Shown here piece by piece: positions 1 to 64,000 of a DNA stretch of 64,000 bases. Made by a program: the position numbers and the translations under genes. Below the pieces are notes generated by a model that searched no databases, was not told the DNA's origin, and saw only the letters and a program-made list of their open reading frames with translations. The DNA comes from Kineosporia sp. NBRC 101731 (lineage in GTDB: Bacteria; Actinomycetota; Actinomycetes; Actinomycetales; Kineosporiaceae), in NCBI RefSeq assembly GCF_030269305.1, contig NZ_BSTC01000003.1:124001-188000 (forward strand), written 5' to 3'. Position 1 is the first letter of the stretch. Each line of letters begins with the position of its first letter.

Positions 1-2
1 AC

Positions 3-317
3 CCGCCACGATGGGGCCTCGCCTACTGGTATGGACTGATTGCCGAGATGTGGCTGGCCGCGGGAATGCCCGATAAGGCCTCGACCGCTCTCGAGCAGGC
101 TGGCCAGGTCCTCAACGACCTCGGCCAACGCTACGCCGAAGGACTTCTCCTGTTGCTGCGCGCGCGCCTGCTGCACGCGCGCGGCGAACCCGTCGACGTC
201 GTACGGGCCGCCGCCGAAGCGGCCCGTGTCCGATCCTGCGAACGTGGCGCGCACCTCTTCGCCTATCGCGCCGAGACGTTCCTGGCCAGCCTCGACCACC
301 ATCAGACAGTGGGCTGA
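3..317 (+). CDS. C-terminal end of a BTAD/AfsR-type transcriptional regulator (partial)
   Basis: The reading frame is open from the left edge of the window and stops at 317, so only the last ~104 residues are present. They consist of TPR-like helices. They align well with the C-terminal end of the complete BTAD regulator encoded at 2825-6070: both contain a W-Y-x-L-x-x-E-M segment, then DKA, then GQR-x-x-EGL, a long Leu/Arg-rich helix and a G-A-H-L-F motif about 20 residues from the end. That match is seen directly. The family assignment rests on the paralogue, because the DNA-binding, BTAD and ATPase domains lie outside the window. It is therefore probably a second large SARP-like regulator next to the first, pointing the opposite way. 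Confidence 0.7.
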   Translation, partial: PPRWGLAYWYGLIAEMWLAAGMPDKASTALEQAGQVLNDLGQRYAEGLLLLLRARLLHARGEPVDVVRAAAEAARVRSCERGAHLFAYRAETFLASLDHHQTVG

Positions 318-395
318 TCACGATAGATGCGTCGGTCGTCATCAAGTCGTTGTCCATCGGCGATCCAGTCCCGGGGTCGAGGATGAGACCCGACC

Positions 396-791
396 ATGAC
401 TCTGATCGGAGTGGATTTGAAGCTGAAACGTAAGGCCGCTTTTCTGTTCGCCGCCACCATGGCCGTTCTCGGGACGCTGTCCGTGGCCCAGCCGGCTCAG
501 GCTGCGACCCCCGTAGGGGTGAACGTCTGCAACGCCAACTTCGGCGTGACCATCGACATCATCGTTCCGTCGCGAGGGACGACCTGGCACGTGGATCGAT
601 ACTGCAGTCCACAGCAGTTCTATGCTGGTGACAAATTCGTGGTTCGGGTGCATCAGCTCCTGAACCCGCTCCAGTACAAGGATCTCAAGAGCTCCGCGTT
701 CGTCTTCCGGTGGGACTGTGGGGACGATATTCATGGGCTGGGCGTGACTGGGTCCAACTACCTCGACCCCACGGTCTACTACAGCTGCTGA
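396..791 (+). CDS. Small secreted protein of unknown function
   Basis: The product is 131 residues from ATG 396. The N-terminus is a clear Sec signal peptide: a Lys/Arg cluster (KLKRK), a hydrophobic core (FLFAATMAVLGTL) and an AQA signal-peptidase-I site near residue 36. The mature part is about 95 residues with four cysteines, enough for two disulfides, and ends in Y-Y-S-C. A TTG at 417, preceded by GGAG at 5-nt spacing, would give a more typical start (MKLKRK) and may be the true one. I do not recognise the mature domain. A hairpin terminator follows 18 nt after the stop. The protein is probably released outside the cell, but nothing here identifies a partner. Confidence 0.7.
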   Translation: MTLIGVDLKLKRKAAFLFAATMAVLGTLSVAQPAQAATPVGVNVCNANFGVTIDIIVPSRGTTWHVDRYCSPQQFYAGDKFVVRVHQLLNPLQYKDLKSSAFVFRWDCGDDIHGLGVTGSNYLDPTVYYSC

Positions 792-808
792 CCTGGCTGC
801 AGAAGGGC

Positions 809-842
809 CCGGGACGGCGGCGGAAGCTAGGAGCCGTCCCGG
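809..842 (+). terminator. Rho-independent-type terminator after the small secreted protein gene
   Basis: A perfect 10-bp stem (CCGGGACGGC paired with GCCGTCCCGG) encloses a 14-nt loop, starting 18 nt after the stop codon at 791. There is no U-tract, as is common in high-GC actinomycetes. Confidence 0.6.
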
Positions 843-990
843 ACACCGCGTCGATCACGCCGCGAATTCACCGGGCGCGATGGCCGGGGTGTGCAGGCGG
901 AACGGCCGCAACTGCTCGAGAGCCGTCGCCGCGTCCATCCGACGGCCGGGGTCAGGTTCCATGAGGGGAGAACCTTTTCTGGTTCCGTCC

Positions 991-1027
991 GTAGCCCGAC
1001 CGGCTTAACGTGTGCCGGTCGGGCTAC
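991..1027 (-). terminator. Terminator of the minus-strand hydrolase operon
   Basis: A perfect 14-bp inverted repeat (GTAGCCCGACCGGC and its complement) has a 9-nt loop. It lies 13 nt beyond the stop of the minus-strand hydrolase at 1040-1924. It could also act on plus-strand transcription from the left. Confidence 0.7.
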
Positions 1028-1039
1028 GATCACGTCGGT

Positions 1040-1924
1040 TCAGGCGATCTTGCGGGACAGGAAGTCGTGGATCAGCGGGAAGACCTCGTCGGCGCGGTCT
1101 TCCAGGAGGAAGTGCCCGCTGCTGAAGAGTTGGAACTCCAGGTCTTTCAGGTCTCGCTTGTAGGGGTGGGCGCCCTCGGCCGGGAAGATCGTGTCGTTGG
1201 CGCCCCAGACGATCAGAGTGGGCGGCTGCCGGGTGCGCAGCCAGTCCTGAACGGCTGGGTACAGGGCCGGGTTGGTGCCGTAGTCGAGGAAGTAGTCGAG
1301 CTGGATCTCGTCGTTGCCCGGGCGGTCCATCAGTGCCTGGTCGATGACCCAGTTGTCGGGCGAGATCCGTGACGGGTAGGCCATGCCGTCGGTGTACTGG
1401 AACTTCGTGGTCTCGAGTGTGACCAGGTAACGCAGGGCGTCGCGCCTCTCCTGGCTCGTGTCGGCCCAGTAGCGTTTGATCGGCGCCCAGAAGGCGTTGT
1501 CGAGTCCTTCGTCGTAGGCGTTGCCGTTCTGCACGACCAGGGCGGTGATCGCGTCGGGGTCGGCGAGAGCCAGGCGCCAGGCGGTCGGCGCGCCGTAGTC
1601 GAAGACATTGACGGCGTACCGGGTGACACCGAGCTTGTTCAGCAGCTTCTGGACGTACAGGGCCGCGTTGTCGAACGTGTACGAGAACTCCGACCGGTCG
1701 GGCGCCGCGCTCTGACCGTAGCCCGGAAGGTCGGGCGCGATGACGTGAAAACGGTCTGCCAGGTATGGAATCAGATGACGAAACATGTGGGACGACGTCG
1801 GGAAGCCGTGAAGAAGCACGATGACCGGGGCGTCGGCCGGGCCCGCCTCCCGGTAGAAGAGCTCGAACCCGTCGAGATTTTCGGTCTTGTGGTGGACGAC
1901 GGGCACGGACGAACTGGTGGTCAC
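1040..1924 (-). CDS. Alpha/beta hydrolase of the haloalkane dehalogenase / epoxide hydrolase type
   Basis: This is a 294-aa protein. The start is the GTG at 1924, preceded by GGAG six nt upstream; the open frame continues upstream but only antisense to the next gene. The oxyanion-hole motif HGFPTSSHMF sits near residue 45. The nucleophile elbow V-F-D109-Y-G has Asp rather than Ser, the mark of haloalkane dehalogenases and epoxide hydrolases. An SGHFLLED segment near the C-terminus supplies the catalytic His. It should act in the cytoplasm, since there is no signal peptide. It is the second gene after another alpha/beta hydrolase (64-nt gap), downstream of a BTAD regulator. It is closely similar to the protein at 6932-7813, which lacks the nucleophile. 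The substrate is unknown. Confidence 0.85.
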   Translation of the reverse strand: MTTSSSVPVVHHKTENLDGFELFYREAGPADAPVIVLLHGFPTSSHMFRHLIPYLADRFHVIAPDLPGYGQSAAPDRSEFSYTFDNAALYVQKLLNKLGVTRYAVNVFDYGAPTAWRLALADPDAITALVVQNGNAYDEGLDNAFWAPIKRYWADTSQERRDALRYLVTLETTKFQYTDGMAYPSRISPDNWVIDQALMDRPGNDEIQLDYFLDYGTNPALYPAVQDWLRTRQPPTLIVWGANDTIFPAEGAHPYKRDLKDLEFQLFSSGHFLLEDRADEVFPLIHDFLSRKIA

Positions 1925-1988
1925 GATTTCTCCAGATGCAGAGGGACGGAAGAGCGTGCGGCTGGTGACAGAAGCGGTGAACGGCCGG

Positions 1989-2693
1989 TCAGAGCGAGTG
2001 GACGGCCTCGAGGATGACGGCCGTGACCTCGTCGGCCCGGGACTGGGCGACGGCGTGCGATCCGCCCTCGAGCTCGACCACGGTGGCCCCGATCTTCTTG
2101 GCCGTCTCGCGCTGGAAATCGGGGTGGATCGCGTGGTCGGCGCTGCCGAACACCCACCAGGTGGGAACATTCCGCCAGGTCGGGGCCACAGCGAGCGGCT
2201 CACCGAGAGCCTGCGCGGCGACCGGTCGCTGGTTGAGGGCTCCGAGGGCAGCCTCGCCCTCGGGCAGGTCGGCGCCGAAAACGTCCGGGTACCGGTCAAC
2301 CTGGATGGTGACCTCGGGGATGTCGCTTCCCGGGTAGGTCCACGGCTGCAGGGCGGACAGCAGCGCCGGGTCGGGGTATTCGGCGGTCGCGCTCTGTGCG
2401 CTCTCGCCCTGGTCGAGCCCGAACGCGCCGACGAGGACGAAAGCCTTGACGTTCGGGGCCGAACTGCCGGCGTAGGTCGCGACCGCCCCGCCGTAGCTGT
2501 GGCCGACGAGCACGACATCGCCGTCGGTCTGAGCGATGGCGCCGGCGACGTACTCGCCGTCGGAGGTGAGGCCGCGCAGCGGGTTCGCGATCGCACGGGC
2601 TGCGACACCTTCGCGGTGCAGCCGGTCGATCACCCGGTTCCAGGATGATCCGTCGGCGAATGCGCCGTGAACGAGCAGTACCGTTGCCGACAT
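1989..2693 (-). CDS. Alpha/beta fold hydrolase (esterase-like, Ser nucleophile)
   Basis: This is a 234-aa protein; the start at ATG 2693 is preceded by GGAGAGG. The N-terminal strand and oxyanion loop read V-L-L-V-H-G-A-F-A-D-G-S-S-W, typical of the small EstC/RutD-like branch of alpha/beta hydrolases. The nucleophile elbow is G-H-S66-Y-G-G, the acid is likely in F-G-S-A-D-H and the His is in G-G-S-H-A-V. No signal peptide is visible. It is first in a two-gene minus-strand unit with the Asp-nucleophile hydrolase. A sequence like the TetR operators upstream of 6230 lies in its promoter region (2767-2778), so it may be controlled by that regulator. The substrate cannot be deduced. Confidence 0.85.
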   Translation of the reverse strand: MSATVLLVHGAFADGSSWNRVIDRLHREGVAARAIANPLRGLTSDGEYVAGAIAQTDGDVVLVGHSYGGAVATYAGSSAPNVKAFVLVGAFGLDQGESAQSATAEYPDPALLSALQPWTYPGSDIPEVTIQVDRYPDVFGADLPEGEAALGALNQRPVAAQALGEPLAVAPTWRNVPTWWVFGSADHAIHPDFQRETAKKIGATVVELEGGSHAVAQSRADEVTAVILEAVHSL

Positions 2694-2760
2694 GAGGTGG
2701 CACCTCTCCACTATGGGAACTTCCGAGCGATCAGCTGTTTCGTGGCTTCACGCTAGGTGT

Positions 2761-2779
2761 CTCAAGTGGAGTATCAGTG
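2761..2779. promoter_or_regulatory. Possible TetR-type operator half-copy upstream of the hydrolase pair
   Basis: The sequence TGGAGTATCAGT (2767-2778) matches TGGAGCACCAGT (6167-6178) of the TetR-gene operator at 10 of 12 positions, and both are preceded by CTCA. It lies about 70 nt upstream of the hydrolase start at 2693. The assignment is by resemblance only. Confidence 0.35.
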
Positions 2780-2824
2780 AATCTGTTCTCGTTGAGGACG
2801 GTCAGCGGCGATTCACTCAGAATC

Positions 2825-5800
2825 TCACCGGTCGAGATCCGCGAGGAAGTGGTCGGTGCGGCGCACGAACAGATGGGCACCCTGCCCGAACGCGACGTCC
2901 CGGGCCTGCTCGGCGTGATGCCGAGCGGTTCGGTGGTCGCCCCGGGCCGCCATCACCTTGGCTCGGAGCAACCTGATCAGCCCTTCCGAGGACCTCTGGC
3001 CGTAGCGCTCCAGCGAGTCCTCGGCCCGGTCGACCGCCGCTGCGGCCTTGTCCAGGTCGCGTGCAGCCATGCGCATTTCGCCGAGGAGCGCGTACCAGGT
3101 CGAGACGCAGGTACGGGCGGGAGAGGACAGATTGGCGACGATGAGATGTTCGGCCTGGTCTGCGGCGGCTGCGGGATCCTGGCCGGTCATCGCCAGAGCC
3201 CAGTGCTGGGCCAGCCTCAGGTAGGTACCGAGCGAGAAGAACGAGAAGTCCGGATCGGCGGCGATGCCCCGACGGGCGGCCCTCAGGGCCCAGCCCGCGT
3301 CGCCCACCACCGCCGCGGCCCGGGCCTCGAAAGACGTCGCGACGGTGATCGCATAGGGGTCGTCGCCGGTGGCCGCGGCCAGATCGGCGAGCAACGACCG
3401 GGCGGTGTCCGTCTCTCCGTAGTAGGCCGCGATCTCGGCAAACATCCCGGCCGACATCAGCTGCACACCGTCACGGACGGGATCGTGCTCCGGGGCACCC
3501 GGGGCCGGCAGCGGTCCCGCCTCCGTCGTACTCAGTCGCCGGAACGACGCGCCGACGTTGCCGAGACACCATTCGTGGATACCCGCCGCCGCGTCGGCGT
3601 ACGCGCGCACCACCGGGTCGGTGGAGGACCGTCCGAGATCGTCCAGACGACGGGCCAGCGGAGTGCTGCGATCCAGTTCGAGGGCTTGACCGTGAGCGGT
3701 CCAGCGGGAGAAGAGGAACCCGGCGGCCTCGCGCTCACGCCCCAGGCGCAGCGCGATCTGCTCCGCTCGTTCCATCAGGCTGACAGAGGCCATGCCGTAC
3801 ATCGATCGCTGCCCGACGACGGCGATCAACTGCGACAGCGCCTCCAGCTCGGGCCCGGGCAGAGAGGACCGGCGTGCCAGTTCGACGGCCGACCCGAAGT
3901 GACGCTCGGCCGCGCCCAGAGCGGTCTTGGCCAGGGCCCGGGTGCCGGCCCGGACAAGGGCCGTGACCGTCCGGGCAGGGTCTGCCATCGGGCCCGCGGC
4001 CCACAGATGGTGGGCGACCCTCTCGGCCACGGACTCGTCACTCAGACCGACCTGCTCCATGGCGTCCGCGATACGCCCGTGCAAGGCCGCGGCGCGACCG
4101 GGCGAGATCTCCTCCGACACGGCCTGACGCACCAGGTCGTGAGTGAAACGGTAGGAGAACGGGTCACCCGGGACCGGGCCGACGAGACCCAGCTCGCACA
4201 GCGGTTCCAAGCGGTTCAGGCAGGAAACCACATCCAGGGACGCCGATCGGGCCAGCAGAGCGAGTTCGACGTTGCGTCCCACCAGCGCCGCGGTCTCGAG
4301 GAGATCGAGCTCTTCGCGATCCAGGCCGGCCAGCCGGTCCCGGACGACGTCGCGGACGGTCACCGGAACGCCTCGTCCCAGCACCGTCTCCTGAGTGATC
4401 ACACTGTCGGAAGCCAGCAGCCGACCCAGTTCCCGGACGAAGAACGGATTACCCGCGGTACGGGTGTGCACCAGGCCGGCCACGTCGGTCGCCGGGAGAA
4501 CACCGGTCTCGAGACGGACGAGCTCGGCCACCTCGTCCGGGCTGAGGGGGCCGACGACAACGCGCCGGTGGCCAGGGATCCGGCTGATTGCTGCGAGCGT
4601 ACGGACCAGTTCGAGACTGGCCGAGGTGCCGCGGTTGCGCAAGGCCCCGACCACGGCGGACCTGGCGGGAAGCCGGGTCACGACATGCTCCAGCAGTTGT
4701 AGCGAACTGGTGTCGGCCCACTGCAGATCGTCGAGCACCAGCACGACCGGTCGCTCACCCGCCCACTCGGCGATCAGGCCGAGAATCTGCTCGCGCAGGC
4801 GGAACCGTCCGTTGCCGTCCGAGACGGTCGCCGGCGCGGCGGTCTTGCCGGGGGAGCCCACGAGATGGCCCAGGTCACGAGACAGCCACTCCTCGCGGCG
4901 ATCCGGCGGCAGGGCTTCGAGCAGACGGCTCACGGTCTCGACCCAGGGCCACATCGTCGGCGTACCCTCACCCGGCAGGCAATGACCCCAGACCACCAGG
5001 GCGCCCTGGTGCTCGGCGTGAGCGGCGACCTCCTGCAGGAGCCGGCTCTTGCCCGCTCCCGGCTCGCCCTCGAGGAGAACGACCGCGGTCCCGTTCGCCA
5101 GAGTCGGTGCGACCGCCCGGTGCAGCGCCGTGATTTCGGCCGTGCGGCCGACCAGATGCTCCGTCGGCCCGGGGGCGATCGAAGCTTCCAGGGACTGGGG
5201 GATGATCGGCCGGTCCGGGGACGTGGTGGCGAGCACCGGACCCGGGCGCGATGCTGGTGTCTGCGCGAGTACTCGCTGATGGGCCTCGCGCAGAGCGACT
5301 CCCGGGTCGATGCCGAGGTCTTCGGCCAGTCGGCGCCGCGCGCCGTCGAACACCGCCAGCGCCTCCGCCTGGTGGCCCGCCTCTCCCAGCGACAGCACCA
5401 GACCGGCCAGCACCGGCTCGTGCAGAGGGGCCATCGCGGCGGCCAGGTGCAGCGCCCGGAGAACCCGGTCGGGCCGTTTCAGGGACCGAGCGGTGGCGGC
5501 CGCCTCGACACAGGCCTGGAAGTACTCCTTGTTCAGACCGGCGAAAATCGGTTCGGCCGACGGGCCGTGGGCCCACCCGTCGCCGGCCGGACCGCTCCAC
5601 AGATCGAGCGCATCGACGTAGTGGTCGAGCGCCTCCTCTTCATCCCCCTGAGCGAGGGTCGTACGGGCCTCGCCGGTCAGCCGCCGGAACGTCAGGAGGT
5701 CCAGCACATCCGGCTCACTGGTCCAGAGATAGCCCCCTCCCCGGCTCACCAGATAGGTCCCGCCCTCCCGCGGCGGCAGATCCGGTTCCAGCAGGCGTCG

Positions 5801-6070
5801 CAGGAACCCGACGTACTTGTGAATGACGTTCAGCGCGCTCGCCGGTGCCTCTTCGCCCCAGATCAGGTCGATGAGTTCAGCGGTGCCCGTCGGGCGACCG
5901 CCCCGGGCGAGCAGCAACGCGAGGAGATACGCCTGCTGACGCGGCGCGGTGTCGAGTTCGGTCCCGCCCCGCCACACCCGAAGCGGACCGAGGATGTTCA
6001 GCCGCAAGGTGTCTTGGCCCGTCAATGGTTTTCGCCCGCCGAAGCCCACAGAAACCTGCGTCACGGTCAT
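2825..6070 (-). CDS. Large SARP/AfsR-type regulator: BTAD plus AAA/NACHT-like ATPase plus TPR
   Basis: This is a 1,081-aa regulator. Residues ~20-110 form an OmpR-like winged helix (L-R-L-N-I-L-G-P-L-R-V-W start, typical of SARPs). Residues ~120-275 form the bacterial transcriptional activation domain. An ATPase follows, with Walker A GEPGAGKS near residue 335 and Walker B VVLVLDDLQWAD near 445. The rest is a long TPR-like helical region with no C-terminal LuxR helix-turn-helix. Family knowledge: SARPs activate promoters by binding direct heptamer repeats 11 bp apart, just upstream of the -10. Several promoters in this window have exactly that layout (see 14648-14680), which makes this protein or its partial paralogue at 3-317 the natural candidate activator; that link is inference. 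Two hydrolase genes follow on the same strand after 131 nt. Confidence 0.88.
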   Translation of the reverse strand: MTVTQVSVGFGGRKPLTGQDTLRLNILGPLRVWRGGTELDTAPRQQAYLLALLLARGGRPTGTAELIDLIWGEEAPASALNVIHKYVGFLRRLLEPDLPPREGGTYLVSRGGGYLWTSEPDVLDLLTFRRLTGEARTTLAQGDEEEALDHYVDALDLWSGPAGDGWAHGPSAEPIFAGLNKEYFQACVEAAATARSLKRPDRVLRALHLAAAMAPLHEPVLAGLVLSLGEAGHQAEALAVFDGARRRLAEDLGIDPGVALREAHQRVLAQTPASRPGPVLATTSPDRPIIPQSLEASIAPGPTEHLVGRTAEITALHRAVAPTLANGTAVVLLEGEPGAGKSRLLQEVAAHAEHQGALVVWGHCLPGEGTPTMWPWVETVSRLLEALPPDRREEWLSRDLGHLVGSPGKTAAPATVSDGNGRFRLREQILGLIAEWAGERPVVLVLDDLQWADTSSLQLLEHVVTRLPARSAVVGALRNRGTSASLELVRTLAAISRIPGHRRVVVGPLSPDEVAELVRLETGVLPATDVAGLVHTRTAGNPFFVRELGRLLASDSVITQETVLGRGVPVTVRDVVRDRLAGLDREELDLLETAALVGRNVELALLARSASLDVVSCLNRLEPLCELGLVGPVPGDPFSYRFTHDLVRQAVSEEISPGRAAALHGRIADAMEQVGLSDESVAERVAHHLWAAGPMADPARTVTALVRAGTRALAKTALGAAERHFGSAVELARRSSLPGPELEALSQLIAVVGQRSMYGMASVSLMERAEQIALRLGREREAAGFLFSRWTAHGQALELDRSTPLARRLDDLGRSSTDPVVRAYADAAAGIHEWCLGNVGASFRRLSTTEAGPLPAPGAPEHDPVRDGVQLMSAGMFAEIAAYYGETDTARSLLADLAAATGDDPYAITVATSFEARAAAVVGDAGWALRAARRGIAADPDFSFFSLGTYLRLAQHWALAMTGQDPAAAADQAEHLIVANLSSPARTCVSTWYALLGEMRMAARDLDKAAAAVDRAEDSLERYGQRSSEGLIRLLRAKVMAARGDHRTARHHAEQARDVAFGQGAHLFVRRTDHFLADLDR

Positions 6071-6164
6071 TCCGACCCCTTTGAAGTGGCCCGACCCAGG
6101 TCATGCCCCGTTTGCCGGGCCTGGTCGGAATAGCCGAAGTGTTGCTTATGGGTACACTCTACTC

Positions 6165-6209
6165 ACTGGAGCACCAGTCCAGCCATAGTCACTGGAGTCC
6201 GTCTCCAGT
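6165..6209. promoter_or_regulatory. Two palindromic operators of the TetR regulator
   Basis: ACTGG-AGCA-CCAGT (6165-6178) and ACTGGAG-TCCGT-CTCCAGT (6191-6209) are two perfect inverted repeats sharing the ACTGGAG arm. They lie 21-65 nt before the TetR start codon, which is typical for autorepression. A TACACT hexamer at 6153-6158 just upstream could be the -10 of this promoter. Confidence 0.65.
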
Positions 6210-6229
6210 CAGTAGGAGCGGAGTAGAGC

Positions 6230-6847
6230 GTGCCGGAGCGAGCAGCACCAGCGAACCGTCGCGAGCGGTACGCCCAGATGACCCGCGAGGAAGTGGTCAG
6301 CGCCGCCCGCAAGCTGTTCGCCACGCACGGTTACGAACAGACCACGGTCGAGAAGATCGCCCGGGAGGCCGGGGTCTCCACCGCCACCGTCTACGCCCAG
6401 TGCGGAGGTAAGGAAGGCCTGCTCCGGACCCTGATGGACATCTGGACGACCAGTCCCACCGTGGGGCGGATCATCGGTGACGCCGTCGCCCGGCCCACCG
6501 GCGCGGAGAAGCTCGAGGTCCTCGCCGACGGCTACATCGAACACTTCCTCGAGGCCAACGACATCATGTCGGTCCTCTACCGTGCCGCCGCCAGCTCCAA
6601 GCCCGTCGAGGAGTTCATGGAGGTCGCCGAGCAGCGCCACCGGGAGGCGCTGGAGGCGATCACCCAGAGCATCGCGGACGTCGGTGCCCTGGCCGACGGC
6701 CTGTCGGTGGGTGACGCGGCCAAGATCATCTACTTCCACTTCCGTTACCAGCAGGTCGTCCTTGCGGTCGAGACGTTCGGCTGGGGAGTGGACCGGGCCA
6801 AGGAATGGTCCCTGGAGCGGGTCAAGGCCGCGATCCTCAAGGACTGA
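6230..6847 (+). CDS. TetR/AcrR family transcriptional regulator
   Basis: This is a 205-aa protein starting at GTG 6230, with GGAG six nt upstream. The N-terminal helix-turn-helix is clear: A-A-R-K-L-F-A-T-H-G-Y-E-Q-T-T-V near residue 30, then I-A-R-E-A-G-V-S-T-A-T-V-Y, the canonical TetR recognition helix. The C-terminal ligand domain is all-helical and not diagnostic. Two palindromes that share an ACTGGAG arm overlap its promoter region, so it probably represses itself. A related sequence precedes the hydrolase gene at 1989-2693. The alpha/beta hydrolase at 6932-7813 follows after 84 nt on the same strand and may be co-transcribed. The inducer is unknown. Confidence 0.88.
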   Translation: MPERAAPANRRERYAQMTREEVVSAARKLFATHGYEQTTVEKIAREAGVSTATVYAQCGGKEGLLRTLMDIWTTSPTVGRIIGDAVARPTGAEKLEVLADGYIEHFLEANDIMSVLYRAAASSKPVEEFMEVAEQRHREALEAITQSIADVGALADGLSVGDAAKIIYFHFRYQQVVLAVETFGWGVDRAKEWSLERVKAAILKD

Positions 6848-6931
6848 CCCGACGCCATTCCACAACCTGTCAACAACGACTGTCTACGTTCTGATGACTG
6901 CGAGCACCTCGGCCGAAAGAAGCAACAGATC

Positions 6932-7813
6932 ATGGTCACTACCCATCACCGGTACGCCCTGGTCGACGGTCGGCGGATCTTCTACCGCGAGGCAGGCCTC
7001 CCGGGCCGGCCCACCCTGGTCCTGCTGCACGGGTTCCCGACCAGCTCTCTGATGTTCCGGCAGCTGATCGCGTGCCTGGCCGATCGCTGGCACCTGATCG
7101 CCCCCGATCACCTCGGCTTCGGCCTCTCCGACACCCCGTCGGTCCGCGAGTTCGCCTACTCTTTCGACGCGCTCGCTGATCTCACGCAGTCCCTCGTCGC
7201 GCAGCTGCGGATCGAGCAGTACGGCCTGTTCGTGCAGGGGCACGGCGCGCAGATCGGGTGGAGGCTCGCGCTGCGGGCACCGGAAGCCGTGAAGGCCCTC
7301 ATCAGCCAGAACGGCAATGCTTACGTCGAAGGCCTACAGCCGGAGTTCTTCACGACCGTGCGGGACTACTGGCGGGCGCAGACCCCCCAGACCGAGGCCG
7401 GGATGCGGGAGGCTCTGACGCTAGAGCTCACACGCTGGCAGTATCTCGCCGGGGTGGCCGACGAAACCCTGGTGGACCCCAACACCTGGCTCCACGACCA
7501 CGGTCTACTGTCGCGCTCAGGTAACGACCTGATCCAGCTCGCCCTCTTCATGGACTACGCGTCGAACCCGCCCTTGTACCCGCGTGTGCATCGGTACTTT
7601 CGTGAGAGCCAGGTTCCGCTGCTCGCGGTTTGGGGGCGGGGCGACCCCATCTTCGGACCCGCCGGCGCCATCGCCTTCACCGCTGACCTGCCGGATGTCG
7701 AGGTCCACCTTCTCGACGGGGGGCACTTCCTCCTCGAGAGCGCGCTGGACGAGGTCGTACCGCTCGTGCGGGCCTTCCTGGACAAGCATCTGGAAGACGC
7801 GGTCCTTCGCTGA
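6932..7813 (+). CDS. Alpha/beta hydrolase homologue lacking the catalytic nucleophile
   Basis: This is a 293-aa protein, clearly homologous to the hydrolase at 1040-1924. They share HGFPTSS at the oxyanion hole, S/V-Q-N-G-N-A-Y after the nucleophile strand and G-H-F-L-L-E at the catalytic His. At the nucleophile elbow the sister has V-F-D-Y-G-A, while this protein has V-Q-G103-H-G-A: the Asp is replaced by Gly (codon GGG at 7238-7240). The reading frame is otherwise intact, so it is either a non-enzymatic binding protein or an enzyme that uses another residue. The start ATG has AAAGAAG upstream. It follows the TetR gene and is convergent with the secreted protease gene. Confidence 0.85.
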   Translation: MVTTHHRYALVDGRRIFYREAGLPGRPTLVLLHGFPTSSLMFRQLIACLADRWHLIAPDHLGFGLSDTPSVREFAYSFDALADLTQSLVAQLRIEQYGLFVQGHGAQIGWRLALRAPEAVKALISQNGNAYVEGLQPEFFTTVRDYWRAQTPQTEAGMREALTLELTRWQYLAGVADETLVDPNTWLHDHGLLSRSGNDLIQLALFMDYASNPPLYPRVHRYFRESQVPLLAVWGRGDPIFGPAGAIAFTADLPDVEVHLLDGGHFLLESALDEVVPLVRAFLDKHLEDAVLR

Positions 7814-7862
7814 GCTCTTCGCCAGCGCGCTCTTCGAGGATCGTTCGTGACACCGAACGGCG

Positions 7863-9179
7863 TCAGTTCACCGTGTAGATCTCGTCGGCACCGATCGATT
7901 GCATCGCCTCGTAGAGGTCCACGACCAGGATCTCGGAACTGCACAGCCGCTTGGATCCGAAGGTGATGTTGTTGGCCGGGCACCTGTCGGTGTAGATGGC
8001 CCCGTAGGTCGAGGACAGGATGCCGACCGGTGCCGCGCGGTAGGTGTCGCCGTAGGCGACCTTGACGTAGACCGGGGCGCCGCTGTCCCCCGGTCCGGCC
8101 AGGGTGTTCGCGACGGTGGCCTCCTTGTAGGGCACCGAACGCACCCAGTAGAGGTCGTCCACCAGGTTCCCGGCGACCATGACGGTCATGGCGACCTGCG
8201 TGACCAGGCCCATGCAGCGTTCACCGCTGTACGCTCCGGAGACACAGACTGGCGAACCCTGGATCACCGACATTCCGTGCCGCACGTTGTAGGTCGTCTG
8301 CCACAGGGCATTGTGCGATCCGCCACCGACCACGGTGGGCGAGAACCGCATGGATGAACGGCTGTTGTCGAACATGGAGACGTCGTGGGCAGTGTTCGAC
8401 GTCTCGACCACCCCGAAGGGCTGGTAGTTCGAATCCGACACCACAGATCCCTTGGCGCCGCAGTGTCGGGCGGTGAGCGCTCGGAGCTTGCCCGCCGCGT
8501 TGTAGACATTGAATGCCGACGTGCAGGTTCCCCCGTTGAGGTGAATCACGTGGCCGCCCTCAGTCGGCGCCTCGTCCCGGGAGACAGCCGGCTGGATGTC
8601 CGCGGCGGGGGAGATATCCACCGGGAAGGTCCTGGCCGAGTGGGTCAGGGTTCCCTCGGCGGAGGGCTCAGAACGTTCGGCGGTCGCCCTGCTCGCGGAA
8701 ACCTTGTTCAGGGCCAGGGCGGCCACCCGCAGCGTGAGACCTGAACCGTCGGTGCGGGGCCCGGCGGCGACGATGTCCTGACGCGCCAGGGTGGCTCCGT
8801 TCACCTGGACCTCGGCCGGGCCCGCCTGCATGACCGCCTTGACCGCCGCCTTCAGCTCCTTCTGGTCGTAGACAGCCGGCAGCATCACGACATCGTCGGC
8901 GAGATGCTTCTGACGCAGGAGCCGCAGCAGTTCACCCGACGGTTTTCCCTTCCAGCGGACCTCGACCTTGCGGGAGGCATCGTCGATGCGGATCGAGCTG
9001 TAACCTTTCCGTTCGGCCGGTTTCAGCGACGTGATGACGTCCTGCGTGGAGTACGCGGACAGGGTGACTTCGTCCAGCGAGGGCCTGGCCGGGGTGGCGG
9101 CACTTCCGGTCGGGGCCAGGACTACCGACGTGATGATCAGCGCCCCGGTAACTGCGGCGACCCATTGACGGGATGACAT
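7863..9179 (-). CDS. Secreted chymotrypsin-fold serine protease
   Basis: This is a 438-aa precursor; ATG 9179 has GGAG five nt upstream. A signal peptide (hydrophobic AAVTGALIITSVVLAP, then a site near GSAA/TPA) precedes a pro-region of about 190 residues. The protease domain shows L-T-A-R-H239-C, A-H-D266-V-S-M-F and G-P-G-D-S366-G-A-P-V, the His-Asp-Ser triad order of S1 proteases, with paired cysteines (TCTSAF, RHC, CVSGAYSGERC). It is presumably exported by Sec and matured by loss of the pro-region. A weaker copy of the SARP-type promoter found upstream of the giant T7SS gene lies at 9218-9250, which suggests co-regulation. The substrate is unknown; processing of exported proteins is possible. 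Confidence 0.85.
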   Translation of the reverse strand: MSSRQWVAAVTGALIITSVVLAPTGSAATPARPSLDEVTLSAYSTQDVITSLKPAERKGYSSIRIDDASRKVEVRWKGKPSGELLRLLRQKHLADDVVMLPAVYDQKELKAAVKAVMQAGPAEVQVNGATLARQDIVAAGPRTDGSGLTLRVAALALNKVSASRATAERSEPSAEGTLTHSARTFPVDISPAADIQPAVSRDEAPTEGGHVIHLNGGTCTSAFNVYNAAGKLRALTARHCGAKGSVVSDSNYQPFGVVETSNTAHDVSMFDNSRSSMRFSPTVVGGGSHNALWQTTYNVRHGMSVIQGSPVCVSGAYSGERCMGLVTQVAMTVMVAGNLVDDLYWVRSVPYKEATVANTLAGPGDSGAPVYVKVAYGDTYRAAPVGILSSTYGAIYTDRCPANNITFGSKRLCSSEILVVDLYEAMQSIGADEIYTVN

Positions 9180-9217
9180 GTTCGCTCCGTTCCACAACTG
9201 TCGGATGACCGGCCTCC

Positions 9218-9250
9218 ATCCTGTGGAACCGCTGTTGATAATGACTTAAC
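9218..9250 (-). promoter_or_regulatory. Candidate SARP-type promoter of the secreted protease (weak copy)
   Basis: Reading on the minus strand, GTTAAGT (9250-9244), four nt, ATCAACA (9239-9233), nine nt, then the -10-like CAGGAT (9223-9218). The spacing is the same as in the four stronger copies in this window, but the first heptamer is poor. The -10 leaves a leader of roughly 30 nt before ATG 9179. Confidence 0.4.
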
Positions 9251-9297
9251 AACGGATGACCGCCGGACTCCGCTCCTCGCACCCGGTGGGTAGACGC

Positions 9298-9338
9298 AAT
9301 GGGCGTCCCGGGCGGCGAAGCCGTCCGGGACGCCCATT
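9298..9338 (-). terminator. Terminator after the small secreted protein gene
   Basis: A 19-bp stem with one mismatch (AATGGGCGTCCCGGGCGGC against its near-complement) closes a 3-nt GAA loop. It lies 28 nt beyond the minus-strand stop at 9367 and should be a strong terminator, possibly in both directions. Confidence 0.8.
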
Positions 9339-9366
9339 GGATTTCGGAAGGATTGTTCTGCCGCTG

Positions 9367-9942
9367 TTATCGGCGCTTCACGCTGAAGAAGCTCATCGAC
9401 TCCGAGTCGATGTCGGCCACGCGCAGCTTGCGCTTGTCGGCCTTGAGGTAACCCCACTTACCGGCGATCGCGAAGTTCTTGCCGTTGGCCTCGAAGCTGA
9501 ACTGCTGGTTCGTCTTCTTGCTGTTGCAGACCACGATGTTCAGCTTGCCGTTCTGTTTCTGCTGGAGGCAGTACGCGCGAGCCTCCTCGCTGTCGTTCAG
9601 GCTCTTGATCGTGTAGCGGGTCGACGTGGTGCCGCCGACCTTCTTCAGCACGAAAGAGGTTCCGTCGGCGGAGAGACCGTTGGACTTCGTGGGCTTCGAC
9701 CGGAACAGGTCGGCCGATCCGTTGCCGCGAACGGTGACGAGGCGATCCTTGCCCTTGTACTTAGATGTCTTGATCACCACCACCTTTCCGGCGATGGGCT
9801 TGGCCGCCGCGGCGGTCACGGCGACAGGTTCGGTCGCCGCGTGCGCGGGGACCGTGGCCACCCACAGTCCGGCGGCGACAGCGGGCACGGCGGCCATCGC
9901 GGTGACGGTTTTCGTCCGTCGGGAAAGTCGATCCGAGAACAT
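9367..9942 (-). CDS. Small secreted protein, possibly beta-trefoil-like
   Basis: This is a 191-aa precursor; ATG 9942 is preceded by AGGAG at ideal spacing, better than the upstream alternatives. A signal peptide (RRTK, then AMAAVPAVAAGLWVATV, cleavage after AHA) gives a mature protein of about 160 residues rich in Lys and Ser, with two cysteines about 12 residues apart. The segment Y-C-L-Q-Q...V-V-C...N-Q-Q-F-S-F recalls the cysteine and Q-x-W/F pattern of beta-trefoil (ricin-B-like) domains, but the match is loose. Its promoter, inside the end of the upstream gene, has the SARP-type layout shared with the giant gene, so it may belong to the same export regulon. A strong terminator follows. 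Confidence 0.75.
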   Translation of the reverse strand: MFSDRLSRRTKTVTAMAAVPAVAAGLWVATVPAHAATEPVAVTAAAAKPIAGKVVVIKTSKYKGKDRLVTVRGNGSADLFRSKPTKSNGLSADGTSFVLKKVGGTTSTRYTIKSLNDSEEARAYCLQQKQNGKLNIVVCNSKKTNQQFSFEANGKNFAIAGKWGYLKADKRKLRVADIDSESMSFFSVKRR

Positions 9943-9993
9943 GGTTTCTCCTGTGGTCGGTCCGTTACCGGGGGAGCGAGGCATTAATTGCTC

Positions 9994-10965
9994 TCACTCA
10001 TCGAAGGATGCGTTGTCGTCGTTGACGTTTCGTTGATCGCGCCGGTTTCGCTGCACAGGTGGATTGAATCTCGAGTACCCCAGGAATTCCCACTGCAGCC
10101 GACTGGCCCGGTCGATCTGAACCACCGATTCGACGTCGAACTCCACGACTCGCAGCGCCCCCGGCCAGACCGCGGCCTGGTCCGGATCCCAGTCCACCCG
10201 TGCGGTCCCGCTCATCTGCAGGGTGTGGCCGCGATCCCAGTCGACGAAGAGCAGGCCGGCGGCGGGATTCAGATAGAGGTTGCCCAGGGTCATGTAGAAC
10301 TGGTTGCCGGTGTAGTCGGGCCAGCGCAGCCGCCGGGCGGAGGCCGTGACGAATCCCGGTGTGCCGCCGCGGTGAGAAGCATCGGCTCCGTTGCCTTCCG
10401 AGTAGCTGGCGATGAAGAACGTGTCGGCGCGCTCGACCCAGAGTCGCTGTTTTTCACTGAGTTCGGTGCCATGGCGTGCTGATGTATCCGCAGGAAGCCG
10501 GGTTTCGACGATGCCACGAGTCTGGAGATACTTGGGGCAGTTTCCGAGGACCTGCTCGGTATGCAGGACGAGCTTCGACCCGTCTCTGCGAGCTCGACCG
10601 TTGATCCGGATCCGACGGCGGGTCTGAGGGTGCAACGCGAGCAGGCCCAGCTCCCGCTCGGTCTCGAACGCTTCTCGCAGGGGATCGCCGTCAACGGGCA
10701 AGGCATCGATGACGATCGTCTCCTGGTCCACCGCGCGGGCAAAGCCCGGCGGCCCGGACAGATGCGATGCCCAGACCCGGCCGTCGTCGAGCATCGCCCC
10801 GATGGTCAGCATCTGCTGGGCTTGGAGGAAGGCCGCGAACCCGGCCGGGATCTCCGGGCCGAACATCGGCGAACCCCAGCCGGGCCCGCCCTCACCGGCC
10901 GTCTCCTGCACGGCCTGTTCTCCTGCGTGCTCGGTAACGAGTCGTGAAGAGGACCGTTCACTCAT
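9994..10965 (-). CDS. Pyridoxamine 5'-phosphate oxidase-fold protein
   Basis: This is a 323-aa protein with a start at ATG 10965, preceded by AGGAGG. After a charged N-terminus, two split-barrel flavin-binding-like halves are visible. The first contains I-G-A-M-L-D-D-G-R-V-W-A-S and T-I-V-I-D-A-L. The second contains A-D-T-F-F-I-A-S-Y, then G-N-x-F-Y-M-T-L-G-N-L and G-L-L-F-V-D-W, followed by L-Q-M-S-G-T-A-R-V-D-W. This matches the PPOX/FMN-binding family that often carries flavin or F420, not PdxH itself. The cofactor and substrate cannot be read from the sequence. Its 3' end contains the presumed promoter of the next gene on the same strand (10005-10037). Confidence 0.8.
   Translation of the reverse strand: MSERSSSRLVTEHAGEQAVQETAGEGGPGWGSPMFGPEIPAGFAAFLQAQQMLTIGAMLDDGRVWASHLSGPPGFARAVDQETIVIDALPVDGDPLREAFETERELGLLALHPQTRRRIRINGRARRDGSKLVLHTEQVLGNCPKYLQTRGIVETRLPADTSARHGTELSEKQRLWVERADTFFIASYSEGNGADASHRGGTPGFVTASARRLRWPDYTGNQFYMTLGNLYLNPAAGLLFVDWDRGHTLQMSGTARVDWDPDQAAVWPGALRVVEFDVESVVQIDRASRLQWEFLGYSRFNPPVQRNRRDQRNVNDDNASFDE
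10005..10037 (-). promoter_or_regulatory. Candidate SARP-type promoter of the small secreted protein gene
   Basis: On the minus strand: ATCAACG (10037-10031), four nt, GTCAACG (10026-10020), nine nt, then CATCCT (10010-10005). The heptamers are 11 bp apart. The hexamer is identical to the one in the promoter of the 2,182-aa gene (54447-54442). It is embedded in the last codons of the upstream gene and sits about 60 nt before ATG 9942. Confidence 0.6.
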
Positions 10966-11322
10966 GATATTGCCTCCTGCTGTTGCTCCCGACGGTTCAC
11001 TCTTGCCTTCTGCTCTTGAGAATGAGTGGAGCGAGCTTCAGCCACGGTGACGGACCGTGGGACGTCGGGAGCCACCTGCAAACCCCGGCCCGGAAGGTAT
11101 TCAGTACCTGTTCAGTGACGGCTGCCAGGGCCGGGTGTCTTCGATCGGTTCTGTCGAACGTCGTCTTTCGTCACGACGATGCCGCCCGGCTCCGGCTCCG
11201 GGATCTATCCCGGAAGGTGCCTCGTGCGGGCCATGCATCCGAAGGGCACGTTCTGCGTGATCAGGATCAGTCCCCGGGGTGCGACCCCGTCACGGCGGGG
11301 CCGTACCAGGTGACGTGTGCCA
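10966..11322. other. Intergenic region with no convincing gene
   Basis: No open frame here has a credible start, codon bias or recognisable product. A purine-rich AGGAGG site at the left edge belongs to the gene starting at 10965. A direct repeat TTCAGTA/TTCAGTG with an 11-bp period (11100-11117) is the only other structure seen. It has the SARP period but no -10 at the expected distance. Confidence 0.6.
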
Positions 11323-11350
11323 GTGGGCGCGGCCCGGAGGCCGCGCCCAC
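11323..11350 (-). terminator. Terminator of the isochorismatase-family gene
   Basis: A perfect 12-bp stem (GTGGGCGCGGCC) with a CGGA tetraloop starts 25 nt after the minus-strand stop at 11376. Confidence 0.75.
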
Positions 11351-11375
11351 CGAGAGGTCAGTGCCTCGTACCCAT

Positions 11376-12041
11376 TCAGCCGGCGTGGCCGCCGAGGAAG
11401 TCGCCCGCGTAGTGCAGGCCCAGACCGTAGGCGCCACCGTGCTGCTTGACGATGTCGGTGGTGGCGACGTAGGTCTCGCCCCGGGCCCAGTCCCGCTGGA
11501 GCTCGAGCAGGACCTGCAGCCAGGTCACCGGCACCGCGCCGGCGTTGACCATGCGCTGGAGCGCGTGATCGTGGGCGGTCTTGCTGACGCCACCGGAGGC
11601 GTCGGCCACCACGTAGACCTCATACCCCTGGCCGAGCGCGGAAAGCGTCGGCAGGACCAGGCAGACCTCGGTCCACAGGCCGGACAGGACGATCTTGCGC
11701 CGTCCCGTCGCCTTGATCGCCTCGACGACCGCCGGGTCCTCCCAGGCGTTCATCGTGGTGCGGTCGATCGGCTTCAGATCCGGCAGCACGGCCTGCAGGT
11801 CCGGCAGGATGTGCCCGGAGAAGGACTCCGCGGCCACCGTGGTCAGGACGGCCGGGACGTTGAACGCCTTGGCCGTCCTGGCCAGTCCGAGAGTGGCGTT
11901 GACGATCGACTGCCGGTCGTCGCTGCCCACCCCGAAGAACATCTGTGGCTGGTGGTCGACGAACAGGAACACGGCGTTGTCGGGGGTCAGCAGGTCTTCG
12001 CTCGGAACAGCCTGAACGGTGGTGACGTCGAACTCGGTCAT
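11376..12041 (-). CDS. Isochorismatase-fold cysteine hydrolase, YcaC type
   Basis: This is a 221-aa protein; ATG 12041 follows a GAGAGAGA ribosome-binding stretch. The catalytic triad of the isochorismatase/nicotinamidase fold is visible: D29 in F-V-D-H-Q-P-Q-M, K116 in G-R-R-K-I-V and the nucleophile C127 in G-L-W-T-E-V-C-L. The motifs VDHQPQMF, IDRTTMN-W-ED, ADA-GGVS and VTW-QVLLELQRDWAR are those of the YcaC-related group, cytoplasmic hydrolases whose physiological substrates are mostly unknown. It lies downstream of a truncated amidohydrolase gene and near a divergent LysR gene, an arrangement in which the LysR protein probably controls it. Confidence 0.88.
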   Translation of the reverse strand: MTEFDVTTVQAVPSEDLLTPDNAVFLFVDHQPQMFFGVGSDDRQSIVNATLGLARTAKAFNVPAVLTTVAAESFSGHILPDLQAVLPDLKPIDRTTMNAWEDPAVVEAIKATGRRKIVLSGLWTEVCLVLPTLSALGQGYEVYVVADASGGVSKTAHDHALQRMVNAGAVPVTWLQVLLELQRDWARGETYVATTDIVKQHGGAYGLGLHYAGDFLGGHAG

Positions 12042-12166
12042 GATCTTCTCTCTCTCGTTGAGAACACTGCGACGGAAAGTCTGTTTTTCACTTGCTTCTC
12101 GCGGGGGCAGGGATCCGCTCACCGCGGGAGGACCGCCAGGCCGTCTGCGCCCGGCTGTCTGCGGCC

Positions 12167-12682
12167 TCACCCGAGCGCCGTCAGCGCGGCCTGGTTGAGC
12201 AGCGCCGACTGGTAGAGATGCAGCACGAACACCGGGGTGGACGGAGCCGCCTGGTTGATCTCCTTGATCGTGGGTAAACGCTTTTCGGCGAACTGCTCAG
12301 GTGACCGGCCTCCCACCATCCGGACCCAGTGGCCCTCCGGCGCCCGCTTCAGTGATCGGACACCGTCCCAGTGCAGTTCCAGGAAGTAGTTGTTGCCGCC
12401 CCGGATGACGTGGGTGTGGGAGTCGTTGAGGCCGGGAATCATTCGGCGACCCAGCGCGTCGACGACCCGGGTTCTCAGGCCGATGTGAGGCGCGACGGTG
12501 CCGTCGTCCCCGACCGCCACGAACGTGCCGTTCCTGATCGCCACGGCGGACGCGGCGGGTAGATGACTTTCTCCGGTATGGACTTTGGCGTTGCGGACCA
12601 CGAGGTCCGCCGCTTCGCCCGGCGCCTGGCGGCTCGGGTCGAGCGGCCGTACGCCCGCGACCGGCATGGTCGTCGAGACCAT
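12167..12682 (-). pseudogene. Truncated YtcJ-type amidohydrolase (N-terminal fragment)
   Basis: The open frame is 171 codons from ATG 12682, which has GGGAGG six nt upstream. It encodes the N-terminal part of a YtcJ-like metal-dependent amidohydrolase: A-D-L-V-V-R-N-A-K-V-H-T, then G-R-R-M-I-P-G-L-N-D-S-H-T-H with the first metal-binding His pair. It then runs through V-R-M-V-G-G to a stop right after L-L-N-Q-A-A-L-T-A-L-G. Family members are about 530-600 residues, so roughly the last 400 residues, including the remaining metal ligands, are missing. About 125 nt of non-coding DNA leads to the isochorismatase-fold gene on the same strand. The intact start and ribosome site suggest a recent deletion; the fragment cannot be catalytic. 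Confidence 0.75.
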
Positions 12683-12766
12683 GGGGCACCTCCCTTGGCA
12701 TCAGCGGTTTTTCGCTGTTCCTGTTCGGTCAGGCTCCACAACCGGAGGTCCCCTCAGATCATTCCG

Positions 12767-12779
12767 ATATGTCCCATAT
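12767..12779. promoter_or_regulatory. Palindrome in the divergent LysR promoter region
   Basis: ATATG-TCC-CATAT is a perfect 13-bp inverted repeat, AT-rich against a GC-rich background, centred between the truncated amidohydrolase (start 12682) and the LysR gene (start 12825). It is a plausible LysR-protein binding site. Confidence 0.45.
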
Positions 12780-12824
12780 GCGATTCAGTGAGATACGATC
12801 ACATGAACCGATGGGAGGGTGGCC

Positions 12825-13748
12825 GTGGAAATCCGACACCTGCGCTACTTCCTGGCCGTCGCTGATCTGCGCAACTTCACCCGCGCGGCCGAGGCCAGCT
12901 TCGTCGCCCAGTCCGCGCTGAGTCAGCAGATCGGCCGGCTCGAGCACGAGATCGGGGCGTCGCTCTTCGTCCGGGGCAACCGCCGCATCGAACTCACCCC
13001 GGCCGGCGAGCTTCTCCTGCCCCACGCCCGGCGGCTGGTCGGTGGGGAGGCCACCGCGCGCGCCGAAATGCGCTCCTACCTCGGCCTGGAGAAGGGGCGT
13101 CTTCGCCTCGGCCTGATCCAGACCGCCAATAGTGTGGTCGACACGCTCAGCCCCCTGGCCCGTTTTCACGAGGTGCATCCGGAGGTGGAGATCCACGTCA
13201 GCAATGCCACCTCCACCGATATGATCGAGGCGGTTCGCGAGGGCCGGCTCGACCTGGCCGTCGTGGGTCTCGGCCGCCACGAGCTGCCCGACGATCTGGA
13301 GCACCACCAGCTCGCCGTGGACCCGCTGGTCGGGGTGCTGCCCACGGCCTCCGCGGCCGGGCTGTCCGGTCCGATCGCGATCGTCGACCTGCTGGCCCAC
13401 GGTCGCCTGATCCACTTCGTGCCCGGCACCGGCATCCGCCGCCACGTCGACGAAGCCCTCAACCGCGCCGGCGTGAATGCCGTTCCCTCCTTCGAGGTCG
13501 GCCAGGTCTGTGACATGGTGCGGTTCGCGGCGGTCGGGCTGGGCGTGGCCATCGTGCCCCGGACGCTCGCCGAGTCCACCGACTGCGGCATCGACGGTCT
13601 ACGGTTCTCCGTCGTCGGCCTCAACGACCCGGACGCACTCCACCTGGTGTCGGTCATCCACGACAGTGCGCGGGTTTCGGCGGCGGGCAAGAAGTTCCTC
13701 GCCCTTCTCGCCCAGAATGCCCGCAAGAAGCCGAAGCGATCGGTCTGA
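12825..13748 (+). CDS. LysR family transcriptional regulator
   Basis: This is a 307-aa protein. GTG 12825 gives the canonical M-E-I-R-H-L-R-Y-F start with GGGAGG six nt upstream; GTG 12819 would overlap that site. The N-terminal winged helix reads A-D-L-R-N-F-T-R-A-A-E...Q-S-A-L-S-Q-Q-I-G-R-L-E-H-E-I-G, followed by L-F-V-R-G-N-R-R-I-E-L-T-P-A-G, a textbook LysR signature. The substrate-binding domain begins at L-R-L-G-L-I-Q-T. It is divergent from the amidohydrolase fragment and the YcaC-type hydrolase, its likely targets. Its C-terminus ends in a basic tail (KKPKRSV). Confidence 0.9.
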   Translation: MEIRHLRYFLAVADLRNFTRAAEASFVAQSALSQQIGRLEHEIGASLFVRGNRRIELTPAGELLLPHARRLVGGEATARAEMRSYLGLEKGRLRLGLIQTANSVVDTLSPLARFHEVHPEVEIHVSNATSTDMIEAVREGRLDLAVVGLGRHELPDDLEHHQLAVDPLVGVLPTASAAGLSGPIAIVDLLAHGRLIHFVPGTGIRRHVDEALNRAGVNAVPSFEVGQVCDMVRFAAVGLGVAIVPRTLAESTDCGIDGLRFSVVGLNDPDALHLVSVIHDSARVSAAGKKFLALLAQNARKKPKRSV

Positions 13749-13869
13749 GCGGTTCTCGCTGTTGGACAGATGCCGCTGCGCGCGAGAGTGCGGAGGTGCG
13801 AAACCACCTGCGGGACGCCGGGCGGACCGTCCGGCCCGCACCTGACGATCCCCACGGCCGCTGCCGGGC

Positions 13870-14114
13870 CTGCTGGTCGTGCTGACGGTCGTCACCGGCC
13901 TGATGGACGCGTTCGGTTACCTGATGCTCGGGCATGTGTTCGTGGCCAACATGACGGGCAACGTCGTGTTCCTGTCGTTCGACCTGGGGGTGCGACCGGG
14001 TTCATCTGGTGGGCATCGCTCCTGTTCCGCGCGGCCACCTGGCAGACGGCTCGGTTCGGGGTCCCCGCCGTCCTGGCGCTGGTCTTCGGGAAGCCCTATC
14101 CGAGCCATCCCTGA
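13870..14114 (+). pseudogene. YoaK/DUF1275 membrane protein remnant, frameshifted
   Basis: In one frame 13879-13990 reads L-T-V-V-T-G-L-M-D-A-F-G-Y-L-M-L-G-H-V-F, then V-A-N-M-T-G-N-V-V-F-L, the N-terminal signature of the YoaK family. Near 13990 the homologous sequence (A-T-G-F-I-W-W-A-S-L-L) continues in a different frame and soon degenerates. The family is about 220-250 residues with six membrane helices. Only the first one or two are left, so the gene is dead. Confidence 0.6.
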
Positions 14115-14647
14115 AAGAACGATTCAGTACCGGTGTGGACCGATGGAGAGCGGGTCGGTCGTGCGCCGCGTCGGCTGGGCTCTCATGCTGCACGGCGACA
14201 CGAGCGGCCCGAAGGACTACGTGCGGCCGAGATCTTCTACGAGGGAGGAGATCGGGCTCTCGGGAGGTGGTGCCGGCGACGTGGCTGACCTAGCACCGCA
14301 CCGACTCGGTGGGTCCCCTTCTGACGCTCTCGCCGTTCTACCGGCGCGACGCCTCGCAGGCACCGGGCTTCGCGATCCGACCGCTGATCGCTGAAGACCG
14401 TGGCCGTGGCGGTTTCGGCGAAGGACCCGTTCATCGACCGGACAAGGCGCTGGAGATCCCGACGCAGTTCGCCGAGGCCAACGACCTGAAAGTGCGTACG
14501 CACGGGTTCGGCGTCGGGGTCGGTCTGGGGCACAACATCGTCAATCCCGACGCACTCGGTGCCTGGGCCGACGAGGTGCTCGGTCTCTGCGTCGATCTGT
14601 ACGAGAACGGCTGATCAGGGCCCTGTTCCGGAAGCCGTCGAGGCGTC
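14115..14647. other. Non-coding or decayed region
   Basis: I see no convincing intact gene. One plus-strand frame (14309-14614) ends in a protein-like stretch (V-G-L-G-H-N-I-V-N-P-D-A-L, then W-A-D-E-V-L-G-L-C-V-D-L-Y), which looks like the C-terminal end of a lost gene that I cannot identify. Together with the YoaK fragment this makes about 0.9 kb of debris just before the giant gene. Confidence 0.45.
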
Positions 14648-14680
14648 GTCAACCGATTGTCAACGTCCGTGCCCGAATCT
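14648..14680 (+). promoter_or_regulatory. SARP-type promoter of the giant gene, probably giving a leaderless mRNA
   Basis: Heptamers GTCAACC (14648-14654) and GTCAACG (14659-14665) are exactly 11 bp apart. Nine nt after the second is GAATCT (14675-14680), a -10-like hexamer. Transcription would begin about seven nt later, at or next to ATG 14688. No Shine-Dalgarno sequence is present before that ATG, as expected for leaderless translation. The same layout occurs at 54442-54474, 10005-10037 and 62415-62447. Confidence 0.7.
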
Positions 14681-14687
14681 GCTGGCC

Positions 14688-17600
14688 ATGCCTCGTCCCA
14701 GTGACTGGTCCGTGCTCGGTCTGCCCGGCGACCCGACGCCGGGTGATCCGGAGGCTGTTCAGCAGGTCGTCGACTACACAGAAGCGATCCTGCTTGCGGT
14801 CAACGACGCGACCACCGGTATCAACGCGATCATGACGGGCACCGGTGACGGTGCCTTCGTCGGTAAGACGGCGGACGCGTTGCGCACCGAGATCGACACC
14901 AAGGCGAGGACTTTCCTCGAAGCAGTGAGGACCGCATTCGCCGGCGTCGCCCCCGCGTTGCGTACGTACCTCCTCAAGCTGGTCGATGCCCAGGCCGTCG
15001 CCGACGGCGCGCTGAACCAGGCCCGCGGGCTGCCGGAGGACGACCCCCGGGTCCAGGCCCTGGCGCTGCAGGCCAACGGGGCCAAGGAGGATCTGACCGC
15101 GGCCGGTAACACGGCCGCGGCCGCGGTCGCCGCCGCCTCGCACGCGACCAACCCCTGGGGCAAGAGCTCCTGCGACAAGTTCTGGGACGTGCTCTTCTGG
15201 ATCACCCTGGTGATCACCGTGGTCGCGATCGTCTTCGGCGGCCCGCTCGGGCTTGTCGCGTTCGCCGCCAACTCGGCGCTGCTGGTCAAGACCATCGTCG
15301 ACGTGAGCAAGGGAAAGGGCGGGCTCGCGGAGATCCTGATGTCGCTGTTCGGCATCCTGTTCCCCAGCACCCGGGCGATCCGGTTCAAGGACATCGTGGG
15401 CCTGCTGCGCCGCGCGGGCACCGGCCTGCGGTCGGCGTGGCGGGGGATCACCGGGGCGGCCGGCGGGGCCTGGCAGGTGATCAGCTCGATCACCTTCAGC
15501 CAGATCATCCGCGGGGTGCTCGACATCGGCACGCTGATGGCCGGGGGCTATCGCGCGGGACGGATCTGGATCGTCAAGGGAGCAGCGGGCAACGGGGCGT
15601 TCGCCCACGGCCTGACCGGCCTGAAGGGCTTCAGCATCACCGCGGCCTCGACCCGGTTCATCAACGGCCTGACGGCTCTGCCGCGGCTCGCCCGCGGACA
15701 GATGAACCGGGCGCTGAACGCCTTCGGCAACAGCCGGTTCGCCGCCTTCACCGCGAAACACCTGGGCGGCTGGGCCTGGCTGCGGATCTTCACGCCGATG
15801 GCCGGCCACGAGATCCGCAAGCTCGGGCTCGCCGGGGCGTTCAAGGTCGGCATCCTCGGACGAGGCCTGATGATCCCGGCCTACCGCGACGGCGTGATCC
15901 TCGACCGGATGGGCAACACCCTCCAGATCACCAAGGGAGTGGTCAATTTCGGGGCGAGCGCGGGGCACGCCGGACTGCACCTGGCTCCCCGCCCGGAGAT
16001 CGTCCTGCCCGGCTCGGCCGGCGGTCAGGCGCCGACCTGGATCACGGACCTGCCGCCGATGGGGCTGAGCGGCGTGATGCGCGGCTTCCCGGGCGGAGAC
16101 CAGCAGTTCATCCGCACCCTGGTGAACACGCCGATGGTCGGTCAGGTCGGCCCCGTCGGCCCGCTCGCCGGGACGAACCGGCTCAGCGAGGGCACATGGT
16201 CCCTGCACAACGCCACCGCGGGATTCAGCAGCGCGCCCTCCGGGCTCATGGTCCCGGCGGCCCACGCCGCCGCTCCCGGCCTCGAGGTGCCCGGCGCCGT
16301 CCGGGTCATGACCGCCACCACCGACGTCCTGAGCAGTGCCCGGTTCAACGGGACGTCGCACGTGCTGGGCCAGCTCGACACCCTGACCCGGATGGGCAAC
16401 CTGCACCAGCTCCAGGGAGCCGGCGCGGTCCACGACCTGCGGGCCGGTGCCACCCCGCTGGACCTGGCCACCGCCCGCGTCAGCGACGGCACCCGCTCGA
16501 TCCCCCTGAACGCGGTGAAGGTGACCGACGGGACCCTCACCGTCCCGCTGCAGGACCTGCGGCTGAACGCGGGCGGCACCACGCTGCGCCCGCAGGGCCT
16601 GAGCGTCGTGGACAACACCGTCACGGTCACCAGCCAGGGCGTCCAGATTCCCGGCGGCACCCCGACCGGGGCCGGCCTGAAGTTCACCGACGGTCAGGCC
16701 GTCGTGGACGTCGCGCGGATCCGGCTGACCGGCGGTTCCGAAGCGGCCCTCAACCTGGCCGACCTGCGGATCGCCGACGGCCGCGGAACGGTCCTGGACA
16801 TGAGCCGGCTGATCCTGACCGACCACACGGGAACGGTCGCGGGCCTGCTGCGGGCCGACCCGAACCTGCCCGGCATCAGCGGGCTCAGCGACCTGATGGC
16901 CGGTGGACGCTCCGCGAACGAGATGATCGGCCTGCCCGGGCCGAGCGTGCTGGACGAGGTCACGAGAACCCTCACCGGCCGGGATCTGCCCGGCCCGGCC
17001 CTGCAGCGACTGCGCAGCGCCGGGGACCCGCTCGAAGGGTTCGTGGTCCGGGAATTGCCCCAGATCCTGGACGGCGAGTTCTCGCTGCTGAAGATGTCGG
17101 ACCACGAGATCAAGATCCAGCTGTCCGAGGACGCGGTGTCCCGCGTCGCGGGGAGAACGGCCGAGGGAGAACCGCTCTCACTGCCGGGAACCGAGCGCTC
17201 CGCCCTCGACCTGGTCACCGAGACCGACCTGCCCCGCCCGGCCGGCCGCGACTCGGCCAGCGCCCTCAGCACCCGGCTGGACGAGGCCGGCGTCGACCGC
17301 GGGTCCGCGACCGACCTGGCTGGTAGCCGGGCGTCCCGGGCCCAGGCGGTGCCGGGCCCGGAAGGGGCGGTTCCGGCGCCCCTCGACGCCGAGGTGCGGG
17401 CCCTGCTGCCCGACGCCGCCCCGGCGCCGCACATGCCCGGCGAGCCGGCGGCCCCGCCGCGCAGCGCCGGCGACGGTGCGGTGGGCAGCAGTGTCGGCGG
17501 TGAGCATCCCCTGCCGTCCAGCTTGATCGTCTTCACCCGTGAGGTCGCGCCCCGGATCTGGGGCGACAGCGCCGAGATGGTCAGCAACTTCGTCAAGGCC

Positions 17601-20600
17601 CAGGCCCTCGCGCACCAGGCCGAGACCGTCTTCCGGGACGCCCTGAAGGCGGGCCTGGACCTGCACACCCTCGACGGTGTCCGCCAGCTGAAGAACGTCC
17701 AGGTGGCCCGGGCGGTGCTCGCCCGGGCCGAGCACAACCTCCATCAGGTTCACCCCGGCCTCACGCTCACCGACATCGACGCCCAGGTCCGGGCGCTGCG
17801 GGTGCCGCAGGAGGAGAGGCTGCGCTTCACCACCTCCCAGATCGACGACGCCTACGCCCGGCGCATCGCCGAGGTGAGTGCGACGTCCGAGGGTCCGGGA
17901 CTGGTTCAGGGACGCGACCTCTGGCACACCGGTGACGTGGACCCCCGGGCCGGGCTCGGCCTCGATGACGTGCAGTGGCGGGCGCTCGAGCGGGCCCAGG
18001 CCCAGGCCGCCCTGCTCCCGGACCTCGGGCACTCGCCGGCCGCGTCCGGCTCCGTGATGGCCCCGCCGGTGCGGGAGGTGCTGAGGTCCGTCGAGGTCTC
18101 ACCCGACAAGCTCTTCGCCTTCGAGAAAATTCGCCGGCTCGGCCCGTCGCCGTCCCAGATGGCCGAACTCCGCCAGCGGCAGTTCGGTGCCCGGTACTCG
18201 GACGAACAGGTCCGGCTCCTGCTCACCCGCAGCACCGATGAGCTCAGCCTGCGCCAGGCGATCGGCAGCGACCCCGAGTACGGGAGGATCCGGGAGGCCT
18301 TCCACCAGGCCCTGAGCGACCACGTCCGGACCTTCACCCCGGTCCGCGAGGCTGCCGAGACCGTCGAACTGGCCACGCAACGGCTGACGTTCGCGCAGTG
18401 GTCGGTCGATCCGTTCCGTCCCGGGAAGATGCCCGCGGGCTGGGTCCCCGAGGACGTCCAGAACATCTGGACCGCTCGGGACGCCGCCGTGCGCCCGGAC
18501 GGGTCCGGGGCCCAGGGGATGACCGGGCGCCTGTCCGCGAACGGGACCCTGACCGAGGCCCCGGGAGAGCTCTCCCTGCAGTCCCTCTCGCGGGTCTGGT
18601 CCGACTACGTCGAGGCCGTCGCCACCTGGATCGAGCACGCGCGGCTGACGTTCCGTTCCCAGCCCGGCGCGGTCCTCGACCCGGAGGTCCTGGCCGCCGA
18701 GCTGTCCTCCCGGCTGGGGGAGCGGTTCGTCCGGGAAGCTCTCTTCGAGAACGCCTCGCTGACTGCGTTCTCGCGGTTCGACCGGTCGGTCGCCGACTTT
18801 CACCCGGTCGAGGGGAACGCGTTCGGCACCGGTGCGGTGGAGCGCGTCCGGGCGGCGTTCGACGGCGACCTCAGAGCGTCCTTCGACCAGAAGCTGCGCG
18901 ATCTGCGCCTGCCGCTGGACACCGACGCGGTCCGGGAACGGATCTACGCGGGGCCCGAGTTCGCGCACCCGGGGGAGCACGGCCCCGAAGGACTGGCCGG
19001 GTGGCAGCGGGAGGTCGGCCGGCTGCTCGAGAAACTTCCCGAGCGACTGGCGTTCGAGGCCCTGGCGGGCCGCAACCTCGACGCGGCCGGGGCGCAGTTC
19101 CGGGGCCTGGCGGAGGGCCGGGAACTGCATCCGAAGGTGCACGACGCGCTCGCCGCCGACTATCGCGAGGATGTCGCCCTGGCGCTGCACGAAACCTACG
19201 GGACGCGGGCCGGGCGCCGGTCCTGGCTCGATCACGAAGCGGCTCACGAGAACTCGTTCGGCGACGGCCTGGACCGGGACTACTCGTTCGGGGACGGCGG
19301 GGCCACGCGGCGCCAGCTGCTGGAGTTCATGCGGGGACTGCCCGAGCAGCCGGGCCCGCCGGTCAAGGTCACCGCGCCGGACCGGATCGCGGCACCGGAC
19401 CAGCGCCTCCTGCGTCAGCCCAGCGATCTCCTGAACGATCCAGAACGAGTTCTGCAGCAGGACCTTCCGGTGTTCCGGGAGCTGCTGGAGAAGAACCAGG
19501 TCCCGTTGAAGGTCCAGGAGTCGGTGATCCGGCAGGTCCAGGAGTACGTCCCGACCCTGAAGGAACGGGTCGAGGCGTACAGCGCGCGCGAGGGCGCCCC
19601 GGCGCAGCCGGGTGACGCCTCGACCTCGGTGGCCGTCGATCTGGTGGCCCGGGAGTACCGCGAGCACGTGGTCGGTGCGGTCGAGCACCTGGCCTCCTCG
19701 TACGGGCGGGCGATGTCCGAGGCGACGCGCTGGGCCGACGCCGACACGTCGTCCCTGGGCTCGGGCCCGGGGCAGCGGGTCGTGACCGAGGCGGCGATCC
19801 TCGAGACGCGGGTGCGGGACGAGGTCTCGACCCTGCTGGGGGATCAGCTGCATCTGGCCGAGGAGGGCGCCTGGCGGCGCCGCCAGGCCCGTTTCGTGCG
19901 GGGCGAGCAGCACGCGCCGGTCCTCGGAGAGCGTCTGGACTCGGCCGTCCAGGAGCTCGTCTCCCGCGAGATCCGGGCGCCGTGGGTGGTGCCGGGGCCG
20001 GGCGTGGTGGAGTCGTTCGACGTGAGCGGGGCCGGCCCGGCGCCGGCCGAGCCGGCGACCGTGACGCTGAGGCCGCTGTCGCCCCGGACCGAGCCGCCCG
20101 TCCGCCACGTCCCGCTGGGCGAGCGGGTGCTGCGGCAGCCGGGCGACCTGCTGACCGCACCGGACCGGGTACTGGAGCAGGACATTCTGGTGTACCGGGA
20201 GGCGATGACCAGGAGCGGTGTCCCGCAGGCGGTTCAGGAGTCGGTCGTCCGGCAGGTCCAGGAGTTCGTCCCGGCCCTGAGGGAACGTGAGGCCGGGGCG
20301 GGGGCACCGGCGCAGGCCGAGGAGACCTCGGTGTCCCACCTGGCGCGGGAGTACCGGCGTCACGTGGTGAGCGCGGTCGGGCACCTGGTCGACGCGTACG
20401 GGCGGGCCCTGCCCCGGGCCGAGGGGTCCCTCGACACCCAGAGCCTTCTCGAGGCACAGCCCCTGGACCCGGTCGCGACCGAACGGGTCCGGGACCAGGC
20501 ATTGGCGTTGCGCGAGCGGGTGCGGTCCGAGATGACGACGCTGCTGGGCGACCAGCTGCATCTGGGCCAGGAAAGCGCCCGGCAGCAACGGGCCGAGCGG

Positions 20601-23600
20601 TTCGCCCGGGCCGAGCGGCACGCCCCGGTCCTCGGGCAGCGCCTGGACGCGGCCGTGCGGGAGATGGTCACGAGCCCCCAGCAGTCGGTGATCGAGTCGT
20701 TCGACGTGGGTGGCGCCGGGCCGCTGGTGGCCGTCCCACCCCGCATCGAGCCGAAACCCCCGGCCTCGACGGTCGAGCCCGAACGTCCGTACGTCCCCGG
20801 CCTCCAGGAGTTCCTGCCCCGCCCCGATGACCTGCTGAACCGCCCGGCGCGGGCCTTGATGCACGACCTGCCCCGCTACCACCGGATGATGAACCGTGCC
20901 GGGGTCCCCGAGAGCGTCCAGGTGTCGGTGCTGAACCAGACCCGGACCCACGTGATGTCCGCGGCCGACCGGATCCGCCGGTACCAGGACGAGGAGGGCT
21001 TCTCCCGGGCCCGGGCCGTCTCCACGGTCGCCTGGGAGTACCAGACCCAGGTGGTGTCCGCGGTCCGCGATCTGTCCGCCGCCTCCGCGCAGGTGCGGGC
21101 CGCGACCCCGGCGATCCACAGCCACGTCACGGACCTCGTCATGACGAGTGACCTCGGCCCGGTGCACCGGCAGCGGGTCCTGGCCCGGGCGGAATCCCTG
21201 GTCGATCGGGGCGTGCACCGGATCGCCGAGGAGCTCGGGAACGGCCTCGACCTGAGCGACCCGGACCTGTCCGCGCGGATCGACCGCAACCTCGGGGCAG
21301 CCCACCGGCAACTGCGGGCCCTGCAGACCCGCCTGGGCGAGACCACCACGAAACTCGTGTCCCGGGAGCAGCGTCCGCGAGGGGCCACGGTCCCGCTCGC
21401 GGACTTCGGCCCGGACGACGTCCCCCGCACCACCCTCGACCGGATCGACGCGCTGGCCGACGACCTCACGCGGGAGAAGGCCGCGACGAACGACGATCTC
21501 TGGATCACGATCCAGGAACGCGGCGACCCTCTGTCCGCCGCGGGCCACGACGAAACGGGGCCGAGCGCCGGCCGGCTGCGGGCCCACCTCGAAGAGGTTC
21601 TGCGGCAGAGGGGACTGACGGACGCCTCCTACCGGATCCGGACGGTCCGGACGGTCGTCCCCGACGGCCCCGATCTGCTCGTGCGCACGGTGTTCTCACC
21701 GGTGCCCCGGATGCCGGAACTGGAAAAGCTCGACGAGGTCGAGCATTTCGTCGGGCTGTCCATCAACGCCGGGCGTACCTCCGTCGTCCGGGTCCTGCGC
21801 GAGCGCATCAGGCAGGCCCTGGCCGAGCCCGGGACCGACCCGGAGCGGGCCCAGACCCTGAGCGAGCTCGACCGTCGCATCGGGCAGGCACTCGCGCTCA
21901 CGCCGACGATCGGGGCCACACCCCTGCCCCGGCAGATGCACGTCGTCGCCGACCGCGACGACCTGAACCCCGAGGCACTGGAGAACCTGGGGCGGTGGCG
22001 TCACGCGACGGGTGACAGCGCCGATCTGCACCTGTGGACGGTTCCGGGCGCGCCCCTGTCCGAGGGGCAGCGAGCGGCCCTGCGGGACGTCGTCGTCCAC
22101 GAGAGCGACACCGTCGACCTGGTGGACGCGGCCGGTGGCCGCCCGCTGGTCCAGCGCCTGCACGAACTGCTCGCCGAGGGCTCCGGCGCCGCCGCCGCCG
22201 ACCTCGTGCGCCTCAGCGCCCTGTCGGCGCTGGGCGGCGCCGTGGTGAGCCTGGACGTCGCGCCCGGCGCCTTCACCTGGGCGGACCTGCCGTCGCTGGT
22301 CCTGCGGGCCGACGACCTGCCTCTCGTCGTCTCCCCGGTCGTCTCCCGCGGCCCCGGGCCGGTGCAACCGGTGCTCGAGGCCGGCTGGCTGAGGAACGGT
22401 CTGGTGCTCGCCGTTCCGGGCAACCGGCTGGTGACGCGGTTGTTGAGCCAGGTGACGGGGCCGTCGCCGGAGGCGTCGGCGTTCCGGCTCTTCGCGGCGC
22501 ACGACCTCGGTCTGCGGGGCAGCGACGGGTCGCCGACCGCGACCGCCTCCGACGCCCGCGTCCTGCTGTCTCCCGTGCTGGAACAGGTGCGGGACGCGGT
22601 GGTCGTGGCCGACGGGGCCCGGCACCCACGGGTGGGCCGGATGAACGGCACCCGCGACCACACACCCCGTCTTCAGGTGCGGGCCGGGTTCGACGCCCGG
22701 GCCTTCGAGCACGAGGGGACGCCGGTGGTGGACCTGACGGTCCGGGTCGGCTTCCGCGACGCCCAGGGAGCCGAACTGCCCGCAGTCGAGGCGGACACGA
22801 TGCTCCGCAAGGCCCGGGAGGGCGTCCACCGGCACGTCAACACCGGCGACTACCGGGTGCCCGGGCTGGGGCGCCTGCACCTGAGTGTGGAAGCGGCGAG
22901 CGCGGACGCGCCCGCGCACCTCAGTGTCACGGTGACCGATCAGGTGGCGATGGACCAGGAGCACTGGCCGGCGGACGCGGGCCCGCTCCAGATCGCGCAC
23001 GAGATCGGCCACCAGGTCGGGCTGCCCGACGAGTACCGGGACGAGATCTCCCCGCGGCGGCTCGATGTCGGTGGCAGCCTGATGGGACGCCTCGACCAGC
23101 CGGCCGAGGGCGGCCTGGTCCCGGGAGGCCTGCGCGACCGGCACCTGCAGCGGTTGCACGCCATCATCGGTGACCCCCCGGTCGCGGTCGCGCCCGCGGT
23201 CCCGGGCGAGGAGGTCCTGGCCTTCGAGGCGGCCCGGGCCCGATCGACGCCGTGGACGGTGAAACACGTGTGGGTGGACCCGGTGTCCACCCCGGCGCCG
23301 GGCCGGACCGTACCCCGGGTCAGCGGCCCGGGCGGTGGCCCCTCCGGTCTTTCGTCGAGCAGCGCCCCCTCGAGCGCGTCGCACTCCCGGTCCGCTTCGC
23401 GGCTGTCCCGGCGTTCGGGTCGCAGCGAGGCGCTGCCCCTGCCCAGCGTCGCCGATCTGGCGTCCCCCGGGTATCTCGGGGTGCCGCTCCCGCACCGGAC
23501 ACCGTCCGAGTCCGGGTCGCCGTTCCTGCCCGGGACGCCGTCGGGGCCCGGCAGTGCGCTCGAGGAGGTGGGGTCGCCGTCGGGGCACAGCCTGGTCAGT

Positions 23601-26600
23601 GACCCGGGCCCGGTGTCCGGTCCCGAGGACCAGCTCTACCGGGACCTGATGGACGAACTGGCCCGCATCCGTGGTGTTCTCGGCGTCTCCGGGACAGGGG
23701 AGACGGCGTCCGGGTCAGCGTCCGTGTCGGCGTCGGCCGAGGACCGCGCGATCATTGACGCGCTGATCCGGGAGGCCCTCGGCGGCTCCGAGGAGGCGGC
23801 CGCGAATCTGCGCGATCTCGACCGGGTCCGGATCGCGCTGGACGACGCGTCGCTGAGGAGCGACGTCTCGACCGTGCGCCAGGAGATCCGGATCGTCTGG
23901 GCCGACGCGGCCCGCGCGGTCCAGACGGCCGACGCTCAGCTCGGTGAACGACTGGCGGCGGACGAGGGGACCACCCGGAGAGGACTGCTCGAGGACCTGG
24001 TGGTGGCCGGGCTCACCGCGGAGCGGCTGGACGCCACGTTGCGGTCGCTGCCGGAGGAACCGGGCGCCTGGGGGCGTCTCGACGCGATCAGGAGGAGCCT
24101 GGACGCCGAAACCACCGCCGCACCCGGTGAAGTCGCCGACCCGACCCACCGGGAACGGGCGATCACGCTGGCGAACACCGCCTTCGGCCGGGACGACCTG
24201 GCCACGGCTCTGGCGGCCAGCCACTTCCACCAGCGGCTGGCCGAGCACCCGGTCACCGCGCTCCCGGCGGGAGTGCGCAGGGCCGTCCTGGAGGCGAGGC
24301 AGCGCTACGTCGACAGCCTGCCGCAGGCCAGTCTGCCCGCGGGATTCGCCCGGGCGGACGGCCACTTCGGCTTCGGCGAGCACGGGAGCGCCGACAGCTT
24401 CGACGAACATGGCTTCGACACCGAGGAGTTCGTTCGTGGTGTGGTCGATCGCGACGCGGTCCCGGCCGCTCACCGTCCGGCCCTCCGGGACGCGCTGAGC
24501 GCCCGGATCACCGAACTGGACCCCACGACCGCCGCCCAGTTCATGCTCGAGGGCGGTCTGCGGGTGACCGCCGGCCCCCAGGTGATGATCGTGCGGCTGC
24601 GGGAGGTGGACCGGGCCGGCGCGCGGCGGGTCCCCCTGTCCCTGACCGGCACCGCCCCGACCGCCGCGGGCCCGATGGACACCCTGCTCATGCGGTGTTC
24701 CGTGCTCAACCAGTCGCTGAGCCGCAGCGGGACGATGGACGCGTCCTCCTGGCCCTCGATCGCCCTGACCGGTGCGCCGAGCGTCATCCCGAACGCCGGT
24801 CTCACGGCGACGTCGACGACGAGCCGCAGCCAGGGCAGCGCCCTCTGGAGCGCCGTCAGCAGCGGGATCGGGACCTCCGGGGCCCGGGTCCTGATCGACT
24901 TCCCGGCCCGGATCAGCGTCCAGATGCAGGACGTCTCGACCGGTGTGCTGCACGCGGAGCAGATCGCCCCGAGACCGGGCCGCCTGCGTCTGGGGTTCTC
25001 GGAGAAGGCACTCACCGACGGAGAGCACACCGGGCCGGAGTACACGTCACCGGGCGACCTCCCCCTCACCGACGCCTTCCACACGGTCACGCCCGGCATC
25101 GGCTCGATCGGAGGGCTGGGCGGCCTCCGCCACCAGCTCGTCACCCGCTACACGGTGGGGCAGGAGGGCCGGCCGGCGCTGTTCCCGTTGTCCTCGGACG
25201 CGCTGTCGCCGATGGAGACCTGGTTCGCGGAAGGCTCGATCACGCTGCTGTTCCCGCGTCTTCTGGGGTCCCGCCTGCCCCTGCCGCCGCTGGCACTGAG
25301 CGGGGGGCGTTCGCTGACCCTTCACGTCGGTGCGGAGATCGTCTCCGTCCAGCGCCAGGGCAAGACCCTGCCGGTCCCGACCACGCTGGACAACAGCACC
25401 TGGGGCGGCCAGATCGTCTCCCGGGGAGGCGGCGGCGGGCTCGGCGCCACCTTCGGGTTCTGGGGACTGCCCCTGACCGTGGGGGACTGGTCGCCGTACG
25501 GGACCCTCGGTGCGGCACTGAGCATCTCGAGGTACGTGAGCGTGCAGAACGCCATGAACCTGGGGCAGAGCAACAAGGTCGGCCTCCGCGGTCCGAGCGT
25601 TCCGTACCTGCTCCAGACCCGGTTCACCGTCTCGGCGGAGATGCAGGGGCCGTTCATGGCCGTCGCCGACCGCGGCCGGGCCTCGGACCCGGTCGGCGAA
25701 CCCGTGGGCGCGGACGTCGTGCACACAACGACAGTGATCGTCCACGTCACCCAGGACATGGTGGCCCGGTTCGAGGAGAACCTGAAGGGCCTGATCGCGC
25801 AGCAGGAGGCCGCCCTGGCGCCACCCTCCCCGACAGGAAGTGCCTTGCCCGGGCTCGTTCCGGAGGTGCCGACCGTCCGCCTCCTCTCCGGGACGGGCGC
25901 GGGCCTGGGACTCGAAGGCCTGCCGGACATCCCGCCCCCTCCGCGGTTGCTGATCTCGTCCGAGGCCGAGGCCGAGGACATGGGCGCGGGTGTCGCCGGG
26001 ACGTCGACGGCGCTGCGGCCCCCGCCGGAGCTGCTACGACCGACCGGATCACCCGCTCTGACGGGGCATCTCGGGATCAGCCGGACCCGCAACCTGGTCC
26101 CGCGGTTCCTGCGACTGCTCGACGAGTCGGAAGACATCCTCTTCCTCCGGCCGGTGCCCGAAGAGACGCCCACCGCGGACCCGGCCCGTGGCGAGGACCC
26201 GCAGGGACGAACCGCCCGGGTCGGAGCCTGGACACCCACGCAGAGATCGCAACTGAGATTGTGGCTCCTCGAACGGTTCGACGAATCGTCGGTCCGGATC
26301 AGGCAGAGAGAGATCTTCGAGGAGTCGGGCCGCTCCGCGACCTTCACCCGCAAGCACGACAACGGCGACCTGGAACACATCACGTTCCGCCTCGCGGCCC
26401 GCCGCCACGCACCGGTCGAGGAGCCCGTGCGGGTGGACGACGCCAGCGTCACGGTCACGCCCAGCGGCTTCATGGAGAACAGCCACGCCCAAGGCAGATC
26501 CACGTCCATGTCGGTGTCCGGTGGCGGCCGCGTCTACGTGAGCCACCCGACCTCGGACGACGTCGGACTGAACGCCCGGCTCGTCGCCCAACTGCAGGCC

Positions 26601-29600
26601 ACCCGGAACTCCTCCCACGAGGGATCGGTCTACCACTACGGCTACGTGTCCAAACCACTCGTCATCACCGGCCCGGCCCTGGCTTTCACCTACCCGGCCA
26701 CCCTCGAGCTGTCGGTCGCCGTGGTCCGGGTCCCCTCGTCCGGGGTGACCCGCCGGCTCGTCCGGCGGCTCGGGCGCGCGGTGGACCACCTGCTGCGGCG
26801 GACGAACACACCGGAGTCCTTCGCCGAGCGACGCCAGGGCGGAAGCACCGCCCAGTACCCGGGCAGCGTCGCCGGCTGGCTCCTGCCGGAATCGCTGCTC
26901 AGTGACGCCGGCGACCCTCAGGCGGAAACCGCCCCCGCGGCCGAGATCCAGGTGGTTCCCGACCGGCAGCCCGGGGGCAAGACACTGAACGGCGAGTGGG
27001 TCTACGGACCCCGCCGGGGAACCGTCCCCGCCGGAGGGGTGACGATCAAACCCTACGACCGCGTCGTCGACATCACCGGTTCACCCCGGCTCGTCCAGGA
27101 ACTGACCAACCTCTTCGAGGGCTTGGGCATCGACCCGGACTCCGCACGGAGCTGGATGGACGTGGCCGTCAACCGCGACCAGCTGCTCGGCCTCTTCGTG
27201 ACCGAGGGCGGCGCTCACGGCGGATGGGGGACCCAGCCACGGATGCTGGGGGACGAGGACGCCCTGTTCTCCCTCATCCCGCACGTCCACGATGCCCAGC
27301 CGCACGGCCGCCCGATCGACCTGCAGACCGGATACCTGTCCGAGTACGCCGCTCTGGCCGGGTCCTCACAGTCCCGCGGATGGAGCGTCAGCGGCGACCT
27401 GACCGGCCGTGTCGGAGCCGGCCGGGTGAACGGCACCGACGAGTTCGGGAATCCCACCGGAGGAGCCGCGCACCAGCGCTTCGGGGTCTCGGCCAGCCAC
27501 GGCCGCACCCGCGGGACCTCGGCCTCCATCACCCGGTTCCCCGGGCAGATGCTCGTCCTGAGGGTGTCGCACACCCGCATGGTCGCCCCCGTGCAGTGGC
27601 GGCTCGAGGTCGTCGCCGACCGCAACCTGACCGAGGCCCACTGGTTCGACAAACGACTCGGCCGCCGCGCCGGGGCCGACATCCTCGTCCCTGCGGGCAT
27701 CACCTACTACCGGCCCGACCGACTGGGCTGGACCCTCACCGAACTGAACCGGCTGGCCCTCGCGGGCATCCACATGCTGCCCGCCCTGCGGGGCGACGTT
27801 CCCCGGGTACGCCGGGCCGCCCACCCGGCCCGCCGGGCCTTCCCCCTCCTGCAGTCCCGAACCGCGTCCGCCACCACCACCGACGTGCCCATGGCCCCGG
27901 TGACCCGCAGAACGCACGGCCCCCTGACCCCCGAGTTCCCGCTCCTACCGCTCACCGCGGTCACCGAGCATCTGCTCCCGGCCGCCGGCCAGGTGCCGCT
28001 GAGCGAGCGCAACCCGGTGCTCGAGTCGGTGCTCGGTCTGCTCGCGGCCCACCTGCCCCGGGCGCTGACCGGCCTGTGGGACCTTCAGGCCGGCACCACC
28101 GTGACCCGGGGCGCGCTCGAGGTCCTCCTGCTCCCACAGGTGCTCAACAGCCAGCTGCCCCTGATGCGCGGTGGGGGACTGATCCTGACCCGCGTCGACA
28201 ACGAGGCCCTGGGGATGCAGGTCACGCAGCTCCAGCTGAGGGTCACCCGGGACCCGCGGGGCCGCGGCTACGTGGCGACGGAGGACGCTGACGGCAGCGT
28301 CTACTACTACAACCGTGGTGACCAGCGGCTGGCCCGCTTCTGGAGCTCCAGCGCCGGGGCCGCGGTGCACGGCGTGCCCACCGGCATCATCGACGGTGTC
28401 GACCGGCCCGTCGTCGCTCAGGCCCAGGCAGTGCTGGACGTCCAGTTCGGGATGAGCCGCGGGACGGGAGGACAGCAGGCCCACGCCACCTACCGGTACG
28501 ACGGCTTCGAGTTCGACGGCTCGATAAGCATGCTCATCGGGGAGGCCGATCTCCGGATCGACCTGATCCAGACCTGGCGGCCCTCCCTGTTCCTGAACGC
28601 CGTCGGCCTGGGCACCCCGATGCTCGTGTCCCGCCAGACCCGTCCCCTCGAGCAGATGAAGCCCAGAGGACTGACGTACCGCCTGGCCCACGAGATCGTG
28701 AACCTCGGCGAGTCCGTCGCGGTCGCCAACGAGGACCTGCGACGGCCCCTGCCCACGGGTACCGGGCAGCCTATGATCCAGGTGCTCGCCGGCCACGAAC
28801 CGGTCCCGACCGCCCAACGGGTGCAGCTGTCCCCGGCCGACCTCCAGGACAAGCGCGTGCTGGTGCGCATCGTCCCCGACCTGGTGCGCCACCTCGTCGA
28901 CACCCTGCACACCCTGACGGCGCGGGACGGCGGCGGTCCGGCCGCGCTCCAGGCCTGGGGACAGGTCGGGCAGGAGGAGATGCGCTCGCTGACGGACGCC
29001 TCGATCCTGGAGTCGCACCTGATCACGTCCGGTACCGAGGCCACCGGTGCAGCGGCCCGGCTGCCCATCACCCTGCGGTCGGCCGACAACGTCTTCAGCG
29101 CGACCACCGGCAACCTGTCCGTCAGCTTCCGGCTGCTGAGGCCGTCGGCGACCGCCTTCCCGGCCGCGCGGATGACCGGGCGGGCCGACGTCATGACGAT
29201 GAACTACCGGCCCAGCAGCTCGAACGCCAACTCCGGAATCTCGCGCTACGCGGCCCCGAACGCCTGGCTGACCACGAACCTTCCTCAGACGCCGCTGGCC
29301 GGGAACGACGGGAAACCGGCGGACGAGTCCGTCCAGCCGCTGACCATCGTGGCCCCCACCTACAGCAGCTCGTCGAGCGTGGGCTCCTCGAACTCCCTGC
29401 GCGCGGCCACCCACTGGGACTCCTGGTCGCTCGAGGGACCCTGGTTCGGGCCCGTGTACCTGGACGCCGACGTCACGTTCACCATCGACACGGTGAACCA
29501 GCGCGACCGGATCTCCTACGGCGGAGCCCGGTCGGTCCACACCGTGAGGGTCCGCAACTTCGTGGAAGCCTCCTGGTCGGCCGAAGGGCTCCTGCGCCAG

Positions 29601-32600
29601 ACCGGTCTGCGGGCGCTCCTGGACGTCGCTCCGCCGCTCCCGGTGCCGTCGGGGTGGTACCTGCCGCCCGAGGAGGCGGCTCCTGCCCACCGGAACCACT
29701 TCCGGGCGCAGCTCGACCGTCTCGCCACCGCCCAGGTCTTCCCGCAACTGACCGAGGCCGATGCGACGGGCGTGCAGGTCCCGGTGCCGCACACCGCAGT
29801 GGTTCACGTCGATTTCGCCCCCGACAACGGCGACGTGCTGGCCTACGGCACCCGGCTCACGCCCGAGGACTTCGCCACCCGGTACCTGCTCCCGCTGGCC
29901 ACCCACGACCCGGAACTGCTCGGCCTCGTGCTGGTCTCGGACTCCTTCCCGTCGGCGGTCGACGTCCTGCAGCGGATGGCCGCCGTCCCGGGGATGCCCG
30001 CGCGGGCCACCCTGATGGGTTCGAGCCGGGCTCCGGGACTGCTCGGCCAGGGCACCTGGGACGTGCTCACCCCCGGGGCCACCGAGCTGACCCGGATCGA
30101 GGCAGACCTGAACACGGCGTGGCAGAGGACCCGGATGCGTCCGGCGGACGTCACTTTCGAGGTGACGGTCACGGATGTGCCCGGACCTACGGTCACGGAT
30201 CTGCCGGGGCTGACGGTCGAGGCCCTGCCGGTGCCCGGCACGACGGTCTCCGGGCCCGGAACGGTGGCCGAGGACCTGGCCGTGCCGATCGAGGAGGCCC
30301 TGGTCGGTCCGCCGGTCCTGAACTCCGCCGACCTCGACGCCCTGGCCGCGGACCTGGACTCCTCACCCGACCTCGCGGACGTACGAAAGGCCGCGTGGCG
30401 GGCTGAGATGGTGGCTCGCAGTCAGGCCCGCCTGGCGAACCTCCCCCAGGAGCGGCGAGCCCTCCTGACCCGGATGGCGACCAAGAGCATCCTGATCGCC
30501 AGTCATGACACCTCGCTCGACGGGCCGGCGAACGATCCGAGGTTCGCGGTGCTGCGGGACGAGATCAGGCCCGTGGCCGAAGCTCTGAACCTGGAGTTGT
30601 TCCGGCCGGTCGGCGGGCAGGTCCTCGACATGCCCACGGTGACGGAACTGATCGACCGGATGGTCGAAGTTCACGGACTGCGGCGTGGCAAGGCCCGGGC
30701 CACCGCGGCCAGGCCCCTGAGCATGCGTCTGGTCCGGGACACAGTGACCAGGTCGCAGGCCTTGCTGGACGAGCCGTCCGGAGCCCGTTCCGACGAGCAG
30801 CTCCAGAGGGCTCTGGACCTGTGGACGCAAGGCCCGGCCGTTTCGGCCCGCCGGACGATGGGTGACCTGCAGGTCACCGAAGGCCCGTCCATCGCGTTCC
30901 TGAACCGCCTCATCGACGATGCGACCCAGCTGACCGGTGAGATCAGTGGCTTCGGCGCGGACCTGGAACCCGGTCACGCAGACCCCCGGGTCGCTTTCCT
31001 GACCGATCATGTCGTCCCGGTGGCGGCGATGCTTCTGCACGAATCGCTCCACCTCCAACCCGGTGCAGATCTGCCCCGCCCCGAAGTGACCGGCGTGAGT
31101 ATCCCCCGCGAAAGGATGGCCCAGGCAAGGGAGATCGTCGAGCAGGTCGTCGACCTGCTCGAGCTGCGCCAGGCTCCGGCGCACCTGCGCCGGGTCTGGG
31201 AACCTCTCGATCTGGGCGGAGACGGTCTCGAGCCGGCCGTGCCTCTCGAGGAGCCCGACGGTGAGTCCCCGTTGTTCGCGCACGGGGACCTGGTGTTCTC
31301 CGTCGACCACCTGCGGGTGGAGATCCACCGGCAGCTGGCCGACCTGAACGTCGCTCCGGGCGTGGACATCGAACTCCCGAGAGTTCACGAGATCCTGACG
31401 GCCGGCCGGTTCACCCCGGGGAGCTCGCTGTCGAGGCTGGCCGAGCAGATCGTCCGAGGCCTTCCGGAGAAGCCCCGGTTGCCGGGCTCGGCCCGCAGCG
31501 AGCAGGAGTTCGACGAGACGGACAGTGCTTCGGGCAGCGGCACCGGGGCGAGTCCCGATACCGAGGCCCTGCTCGGCCAGCTGGAACAAGCCGGGATGAA
31601 GCATCTCTGGCGGAAGAACGAGCTCTTCGTACCGAATGAGAACTGGGACCCCCCGATTCCGGCGACGGCATCGGCCGCCGGGCCTCCGTTGTCCATGCAC
31701 GACCGACTGATGGCGGGACTGCCGGGAGCAGGCCGGGGGGTCGCGGTCTTCGCGGGCGGACGTCATGTGGGCGTGGCCTACCACGACGGCGGGCGGCGGC
31801 TGTGGCTGTCCACGGTCGACGACGGAATCCTTCGGTCGAATCGTGAAACAGCCCTGGGGCAGGCTCGTCTCCCGGCCACGGACAACTCCTACACCCTTCT
31901 CCTGGATGCCCGCACGGACGACGGGATCCCGTCGGCGGCCCAGCTCGTCCAGGCCATTCGACGGACGGTCTTCGAGGGCAGCGCGATCGAGCTGGCGGGC
32001 GGTGCGTTCGGGAAGAGGCCCCTGGCGCCGATCTTCACTCCGGCCCTGCCTCGGGTGGACGTGACACTGCTGAAGGACGGCCTCTTCGACAATCTCGTGG
32101 CGTCCGCCGACCGAACCACGGTTCTGGTGAGGAGGAGCGGCATCCTTCTCGGTCTGGCCCATCGCCTCGGCAACGACTACCTCTGGATGACCGAGGGAAC
32201 GTCCGACCGTGCCGTGTCCCTGGAGCGACTCCGCGATGCCGGGCAACTGCACGCCCTGCCCGTCCACGGGGACATCACCGTCGCCGTCGTCGGTCCCGGC
32301 GGTGGCACTGGGCGCTGGGAGTCCCGTCAGGACGCCCTGGAGGCGGACCAGAAGGCGCTGAGCGTGGCCGACGCCCTAAAGGCCGAGACGGCCCAGGCCT
32401 TCCTGACGCAAGGTCTGGGTGACGTCGTTCGGCACGCGCTGGCAGAGCACTCGGTCACGGTTGCCCCCGCGCAGCCGAGCACCTTTCTCCTGCGGGACAT
32501 CGCCGAGGCATTGCGCCGGGGGCCGGGCCATGGTGCCGTTCTGGTGTCGGAACGGAGTGCCTTCGCGGGGATCGCTCTCGACGACGGGACCGAACGGTGG

Positions 32601-35600
32601 TGGTTCTCGGCCGCCGCGATCCTGAGCGGAGGCGCCCTCACCTCCCTGTGGAGGGCTGATCTCTCCTTCACCGGGGAGATCCAGGTGCTGTCCGGTGCCG
32701 AGCACGTGGACATCCCCGCTCTTCTGACGCACGGACCCCAGGCCGATCTCATCCTTGACCTCGCCGGTGAACGGTTCGGCACTCCCGAACGGGTCATGGA
32801 GACGTTCTACGGTCAGGACATCCCGGTCCCGAAATGGTCTCCGGTGATGAATCTGTCGGCTGACCAACTGCTGGATGAGGTCCAGGCACACCTGGAACTC
32901 GGCGGGGTCGGCACAACGGTCCTGCTGCGCCGAGGGAACGCATTCGTGGGCACGGCACGTCATCACGAAGGGCTGTACCTGTGGCTACCGGCGGTCCCGG
33001 AGGCCGACGCCCACGCGGTCATGTCCCTGGACGAAGGGTGGCCCGATCTCAGCGCCGAACCGGACCAGGTCCGGGTCTCGGCGGTGGTCGTGGATCCGGG
33101 GGGTCGCGTGCAGGCCTGGCGCCCGGAGTCCGGGCCGATCCGTCTCAGAGACGGATGGCAGGCCCTGACGCCCGTCGGCCGCAGTGGCGTCGTGGTGCTC
33201 CGGAAGGGGACGGGACCGGTCAAGGTGCCCGTGCTTCCGGAGGAGCCGGGGCGGACGTCCCTCATCGTCACGGGGCAGATCGGGGCGGTGAGCGGTGCCG
33301 AGATCGGGGAGCAGGTCTTCGCCGTCCTGCGGGCCCGGGAGAAGACACGTTCCTGGCGGATCTGGGGAAAGGGCCAGGAGGCCGCGCTCATCCGGCGGGT
33401 GGTGAGTGAACTGGGCGTGGACGTCGTGTACTCGCCGCAGGAGACGAACGTCGAGACCCGGCAGAGTCCCGGAGGCTGGGCCCGGGTCCGTCCTCACACC
33501 TTCGAAACGGTCGCGAGCGGCTCCGGAGCCGGGACCGTCGTGGGACAGGGCTGGCTGGTCGATGATCTGGGGCAGCGCTTCAGCCCGGTCCTGCCCGGAA
33601 GCGGCGAGGCGGCGCCTGTCCGGCGGACGCACCTGCCCCTGGGCGACTTCGCCGGGAGGGTCTTCGGGACCCCCCCGGTGTGGGACATCCGTTCCGGTGA
33701 CGGCTGGGAGGCCGTGGTTCCGCGGGGGACCGATGTCGCCACCCGGCCGGTACCGGCGACGGAGCCGGACCGGCTGACCGTGCTCGTCGATGGCGACGGC
33801 CGCGACGAGAACCTGCTCGAATCGGTGCTGAAGGCCCACCGGGGCACCCGGGTGCGACTGCTGGTGGGGAACGTGGACGTCGGCTTCGCCGTCCGGACGG
33901 CGGAAACCTACGGGCTCGATCTGATCTTCGCCGCCGACCAGGTGCGCAGAGTCGATGACAAGCGGCCCGGGGGCGGGCAGCTCTTCCAGGTCGAGCCCGT
34001 GCGAGACCTGGACGTCCGGTCCGGAAGCGTGCCGGCCGCTCGGATCAGTGACGACCTGACGGATGTCTACCGAGGCTGGCTCCGCGTCCGGGCCGGCGAC
34101 GACGGGGTCCTCGAGGTCGTGCCGACGGGCGAGGTGGTCTTCCCCATGGTGCCCTGGGACCGCGAGACGCGCTGGCCGGACGTTCCTCCCGTCCACGTCA
34201 CTCAGGCGCACCCGGTTCGGGCCTTTCACGAGAACTACCAGCTGGGGGCGACACCGTCGCCGGTGTCGATGTACAGGTTGCGGACACCGGCCGGATTCGT
34301 TCTGTCCGACGTGCAGGCCGTGGAGCAGGTGGCCAGAACCCTTCCGCCGCACCCCGGGCGCCCGCTGCTCTCGGTGGCTCAGCTCCACGACCCGAAGACC
34401 GCGCAGGAGGTCCTCGATCACTGGCGGGACCACCTGGGAGACCATCCGCAGGTGATCCTGCACGATCGGCGACCCCCGTACCCTGACCAACTCCGTCCCG
34501 GTCGGGACATGTCGTCCCGGCTGCCCCTTCCGCCGGTCGGGCAGGACTGGCACCGAACGTACGCGCAGGCGCTGGCCGACCCCGATGCCGGCCGGGTGGT
34601 GGATGTCGTTGCTGCCCCCCTGCCGGCTCACGCCTTCAACCTTCGGCAGGCCGACCCGCTGACGCTGGACGAGACCGAGCAGGCTCTGACCGAGGAGTTC
34701 TCGCTCCACGAGGTGTCGAGCCAGATCCAGGCGCCCTTGAAGATCTGGGAACACGTGCTGCACGGGCAGGGGCTGCTGCTGCCGGGCTGGGCGAAGGTGC
34801 CCGTCGCGAACAGCCATGCCGATCAGCACATCCACCGGCTCAGGGAGCAGGTGGGGGCCGAGCTGACGTTCCTTCAGGACGCGACGACTCCCGACCCGCT
34901 GAAGCAGCTGGTTGCCGAGCTGGCCGACAAGAAGAAGCGGAAACCCTACCCGCACGGTGCCGTCCTTCGGGAGTTCCTGACCACAGGGTCGGTGCCGGAC
35001 GGCCCGCAGGGCCGGGGGGAGTTGATCCGGGACAACCTGGAACAGCTTTCGCGCCTGCTGGGCTCGTGGCCGGGGCTCCCGGAGCCGGTCACCGCTCACC
35101 CCGGGGTACGAGTGGTCGGCCAGGTCCTCGCGGGTCTGCAGAGACTGGAGGACTTCTCGAGGGCTGTGTCCGCTGCGGACCGGCATCATGGCTCGCAGGA
35201 CGTTCTCGATGATGTGCTGCGGGTCGTCGCCGGCTCGTCGGGTGCCGTGCCGCCCAACGAGTGGACCGAGCCACTCCGGTACCGGGCGAGAGTGATTGAC
35301 CTGCCCGACGCGCGACTGGTCGAGCTGAGGCTCCACGTGCACCTGGTGCCGGAGCCCGACGTCACGTGGGGCGACCTGCGCGGTGTGATGGCTCGAATGC
35401 GCTCCGGGCTGGCCCGCAGCTGGAACGCGACCCCCGGTCTGGTGGCGCACGGAACGAAGGTCTTCCTGCGGGTCCGGCCCACGATCACCACCGGCCCGTA
35501 CGAGCCGCCGGGCGCCCAGATCATCCGGGTCAAGGCCGGTACCGGGCACGCGTCCGCGGATCTGGTATTCACCGAGTCCCCCCGTATCGACCTCACCCAT

Positions 35601-38600
35601 GAGGCAAGCCATCTCTTCGGGTTGCCGGACCGGTATGCGAACTACTCGGGGACGTTTCCCTTCCTCCTGCGCCGCGAGCGCTTGATCAGGAGGAGCACCG
35701 ACGACCATGACCTGAGCACAGCTCGCCCCCTCCCCGGGCAGCCGGAGCACTGGGCCCAGGTCGGGTTCGAGCCCACGTCGCTCGACCAGGGAACCCTGAT
35801 GTCGACCATGACCACGGAAGCGCTCGGTGCGCGTGACGTACGGACCGTGTACGAGCTGGTCATGGCGTCCCGCCCCGCGACGACACCGATTTCTGACGTG
35901 GAGATGTCGCGGGGGAAGGGAAAGACGAAGGCGAATGCCCTTGCGGTACCGCCTCTGACACAAGGTTTCGTCGAGCACGTCCTGGCTCGACACGAGAACC
36001 GCCTGAACGGTGCGATCTCACCGCAGGACGCGAGCGCGGTCCGGCTCCAGGCCTTCCACGACTGGCAGGTAGGGCCGGCCGAGTCGGCGGTCCGCACGTT
36101 GCAGGACCTCGATGATCCGCAGCTGCGGACCTGGTTCCGCGAGGAAGCCGAGGAGATCGTCGGCCGGATCAGCGATTTTGGGGATCTGGACATGTCGCCG
36201 GATCCGACGGCCCGGTTCCTGGCGGAGAGCGTCGTGCCGGTGGCGGCGGGGCTCTTCCTGCTGGAGCGGCAGTCGGACGTGAACGCTTCGAGGGTGGGGA
36301 CCTCTGACCCGGCCCGGTCCCGGGCGGCACGGATGCGAAGCCGGATCACCGATCCGGAACGCCGGCTCGTCACGCATCAGATTCAGCGGGTGGTAGAGCT
36401 TCTGGATCTGCGTCCCTCGTCCGCCGGTGATGCCCGGGTCGCGCAGGGGCCGGGCTTCGGCGCGGTGGACCTGAACGGTCAGGAGCCGACGTCCGTCGCC
36501 CGGGTTCTGCTGCCGGGAGTGCATCAGGAGATGCGGCTTCTGGGGGTGCCCGAGAAGTCGCTGGCGGACGAGTCGCGGGTGGCCGCCTCGCTGAGCCGGA
36601 TCACCGGCTCGCTGGAGCGTCCGCTGCGGCTCGCCGCGGACGTGGCCCGCGAGATCACGGACGCGAGGATGAGGGGCGGCGCCGATCCGGTCGTAGCGGC
36701 GGCCGAGGCAGCCGTCGACCAGGCCGAGGAAACGCGGAGCCGGGTCCAGAACGCTCTGGTCACAGCGAACCTGGCGTATCTCTGGACCGGCCCGGGCGCG
36801 CTGTTCACGGCCGTCGAGGGGTGGGGCGAACAGGTCAACACCACGTCCTTCTTCAACCGCAGCCGGCAGTCCCGGATGCACCAGCAGATCGTCGGTGAAC
36901 TGACGCAACCGGGGAGTGCGGTTGCGGTCTACCTCAACGGGCTCCCCGAGATCCTGGCCTTCCGGGAGGGCGACGAGATCGTCTGGTTCCCCCTCACCGG
37001 AAGTAGTGCCTTCGCCGAGCCCATGCGGTTGGAGGCGAAGCACCTGCCCGACTGCGACCGCTTCTCCAGTCTGGTCCTGCAGAGCGCTGTTCCGGCGCCC
37101 TCCAGCGCCGATCTGGGCCGCGTGATCCGGCAGATCGCGTTCTGGCCGCTGATGGCCGAGGCGTCTGCCCGTGCGCGCCTGTATCCCCAGGTATCGGGAG
37201 AGGCTCTCTTCGAGCCGGTTCCGAGCGGCCTGCCCGGGTCACTGGCGGAAGGACTGGTCGCGAATCTGCGGAACCAGGGCAGCTTTTCCAGCGTCCAGAT
37301 ACGTAGTGACGGGGTATTCGCCGGGACCGCCTTCAATTCCGGTGGCACGATGCTCTGGCTGGCCGGCAGCCCGGAGATCGAGGGCTCGGCGGTCAGGCAG
37401 CTCGACCTGGCCGCAGACCTGGGGCTGCTGCCCAGCACCGACCGGGTGGAGGTAGCGCTCGTCCGTGGCGACGGTTCCGGGGCGTCCTGGTGGGCGAGAG
37501 GTGACTCCCGGTGGTCCGTCAGCAGGCGTTCGGATGTCGTCCATCAGTTCTACACGTCCGTGCTGCAGGGCCATCTGCACGACCTTCTGCATGACCTCCT
37601 CCGGCATGAACTCGGGCTTCCGGAACGCAGTGAGATTCCCCTCGAGCAGGTGGAGACCGATCTCCTGGAGACTTTCGAGACACGACTGGAGAACGTCGGT
37701 GACACCATCATCGTCAGCTCCCGCGGGGCGCTGATGGGGGTGGCGCATCTGGCCGCGACCGGGCGACTGTGGTTCTCCGAGGCCGCCGGCGCCGGGTTCG
37801 GCGGCCCGGTGCCGCTGTGGGAAGCGGTATTGCCGGAGCCCGGGCTGCTGGACCCGATCGAGGTGGGACACCGACCGGACTTCGTGCCGGAGCTGCCGCG
37901 TCTCCACGCGAAGATCCGGCAGTACGTGTCGGGCCGCATCGGTACGGCGGGCGGGCTGGTCGAGCTGCTCTACGGAGCCCGGACGAACCACGAGTTCGCG
38001 CCGGTCCGACGTCCCGAGGGCGTCGTGGTGTCGGCAGAGCTGGTTACCACGGTGGAATCGGGCGGCCCGGGAACGACCGTCCTGGTCCGGCGGGGTGAGA
38101 TGTTGCTGGGCGCGGGCCACAACCAGGCCGGGATCCTGCTCTGGTTGTCGGACCGGTCGCGGGACGGCGGGCCGCCGGTCGGGCTGTTGCCCAGGGGCGG
38201 ACAGGAGTGGGAAGCACTTCTGTCCGGGGACGACATCACGGTGGCGGTCGTGGCCCCGGACGGCTTCGCGGGTATCTGGCGGACGACCGGCTCGTTGGTC
38301 CCACTCGGCACCGGATGGACTTTGGAAGAGCTGACCGGGTCCGGGGCCGTCCTGGTTCACGGGAACCGGCCGGCCGATCTGGTGATACCGCTGTCCGAGC
38401 AGGACCGGACCGCTCTTGTCGTCGCCGACGACCGGGGAAGGCAGGGACGAGCGGACGTCGAACGACAGGTCCGGGCCTTCTTCGGGACCGCGCCGGCCGA
38501 GGGGGCGAAGGCCTGGCGGCTCTACGGCGATCCGTTGACCTCGGCCTTCATCCGCGAACTGGTCAGCGATTTCGAGCTGGACATCGTGCACACGCTGGAT

Positions 38601-41600
38601 CGGGTCGGCCAGGACTCGCTGCTCAGCGAGATCATCTGGTTGAGGACCCGGTCCTACCAGCAGTTCTCCGACTCCGGCGGCCAGGCCTGGCTCGTCGATG
38701 ATCTCGGTCCTGGGTTCCGGGCGGTGCCGCCGGAGAGCGAGAACGTTGTCGAGACCACCGAAACCCTGGGCCGCGCGGACGAATGGATCTCGTACGGAGG
38801 CCTGGCCTGGGCGCTGTACGCCGGTCCGGGCTGGACCGTCGTCACCCCGAGGGCCCAGGATGTCTCCCGCTTCCCGGTTCCCCCGGCCGAGGAGGGGCGT
38901 CACGTACTCGTCGTCATCGGTGACGGCGGGGTGCTGGAAGTTCAGCAGCTGGTCCACATGCTCCTGGCGGAACGGGAGAGAAGTCGCGTGCGCCTCGTCC
39001 TGAGCCTGGTCAGTGAGGACTTCGCTCTCAGAATCGCCGACGGGTTCTCCATCGATCTCGTCTATTCACCGGGGCGTGTGAGCCTGCGGCACGAAACGGC
39101 CGGACCGAATGACGCGGTCCTTCCCTTCCGGGCCTGGACCCAGCCCTACGAGCAGACAGCCATGGACATCGGAGAACTCCCGTTCAACGGATGGAACCGG
39201 GCGTACCGCCAGGATGTCTGGGAGCCCGAACCGAATCCGGAAGAGACCGCTACGGACGCGGACCACCCGCTCCAGATCGCATCGATGGAGCACAGCTTCT
39301 ACCCCCGGCTCGCCTGGGAGGAGGACCTGTCCACGCTCGGCGCCGTGCGCGAAGAGGCGAGGCATGTGGATGTGCCCAGGATGATCCCGAAACGCGTTCC
39401 CGGCAACGCCCGGCTCGAGGGGACAGAGGTGCCGTCATACGTACTCCGGACCCGATCCGGGGTCGTCCACTCGGATGTCCCCGTCGCCTCGGCCACGGTG
39501 GCGGCCTTGCCCGAGCACACGTCGCGCGCGGTGTTCTCGGTCGCTCAGCTGGCCGACACGAACCTGGCCTCCCGATACCTCGACGGCTGGCGCGCGCTGA
39601 TGGGGACGAACCGCGGGGTCGTCCTGCACGACAACCGGAGGGTCGCTCTGAGCCGTGACCCGCAGGCGGTCATTGATGGTCAGGCCCGGATGGCCATGCC
39701 ACCGGCGGGCCGGTCCTGGAAGGCGGAGTACGACCAGGCTCTGGCGGACCCGCGTCGAGGCCGGATCGTCAGCGTCACCTCCATCCCGGACGGCCCGGGC
39801 ATCATCAACGACGTCAACCGGATCCCCCTGCCGACGAGGGAAGAGGTCGAGCGAGTCCTGAAGGAGGAGGGGGACCAAGGAATTGACCGCACCCCCTACC
39901 ACTGGCTGGAATCGATTCTCGAGCAGGCGCTGCTTCGTTCCGGCCTGGTGCGTCCGGGCCCTTCGGCCGCGGGAACGGTGCGCGACGAGGTGCGGGCGGA
40001 ACTGGATCACCTGAAGGCGGCGGGGGTCGACGACCCGCTGGGAACACTGCTCGACGCGGTCAGCACTGCCCGCGCTCGCGAGCTCCGTAGAGAACCTCAC
40101 CCCCGGGTGGACAGTGAGGTGCTCCAGGCGTTCCTCGATCAGGATGTGGTGCCGGCCGGACCGGACCGGGCGAAGATCCTCCTCAAGAATCTCACCCAGG
40201 TCGCCTCCTGGCTGGGATCCCTTGCGGAGGTGACCGATCCGCCTCCCGTCAGTGACGGACCGGCCTGGAAGGCGGAGCTCGCCCGGTACGTCAAGGAGCA
40301 TCTGCTGAAGCTCGACGCAGACGCGCTCGAGGCCGCGCAGAGGCGGCTCGGTGTTCTGGAACGGACTGCCTCCCGGCACGACGTGCTCAGCGAGATCCTG
40401 ACCGGCCTGGCCCTGAAGCAGTGGCGCGACCGGGCAGTGTCACCGGACCGGGCGGCCCGGTTCCAGGTCCGGGTGATCGATGATCTCCCCGGAGTACGGC
40501 TGCTGGAGGTGCAGGTACGCGTCCATCTGGTTCCTGGGGAAGGAGTCAGCGCGGCCGAGGCGCAGAAGGTGGTGGCCCGGATGCGGGCAGGGGTGCACCG
40601 GAGCTGGAACGAAACCGCCGGTGTCCTCATTCACGGACGCACCATGCACGTCAAGGTTCGTGCCGAGATCAGTACCGGAAAGATGGGCGCCGGCAACGCC
40701 ATGGTCATGCGGATCAAGAAGGGGCCGGGAAGGGCCAATTCAGAAACGGTTTTCCACGACTCGCCGCCGAAGGTGCTCGCTCATGAGCTGGCCCACCGGA
40801 TCACCACGGTTGACCGGTACAACGTCGAGCCCGAGGAGGACGCGGTCCTGCTACGCCGCTCGGTGCTCTACAAACGGCGTCTGGCAGAAGACGCCCCGGC
40901 GACGCAAGGGACGTCGGAGCAGAACCCGCGGCGCGGCTATTTGGCGGGATTCCACCCGACCACCCTGGACGACCCGAACACTCTGATGTCGCGCGGGGAG
41001 GTCGTCAGCCGGCGGGATCTGCTGCGCCTGTACGAGATCGTCATGGCCGTGGACGCGGGTGAGTCGGTGACCACGAACGATGCCCGTCCACGGGTCGATC
41101 ATCCGCTTTACCACCAGGAACGGGTCCTGACGACCGTACGGAGGGAGCTCCTCCGGCAAGGACTGGATGGCATGCTGCCACCCCGCGCCGCTGCCGGGAG
41201 TGGCGAGGCCGGCGGCCTGCCGAAGTGGCATCCCCTGGTCGTCGCGACGGATCCGCAGTCCGTGGAACCGGATTCACAGGCCACCCCGGTGACCAGGGAG
41301 GTCCGTCTCTGGAACGACGATCCCGGACCACACGGGGTGACGGTGCAGATCACCTTCACCCCGCGGCCGGGAAGAGACCTGACGCCGGTGGACGTGCGGG
41401 TGATGGAGAGTCTCCAGGTTCCTGGCCTGACGCACCGGGTCTCGGCGTCGTTCGGTAAGAACACCGATGGAATTCGCCGCGATTGGTGGACCTCCACGGT
41501 GAAGACGGCGGTCGATCAGCTGACGCCGCTCACGGAGGAGGAGTGCGGCGCGGCGTTCCTGCAGGCCCAGGCGATCGTGACGAGCCATCTCCCGGCGGAG

Positions 41601-44600
41601 GCGGAAACCCTGGCCTTCGGTGGTGCCGGAATGCCGGACATCGCCCGGCAGCTGCGTCAGGTCCTGGCCGCGGTGATCATGAACCTGCCTCAACAGCAGT
41701 CGGTCTCGGTGGGATCCGAGCGGCCGGTGCCGACAGGGGCACAGCAGCGCATGGTTACCGGGCTCGCGGTGAGGCTGATCACGAAGGTTCTGCGGCTCGA
41801 GGTCACACCACCCTCACCGGAGCCGGCTTCCAGGCGTTCAGCCGTCACCGATCCGGTGGTGATGCCCGCCGAGCGGCCGGCCGCCGGTTCCGAGACGGTT
41901 CAGGACGCACTGCGTCTTCTCCTGCCGCCTCCGCGCCTGCCCCAGTCGGCCGCCGGCGCCGCCTTGACGGATGTGTTCGAAGAGCCCGTGCTCCCGGGGG
42001 CAGACGGGGGTCTGGAGCGTCAGCAGTTCGAAGATGTCCTGGTAGGAATGCATTTCCCGGAACTCTGGGAAGCGGAGGGCTCGCCGTTCACTCTCGCGCG
42101 GGGTCGGCAGCGTCTGGAGACGGCGGCCGGCCCGCAGGGGGTGGCCGAGCAGGCCCGCCGGATCATCACGGGACTGCTGACACAGCCGGGCACGGCCGTT
42201 GCCGTCATGTCCGGTCCGAGATACGTGGGGATCGCCTATCAGGAAACCGGTCTCGGATATCTGCATCTGACGGGGGAGCAGGGGTTCGCTGAGTGGACGG
42301 TTCTGGCATCCGACTGGTTCGAGGGGCTTCAGGACATTCACACGCTGATCCTGAGGAGCACGGAGCGTCCGGCGCCACCGATGCCGGTTGTGCGGGCCCT
42401 CATCCAGCGGCTGGTCTTCTCCCGCCTGGAGACCGAGACATCGGTGCACACGTTGCTGCATTCGACTCCGCCGGTCGCGGGGCTGGTCGAGCCGGTGTTC
42501 GAGGCTCCGCAGCGGATGCTCCTGGCGGACGGCCTGCAGGCGAATCTCTCACGCCTGGGCCCCGACTCGAGCGCACGGGTGTACCGCGACGGAACGCTGG
42601 CCGGAGCGGCTGCCCACATCGGGAACACGATGCTCTGGCTCGCCGCGGACAGCCCTCAGGCGGGATCCTCGGTGAGACGGCTGAGCGAAGCCGCGGAACG
42701 TGGACTGATGCCGCAGGACGGGCGGGTGGACGTCGCCTTGGTCGGCCCGGACGGAGTTCCGGCGCCGTGGTGGACGAGCGCCGACCCCCGCTGGTGGGAA
42801 GGTGACGAACCCGGCGCCGTGAACCACTTCTACGACACGGTCGTGCGGGGACACGTTCATGACCACCTGGACGACTTCCTGAGGGAGAAACTGGAGCTGG
42901 GCAGCCGTGGTGGTGAGCCCGTCAAGGACCCCCAGGATCTGACCGCGGCTCTCGACCACGGTGTAGTGAACGATGGCGACACCGTGCTGGTCAGCACATC
43001 CACCGAACTGCTGGGGATTGTCCACCGGTCCGACGGCAAGCGTCGGTGGTACACGCCGGCCGCCCTCGCCGGCTACGGCGGGCCGGTGTCGTTCTGGGCC
43101 GCGCCGGTGCTGCCGGTCGGGGTCTATGAGCAGTTGACGCTCGTCGACGTCGACCTCGACAAGATTCTCGCGGGGGCACGTGAGCGCGTGCGCCGGCATG
43201 TCTCCGCCCAGTTCACCACCGGCCACCGACTCGCCGAGGTACTGCACGGGCAGCCGCCGAAGGACCACGTCGAACCGCTCCCTCTCGCAGGGGGTGAGTC
43301 GGTGTTCGACGCACTGTCCCGGATCCTGCGGGCATCCGGCCCCGCATCGACGATTCTCCTGCGCCGGGGAGACACGATGCTGGGAGCCGCTCATCATCAC
43401 GAGGGGGAACTGCTCTGGCTGTCGGACCGCTCCGGCGACGGCGGGGCACCCATCGAACGTCTGGAGAACGCGGCCCGGGCGAAGGACCTGACGCTCACCG
43501 TTGATGACGTGTCCCTGACCGCTCTCACCCCGATGGACACCGACAGCGGCTGGCGCACGGCCGATCCGCTCACCTTGTTCGGCCCCGCGTGGACATTCGA
43601 GCAGGAGAGCGCCCCGGGGTTCCAGCCCAGGTACCGGCTCGCACGGCGCGGCCTCACCGGATCCGCGCCCTGGCCGCCGCCCGAGGTGGAGCGAGCCGCC
43701 CTCGTGATCGCGGACGGTGGACAGTCCGGTCGGGAGGAACTCGAGAAACAGGTTCGCACCTTCTTCTCCCTCGTCACCCCGACCCACGGGACGAGCTGGC
43801 GGATCTACTCGGACGACCCGTCGCCGCGCCTCGTCCGGGAGCTGGTCAGCACGTTCGGGCTGGACGTCATCCATGCGCGGGGACCCATCGATCACCGGAC
43901 GGGGCGCAGCGACCAGGGATGGACCCGGACGCGCCCGTACCGGTACCCGGCCGAAAGGTTCGGCCAGGGCTGGACGGTCGACGACCTGGGCCCGGCGCTC
44001 AGGGAGCCGGGGCCGGACACCGGCCCGGCCCTCACCCACGGCGTCAGCGCTCAGGCCACGACGATCGGCCCTGCGAAGGACTTCCTGCCCTCGAAGCAGG
44101 AGCGGACGTGGGCGATCCACGCGGGTACCGGATGGCGGGTGGTCACACCGACGGGGATGGACGTCTCGCAGCACCCGGCACCTCCGACGGAGGCTGACCG
44201 CGATCTCCTGATCGTTCTGCGGGCCCAGGGCGATCAGCCCGGAACGCAGGCGCTCGTCCGCAGGCTCCTGGCCGGTCGGCAGGGACATCGCGTGCGCCTC
44301 GTCCTCGACCGCGTGCCTCAGGAGTTCGGCACCCAGATCGTGGACGAGTTCGGCGTCGATCTCGTGTTCACGACGGGGCCGGTGGGCTTCTCCCGTATCG
44401 TCGGCGCCGGGAGTGTGAACACGCCTCTGCAGATGTCGGTCGAGGCGCACCCGGGGACGGACATCTACGAAGGCTGGTTCCGCGCCCACCGATCCGGTCC
44501 TGGAGTCACCGATGCTCTTGGGGGGCCAAGCCTCTCGAACAATTCGAGGGTCATGGTCGGCCGCACCGGTCGGCGCTTCTTTCCTGCGCTGCCCTGGGAC

Positions 44601-47387: not shown

Positions 47388-47395
47388 GCGTCGCG

Positions 47396-47430
47396 AGAGC
47401 CTGACCGCCCGATCTGGGTGGTCAGGCTCT
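47396..47430. terminator. Bidirectional terminator between the giant gene and the minus-strand operon
   Basis: A 15-bp stem (AGAGCCTGACCGCCC against GGGTGGTCAGGCTCT, one G-T wobble) has a 5-nt loop. It lies nine nt after the giant gene's stop and right at the stop of the minus-strand YbaB gene, so it can serve both convergent transcripts. Confidence 0.8.
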
Positions 47431-47831
47431 CATCGGCCCGAACCGGGCCGGAACAGCGAGTCCAGACCGATCAGCAGGTCGCCGAGCGCGTCGCCCGGAA
47501 GGACGGTTCTCGGTGCGCTGGAGGGCGTCTCGGCGGTCCCGGTCAGCTCACCGGCCCGGGTCATGGCCTCCTCGCGGGCTCGGGTCAGCACGCGCAGGAG
47601 GTGCACGGCGAGTTCCGTGCCGCTCAGTTCCCGGTGCCGCTCGTCGGCGAACCGCAGGCCGGTGATCGATCCGTGCAGGCTGATGGTCACCGTGATCGAT
47701 CCGTCGTCGCTCGACACGTCGATGGTGCTGATCTCCAGCTGATGGGCGAGGTGGGCCAGGTCTTCCTGGAGGCGGGTGAGATCGGCCAGGGCGGAGGTGA
47801 TCCGGCCGGATTCGTCGCGAGGGCTGTCCAT
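47430..47831 (-). CDS. YbaB/EbfC-family nucleoid-associated-type protein
   Basis: This is a 133-aa protein with a start at ATG 47831, preceded by AAAGAGAG. The central part matches the YbaB fold: a long N-terminal helix (L-A-D-L-T-R-L-Q-E-D-L-A-H-L), beta strands with S-D-D-G-S-I-T-V-T-I and G-x-I-T-G-L-R-F, then a C-terminal helix with A-R-E-E-A-M-T-R-A. The C-terminal ~35 residues are a low-complexity extension. Divergent YbaB proteins commonly sit beside WXG100 genes in actinobacteria, where their job is not established; DNA binding is the family expectation. It follows the 2,182-aa gene after 35 nt and is probably co-transcribed with it. Confidence 0.75.
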   Translation of the reverse strand: MDSPRDESGRITSALADLTRLQEDLAHLAHQLEISTIDVSSDDGSITVTISLHGSITGLRFADERHRELSGTELAVHLLRVLTRAREEAMTRAGELTGTAETPSSAPRTVLPGDALGDLLIGLDSLFRPGSGR

Positions 47832-47866
47832 CGGTGGTCTCTCTTTCGTGAGGGGGGCAGTAGTCG

Positions 47867-50800
47867 TCACGGGCACTTGACGAGAATCTCCCGTAGCGCC
47901 GTGATCCGGTCCTTCCAGGACGGGTGCCGACCGGATATGTCGAGCAGGCGGTCGAGCCAGGCGTGTGTCTGTTCCCCGCCCCGGGTCCGGCCCTCGATCA
48001 GGGCCGGGACCTCGGAGAAGGAGCCGTCGAGGATCACGTACCTGAGCAGGATGCGGCTCATGAGCCCGTCGAATTCGTTCACCCCGCCCCGCTGTGCGAA
48101 CCGGTCGACCTCGCGGAGCGCGATGCCCAGGAGGTCGGGCCTCGCGGCCACGTCGAGGGCCAGCGCTTCCAGCACTGATGCCACCCGGGACCCGTCGAAG
48201 TCGGGTGCCTGCAGGTGAAGTTCGTCGACGATTCGCTCGACCGCCTCGTGGAGGGAACTGCCGTTGACCGCTCCGGAGCGGCCGTGTCGCAGATGGTCGG
48301 CGATCACGGGAACGACGTCGGACCGGAGGAATTCGGCTTCGGGACCTTCTGCGAGAGTCAGTGTGTCGCCGAACAGGCTGAGTCGGCCGACGAGGTTTCG
48401 TGCCTGGGTGGCGGGGGCGTCGGTGTCCGCTGCGGCGTCCGGTGACGGGCGGGCCTCGCGGACCGATCGGGCGGGGCCCTCCCGCCAGGCCGACCGGGCC
48501 TCCTCCCGGCCGGGCGTCGGCCCGGCGGCCCGCCTCAGCCAATTCTCCAGCGCGGACGTTCCGGTGGGGGAAGGTGGGGTCTCGGTGGTGCGCAGCACGA
48601 CCCGAGAGGTGACCCAAAGGATCTTGTTCCGGGGTCCCACGACCTCGAACACGGCCGTCGCGCTGACGCGGTGGCCTGTGAAGGCGCCCGCCCCGGTCTC
48701 GCTGGAGGCGCCGACGCGCAGGACCTCGCGGAGCTGATTGCCGTAGGCGACGAGGCTTCCGGAGCCCGTGGCGCCGCCGACGATCGGGATGGTGCCGCCC
48801 AGGTCGGCGGGAGCGATGGCACCGGAGGGCCCGAACGTCGCGCTCCGGGTGATAGAGGCGTTGGTGGTGGAGGTGTGGTTGCTGTTGTCGACCTCGATGT
48901 TGTCGATCGCGACGTTCTTGCTGGTGACCTCGATCGTCGGCGAGTACAGGGTCATCCGGATCTTCACGGCGTCGCTCAGGCCGGAGGTGAGAGCCGCTGC
49001 CGCGGCACTGTTCACGAAGACCAGACGCTCCGACTTGACCAGCTGGTTGAGACGGATGAACATGCCTTCGGTCGATCGCGAGGTCGGCGGGAACAGGGGG
49101 AACCAGTCGGCCGGGGCGACCTGCTCGACGGCTGTCACCAGGTGCTCGATGCCGGGCACGTCGTAGATTTGCACCGGCCGCCGCGGCTGCCAGACGCGGT
49201 CCGGGGTGAGGCCGAGCGCTTCACCGCCCACGGGAACGGCGACATGGTCGATCGACGTCTCGGCCCGGGCGGCGGTGCGGGAGACCGGATCGGTCGTGGT
49301 GATGGAGCCCTGGCGCCAGGGCTCCACGGATTCCGTTTCCGGGTTGAGGGTTTCGGCATCGGCCGGCTCGGTCTCCCCGGTTTGGAACCGGAGGTGGACC
49401 TGGGCCGCGAGCGTGATGGTCGGCGGGGGGAGGATCACCGGGGCTGCGAGGACGACGCGGTCCGGGGTCCCGGTCGCTCGTCGCACCGCGTTCTGCAGGA
49501 GCTCGAGCACCAGGGTCACGTAGCCCAGCGCCATCACCAGAGTCAGGGCCTGTTTCAGGGCGGCCAGAGAGTGGTCGTAGGCCGATCGCACGGAGACGTC
49601 CACCCCGAACACGTAGCCGAGGGTGAACTGGGCGGAGTCCATGGTGCGTCCCCAGGTGCGCAGCTCACGGGTGGACGTGACCGACCGGGTCACGCTGTTG
49701 CGTGACTCGGAGGTCAGTGTCGGGGTCAGCTCGGCGAGCTGGAGCCGGCCGGTGGGCTGCACGTCCAGGCGGCTGGTCCGGAAATCGGTGTCCGTGAGCC
49801 GGGTGCGTCGGGGTTCCTCACCGGGCAGGGCCGTGCCCAGCGCACTGATGTGGGAGATGACGTTGTCCATGCCGCCACTGGCGACGAGCCGGCCCCGGAC
49901 GTCATCGAGCGGTGTGGCGCCCGGGCGGGCGGTGAGGGTGACGGTGATGATCTGGGGCCAGATCCCGAACCGTCGCTGCGCCTGGAACAGCACGTGGCCC
50001 TGAGGGCCGTGGTTCACCAGCGTGCGCCGTCCCAGGGAGGTGCTGTTCTCGTTGACCAGGGTCAGGAGGCCGGGCAGGTAGTTGCGGGTCCCCGGAGTGG
50101 TGATGCCGGGTGCCGTCGTGTTCAGCGCCTGCACGATCGCGCGCTGCAGGGCGCCCCGGCCTTCGGCGAAGGTCACCTCGGTGACGGTGCCGTAACCGAT
50201 CTGGCCCCCGCTGCGGCGGAAGGGGCTCGGCAGTGCGCGGGTGTCGGCCGGAGGCGTCAGAAGATACTGTAGAGAAGGATCTTTCGCCGCGACCAGCTTT
50301 CCGAACGTCTGGTGGTTATGGAGATCGTTGTCCGTGAGGAGGAACCGGATCCCGTCGGCCATCCGGATCACCTGCTCGGTCGGGGGTGAGGTGCCCGCCC
50401 CGACGGCGTTGGCGGCGAAGTTCTGCCGGCCCGTTCTGATCGTCACCACGTACACCAGCGTGGCGTCGAACGGATGCATCCGGGTCGAGTCCTCCGTCGT
50501 CACCCGCATCACGCTGGTGTTGTCGCCGGTCAGTTCGGCGCGGGTCGAGCCGGTCGAGCGCACGTGGCTCACCCCCGGGGCCAGATGGCCAGGCCCCTGA
50601 CCCCGGACCCGGACCGCCGCCTGACGGAACGTGTTTCGCGTGATGCCCCGGTTGTGGCCGGTGGTGGACTGCAGCCAGCGTTCGCCGTCCATCTCCGGGG
50701 TCCGCTCGCCGGCCCTCACGTCCGCGAGATACCCCTTGATCTCCAGGGTGACGTCCTGGCCCGACCAGATGCCCGATGTCGCCACCCCTTCCACGACGTA

Positions 50801-53800
50801 GGAGTCGCGCATGATCCGCAGGACGTGCGCGTGGAAGTGCTCGGCCGACAGGGCGCTGTGCAGCATGGTGCGTGGATGGGACGCGGCCCCGGCCAGGTCT
50901 TCTCCCCCGACCGCCGCGGCGACCCGGAACGGGCTCGTCGCCAGGGCGTGCCAGGCGGTCCTCAGCCAGCCGCCGACGATGCCCAGGGCCGTGCGCGGAG
51001 GCTGCACGACGGCCGCTCCGGGGCCGGCGACCACGACTGCCCCCGCCGCAGCTACCCGGTCGGGCACCGAGGTCAGCCCGTCGGCCGTCACCTCGTCCCG
51101 TACCTGGATCTCACCGAGGTGGGTACGCACCAGATCCTGCAGGGCGCCGCTGCCCGTGACCCATTCGAGGAGCGCGGTCTCGGGCAGCACGACCTCGTGG
51201 TCCAGGGCGGCGAACCCGGAGGCGTCCTCCGGCGTCACCTCCTGGGCCGGAGGCCTTCGGACGGGGCGCGGATCCGTCGATGCCTTCTCCAGCAGACGGT
51301 AGTGCGGAACGGTCAGGACGACCTGACCCCCGGACGTGCCGAAAGACGTTTTCGCGCCGTACGAGTCTACGGCCCTCAGAGTGTGGACGACCGGGACACC
51401 GAACTGGGTGGTGCCCTGGCTGCTGGGGCTCATCATGTAGTACTCGTGGCCGGTGCCGAGGCTCGAGCCGCTGACGTGAGTGGTGGAGCGGCCCGCGCCG
51501 ATTCCGCCCCCGAGAACCGCACCGTCGGTGTAAGCGGGCTTCTTGCCGGTGGTGACGTGACCGCCGACCTGACCGGAGAGGTTCGCCTCACCGGTCAGGG
51601 CGGCGGGGGTCAGCGCGACCGACGACTCGCCCGGCAGGCTGGAACCGATGAAGTTCAGGGTCTGGATCTTCGGCAGGATCCGGCCGCGCGTCACCCCCAC
51701 CTCGTCCCCGCCGGCCAGGTACTGCCGTCGCGTGGTCAGGGTCACCGAGATCCTCTCGGTGCCGGTCTTGGTGGGGATCTCGAAGCTCACGGGGGCGCCG
51801 CCGTCGATCGCGTTGTCCACGGCCGCCCGCAGGGTGTCCCGGCGCCTCAGCTCGTCGAGCTTGCGCTGATTCGCCAGGCGCGCCTGGTCGACGGCGTGGA
51901 CGTCGGACGCCAGTCGCGTGAGGGGGTTGTCCGCCAGCATCTGCAGGGCGTTCGCGACGTGGGTGTCGACCACGGCGGGGGCCGCCAGGTATCCCTGGGC
52001 GCGCAGGTGGACCTCCAGCTCGTCGACCAGGGGCGCGACCCCGGTCACGAGGGTCGTCGTGGTACTCAGCCCCAGGACCCGCAGGTGCAGCAGTTCCGGT
52101 GGCAGGTGCTGCTCCGGTTGTTCCTTCGGGCTCTCCAGGGCCTCGTTCGGGGGGACCTGCAGGTTGACGGGATAGCGGGCGCCCAGCAGCCGGGACGCTG
52201 CCCGCGGGGTGAGCGGGTTGCCGGCCGGGCGGACGAGCTCGGCGGTCAGGCTGAAGGTGCCGCGGACGCGCTGGGTCACCCCGGCCACCCGCAGGGACCG
52301 GACCATGCGGGCGGTGCCGCCGGCGCTCAGGGTCCGCACCGACCGGAACTCCAGCGACGCGCTCAGCGAGGCGACGAAGTCGGCGACCTTCGCCAGGCCG
52401 TTGTTGACGTTCAGGGCGATGCTGAGCGCGAGGTTCAGGGCGCTGGTGGCCGTGACCGAGATCTGGGCGCGTTTCAGGCTGGTGATGTAGCTCTCGATCA
52501 CCCCTTTCGCCAGGCTCGGCCCGACGGGTGCCAGCTCGGGACCGAGTTCCGCCCGCAGGCGCAGGTATCCGAGAACCTCGCCGGACGTGCGGTACAGGTC
52601 GGGGGTAGGCATACCGCCGCCGAAGGCGAGCAGCGGGAAGGAGGCCCGCAGATCCTTGTCCGACAGGAAGGCCTTCAGGACGCCGAGCGACGCGGGGTCC
52701 AGATCGGCGAGGTCAGGGAACGCGTCCAGGACGTCGGTGGCGATCTGCTGGGCGTGGGGAAAGCCCTCCGCTCCCAGGAGGGGGACGTCCTGGAGAATCT
52801 CGACCATGTTCGACAAGGGCGGTGTCGGCGCGACCACGTCCTGCTGGAGGGCCACGGTGCTCTGGGACTCCGGGAACCAGACGCCCAGACGCGAGTCCAC
52901 CAACGGTTCCGGGAGTTCGAGCGGTATCCAGGCGTGGGCGTCACGGAGACCGAGAAGTTTGATCTCCCAGTGCATCCGGTAGGCGAACAGGTGCGAGGTC
53001 TCCCGGCTGCGCAGGATGGTGTATCCGGAGGTGCCCTGTCCCGCGGTCAGGACCCGGCCGATCTGGTTGTAGATCACGCGGAACCAGGCGCTCAGCGACA
53101 CCTGGCTGATGCCGTACCGGTGCACGTCCTGGTGGACGGTGGTCCCGAGCCCGCCGGTGCGCAGTTCGGTGCCGGTCGCGACCGAGGCGGTGTCGGGCAC
53201 GACGAACCCCCACCGTTGCAGCTGGACGGCCTGACCCGACAACTGCCCGTCCGGATCCCTCTGGCCGGCCGGCACCGGATCGCTCAACCGCAGCCGCAGG
53301 GCCACCGCGTGACCGGCGCCCTCCAGCCGTTCCACCGGGATCTCGAAACCCGCCTCGGACCGGAGCTCCTCCCAGGCCGTGCTGAGCAGCCGCTCGTCGA
53401 GGACCACCCCCAGGCGGGCCGCGTAGACCTCCCTCCCGGCGTGCCGGGCCGGATCCGCACTCGCGTCGATCGCGGCGAGCACCTGGTCCCGGAGGAACTC
53501 GACGACCAGTTGCGGCACCGGACGGATGTTCGCCATCGGGTGAGTGCCGGCGATGAACGTGGCCGGTCCCGTCGCATCCGGTGCGGTGGCCGGCCCGAAG
53601 TGGTTCACCTCGTCCTCGACGGTGACGCCGGGCTCGTCACGGCGCAGCGGAACCATCTCGTGGATCTCGCCCCGGACCTCAGGCCCGGCAAGGCCCTCCC
53701 GGGTGGCGCCGCCGGGCATCCCCCGGGAACCGAGGTCGAGGGCCAGCACCACCCGGTCCAGGACCGACCGCACCGCCCCCAGGTCAACCGGAGCCGGCTC

Positions 53801-54415
53801 GTGGACCAGCATCGCGACGATCGGCACCAGGGAACGGTTCCGAGGACTCAGGACGCCCTGGGGCATCCCGGTGCTCCGGCCGACGAGCTTGATCGCCGTC
53901 GCCCGCAGATCGTCACGTACGCCCGGGGTGAGCTCCTCGAGGCGCGCGGAGGCGACCTCGTGCGTGCGGGCCAGCCACCTCGTCCTCAATGACTGCCGGA
54001 CCGCCGGGTCGCCCTCGAACCCCAGATCCCGCTCGAGGGCGTCCAGACCGATCGCTCCGGAGGTGCTCACGGCGGTCGGCGGACCGAAGATCGAGGACCA
54101 GTCCTCACCCGCGGGCTCCGGGTCGCCGGTGAGCCGCCCCCAGGCCCCGAACTCGATCGCCGTGGTGATCCAGGCGCTGGTACGCCGGCGCAGGTCGTCA
54201 TAATCCGCGGCCGCCGCCCCGCTCTCCCGCAGAGCGGTGGCAGCGGACGTGAACGCCTCCACCGCTGTGCCCGCGATCGCCGGGCGCATCCCCAGACCCT
54301 GCAGGAGCGTGCGCAAACTGCCCGCATCAGCGGTGATCCGTGCCCCGGACAGCGCATCGGTCCCGTCCAGGACGCTGTGCCGCTGGGGGAAGCACCAGTC
54401 ACTCAAGGGCGACAT
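47867..54415 (-). CDS. 2,182-aa T7SS-associated protein, paralogous to parts of the giant protein
   Basis: The start at ATG 54415 has AGGAG six nt upstream. There is no signal peptide and no recognisable enzyme motif. A helical module near residues 180-230 and another near 2000-2090 (V-V-P-V-I-A-D-H-L) match the V-V-P-V-A modules of the giant protein. Most of the chain is Ser/Thr/Gly-rich beta sequence with recurring S-S-L-x-T-G-H-type stretches, like residues ~3270-5025 of the giant. A hydrophobic helix (L-V-M-A-L-G-Y-V-T-L-V-L) lies near 1625. The last ~80 residues (E-F-D-G-L-M-S-R-I-L-L, then W-x-D-R-L...W-K-D-R-I-T-A-L, ending V-K-C-P) match the end of the giant. It has its own SARP-type promoter after eccC. 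It is probably another exported component; its exact role is unknown. Confidence 0.85.
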   Translation of the reverse strand: MSPLSDWCFPQRHSVLDGTDALSGARITADAGSLRTLLQGLGMRPAIAGTAVEAFTSAATALRESGAAAADYDDLRRRTSAWITTAIEFGAWGRLTGDPEPAGEDWSSIFGPPTAVSTSGAIGLDALERDLGFEGDPAVRQSLRTRWLARTHEVASARLEELTPGVRDDLRATAIKLVGRSTGMPQGVLSPRNRSLVPIVAMLVHEPAPVDLGAVRSVLDRVVLALDLGSRGMPGGATREGLAGPEVRGEIHEMVPLRRDEPGVTVEDEVNHFGPATAPDATGPATFIAGTHPMANIRPVPQLVVEFLRDQVLAAIDASADPARHAGREVYAARLGVVLDERLLSTAWEELRSEAGFEIPVERLEGAGHAVALRLRLSDPVPAGQRDPDGQLSGQAVQLQRWGFVVPDTASVATGTELRTGGLGTTVHQDVHRYGISQVSLSAWFRVIYNQIGRVLTAGQGTSGYTILRSRETSHLFAYRMHWEIKLLGLRDAHAWIPLELPEPLVDSRLGVWFPESQSTVALQQDVVAPTPPLSNMVEILQDVPLLGAEGFPHAQQIATDVLDAFPDLADLDPASLGVLKAFLSDKDLRASFPLLAFGGGMPTPDLYRTSGEVLGYLRLRAELGPELAPVGPSLAKGVIESYITSLKRAQISVTATSALNLALSIALNVNNGLAKVADFVASLSASLEFRSVRTLSAGGTARMVRSLRVAGVTQRVRGTFSLTAELVRPAGNPLTPRAASRLLGARYPVNLQVPPNEALESPKEQPEQHLPPELLHLRVLGLSTTTTLVTGVAPLVDELEVHLRAQGYLAAPAVVDTHVANALQMLADNPLTRLASDVHAVDQARLANQRKLDELRRRDTLRAAVDNAIDGGAPVSFEIPTKTGTERISVTLTTRRQYLAGGDEVGVTRGRILPKIQTLNFIGSSLPGESSVALTPAALTGEANLSGQVGGHVTTGKKPAYTDGAVLGGGIGAGRSTTHVSGSSLGTGHEYYMMSPSSQGTTQFGVPVVHTLRAVDSYGAKTSFGTSGGQVVLTVPHYRLLEKASTDPRPVRRPPAQEVTPEDASGFAALDHEVVLPETALLEWVTGSGALQDLVRTHLGEIQVRDEVTADGLTSVPDRVAAAGAVVVAGPGAAVVQPPRTALGIVGGWLRTAWHALATSPFRVAAAVGGEDLAGAASHPRTMLHSALSAEHFHAHVLRIMRDSYVVEGVATSGIWSGQDVTLEIKGYLADVRAGERTPEMDGERWLQSTTGHNRGITRNTFRQAAVRVRGQGPGHLAPGVSHVRSTGSTRAELTGDNTSVMRVTTEDSTRMHPFDATLVYVVTIRTGRQNFAANAVGAGTSPPTEQVIRMADGIRFLLTDNDLHNHQTFGKLVAAKDPSLQYLLTPPADTRALPSPFRRSGGQIGYGTVTEVTFAEGRGALQRAIVQALNTTAPGITTPGTRNYLPGLLTLVNENSTSLGRRTLVNHGPQGHVLFQAQRRFGIWPQIITVTLTARPGATPLDDVRGRLVASGGMDNVISHISALGTALPGEEPRRTRLTDTDFRTSRLDVQPTGRLQLAELTPTLTSESRNSVTRSVTSTRELRTWGRTMDSAQFTLGYVFGVDVSVRSAYDHSLAALKQALTLVMALGYVTLVLELLQNAVRRATGTPDRVVLAAPVILPPPTITLAAQVHLRFQTGETEPADAETLNPETESVEPWRQGSITTTDPVSRTAARAETSIDHVAVPVGGEALGLTPDRVWQPRRPVQIYDVPGIEHLVTAVEQVAPADWFPLFPPTSRSTEGMFIRLNQLVKSERLVFVNSAAAAALTSGLSDAVKIRMTLYSPTIEVTSKNVAIDNIEVDNSNHTSTTNASITRSATFGPSGAIAPADLGGTIPIVGGATGSGSLVAYGNQLREVLRVGASSETGAGAFTGHRVSATAVFEVVGPRNKILWVTSRVVLRTTETPPSPTGTSALENWLRRAAGPTPGREEARSAWREGPARSVREARPSPDAAADTDAPATQARNLVGRLSLFGDTLTLAEGPEAEFLRSDVVPVIADHLRHGRSGAVNGSSLHEAVERIVDELHLQAPDFDGSRVASVLEALALDVAARPDLLGIALREVDRFAQRGGVNEFDGLMSRILLRYVILDGSFSEVPALIEGRTRGGEQTHAWLDRLLDISGRHPSWKDRITALREILVKCP

Positions 54416-54441
54416 CAGATCTCCTGGCTCGGAAGGTGAGC

Positions 54442-54474
54442 AGGATGGATCGTCGCCGTTGACGTTTTATTGAC
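54442..54474 (-). promoter_or_regulatory. SARP-type promoter of the 2,182-aa gene
   Basis: On the minus strand: GTCAATA (54474-54468), four nt, GTCAACG (54463-54457), nine nt, then CATCCT (54447-54442). It lies in the 89-nt gap after eccC. Start codon 54415 follows with a leader of about 20 nt that contains AGGAG. Confidence 0.7.
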
Positions 54475-54504
54475 GCGACAAGTACGGGCCGCGCGGTCCG
54501 GCGG

Positions 54505-57500
54505 CTACTTCAGGCTGGTGTTCGGGATCGCGATGGTCTGCAGCCGCCCGGGCGCCGAGCCCAGACTGGTGAACCCCCGGCCCGGCCGCAACGGCACGCG
54601 CAACTGGCTGTGGGTCAGACGCACCCCCAGCAGGTCACCCTCCAGACTGGTCTGCGGCGCCAGTAACACACCCTGACGACTGCGCCGGGCATCGTTCACC
54701 CAGCCCCCGGACGGCCCGGTGAGGAAGTCGGCGGAGCCCGCGATCGCGATGCCCCGTTCCCGGTCACGCCCCACCGAGATCAGCTCCCGCAGCACCGGGT
54801 CGATCGAGGAGGCCGAACCCAGCAGGTCGGCGTCGTCGATCAGCACCACGGTCGGACCGTGCTCCGGAGCCACCAGGGCCTTCAGCTGCTCGGGATCGGG
54901 GCGCAAGCCGTTCAGCAGATGGACCGAACGGTGATGGGACAGGCGCCGCAATGGTGATTCGCGAGGCGTGACGACGATCAGGCGGGTCGCGGTAGACAAC
55001 AGCGAGATCCCCAGCGCGGCCAGGGTGTTGCTCCGCCCCGACCCGGAAGGGCCCGCCACGATGAAGGAATGGGCCCGGCCACCGAAATCGACCGTGAGCG
55101 GCGCCGCGTCACCACCGACCCCCAGAAGCCCCCGCAGCGGCTCGCGTTCGGACTGCGGCCAGCGCGCGAACAGGTCGGCGAACTCGATCCGCGACGGCAG
55201 AACCGCGATCTGGTGCGGACGCCGGGAATCGGGCACCCGCGCGTCGCGCCGCACCGCGTCCTCACCGACCGCCCGCAGCGCCGCGGCCTGCCCCTGACCG
55301 GACGGATCCGCCGTCAGCAGCGCGACCTGGATCTCGACCTGGTCCTGCGTACGCCAGGCCCGGCCCGGGGGAATCACGACCGGCAGACGCTGCGCGGGCA
55401 CCCCGACGATCGACAGGTCACTGCGGTCGGTCATCCGCAGCATGATCTTGTTGTCGGACAGCGCCGCGATCCGGCCCCCGGTCAGCACCCGCTCCGACGT
55501 CATGATCAAGTGGATCCCGACCCCCGCCCCCTCCCGGATCAGCTCCTGCACGAGCGAGTACAGGGCACCGCCGTCGTGATCGGTCAGCAGGGCCGCCAGC
55601 GCGTCCCACCCGTCGACCAGGATCAGCAGGTGCGCCGGCGCCGCCCCGGAACCCAGCTTGACCCGCAGCTCCGGAAGATCGGCGACACTGTGCTGCGCCA
55701 GCAACTGCTGACGACGCTCGAGTTCCCCGCTCAGCCACGTGATCAGACGCCCCATCCGCTCCAGGTCCGAGCGCGGCACCACACCACCGCAGTGCGGCAG
55801 GTCGGTCAGCACACTCAGCGCGCTCCCGGCCGCGTCGATCCCGTAAAGATGCACATCGTCGACCGAATTCGCGCGAGCGAGACTACCGGCGATGGTGCGC
55901 AGAACCTGCGAGCGCCCGGCCCGTGGAGCCCCGATGACGAACAGGTGACCGTCCTGGCTCGGGTCGAAGACCAGCGTGTGCTGGTGCTGGAGGGCGGGTC
56001 GGTCGGCCAGCGCGAAGGGAGCACTGACCAGGCCGTCGCGGGTGGAACGGCTGACCCCCTGGGCCTGGTCGAGGCGGTCCAGGTCGTCCAGCAGCAGGAG
56101 CGGCGGCAGAGCGGGCAGCCAGGGACTCGGCTGCGGCGGGACCTCACTCAGCCGGGCCGCCTCCTGGATCGCCTCCACGAGTACGTCCAGGTCGGTGCGC
56201 TCGCTGTTCTCGTGCACCGGCCACTCGTCGGTGACCTCGTCCTCGGTCAGGTGCATCTGGACGGCCCGGCCCAGCCGTGACCAGGTCAGCCGTTCGGCCC
56301 GGGGCGGCACCGGGATCTTCTCGACCGGCTCACCGGTGGCCTCGTCGGACTCCACCGGAGCCCCGACGTAGGCGGTCTGGAAGGGCATGCTGGACCGATG
56401 GCCGAGCCGGGCCAGGGCCCGCCCGGGGTTGCGGGTCGAGATGTGGGCCGCGTCCTGGGTGTCGATGACGTCCTGGCTCTCGCCGACGTCGGTGACGCGC
56501 AGGGCGATGCGGAGGTTGGTATTGGCCTTGATGTCGGCGGTGACGACGCCGGCGGGGCGCTGGGTGGCGAGGATGAGGTGGATGCCGAGGGATCGTCCTC
56601 GCTGAGCGATGCTGACGAGTCCGGGGACGAACGAGGGGGTTTCGCGGGCCATGGTGGCGAACTCGTCGATCACCAGCAGCAGCCGGGGCATCGGGGCCAT
56701 CTGGGGGTCGCGGGCGCGCTGGGCCCGGTACTCGGGCAGGTCCTTGGCGCCGGCGCCGGCGAGCATGGTCTCTCGGCGGCGCAGTTCGGCGGCGAGGGAG
56801 TCCAGGGCCCGCAGGGCCAGGGCCTCGTCGAGGTCGGTGACCATGCCGAGGGTGTGGGGGAGGTCGATGCAGCTGTGGAAGGCGCTGCCGCCCTTGTAGT
56901 CGACGAGGACGAAGACGAGTTCGTCGGGCCGGTTCACGGCGGCCAGCGAGGCGACCATCGACTGCAGGAGTTCGGACTTGCCGGATCCGGTGGTGCCGGC
57001 GATGAGGCCGTGGGGTCCGTCGCGCACCAGGTCGAAGGCCACGGTCCCGTCGAAGCCGGCTCCGAGCGGGAAGGTGGTCGAGGCCGGGCGGCGGGCCCAG
57101 CGGTTCGCGATCGCGTCGCCGGTGGGGGGATCGGCGCGCAGCAGGTCCAGCAGTCGGACCTGGTCGGGCAGACCGGAGACGTCGTCCGGGCTGACGTCGC
57201 GCAGGGACGACAGCGACCGGGCGACGTCCTCGCACCAGTCGGTGCGCACGTCGTCCGGGCGGATGTCCTCGCTGTCGGGAACATTGGCCTGGCGCAACGT
57301 GATCCGGCCGTGCTCGGTGCGGATCACGGCCGTGCACTCCTCTGGCAGCAGCCGTTCCAGGGAGTCCACCGCGATCGTGAAGACCCGGACCGCGGGCCCC
57401 TCGGTCAGGATCTGCATGATGCCGGGCACGTCGCGCAGCGAGCGGGCGCCGTCCATCAGCACCAGGACGTCGGGCTCGGCGAACAGTACGTTGCCCATCC

Positions 57501-59106
57501 GGGAGCCGCTGGCCGCCCGGCGGGCCTTGATCAGCTGGGTCAGTTCGCCGACCCGGTGGGCGATGGTCTCGGGGTCGTTGCCGATCGTGGCCAGAGGCCC
57601 GCCGGCGCCGTTGAGGAACGGGCGGGCCTGGGGCAGCCAGTGCGTCCACGTCCAGCGGTCGGCGCCGCCGGGGCGGGACGGGTGGATCAGCAGGTACATC
57701 CGCAGGTCCCGGGGGCTGTGCAGGGTGGCCGCCTGGGTGAGCATCCAGCGCACGATCGGGCCGGTGCTGTCGATGTGACCGGCGACCCCGACGACTCCGT
57801 GGTCGGTCACCGACACCCCGATCGGCACGTCCGGCACGTTCCAGCGGTAGCGGCGGTGCGGGTCCTCTCGGGCCGGGTCGTCGAGCTCCATCAGCGAGGG
57901 CTGGTCCAGCGTGCCGACCCGCAGCACCAGGAAGTCGGGGTCGGTGCGGCGCCGCTCCCACAGACGGCTGCTGGGGCCGTTGGCGATCAGCCCGACCAGG
58001 GCCGGGTCGGGGGCCGCCGCGCAGCGGGCCCGGCGCTCGGCGTTGATCGAGGTGAAGGCGGTCTGCTCGGCCTGGGTGCGGCGGCGCCGGTACTCGGCGG
58101 CGTCCTTGCGGTACTGGCGGGCCCCGCTGCGCCGGTCCTGGATCCAGTTCGACACCAGCATCAGGGGGGTCATCAGGGTGATGACCAGGAAGAAGTACGA
58201 CTTGAAGAAGACCATGAAGGCGAGCCCGAAAACCATCGGGGACAGCATCATCATCAGCGGGAAGCCGCGGCGCTGCGGAGCGGTCGGCGGCTGCGGCATC
58301 TTCACCGGGGGCTGCAGCAGGGGCGGCACCAGGCGGGGCGGGCGGTTGAAGTCACGTCCGATCTGGTCCTCGGACGGGGCCAGGGCGGCGTCCGGGTCGA
58401 AGCGGGGGACCAGGCGCAGCAGGGTGTCACCGATGGCCAGGTCCATCCCGGCCGGCCAGCGCCGGGCGCCGTGGTGACCCTTCATCAGCTCGGCGTACTC
58501 GGCGGCGGCGTCCTCGAGGGCCTTGCGCTGGTTGGGGTCCGGGGCCCCGACCTCCTCGCGCGGGGGTTCGGGCAGGCTCAGGCGCCCACCGCGGACGGTC
58601 GCGGTCTCCTCAGCCAGGGTCATGCCGGTGCGGGTCAGGCGGGTGCCGCCCAGCCCGGACAGCCAGGCCTCGCCGTTTCGGTCGATCGTCAGTTCGGGCC
58701 CCTGCCCGGGGGTCTCGTCACCGTCGAGCCGGATCCAGGAGTCGGGGTCTCGCCCGATGCCGTAGGTGCCGAACCGGACCGGCCAGATGCGTCCGGCCTG
58801 GGGACCGCTGACCGCGTGGACCTCGAGCCAGTCGATGCCGGGTTCGGCGGGGCGCCAGGCATGGTCGGCCGCCGGGCTGGGGCTTCCGGTCGCGACGGTC
58901 TGCCCCGACACCAGGCCGGCCGCGCCCACCGTCGTCGCCGCGTCGGTGAGGTTGCCGTCCACAAAAACGGTTCGGGGGCCGGGCTCCTCGGTAGCGACCC
59001 CGGTCAGTGACCGCAGCGAGGTCTCCTTCTCGACGTCGAGCACGACGTCCCGGAGATCCTCCGGGTCCGGGTCGTCGGCGGAGGTGACGGTGATGACCAG
59101 CTGCAT
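54505..59106 (-). CDS. eccC: FHA-containing EccC/EssC-type FtsK/SpoIIIE ATPase of the type VII secretion system
   Basis: This is a 1,533-aa membrane ATPase, the motor and substrate receptor of type VII secretion. The N-terminus has two small beta domains, the second FHA-like around residues 98-165 (G-R-I-W-P-V-R-F-G, then G-I-G-R-D-P). Two membrane helices lie at ~281-325. Three FtsK/SpoIIIE domains follow. D1 has an intact Walker A (GTTGSGKS, ~702) and Walker B (LLLVIDEF, ~805). D2 has GAPRAGRS (~1057) and D3 GPSGSGRS (~1349), both with Arg in place of the Walker A Lys, so only D1 looks able to hydrolyse ATP normally. The FHA-plus-three-ATPase order is that of EssC rather than the split mycobacterial EccCa/EccCb. 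It is the sixth gene of the minus-strand ESX cluster. Confidence 0.92.
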   Translation of the reverse strand: MQLVITVTSADDPDPEDLRDVVLDVEKETSLRSLTGVATEEPGPRTVFVDGNLTDAATTVGAAGLVSGQTVATGSPSPAADHAWRPAEPGIDWLEVHAVSGPQAGRIWPVRFGTYGIGRDPDSWIRLDGDETPGQGPELTIDRNGEAWLSGLGGTRLTRTGMTLAEETATVRGGRLSLPEPPREEVGAPDPNQRKALEDAAAEYAELMKGHHGARRWPAGMDLAIGDTLLRLVPRFDPDAALAPSEDQIGRDFNRPPRLVPPLLQPPVKMPQPPTAPQRRGFPLMMMLSPMVFGLAFMVFFKSYFFLVITLMTPLMLVSNWIQDRRSGARQYRKDAAEYRRRRTQAEQTAFTSINAERRARCAAAPDPALVGLIANGPSSRLWERRRTDPDFLVLRVGTLDQPSLMELDDPAREDPHRRYRWNVPDVPIGVSVTDHGVVGVAGHIDSTGPIVRWMLTQAATLHSPRDLRMYLLIHPSRPGGADRWTWTHWLPQARPFLNGAGGPLATIGNDPETIAHRVGELTQLIKARRAASGSRMGNVLFAEPDVLVLMDGARSLRDVPGIMQILTEGPAVRVFTIAVDSLERLLPEECTAVIRTEHGRITLRQANVPDSEDIRPDDVRTDWCEDVARSLSSLRDVSPDDVSGLPDQVRLLDLLRADPPTGDAIANRWARRPASTTFPLGAGFDGTVAFDLVRDGPHGLIAGTTGSGKSELLQSMVASLAAVNRPDELVFVLVDYKGGSAFHSCIDLPHTLGMVTDLDEALALRALDSLAAELRRRETMLAGAGAKDLPEYRAQRARDPQMAPMPRLLLVIDEFATMARETPSFVPGLVSIAQRGRSLGIHLILATQRPAGVVTADIKANTNLRIALRVTDVGESQDVIDTQDAAHISTRNPGRALARLGHRSSMPFQTAYVGAPVESDEATGEPVEKIPVPPRAERLTWSRLGRAVQMHLTEDEVTDEWPVHENSERTDLDVLVEAIQEAARLSEVPPQPSPWLPALPPLLLLDDLDRLDQAQGVSRSTRDGLVSAPFALADRPALQHQHTLVFDPSQDGHLFVIGAPRAGRSQVLRTIAGSLARANSVDDVHLYGIDAAGSALSVLTDLPHCGGVVPRSDLERMGRLITWLSGELERRQQLLAQHSVADLPELRVKLGSGAAPAHLLILVDGWDALAALLTDHDGGALYSLVQELIREGAGVGIHLIMTSERVLTGGRIAALSDNKIMLRMTDRSDLSIVGVPAQRLPVVIPPGRAWRTQDQVEIQVALLTADPSGQGQAAALRAVGEDAVRRDARVPDSRRPHQIAVLPSRIEFADLFARWPQSEREPLRGLLGVGGDAAPLTVDFGGRAHSFIVAGPSGSGRSNTLAALGISLLSTATRLIVVTPRESPLRRLSHHRSVHLLNGLRPDPEQLKALVAPEHGPTVVLIDDADLLGSASSIDPVLRELISVGRDRERGIAIAGSADFLTGPSGGWVNDARRSRQGVLLAPQTSLEGDLLGVRLTHSQLRVPLRPGRGFTSLGSAPGRLQTIAIPNTSLK

Positions 59107-59193
59107 GGGATAATACCTTTCGCCCTGGCCGGGTGTCGGTCGGTCAGGTCAGGTCAGGACGGATGAGCCGATGGACGTACGGGGTCGCCGCAC

Positions 59194-60375
59194 TCAGGTG
59201 CGGGAATCGACCGGTTGTGTCTCGACGGCGGTTTCGGCGGTGGCGGCGAAGTCTGCGGTGGCGGCGCTGTCGGCGGGGTCACGGTGCGGTGCGGCGTCTC
59301 CGGCGCTGCGGCCGGTGGCCTGGGGACTGAACGGCTCCGGTTCCAGCAGGTCGTCCAGATCGGTCCCGTCCCGCTGAGGCGGCTCGGGCGCCGGTCCGTC
59401 CGGGGGAGTGAAGGGCGTCAGTGGGCTCCGTCGGCGCCGGATGATCCGGGCCACACCGTGTTCCAGCGGCGAGGAGTCGGTGAACAGGCCGAGCTCGGGG
59501 GCGTCGATGCGACCGGACGCGCTGACCGGCAGACGCCAGCGCCGGCCCGCGTAGGGCCCGGCCACCACGACCCGCAGGTGGGGTAGCCGGGTTCCGGCCG
59601 CGGCCAGGAGTTCTCGGGCGTCGCGATCGGGACGGCCGCCCAGCAGCACCGTGAGACGCTGCGGCGCGTCCGGTGCCGGTGCTCGTTCCAGCCGGTCGCG
59701 CAGGACCGACGCCAGGCTCGGGCCGGGGAACCGGGGATGCAGGCCCGAGGCCACGATCACCTCCACGTCCTCGGCGACGGCCAGACCGGAGTACAGCTGG
59801 GCGGCGATCGCACTGATCAGGGCCGCCACCGGCCGGTCCGGTCCGCTCACCTCGACGACGCCGGGGGCGGCGAGCAGGTCGAGCAGGGTGATCGTGTCGC
59901 TCTCGACCCCGATCGCGACCAGGCACACAGGCTGGGGCGAAGGGAGGTCCGCGAGATCCCGGCGGGCGGCGACCCAGCGGCCGTCCTGAGCCCGCCAGGG
60001 GGCGGCGGGCTCAGGACGGGTGAATCCGGTCATCGCGAGACGCAGCTTGCTGCTGTTCATTTCGACGGCGTAGGGGCGGCAGTCCGGATCGGCGGTGACG
60101 TCACCGCCGATCGCGGTCCGCAGCATCCGGGCCGTGTCGGGGCCGGACATCTCCCCGGAGATCCGCCGCACGCCGCGCCGGAACCGGTGGATCTGCCGGA
60201 ACGGCTGTGCCAGATCGGCGAAGACCGACCGGACGTACCCTCCGGCCCGGCCGAAGACCCGCCGCCATCCCCACCTCCGGCTGAACGATCGGGCGGCGAA
60301 GAAGAGGAGGACGACGAACTCGACGACCGTCACGACGGCGATCACCGTGCCGCGATCGAGGTGGAGACCGCTCAT
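59194..60375 (-). CDS. Membrane-anchored T7SS-locus protein of unknown function
   Basis: This is a 393-aa protein starting at ATG 60375. One N-terminal membrane helix (residues ~10-29, V-I-A-V-V-T-V-V-E-F-V-V-L-L-F-F) is followed by a basic stretch, then a soluble alpha/beta domain (L-L-D-L-L-A-A-P-G-V-V-E-V-S-G, then V-E-V-I-V-A-S-G-L and L-T-V-L-L-G-G-R-P-D). The C-terminal ~70 residues are acidic and Pro/Ala-rich, probably disordered. The alpha/beta part resembles domains in actinobacterial membrane proteins found near secretion and BTAD genes, but I cannot name it. It sits between the ESX-like pair and eccC, where an accessory or scaffold role in the secretion machine is plausible. Confidence 0.6.
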   Translation of the reverse strand: MSGLHLDRGTVIAVVTVVEFVVLLFFAARSFSRRWGWRRVFGRAGGYVRSVFADLAQPFRQIHRFRRGVRRISGEMSGPDTARMLRTAIGGDVTADPDCRPYAVEMNSSKLRLAMTGFTRPEPAAPWRAQDGRWVAARRDLADLPSPQPVCLVAIGVESDTITLLDLLAAPGVVEVSGPDRPVAALISAIAAQLYSGLAVAEDVEVIVASGLHPRFPGPSLASVLRDRLERAPAPDAPQRLTVLLGGRPDRDARELLAAAGTRLPHLRVVVAGPYAGRRWRLPVSASGRIDAPELGLFTDSSPLEHGVARIIRRRRSPLTPFTPPDGPAPEPPQRDGTDLDDLLEPEPFSPQATGRSAGDAAPHRDPADSAATADFAATAETAVETQPVDSRT

Positions 60376-60426
60376 GTCGGGGACATCCTGGTTACCGTTC
60401 TGCTGCGGGGGATCCGGGGACGCCGA

Positions 60427-60738
60427 TCAGGAGTCCTCGGGATCCTGACTGGCGTAGCCGTGGTCCATCATCAGGAGGTTCTCCACGGTGGAGCCGAAGC
60501 TGTCCGCGAAGTTCTTGATGTTGGAGATGGCTTCGGAGAGGTTGTTGGAGAAGGCCTGGAAACTGGTGCTCATGACCGGGCTGGACTCGTTCATCCAGAG
60601 ACCACCGTCGATCGTCAGCATGGTGGCGACCGCGGTGTGCAGGATGTTCAGGTCACTGATGATCTCGTCCTTACGGGAGTTCATCGCCGTCACGACCATT
60701 TTGACGGCTTCCGGGTCGACCTCGACGTCAGCGGGCAC
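60427..60738 (-). CDS. WXG100/ESAT-6-like small protein with YxxxD export motif
   Basis: This is a 103-aa protein; GTG 60738 has AGGAAGG upstream. It is a two-helix hairpin with the central turn G-G-L-W-M-N-E-S-S-P in place of W-x-G. The C-terminus contains Y-A-S-Q-D, matching the YxxxD/E type VII export signal. The gene is 18 nt downstream of a similar 102-aa gene, the usual arrangement for a secreted ESX heterodimer. It should be the signal-bearing partner recognised by the ATPase encoded downstream. It likely functions outside the cell or as part of substrate selection. Confidence 0.8.
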   Translation of the reverse strand: MPADVEVDPEAVKMVVTAMNSRKDEIISDLNILHTAVATMLTIDGGLWMNESSPVMSTSFQAFSNNLSEAISNIKNFADSFGSTVENLLMMDHGYASQDPEDS

Positions 60739-60756
60739 TGGGATTCCTTCCTCGGA

Positions 60757-61065
60757 TCAGTTGGCGTTCATGGAGTCGAAGATGCCGTCGTCCAGGTCCT
60801 GGATCTGGCCGATAATGGTGGTGAACTGCGCCGCCCAGGAGGGGATGCTGTTCACCGCCTCGGTGATGGAGTTGTTGAAGGCGTCGTACTTGCTCGAGAG
60901 CAGTGGACTGGACTTAACCAGGTACAGACCGCCCCCGACCTGGAGCATCGCGCTCACCTGGGTCTTCAGGGTGGTCAGCTTGGGTACGGTGATCTCGGCC
61001 GTGTGGCTCAGTTTGGCGGCCACGTCCCGCACCATGTCGTAGTCCACTTTGATGGCGGTACCCAT
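60757..61065 (-). CDS. WXG100/ESAT-6-like small protein, partner
   Basis: This is a 102-aa protein; ATG 61065 is preceded by AAGGAG at seven nt. It has the same helix-turn-helix length and turn region (G-G-G-L-Y-L-V-K-S-S-P) as its neighbour at 60427-60738, and no W-x-G. The shared G-G-L-(W/Y)-x-x-x-S-S-P turn shows that the two are paralogues. No YxxxD/E motif is visible at its C-terminus, so it is probably the signal-less partner of the pair. It follows the 403-aa WXG-like gene after 37 nt. Confidence 0.8.
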   Translation of the reverse strand: MGTAIKVDYDMVRDVAAKLSHTAEITVPKLTTLKTQVSAMLQVGGGLYLVKSSPLLSSKYDAFNNSITEAVNSIPSWAAQFTTIIGQIQDLDDGIFDSMNAN

Positions 61066-61102
61066 GCGGTGTCTCCTTCGGTCGGACCGGAAACTTTTCC
61101 GG

Positions 61103-62314
61103 TCAGTGGGTTTCGGATCCGTTACCGTTGCCGCCGGCACCGCTGCCGTTGCCGGTGCCTCCGGGGTTCGTGGTGGGGCCGTCGTCGGCCGGTTCTCCGG
61201 GACCCGGCCCCGTGGTCTGGGTCCAGGAGTTCGTGTCCGCGTCCCCGGTCCAGGTCCGCACGACTCCCTTGTCGTCGGTGGTCACCTTGGTGTCGTGGTC
61301 GGTGCCCTCGTGGTTGGTCACCTCGGTGGTGTCCGACGTGCCGTCCTGGTCGACACGGACCTGGGTGTAGCCACCGTCGCCCGGCTTGGGCGTCACCGTG
61401 GTGGTGCTGTGGCCGTTGTTCTTCGAGTCCGCCGGATCGGTGAAAACGCTCTCGATCGTGTAACTGCCGTTCGCGCCGGGCGTGATCGTGAGGGCCTCGC
61501 CGGTGCCGTCGCTGTGCTTCACGGTGGTGTGGGTCACCGAGGGGGTGTCACTGTCGCCCTCGTACTCGTAGATCGTGGTGTCCTCGTGCGCCAGCCCCTC
61601 GCCCGAGGTGACCGTCGTGGTCTCGGAGGTCACCCGTCCCTGGTCGTCGTAGGTGCTGTGGGTGACGGTCGGGTTCGAGTCGCCCGGGTACGGGATCCCC
61701 GGGTTGTTCTCCTCCCACACCGTTCGCGCGTCGGTGGTGGTCGGCCGGGCCCCCGGTTCGGTCGGCGGATGATCGCCCCAGTCCACCAGCGGCACCGGGT
61801 CCGGGTGCACCAGATTCCCGTCCGCGTCGTAGTAGTCGCGGGGCTGAAAGGTCTTGTCCTTGTTGCGCTGGTAGTACTCCCACTGCTCCCGGCGGGCCTC
61901 CCACTCGGCGTTGCGGATCGCGGCCAGCGTGGTGTTGGCCTGGCCGGCGACCGTGGAGTCGAAGTCGAAGAACTTGGTGGCCACGCCGTCCAGGAGGTTC
62001 GCCATCTCACCGAGCCGCTCCAGCGAGTCCTTGAACGGCCGGTCCCAGTTGCCCCGGAACGTCATCAGGGCGTTCGCCAGGGACGGGTGCCCGATCGTGG
62101 CGGCGTCACCGACGTTCTCGATGACGTGACGCCCGCCCGTGGGCCGGGGGTGGTTGCCGATGGTCCGCTGGTCGGGGTCCTGACCGGTGTCGCCGCTGAT
62201 CTCCACGGTCCCGGTGTCGAGACCGGGGACGACGTCGGACAGATGGTCCTTGAGCAGGCGCGCGTCCTTGGCGACACGGTGCAGCTGCTCGTAGTCGATC
62301 TGTAGGTCGGGCAC
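61103..62314 (-). CDS. WXG-like protein with Thr-rich, YD-repeat-like C-terminal tail
   Basis: This is a 403-aa protein. GTG 62314 is preceded by GGAGGAAGG; the frame is open further upstream but has no better start. Residues ~1-150 are helical, beginning L-Q-I-D-Y-E-Q-L-H-R-V-A-K-D and including F-R-G-N-W-D-R-P, like ESX secretion-target domains. Residues ~165-370 are Thr/Ser/Asp-rich strands with Y-D-D-Q-G-R-V-T-S-E-T and similar units, resembling degenerate YD (RHS) repeats. The last ~30 residues are Gly/Asn-rich. It is first in the minus-strand T7SS cluster and is probably an exported surface or carrier protein. Its function is unknown. Confidence 0.7.
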   Translation of the reverse strand: MPDLQIDYEQLHRVAKDARLLKDHLSDVVPGLDTGTVEISGDTGQDPDQRTIGNHPRPTGGRHVIENVGDAATIGHPSLANALMTFRGNWDRPFKDSLERLGEMANLLDGVATKFFDFDSTVAGQANTTLAAIRNAEWEARREQWEYYQRNKDKTFQPRDYYDADGNLVHPDPVPLVDWGDHPPTEPGARPTTTDARTVWEENNPGIPYPGDSNPTVTHSTYDDQGRVTSETTTVTSGEGLAHEDTTIYEYEGDSDTPSVTHTTVKHSDGTGEALTITPGANGSYTIESVFTDPADSKNNGHSTTTVTPKPGDGGYTQVRVDQDGTSDTTEVTNHEGTDHDTKVTTDDKGVVRTWTGDADTNSWTQTTGPGPGEPADDGPTTNPGGTGNGSGAGGNGNGSETH

Positions 62315-62414
62315 GGCTGGGACCTTCCTCCGGAACGTCGGACCGCCTCCGGTCCCACTCATCTGAATGACGCCAGGAGGACCCAGACCGTTCAATTCGC
62401 GGAGCGAAAGTGCT

Positions 62415-62447
62415 GGCAATCGAACGTCAATGTCCACCTGGCACACT
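62415..62447 (+). promoter_or_regulatory. Candidate SARP-type promoter of the beta-helix gene
   Basis: GGCAATC (62415-62421), four nt, GTCAATG (62426-62432), nine nt, then CACACT (62442-62447). Heptamer period and -10 distance are the same as for the giant gene. The leader to ATG 62523 would be about 70 nt. It lies in the divergent region shared with the minus-strand T7SS operon. Confidence 0.55.
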
Positions 62448-62522
62448 CGGCGCACCCCTGCCCGTCCCGGCGACGCCGGCGGGCCCCCGGGCGGCGGAAC
62501 CGGTTCCGAGAGTGACGAGTGG

Positions 62523-64000
62523 ATGAGATTCGCGAGTAGCCAGAAGCGCCGTCCCGAGACCGGGACGACCTCGTCCGGCCCGGCGCCGGGCTCGTTGCGG
62601 GTCGCCCCGGGCGTCGCAGGCGCGCTCGACACCATCGGTGAGGCCATCGCCCGGGCCGCGAGCGGGCAACTCGTGCTGATCGCCCCGGGCATCTTCCCCG
62701 AGAACCTGGTGATCGACCGGGCGGTGCGGTTACGTGCCGAGGCCGGGCCGGGCACCGTGCGGGTGACGGGGCCGCGCGGCACCGTCGTCTCGGCCTCGGC
62801 GCAGATCAGTGGACTGACCTTCGACGCGGTCACGACCGGGGGGCCACTGGTGCGCCTGGTCTCCGGGAGGACGGAGCTGTCCGGGTGCAAGGTCTGCCAC
62901 GGGAGAGTGGTTCTCGAGGGTGAGGCGGCTGCCGTCCTGCGGGACTGCCGGCTGAGCAGTTCCCCGGTGGTCGGTCTGCACCTGACGGGGGCCGGCTCGG
63001 CCGAGGTGCACGACTGCGCGATCACGGACGTCGACGGCACCGGGGTGGTGGTCAGCGACTCGGCCGAGCTGCTGATGAAGGCCAGCCGGGTCGACTCCAC
63101 GAAGGGATCCGGCCTCCGGGTCCGGGGTGAGGCACGGCTCCGGGTGGAGGACTGCGAGATCTCCCGGAGCACGCGCAGCGGCGTGCTCATCGAGGACTCC
63201 GCCTCGGTGGTGCTCCAGGGCTGCCGGATCGAGCGGGCCGGCGCGGAAGGGCTGCGCATCCTCGGCAGTGCCCTCGCGTCCTCCGGGGAGAGTGACGATC
63301 ACGGCGTCCAGCTGATCGGCTGCGTGGTCGACCGGTGCGGTGGGGACGGTGTGCTCGCCGAGGGCGGTCGGGTGCGGCTGAGCGGTACCCGTCTGTCCCG
63401 GACCGAGCGGTCCGGGGTGGTGGCGGCCGGGACGGTCGAGCTGAGCCTGGAAGATGTTGCGCTGGATTCCATCACAGGAACTGGGGTGGTGGCGCGGGAC
63501 GAGACCCGGATGCAGGGTGTCCACCTGAGCGTCCACGGGTGCGGGGCCAACGGGCTCTTCCTGTCGGGCCGTTCCCGGGTTCTGGCGTCCGGTGTGGTCG
63601 TGAAGGGGACAACCTTCAGCTCGGTATGCGTCGACGACGCCGCGCGGGTGCAGCTGTCCGAGGCGAGGATCGCCGGGTCGTCCGAACACGGTGCGGATCT
63701 CAAGGGCGAGGCGCAGATGGATCTGCGCGACGTCTGGGTGACGGACGCCCGCATGTCGGGAATACAGGTCGAGTCCCGGGCCGTCCTGAACGGTCAGGAA
63801 CTGACGGTCGAACGGTGCGGGACCGGGTTGCTGCTGTCCTCGGAAGGGCCGGTGACGCTGGACGGGACCACCGTGCGCCGGAGCGAGCGGGCCGGCATCC
63901 AGGTCGGCTCTGGCGGTCGCGTGACCCTGCGACGGGTGCGCGTGGGCCGGGCCGGCACGGCGGGCATCGTGCTGGAGAAGGACACCCAGGTCACCGTCGA
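62523..64000 (+). CDS. Right-handed parallel beta-helix repeat protein (partial, runs off the window)
   Basis: The frame from ATG 62523 is open to the end of the window: 492 complete codons and no stop. After a short basic N-terminus (K-R-R-P-E-T) comes V-A-P-G-V-A-G-A-L-D-T-I-G-E-A-I, then L-V-L-I-A-P-G-I-F-P-E-N-L-V-I-D, the entry motif of pectate-lyase/NosD-type beta-helices. Successive coils of about 22-24 residues follow, each with the pattern V-x-L-x-x-C/S-x-I/V-x-x-(S/C)-x-x-x-G-(V/L). No signal peptide is seen, so it is probably cytoplasmic or exported without Sec. Family knowledge: actinobacterial T7SS loci sometimes carry beta-helix proteins fused to an EccA/CbxX-type AAA domain. 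Whether one follows lies beyond the window. A SARP-type promoter precedes it. Confidence 0.8.
   Translation, partial: MRFASSQKRRPETGTTSSGPAPGSLRVAPGVAGALDTIGEAIARAASGQLVLIAPGIFPENLVIDRAVRLRAEAGPGTVRVTGPRGTVVSASAQISGLTFDAVTTGGPLVRLVSGRTELSGCKVCHGRVVLEGEAAAVLRDCRLSSSPVVGLHLTGAGSAEVHDCAITDVDGTGVVVSDSAELLMKASRVDSTKGSGLRVRGEARLRVEDCEISRSTRSGVLIEDSASVVLQGCRIERAGAEGLRILGSALASSGESDDHGVQLIGCVVDRCGGDGVLAEGGRVRLSGTRLSRTERSGVVAAGTVELSLEDVALDSITGTGVVARDETRMQGVHLSVHGCGANGLFLSGRSRVLASGVVVKGTTFSSVCVDDAARVQLSEARIAGSSEHGADLKGEAQMDLRDVWVTDARMSGIQVESRAVLNGQELTVERCGTGLLLSSEGPVTLDGTTVRRSERAGIQVGSGGRVTLRRVRVGRAGTAGIVLEKDTQVTV

Follow-up and report, generated by a model that had tools for sequence, protein, structure and literature searches.

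A 1.2-MDa mosaic protein of Kineosporia encoded beside an EccC-type ATPase, a possible polymorphic-toxin-like effector

Is an open reading frame of 10,899 codons near genes of the type VII secretion kind a genuine gene, and if so, what sort of protein does it encode and by which route might that protein leave the cell? The question is raised by a window of 64,000 nucleotides (C3:124001-188000) from the 8.26-Mb draft genome of Kineosporia sp. NBRC 101731, which is in 88 contigs. The gene (14688..47387, + strand) lies in a frame that is open from 14559 to 47387 with no internal stop; from the ATG at 14688 it encodes 10,899 residues followed by a single stop codon, with a computed mass of 1,174,790 Da (1.175 MDa) and a pI of 5.8. 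The protein has only six cysteines, the last of which is its penultimate residue. GC3 is between 0.80 and 0.93 in all 22 consecutive 1.5-kb slices, the last of which extends 171 nt beyond the gene, and this uniformly high value suggests that the gene is coding throughout. The longest open run in 20 mononucleotide shuffles of the gene was 402 codons, and the longest in its five remaining frames is 1,199 codons. Since the window contains no N characters and the gene no exact repeat of at least 20 nt, there is little chance of a collapsed or chimeric repeat. Translation probably starts at ATG 14688, because relatives of the protein begin at the same RPxDWSxLxLxxDPTPGD motif. Given the GC3 signal, the shuffle maximum and the lack of exact repeats, 14688-47387 is a genuine single gene, and the single uninterrupted frame claimed in an earlier note on this DNA is thereby confirmed. 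An assembly artefact fusing several genes might be suspected in a draft of 88 contigs. However, neither the uniform codon signal nor the missing repeats fit such an event, and the host genome has a second giant gene ("giant 2"), whose product is about 9,700 residues long from the conserved start and 9,761 from the first start codon. Moreover, G009, a same-genus genome in a single contig, has giant frames of 9,287 and 5,383 residues. The giant is thus no assembly freak, and the chance of an artefact appears negligible.

The start of the protein bears on the question of export. Its first part (14688..15146, +) is a predicted helical domain, modelled as three long helices with block pLDDT values of 43-92 against a whole-model mean of only 41.7. 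The Pfam T7SS_signal profile (PF21725) matches this N-terminus at 16.3 bits, under the cut-off of 27, but it matches nine of 15 N-termini at E <=0.1 (best 1.5e-8), and that of giant 2 attains the cut-off together with its neighbouring hits. These profile matches support a distant relationship of the giant's N-terminal region to T7SS_signal, sub-threshold in the window protein itself; the earlier proposal of a T7SS-like signal domain therefore stands as a distant relationship and not as a match in its own right. The [YF]xxx[DE] export motif is absent from the giant's first 300 residues, and a YxxxD/E motif is present in the WXG protein of the window, where by eye no conservation among relatives was seen. 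The helical domain is followed by a hydrophobic stretch, hairpin-like by look (15174..15287, +), which is the sole one above the hydropathy threshold used and has a counterpart in four other giants examined, making five in all. Both belong to a constant region of the Kineosporia giants (14688..19274, +; 27-47% identity per aligned piece), which we delimited by comparison with six others, namely giant 2, those of G005, G006 and G008, and two from G009. Residues 1 to approximately 1,530 align with giant 2, with the G005, G008 and G006 giants and with the 9,287-residue giant of G009, and the 5,383-residue giant of G009 has only the first 150 residues or so in common.

The gene's surroundings are of type VII type, arranged somewhat differently from what had been proposed. 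The earlier note had an EccC-type ATPase facing the giant across a convergent terminator. A terminator-like inverted repeat (47395..47431; 16-nt arms, 94% complementary, 5-nt spacer) does lie between two convergent stop codons, but it has no T-run and is not listed by a terminator scan, which listed another site, 47821-47840, instead; the gene nearest the giant, whose stop codon is the other one, encodes a YbaB/EbfC-family protein (47430..47831, -; PF02575, 28.7 bits, cut-off 25.5). Next comes the gene of a second large protein of 2,182 residues (47867..54415, -), and the EccC/EssC-type ATPase with three FtsK/SpoIIIE stretches (54505..59106, -) follows 7.1 kb past the giant's stop. It matches TIGR03924, TIGR03925 and TIGR03928, each below the equivalog cut-off. 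Beyond it are the gene of a protein with, by eye, one N-terminal hydrophobic segment, a recurrent partner of this EccC subtype (59194..60375, -), and the two ESX-like genes noted earlier, of which one encodes a WXG100-like protein with a GLW...SSP motif (60427..60738, -) and the other a long WXG-like protein of 403 residues (61103..62314, start approximate, -). At the edge of the window lies the first part of a gene whose product joins a beta-helix to an EccA/CbbX-type AAA domain (62367..63998, +; TIGR03922, 233 bits, cut-off 467); the gene runs beyond the window, and the one that follows it outside encodes a ricin-type lectin. Canonical actinobacterial ESX loci likewise have an EccC-type ATPase with three FtsK stretches, WXG-like genes and an EccA-like AAA domain. 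In contrast to these, the window locus has no EccB or EccD nearby: each has four matches in the host genome, on C1, C3, C9 and C25, none of them less than 90 kb from the locus. The locus is therefore not a complete ESX system. EccE matches are on C1 and C20.

Several further observations concern the genes around this and similar loci. A large gene that by eye is SARP/AfsR-like lies near the giant (2825-6070), as does another near a G009 giant (L083:7056-9905); the former is a possible regulator of the giant locus. Giant 2 (G000:C5:33535-62820; L016:3535-20000, L017:2-12820) is divergent from an EccC/WXG operon of its own and contains two papain-fold deamidase matches and, by eye, a long, closely similar internal duplication; near its locus (C5, L015:9470-11806) is a lanthipeptide synthetase-type gene for a kinase plus LanC-like protein. 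Elsewhere on C3 (L019:2-3616, 6397-10941) an RHS-repeat protein with 16 RHS stretches is encoded near another EccC-type ATPase. On C4, a contig without EccB or EccD matches, a 777-residue protein with a sub-cut-off T7SS_signal match is encoded close to yet another such ATPase (L018:7267-9600, 10877-15436).

Relatives were sought with a profile of the giant's N-terminal ~400 residues. Near-full-length N-terminal relatives are present in four of the five other same-genus genomes, the fifth, G007, giving a short match only. Across the class, where four candidates per genome were scored, 17 of 394 genomes (the window's own included) exceed 200 bits and 29 of 394 reach E <=1e-10. Relatives were found in Kineosporia, Frankia, Parafrankia, Pseudofrankia, Actinoplanes, Streptomyces and Embleya. 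Frames in Kineosporia, measured from stop to stop, span 6,165 (to a contig end), 8,074, 8,195, 9,292, 9,763 and 10,965 residues, and an additional G009 frame of 5,413 residues matches over the first ~150 N-terminal positions only; outside the genus, frames with a near-full-length match are mostly of 2,515-3,919 residues, with shorter ones of 400-1,517. In the Parafrankia EUN1f relative (L047:8637-9892) two stops fall inside the N-terminal match, and that gene looks broken or misassembled. The EccC linkage was searched in 21 genomes, among which G007 is the one without the full domain. In all 20 others, which come from several families, the window's EccC subtype (49-76% identity) lies within about 9 kb of at least one N-terminal relative, and this adjacent EccC is the genome's best match in 19, the exception, G236, having a contig-end fragment there. 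A table of 21 loci, in which two loci are entered twice (L041/G008 and L042/G005) and stretches end where they were excised, lists EccC in 19, a WXG-like gene in 18, a long WXG-like gene in 19, the protein with a single hydrophobic segment in 18, the beta-helix AAA protein in ten, a lectin in six and YbaB in one. Two Pseudofrankia stretches, L050 and L051, lack EccC; L048, from the same contig as L051, has it. By these sequence comparisons, the giant-type N-terminal domain is associated with a single EccC subtype, usually together with WXG-like genes. Orthologues beside eccC in other actinobacteria, which the earlier note had suggested looking for, were thus found, and a consistent lack of type VII neighbours or of the N-terminal domain was not.

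This linkage also bears on whether the giant is a substrate of the adjoining EccC at all. It could be an intracellular protein, or one that leaves by another route, with the linkage reflecting co-regulation. EccB and EccD are indeed missing from the window locus, and 1.2 MDa is well above the mass of any type VII substrate known to us. However, co-regulation would have to account for a linkage to one EccC subtype that holds in 20 of 20 genomes from several families, and for the relationship to T7SS_signal, and we regard this alternative as distinctly unlikely.

Downstream of the constant region the giant is a mosaic. A repeat of about 200 residues, helical by look, occurs in three copies in a self-comparison (19347..21269, +), and is followed by a glycosyltransferase-like domain (21459..22538, +; PF12919, E 0.0043, 16.8 bits, below the cut-off of 23.6), whose metal-binding motif looks incomplete in the window giant and complete in a G009 relative. 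Residues 3,200-5,100 (24333..30020, +) form a region of no recognised fold, which the earlier note took for a beta region; among the six giants compared it aligns only to those of G005 and G008, at 35-41% identity. From residue 5,600 on, alignment is found only to the two G009 giants, and the chain consists largely of three aligned modules of about 1,450 residues, copies A (31479..35933, +), B (36699..41138, +) and C (41979..46253, +), each ending in a metallopeptidase-like domain. The Pfam scan of the giant yields no family above its cut-off, which leaves most of its length unexplained. The giants compared share the organization of polymorphic toxins, in which a constant N-terminal part is joined to a variable downstream part. 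The same region of no recognised fold was the basis of another proposal, that of a self-assembling delivery particle with residues 3,200-5,100 as a cargo-enclosing shell. The beta-rich impression of these residues, gained from sequence, would suit it, but no relative of them was detected among PDB sequences or in the 2,182-residue neighbour, and the giant has no RHS match. The shell idea is thus left without support, which is not the same as disproof, and we consider it very improbable.

Some recurrent domains of the mosaic resemble enzymes. Four snapalysin-type metallopeptidase-like domains were recognised by zinc motif: domain 1 (22578..23240, +) and domains 2 (35178-35840, +), 3 (40362-41024, +) and 4 (45561-46223, +) at the ends of modules A, B and C, respectively. 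All four, having been picked by that motif, contain HExxH(x5)D, domain 3 without the motif's Gly. The window giant has four instances of the pattern HExxH(x5)D(x)[YFW], the G009 giants have three and two, and giant 2 has one; the G005, G006 and G008 giants and the 2,182-residue protein lack it, so that metallopeptidases are not a general feature of these giants. Nine of the ten motif-bearing segments were aligned, and since they had been selected by the zinc motif, its invariance in them is partly by construction. LM follows downstream of the motif in all nine by eye, a candidate Met-turn, and HExxH with the following D-R-Y is kept in all seven modules aligned over full length, a result independent of motif selection. 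Against the PDB, a profile of the nine segments finds snapalysin (1c7k, E 0.0032) over 21 residues that comprise the zinc motif only. The likeness to snapalysin (PDB 1c7k, 4hx3) thus lies in the HExxHxxGLPDxY zinc site, and the giant differs in that its peptidase-like domains are embedded in a much larger chain. On these sequence features, the four domains are predicted snapalysin-type metallopeptidases. Papain-fold deamidase toxin domains (PF15644) score above cut-off in the G005 and G008 giants and in giant 2, and not in the window giant. With a constant N-terminus, swapped cassettes, protease-type domains and toxin domains in sister giants, the earlier note's comparison with polymorphic toxins is supported.

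The same domains can be read in a peaceful sense. The giant could be an exported, non-toxic structural or developmental surface protein, serving in adhesion, in a coat or in wall remodelling, with peptidase-like domains that process the protein itself or the wall. Kineosporia, Frankia, Parafrankia, Pseudofrankia, Actinoplanes, Streptomyces and Embleya, where the relatives are found, are all genera that differentiate; a lectin and the beta-helix AAA protein accompany six and ten of the 21 loci; and no recognised immunity family, among known families, was found in the scanned neighbours of the giant gene. Still, conflict is the better fit for swapped cassettes and for the papain-fold toxin domains of the sister giants, and one of the six same-genus genomes, G007, does without the full-length N-terminal match. 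We regard a surface role as unlikely, if worth keeping in mind.

The C-terminus connects the giant to its large neighbour. The last domain, with the penultimate Cys (47031..47384, +), is 33% identical over 107 residues (E 3e-5) to the end of the 2,182-residue protein. This Cys tail of about 110 residues also ends the G009 relative of that protein, the 9,287-residue giant of G009 and a frame downstream of the 5,383-residue giant, and a penultimate or near-terminal Cys is kept in all five aligned tails. The ends of giant 2 and of the G005 and G008 giants are, by eye, different, and the G006 giant runs off its contig. The G009 relative of the 2,182-residue protein also matches a short region that is present twice in the window giant. 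In G009 (L083:11884-20000, L082:1-9564) the 5,383-residue giant frame overlaps the next one, which has 541 residues and carries the Cys tail, and this giant gene looks frame-broken near its end.

What the sequences show directly is that the frame is intact and the architecture a mosaic, that the peptidase motifs and the locus are conserved, and that the tail is shared. Beyond this we favour, with some reserve, reading the giant as a polymorphic-toxin-like effector with several cassettes that belongs to a reduced type VII locus; its export, toxicity and target we infer. In favour of this are the constant carrier and its export-type head, cassettes that are swapped and repeated, internal peptidase-like domains, papain-fold domains in sisters and the conserved EccC/WXG locus. 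The locus's own EccC-type ATPase would recognise the N-terminal helical domain, probably with the adjacent WXG-like partners, and thread the giant out of the cell, and the recurring hydrophobic stretch might enter a membrane, either the cell's own as an anchor or that of the target. The constant part of about 1,530 residues would be the carrier and the swapped downstream part the cargo, consisting of the degenerate-looking glycosyltransferase-like domain, the large region of no recognised fold and the three tandem modules. The zinc-metallopeptidase-like module ends may cut target proteins, or may cut the chain to release cassettes, and the C-terminal Cys domain may serve the giant and the 2,182-residue protein as a shared handle by which the two bind or are linked. 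According to PMC9600955, the WXG100-like partners of LXG toxins are in complex with the effector head and aid its export, and by this analogy the WXG-like proteins of the window are likely targeting partners of the giant. Counting against the effector reading are a signal match that stays below threshold, the absence of EccB and EccD, the failure to recognise an immunity gene, and five C-terminal stretches of shorter relatives (from Streptomyces clavuligerus, Embleya, Frankia, Pseudofrankia and Actinoplanes), in which no recognised toxin domain was found. A bolder proposal, which we put forward tentatively and would not be surprised to see fail, is that of a distinct, reduced type VII subtype, comprising EccC, the small membrane protein, WXG-like partners and often the beta-helix AAA protein, without EccB or EccD, and dedicated to exporting chains of ~0.3-1.2 MDa, with enzyme cassettes strung along the largest of them; the Cys domain would couple two large proteins into one complex.

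How does the giant compare with known systems? Like the LXG/WXG polymorphic toxins of type VII systems, it has an N-terminal helical domain, a variable downstream part, WXG-like partners and an EccC/EssC-type neighbour. Those toxins are typically far smaller, with one C-terminal toxin per chain, whereas the giant is much longer and has several cassettes, no recognised immunity gene and a locus without EccB and EccD. Actinobacterial giants of more than 10,000 residues, up to 13,652 (SACTE_5178), with several toxin and peptidase domains, including lethal-factor-like peptidase, caspase, ADP-ribosyltransferase and MCF1-SHE domains, are described by Zhang et al. 2012 (PMC3482391), and are not tied to an EccC locus in the passages that describe them. 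Going by those descriptions, the window giant resembles them in being actinobacterial, in exceeding 10,000 residues and in having several enzyme-type domains per chain, metallopeptidases among them, and is set apart by its snapalysin-type motifs, repeated modules of no recognised fold, Cys tail and link to an EccC subtype. A literature search found no publication on this locus. The novel elements are the conserved association with a single EccC subtype, which in the window genome has neither EccB nor EccD next to it, the mosaic modules that carry snapalysin-type motifs, and a Cys tail common to two large neighbours.

The conserved locus provides a handle for locating further giants, such as a 19-kb relative on a Streptomyces plasmid that is annotated 'hypothetical protein' and adjoins FtsK-domain and WXG100 genes. 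If exported, the giant would be, to our knowledge, by far the largest type VII cargo, which would raise the question of how 10,899 residues are threaded without EccB and EccD alongside. Since megadalton actinobacterial proteins are here tied to a specific, conserved EccC subtype, their export route becomes directly testable in harmless soil bacteria.
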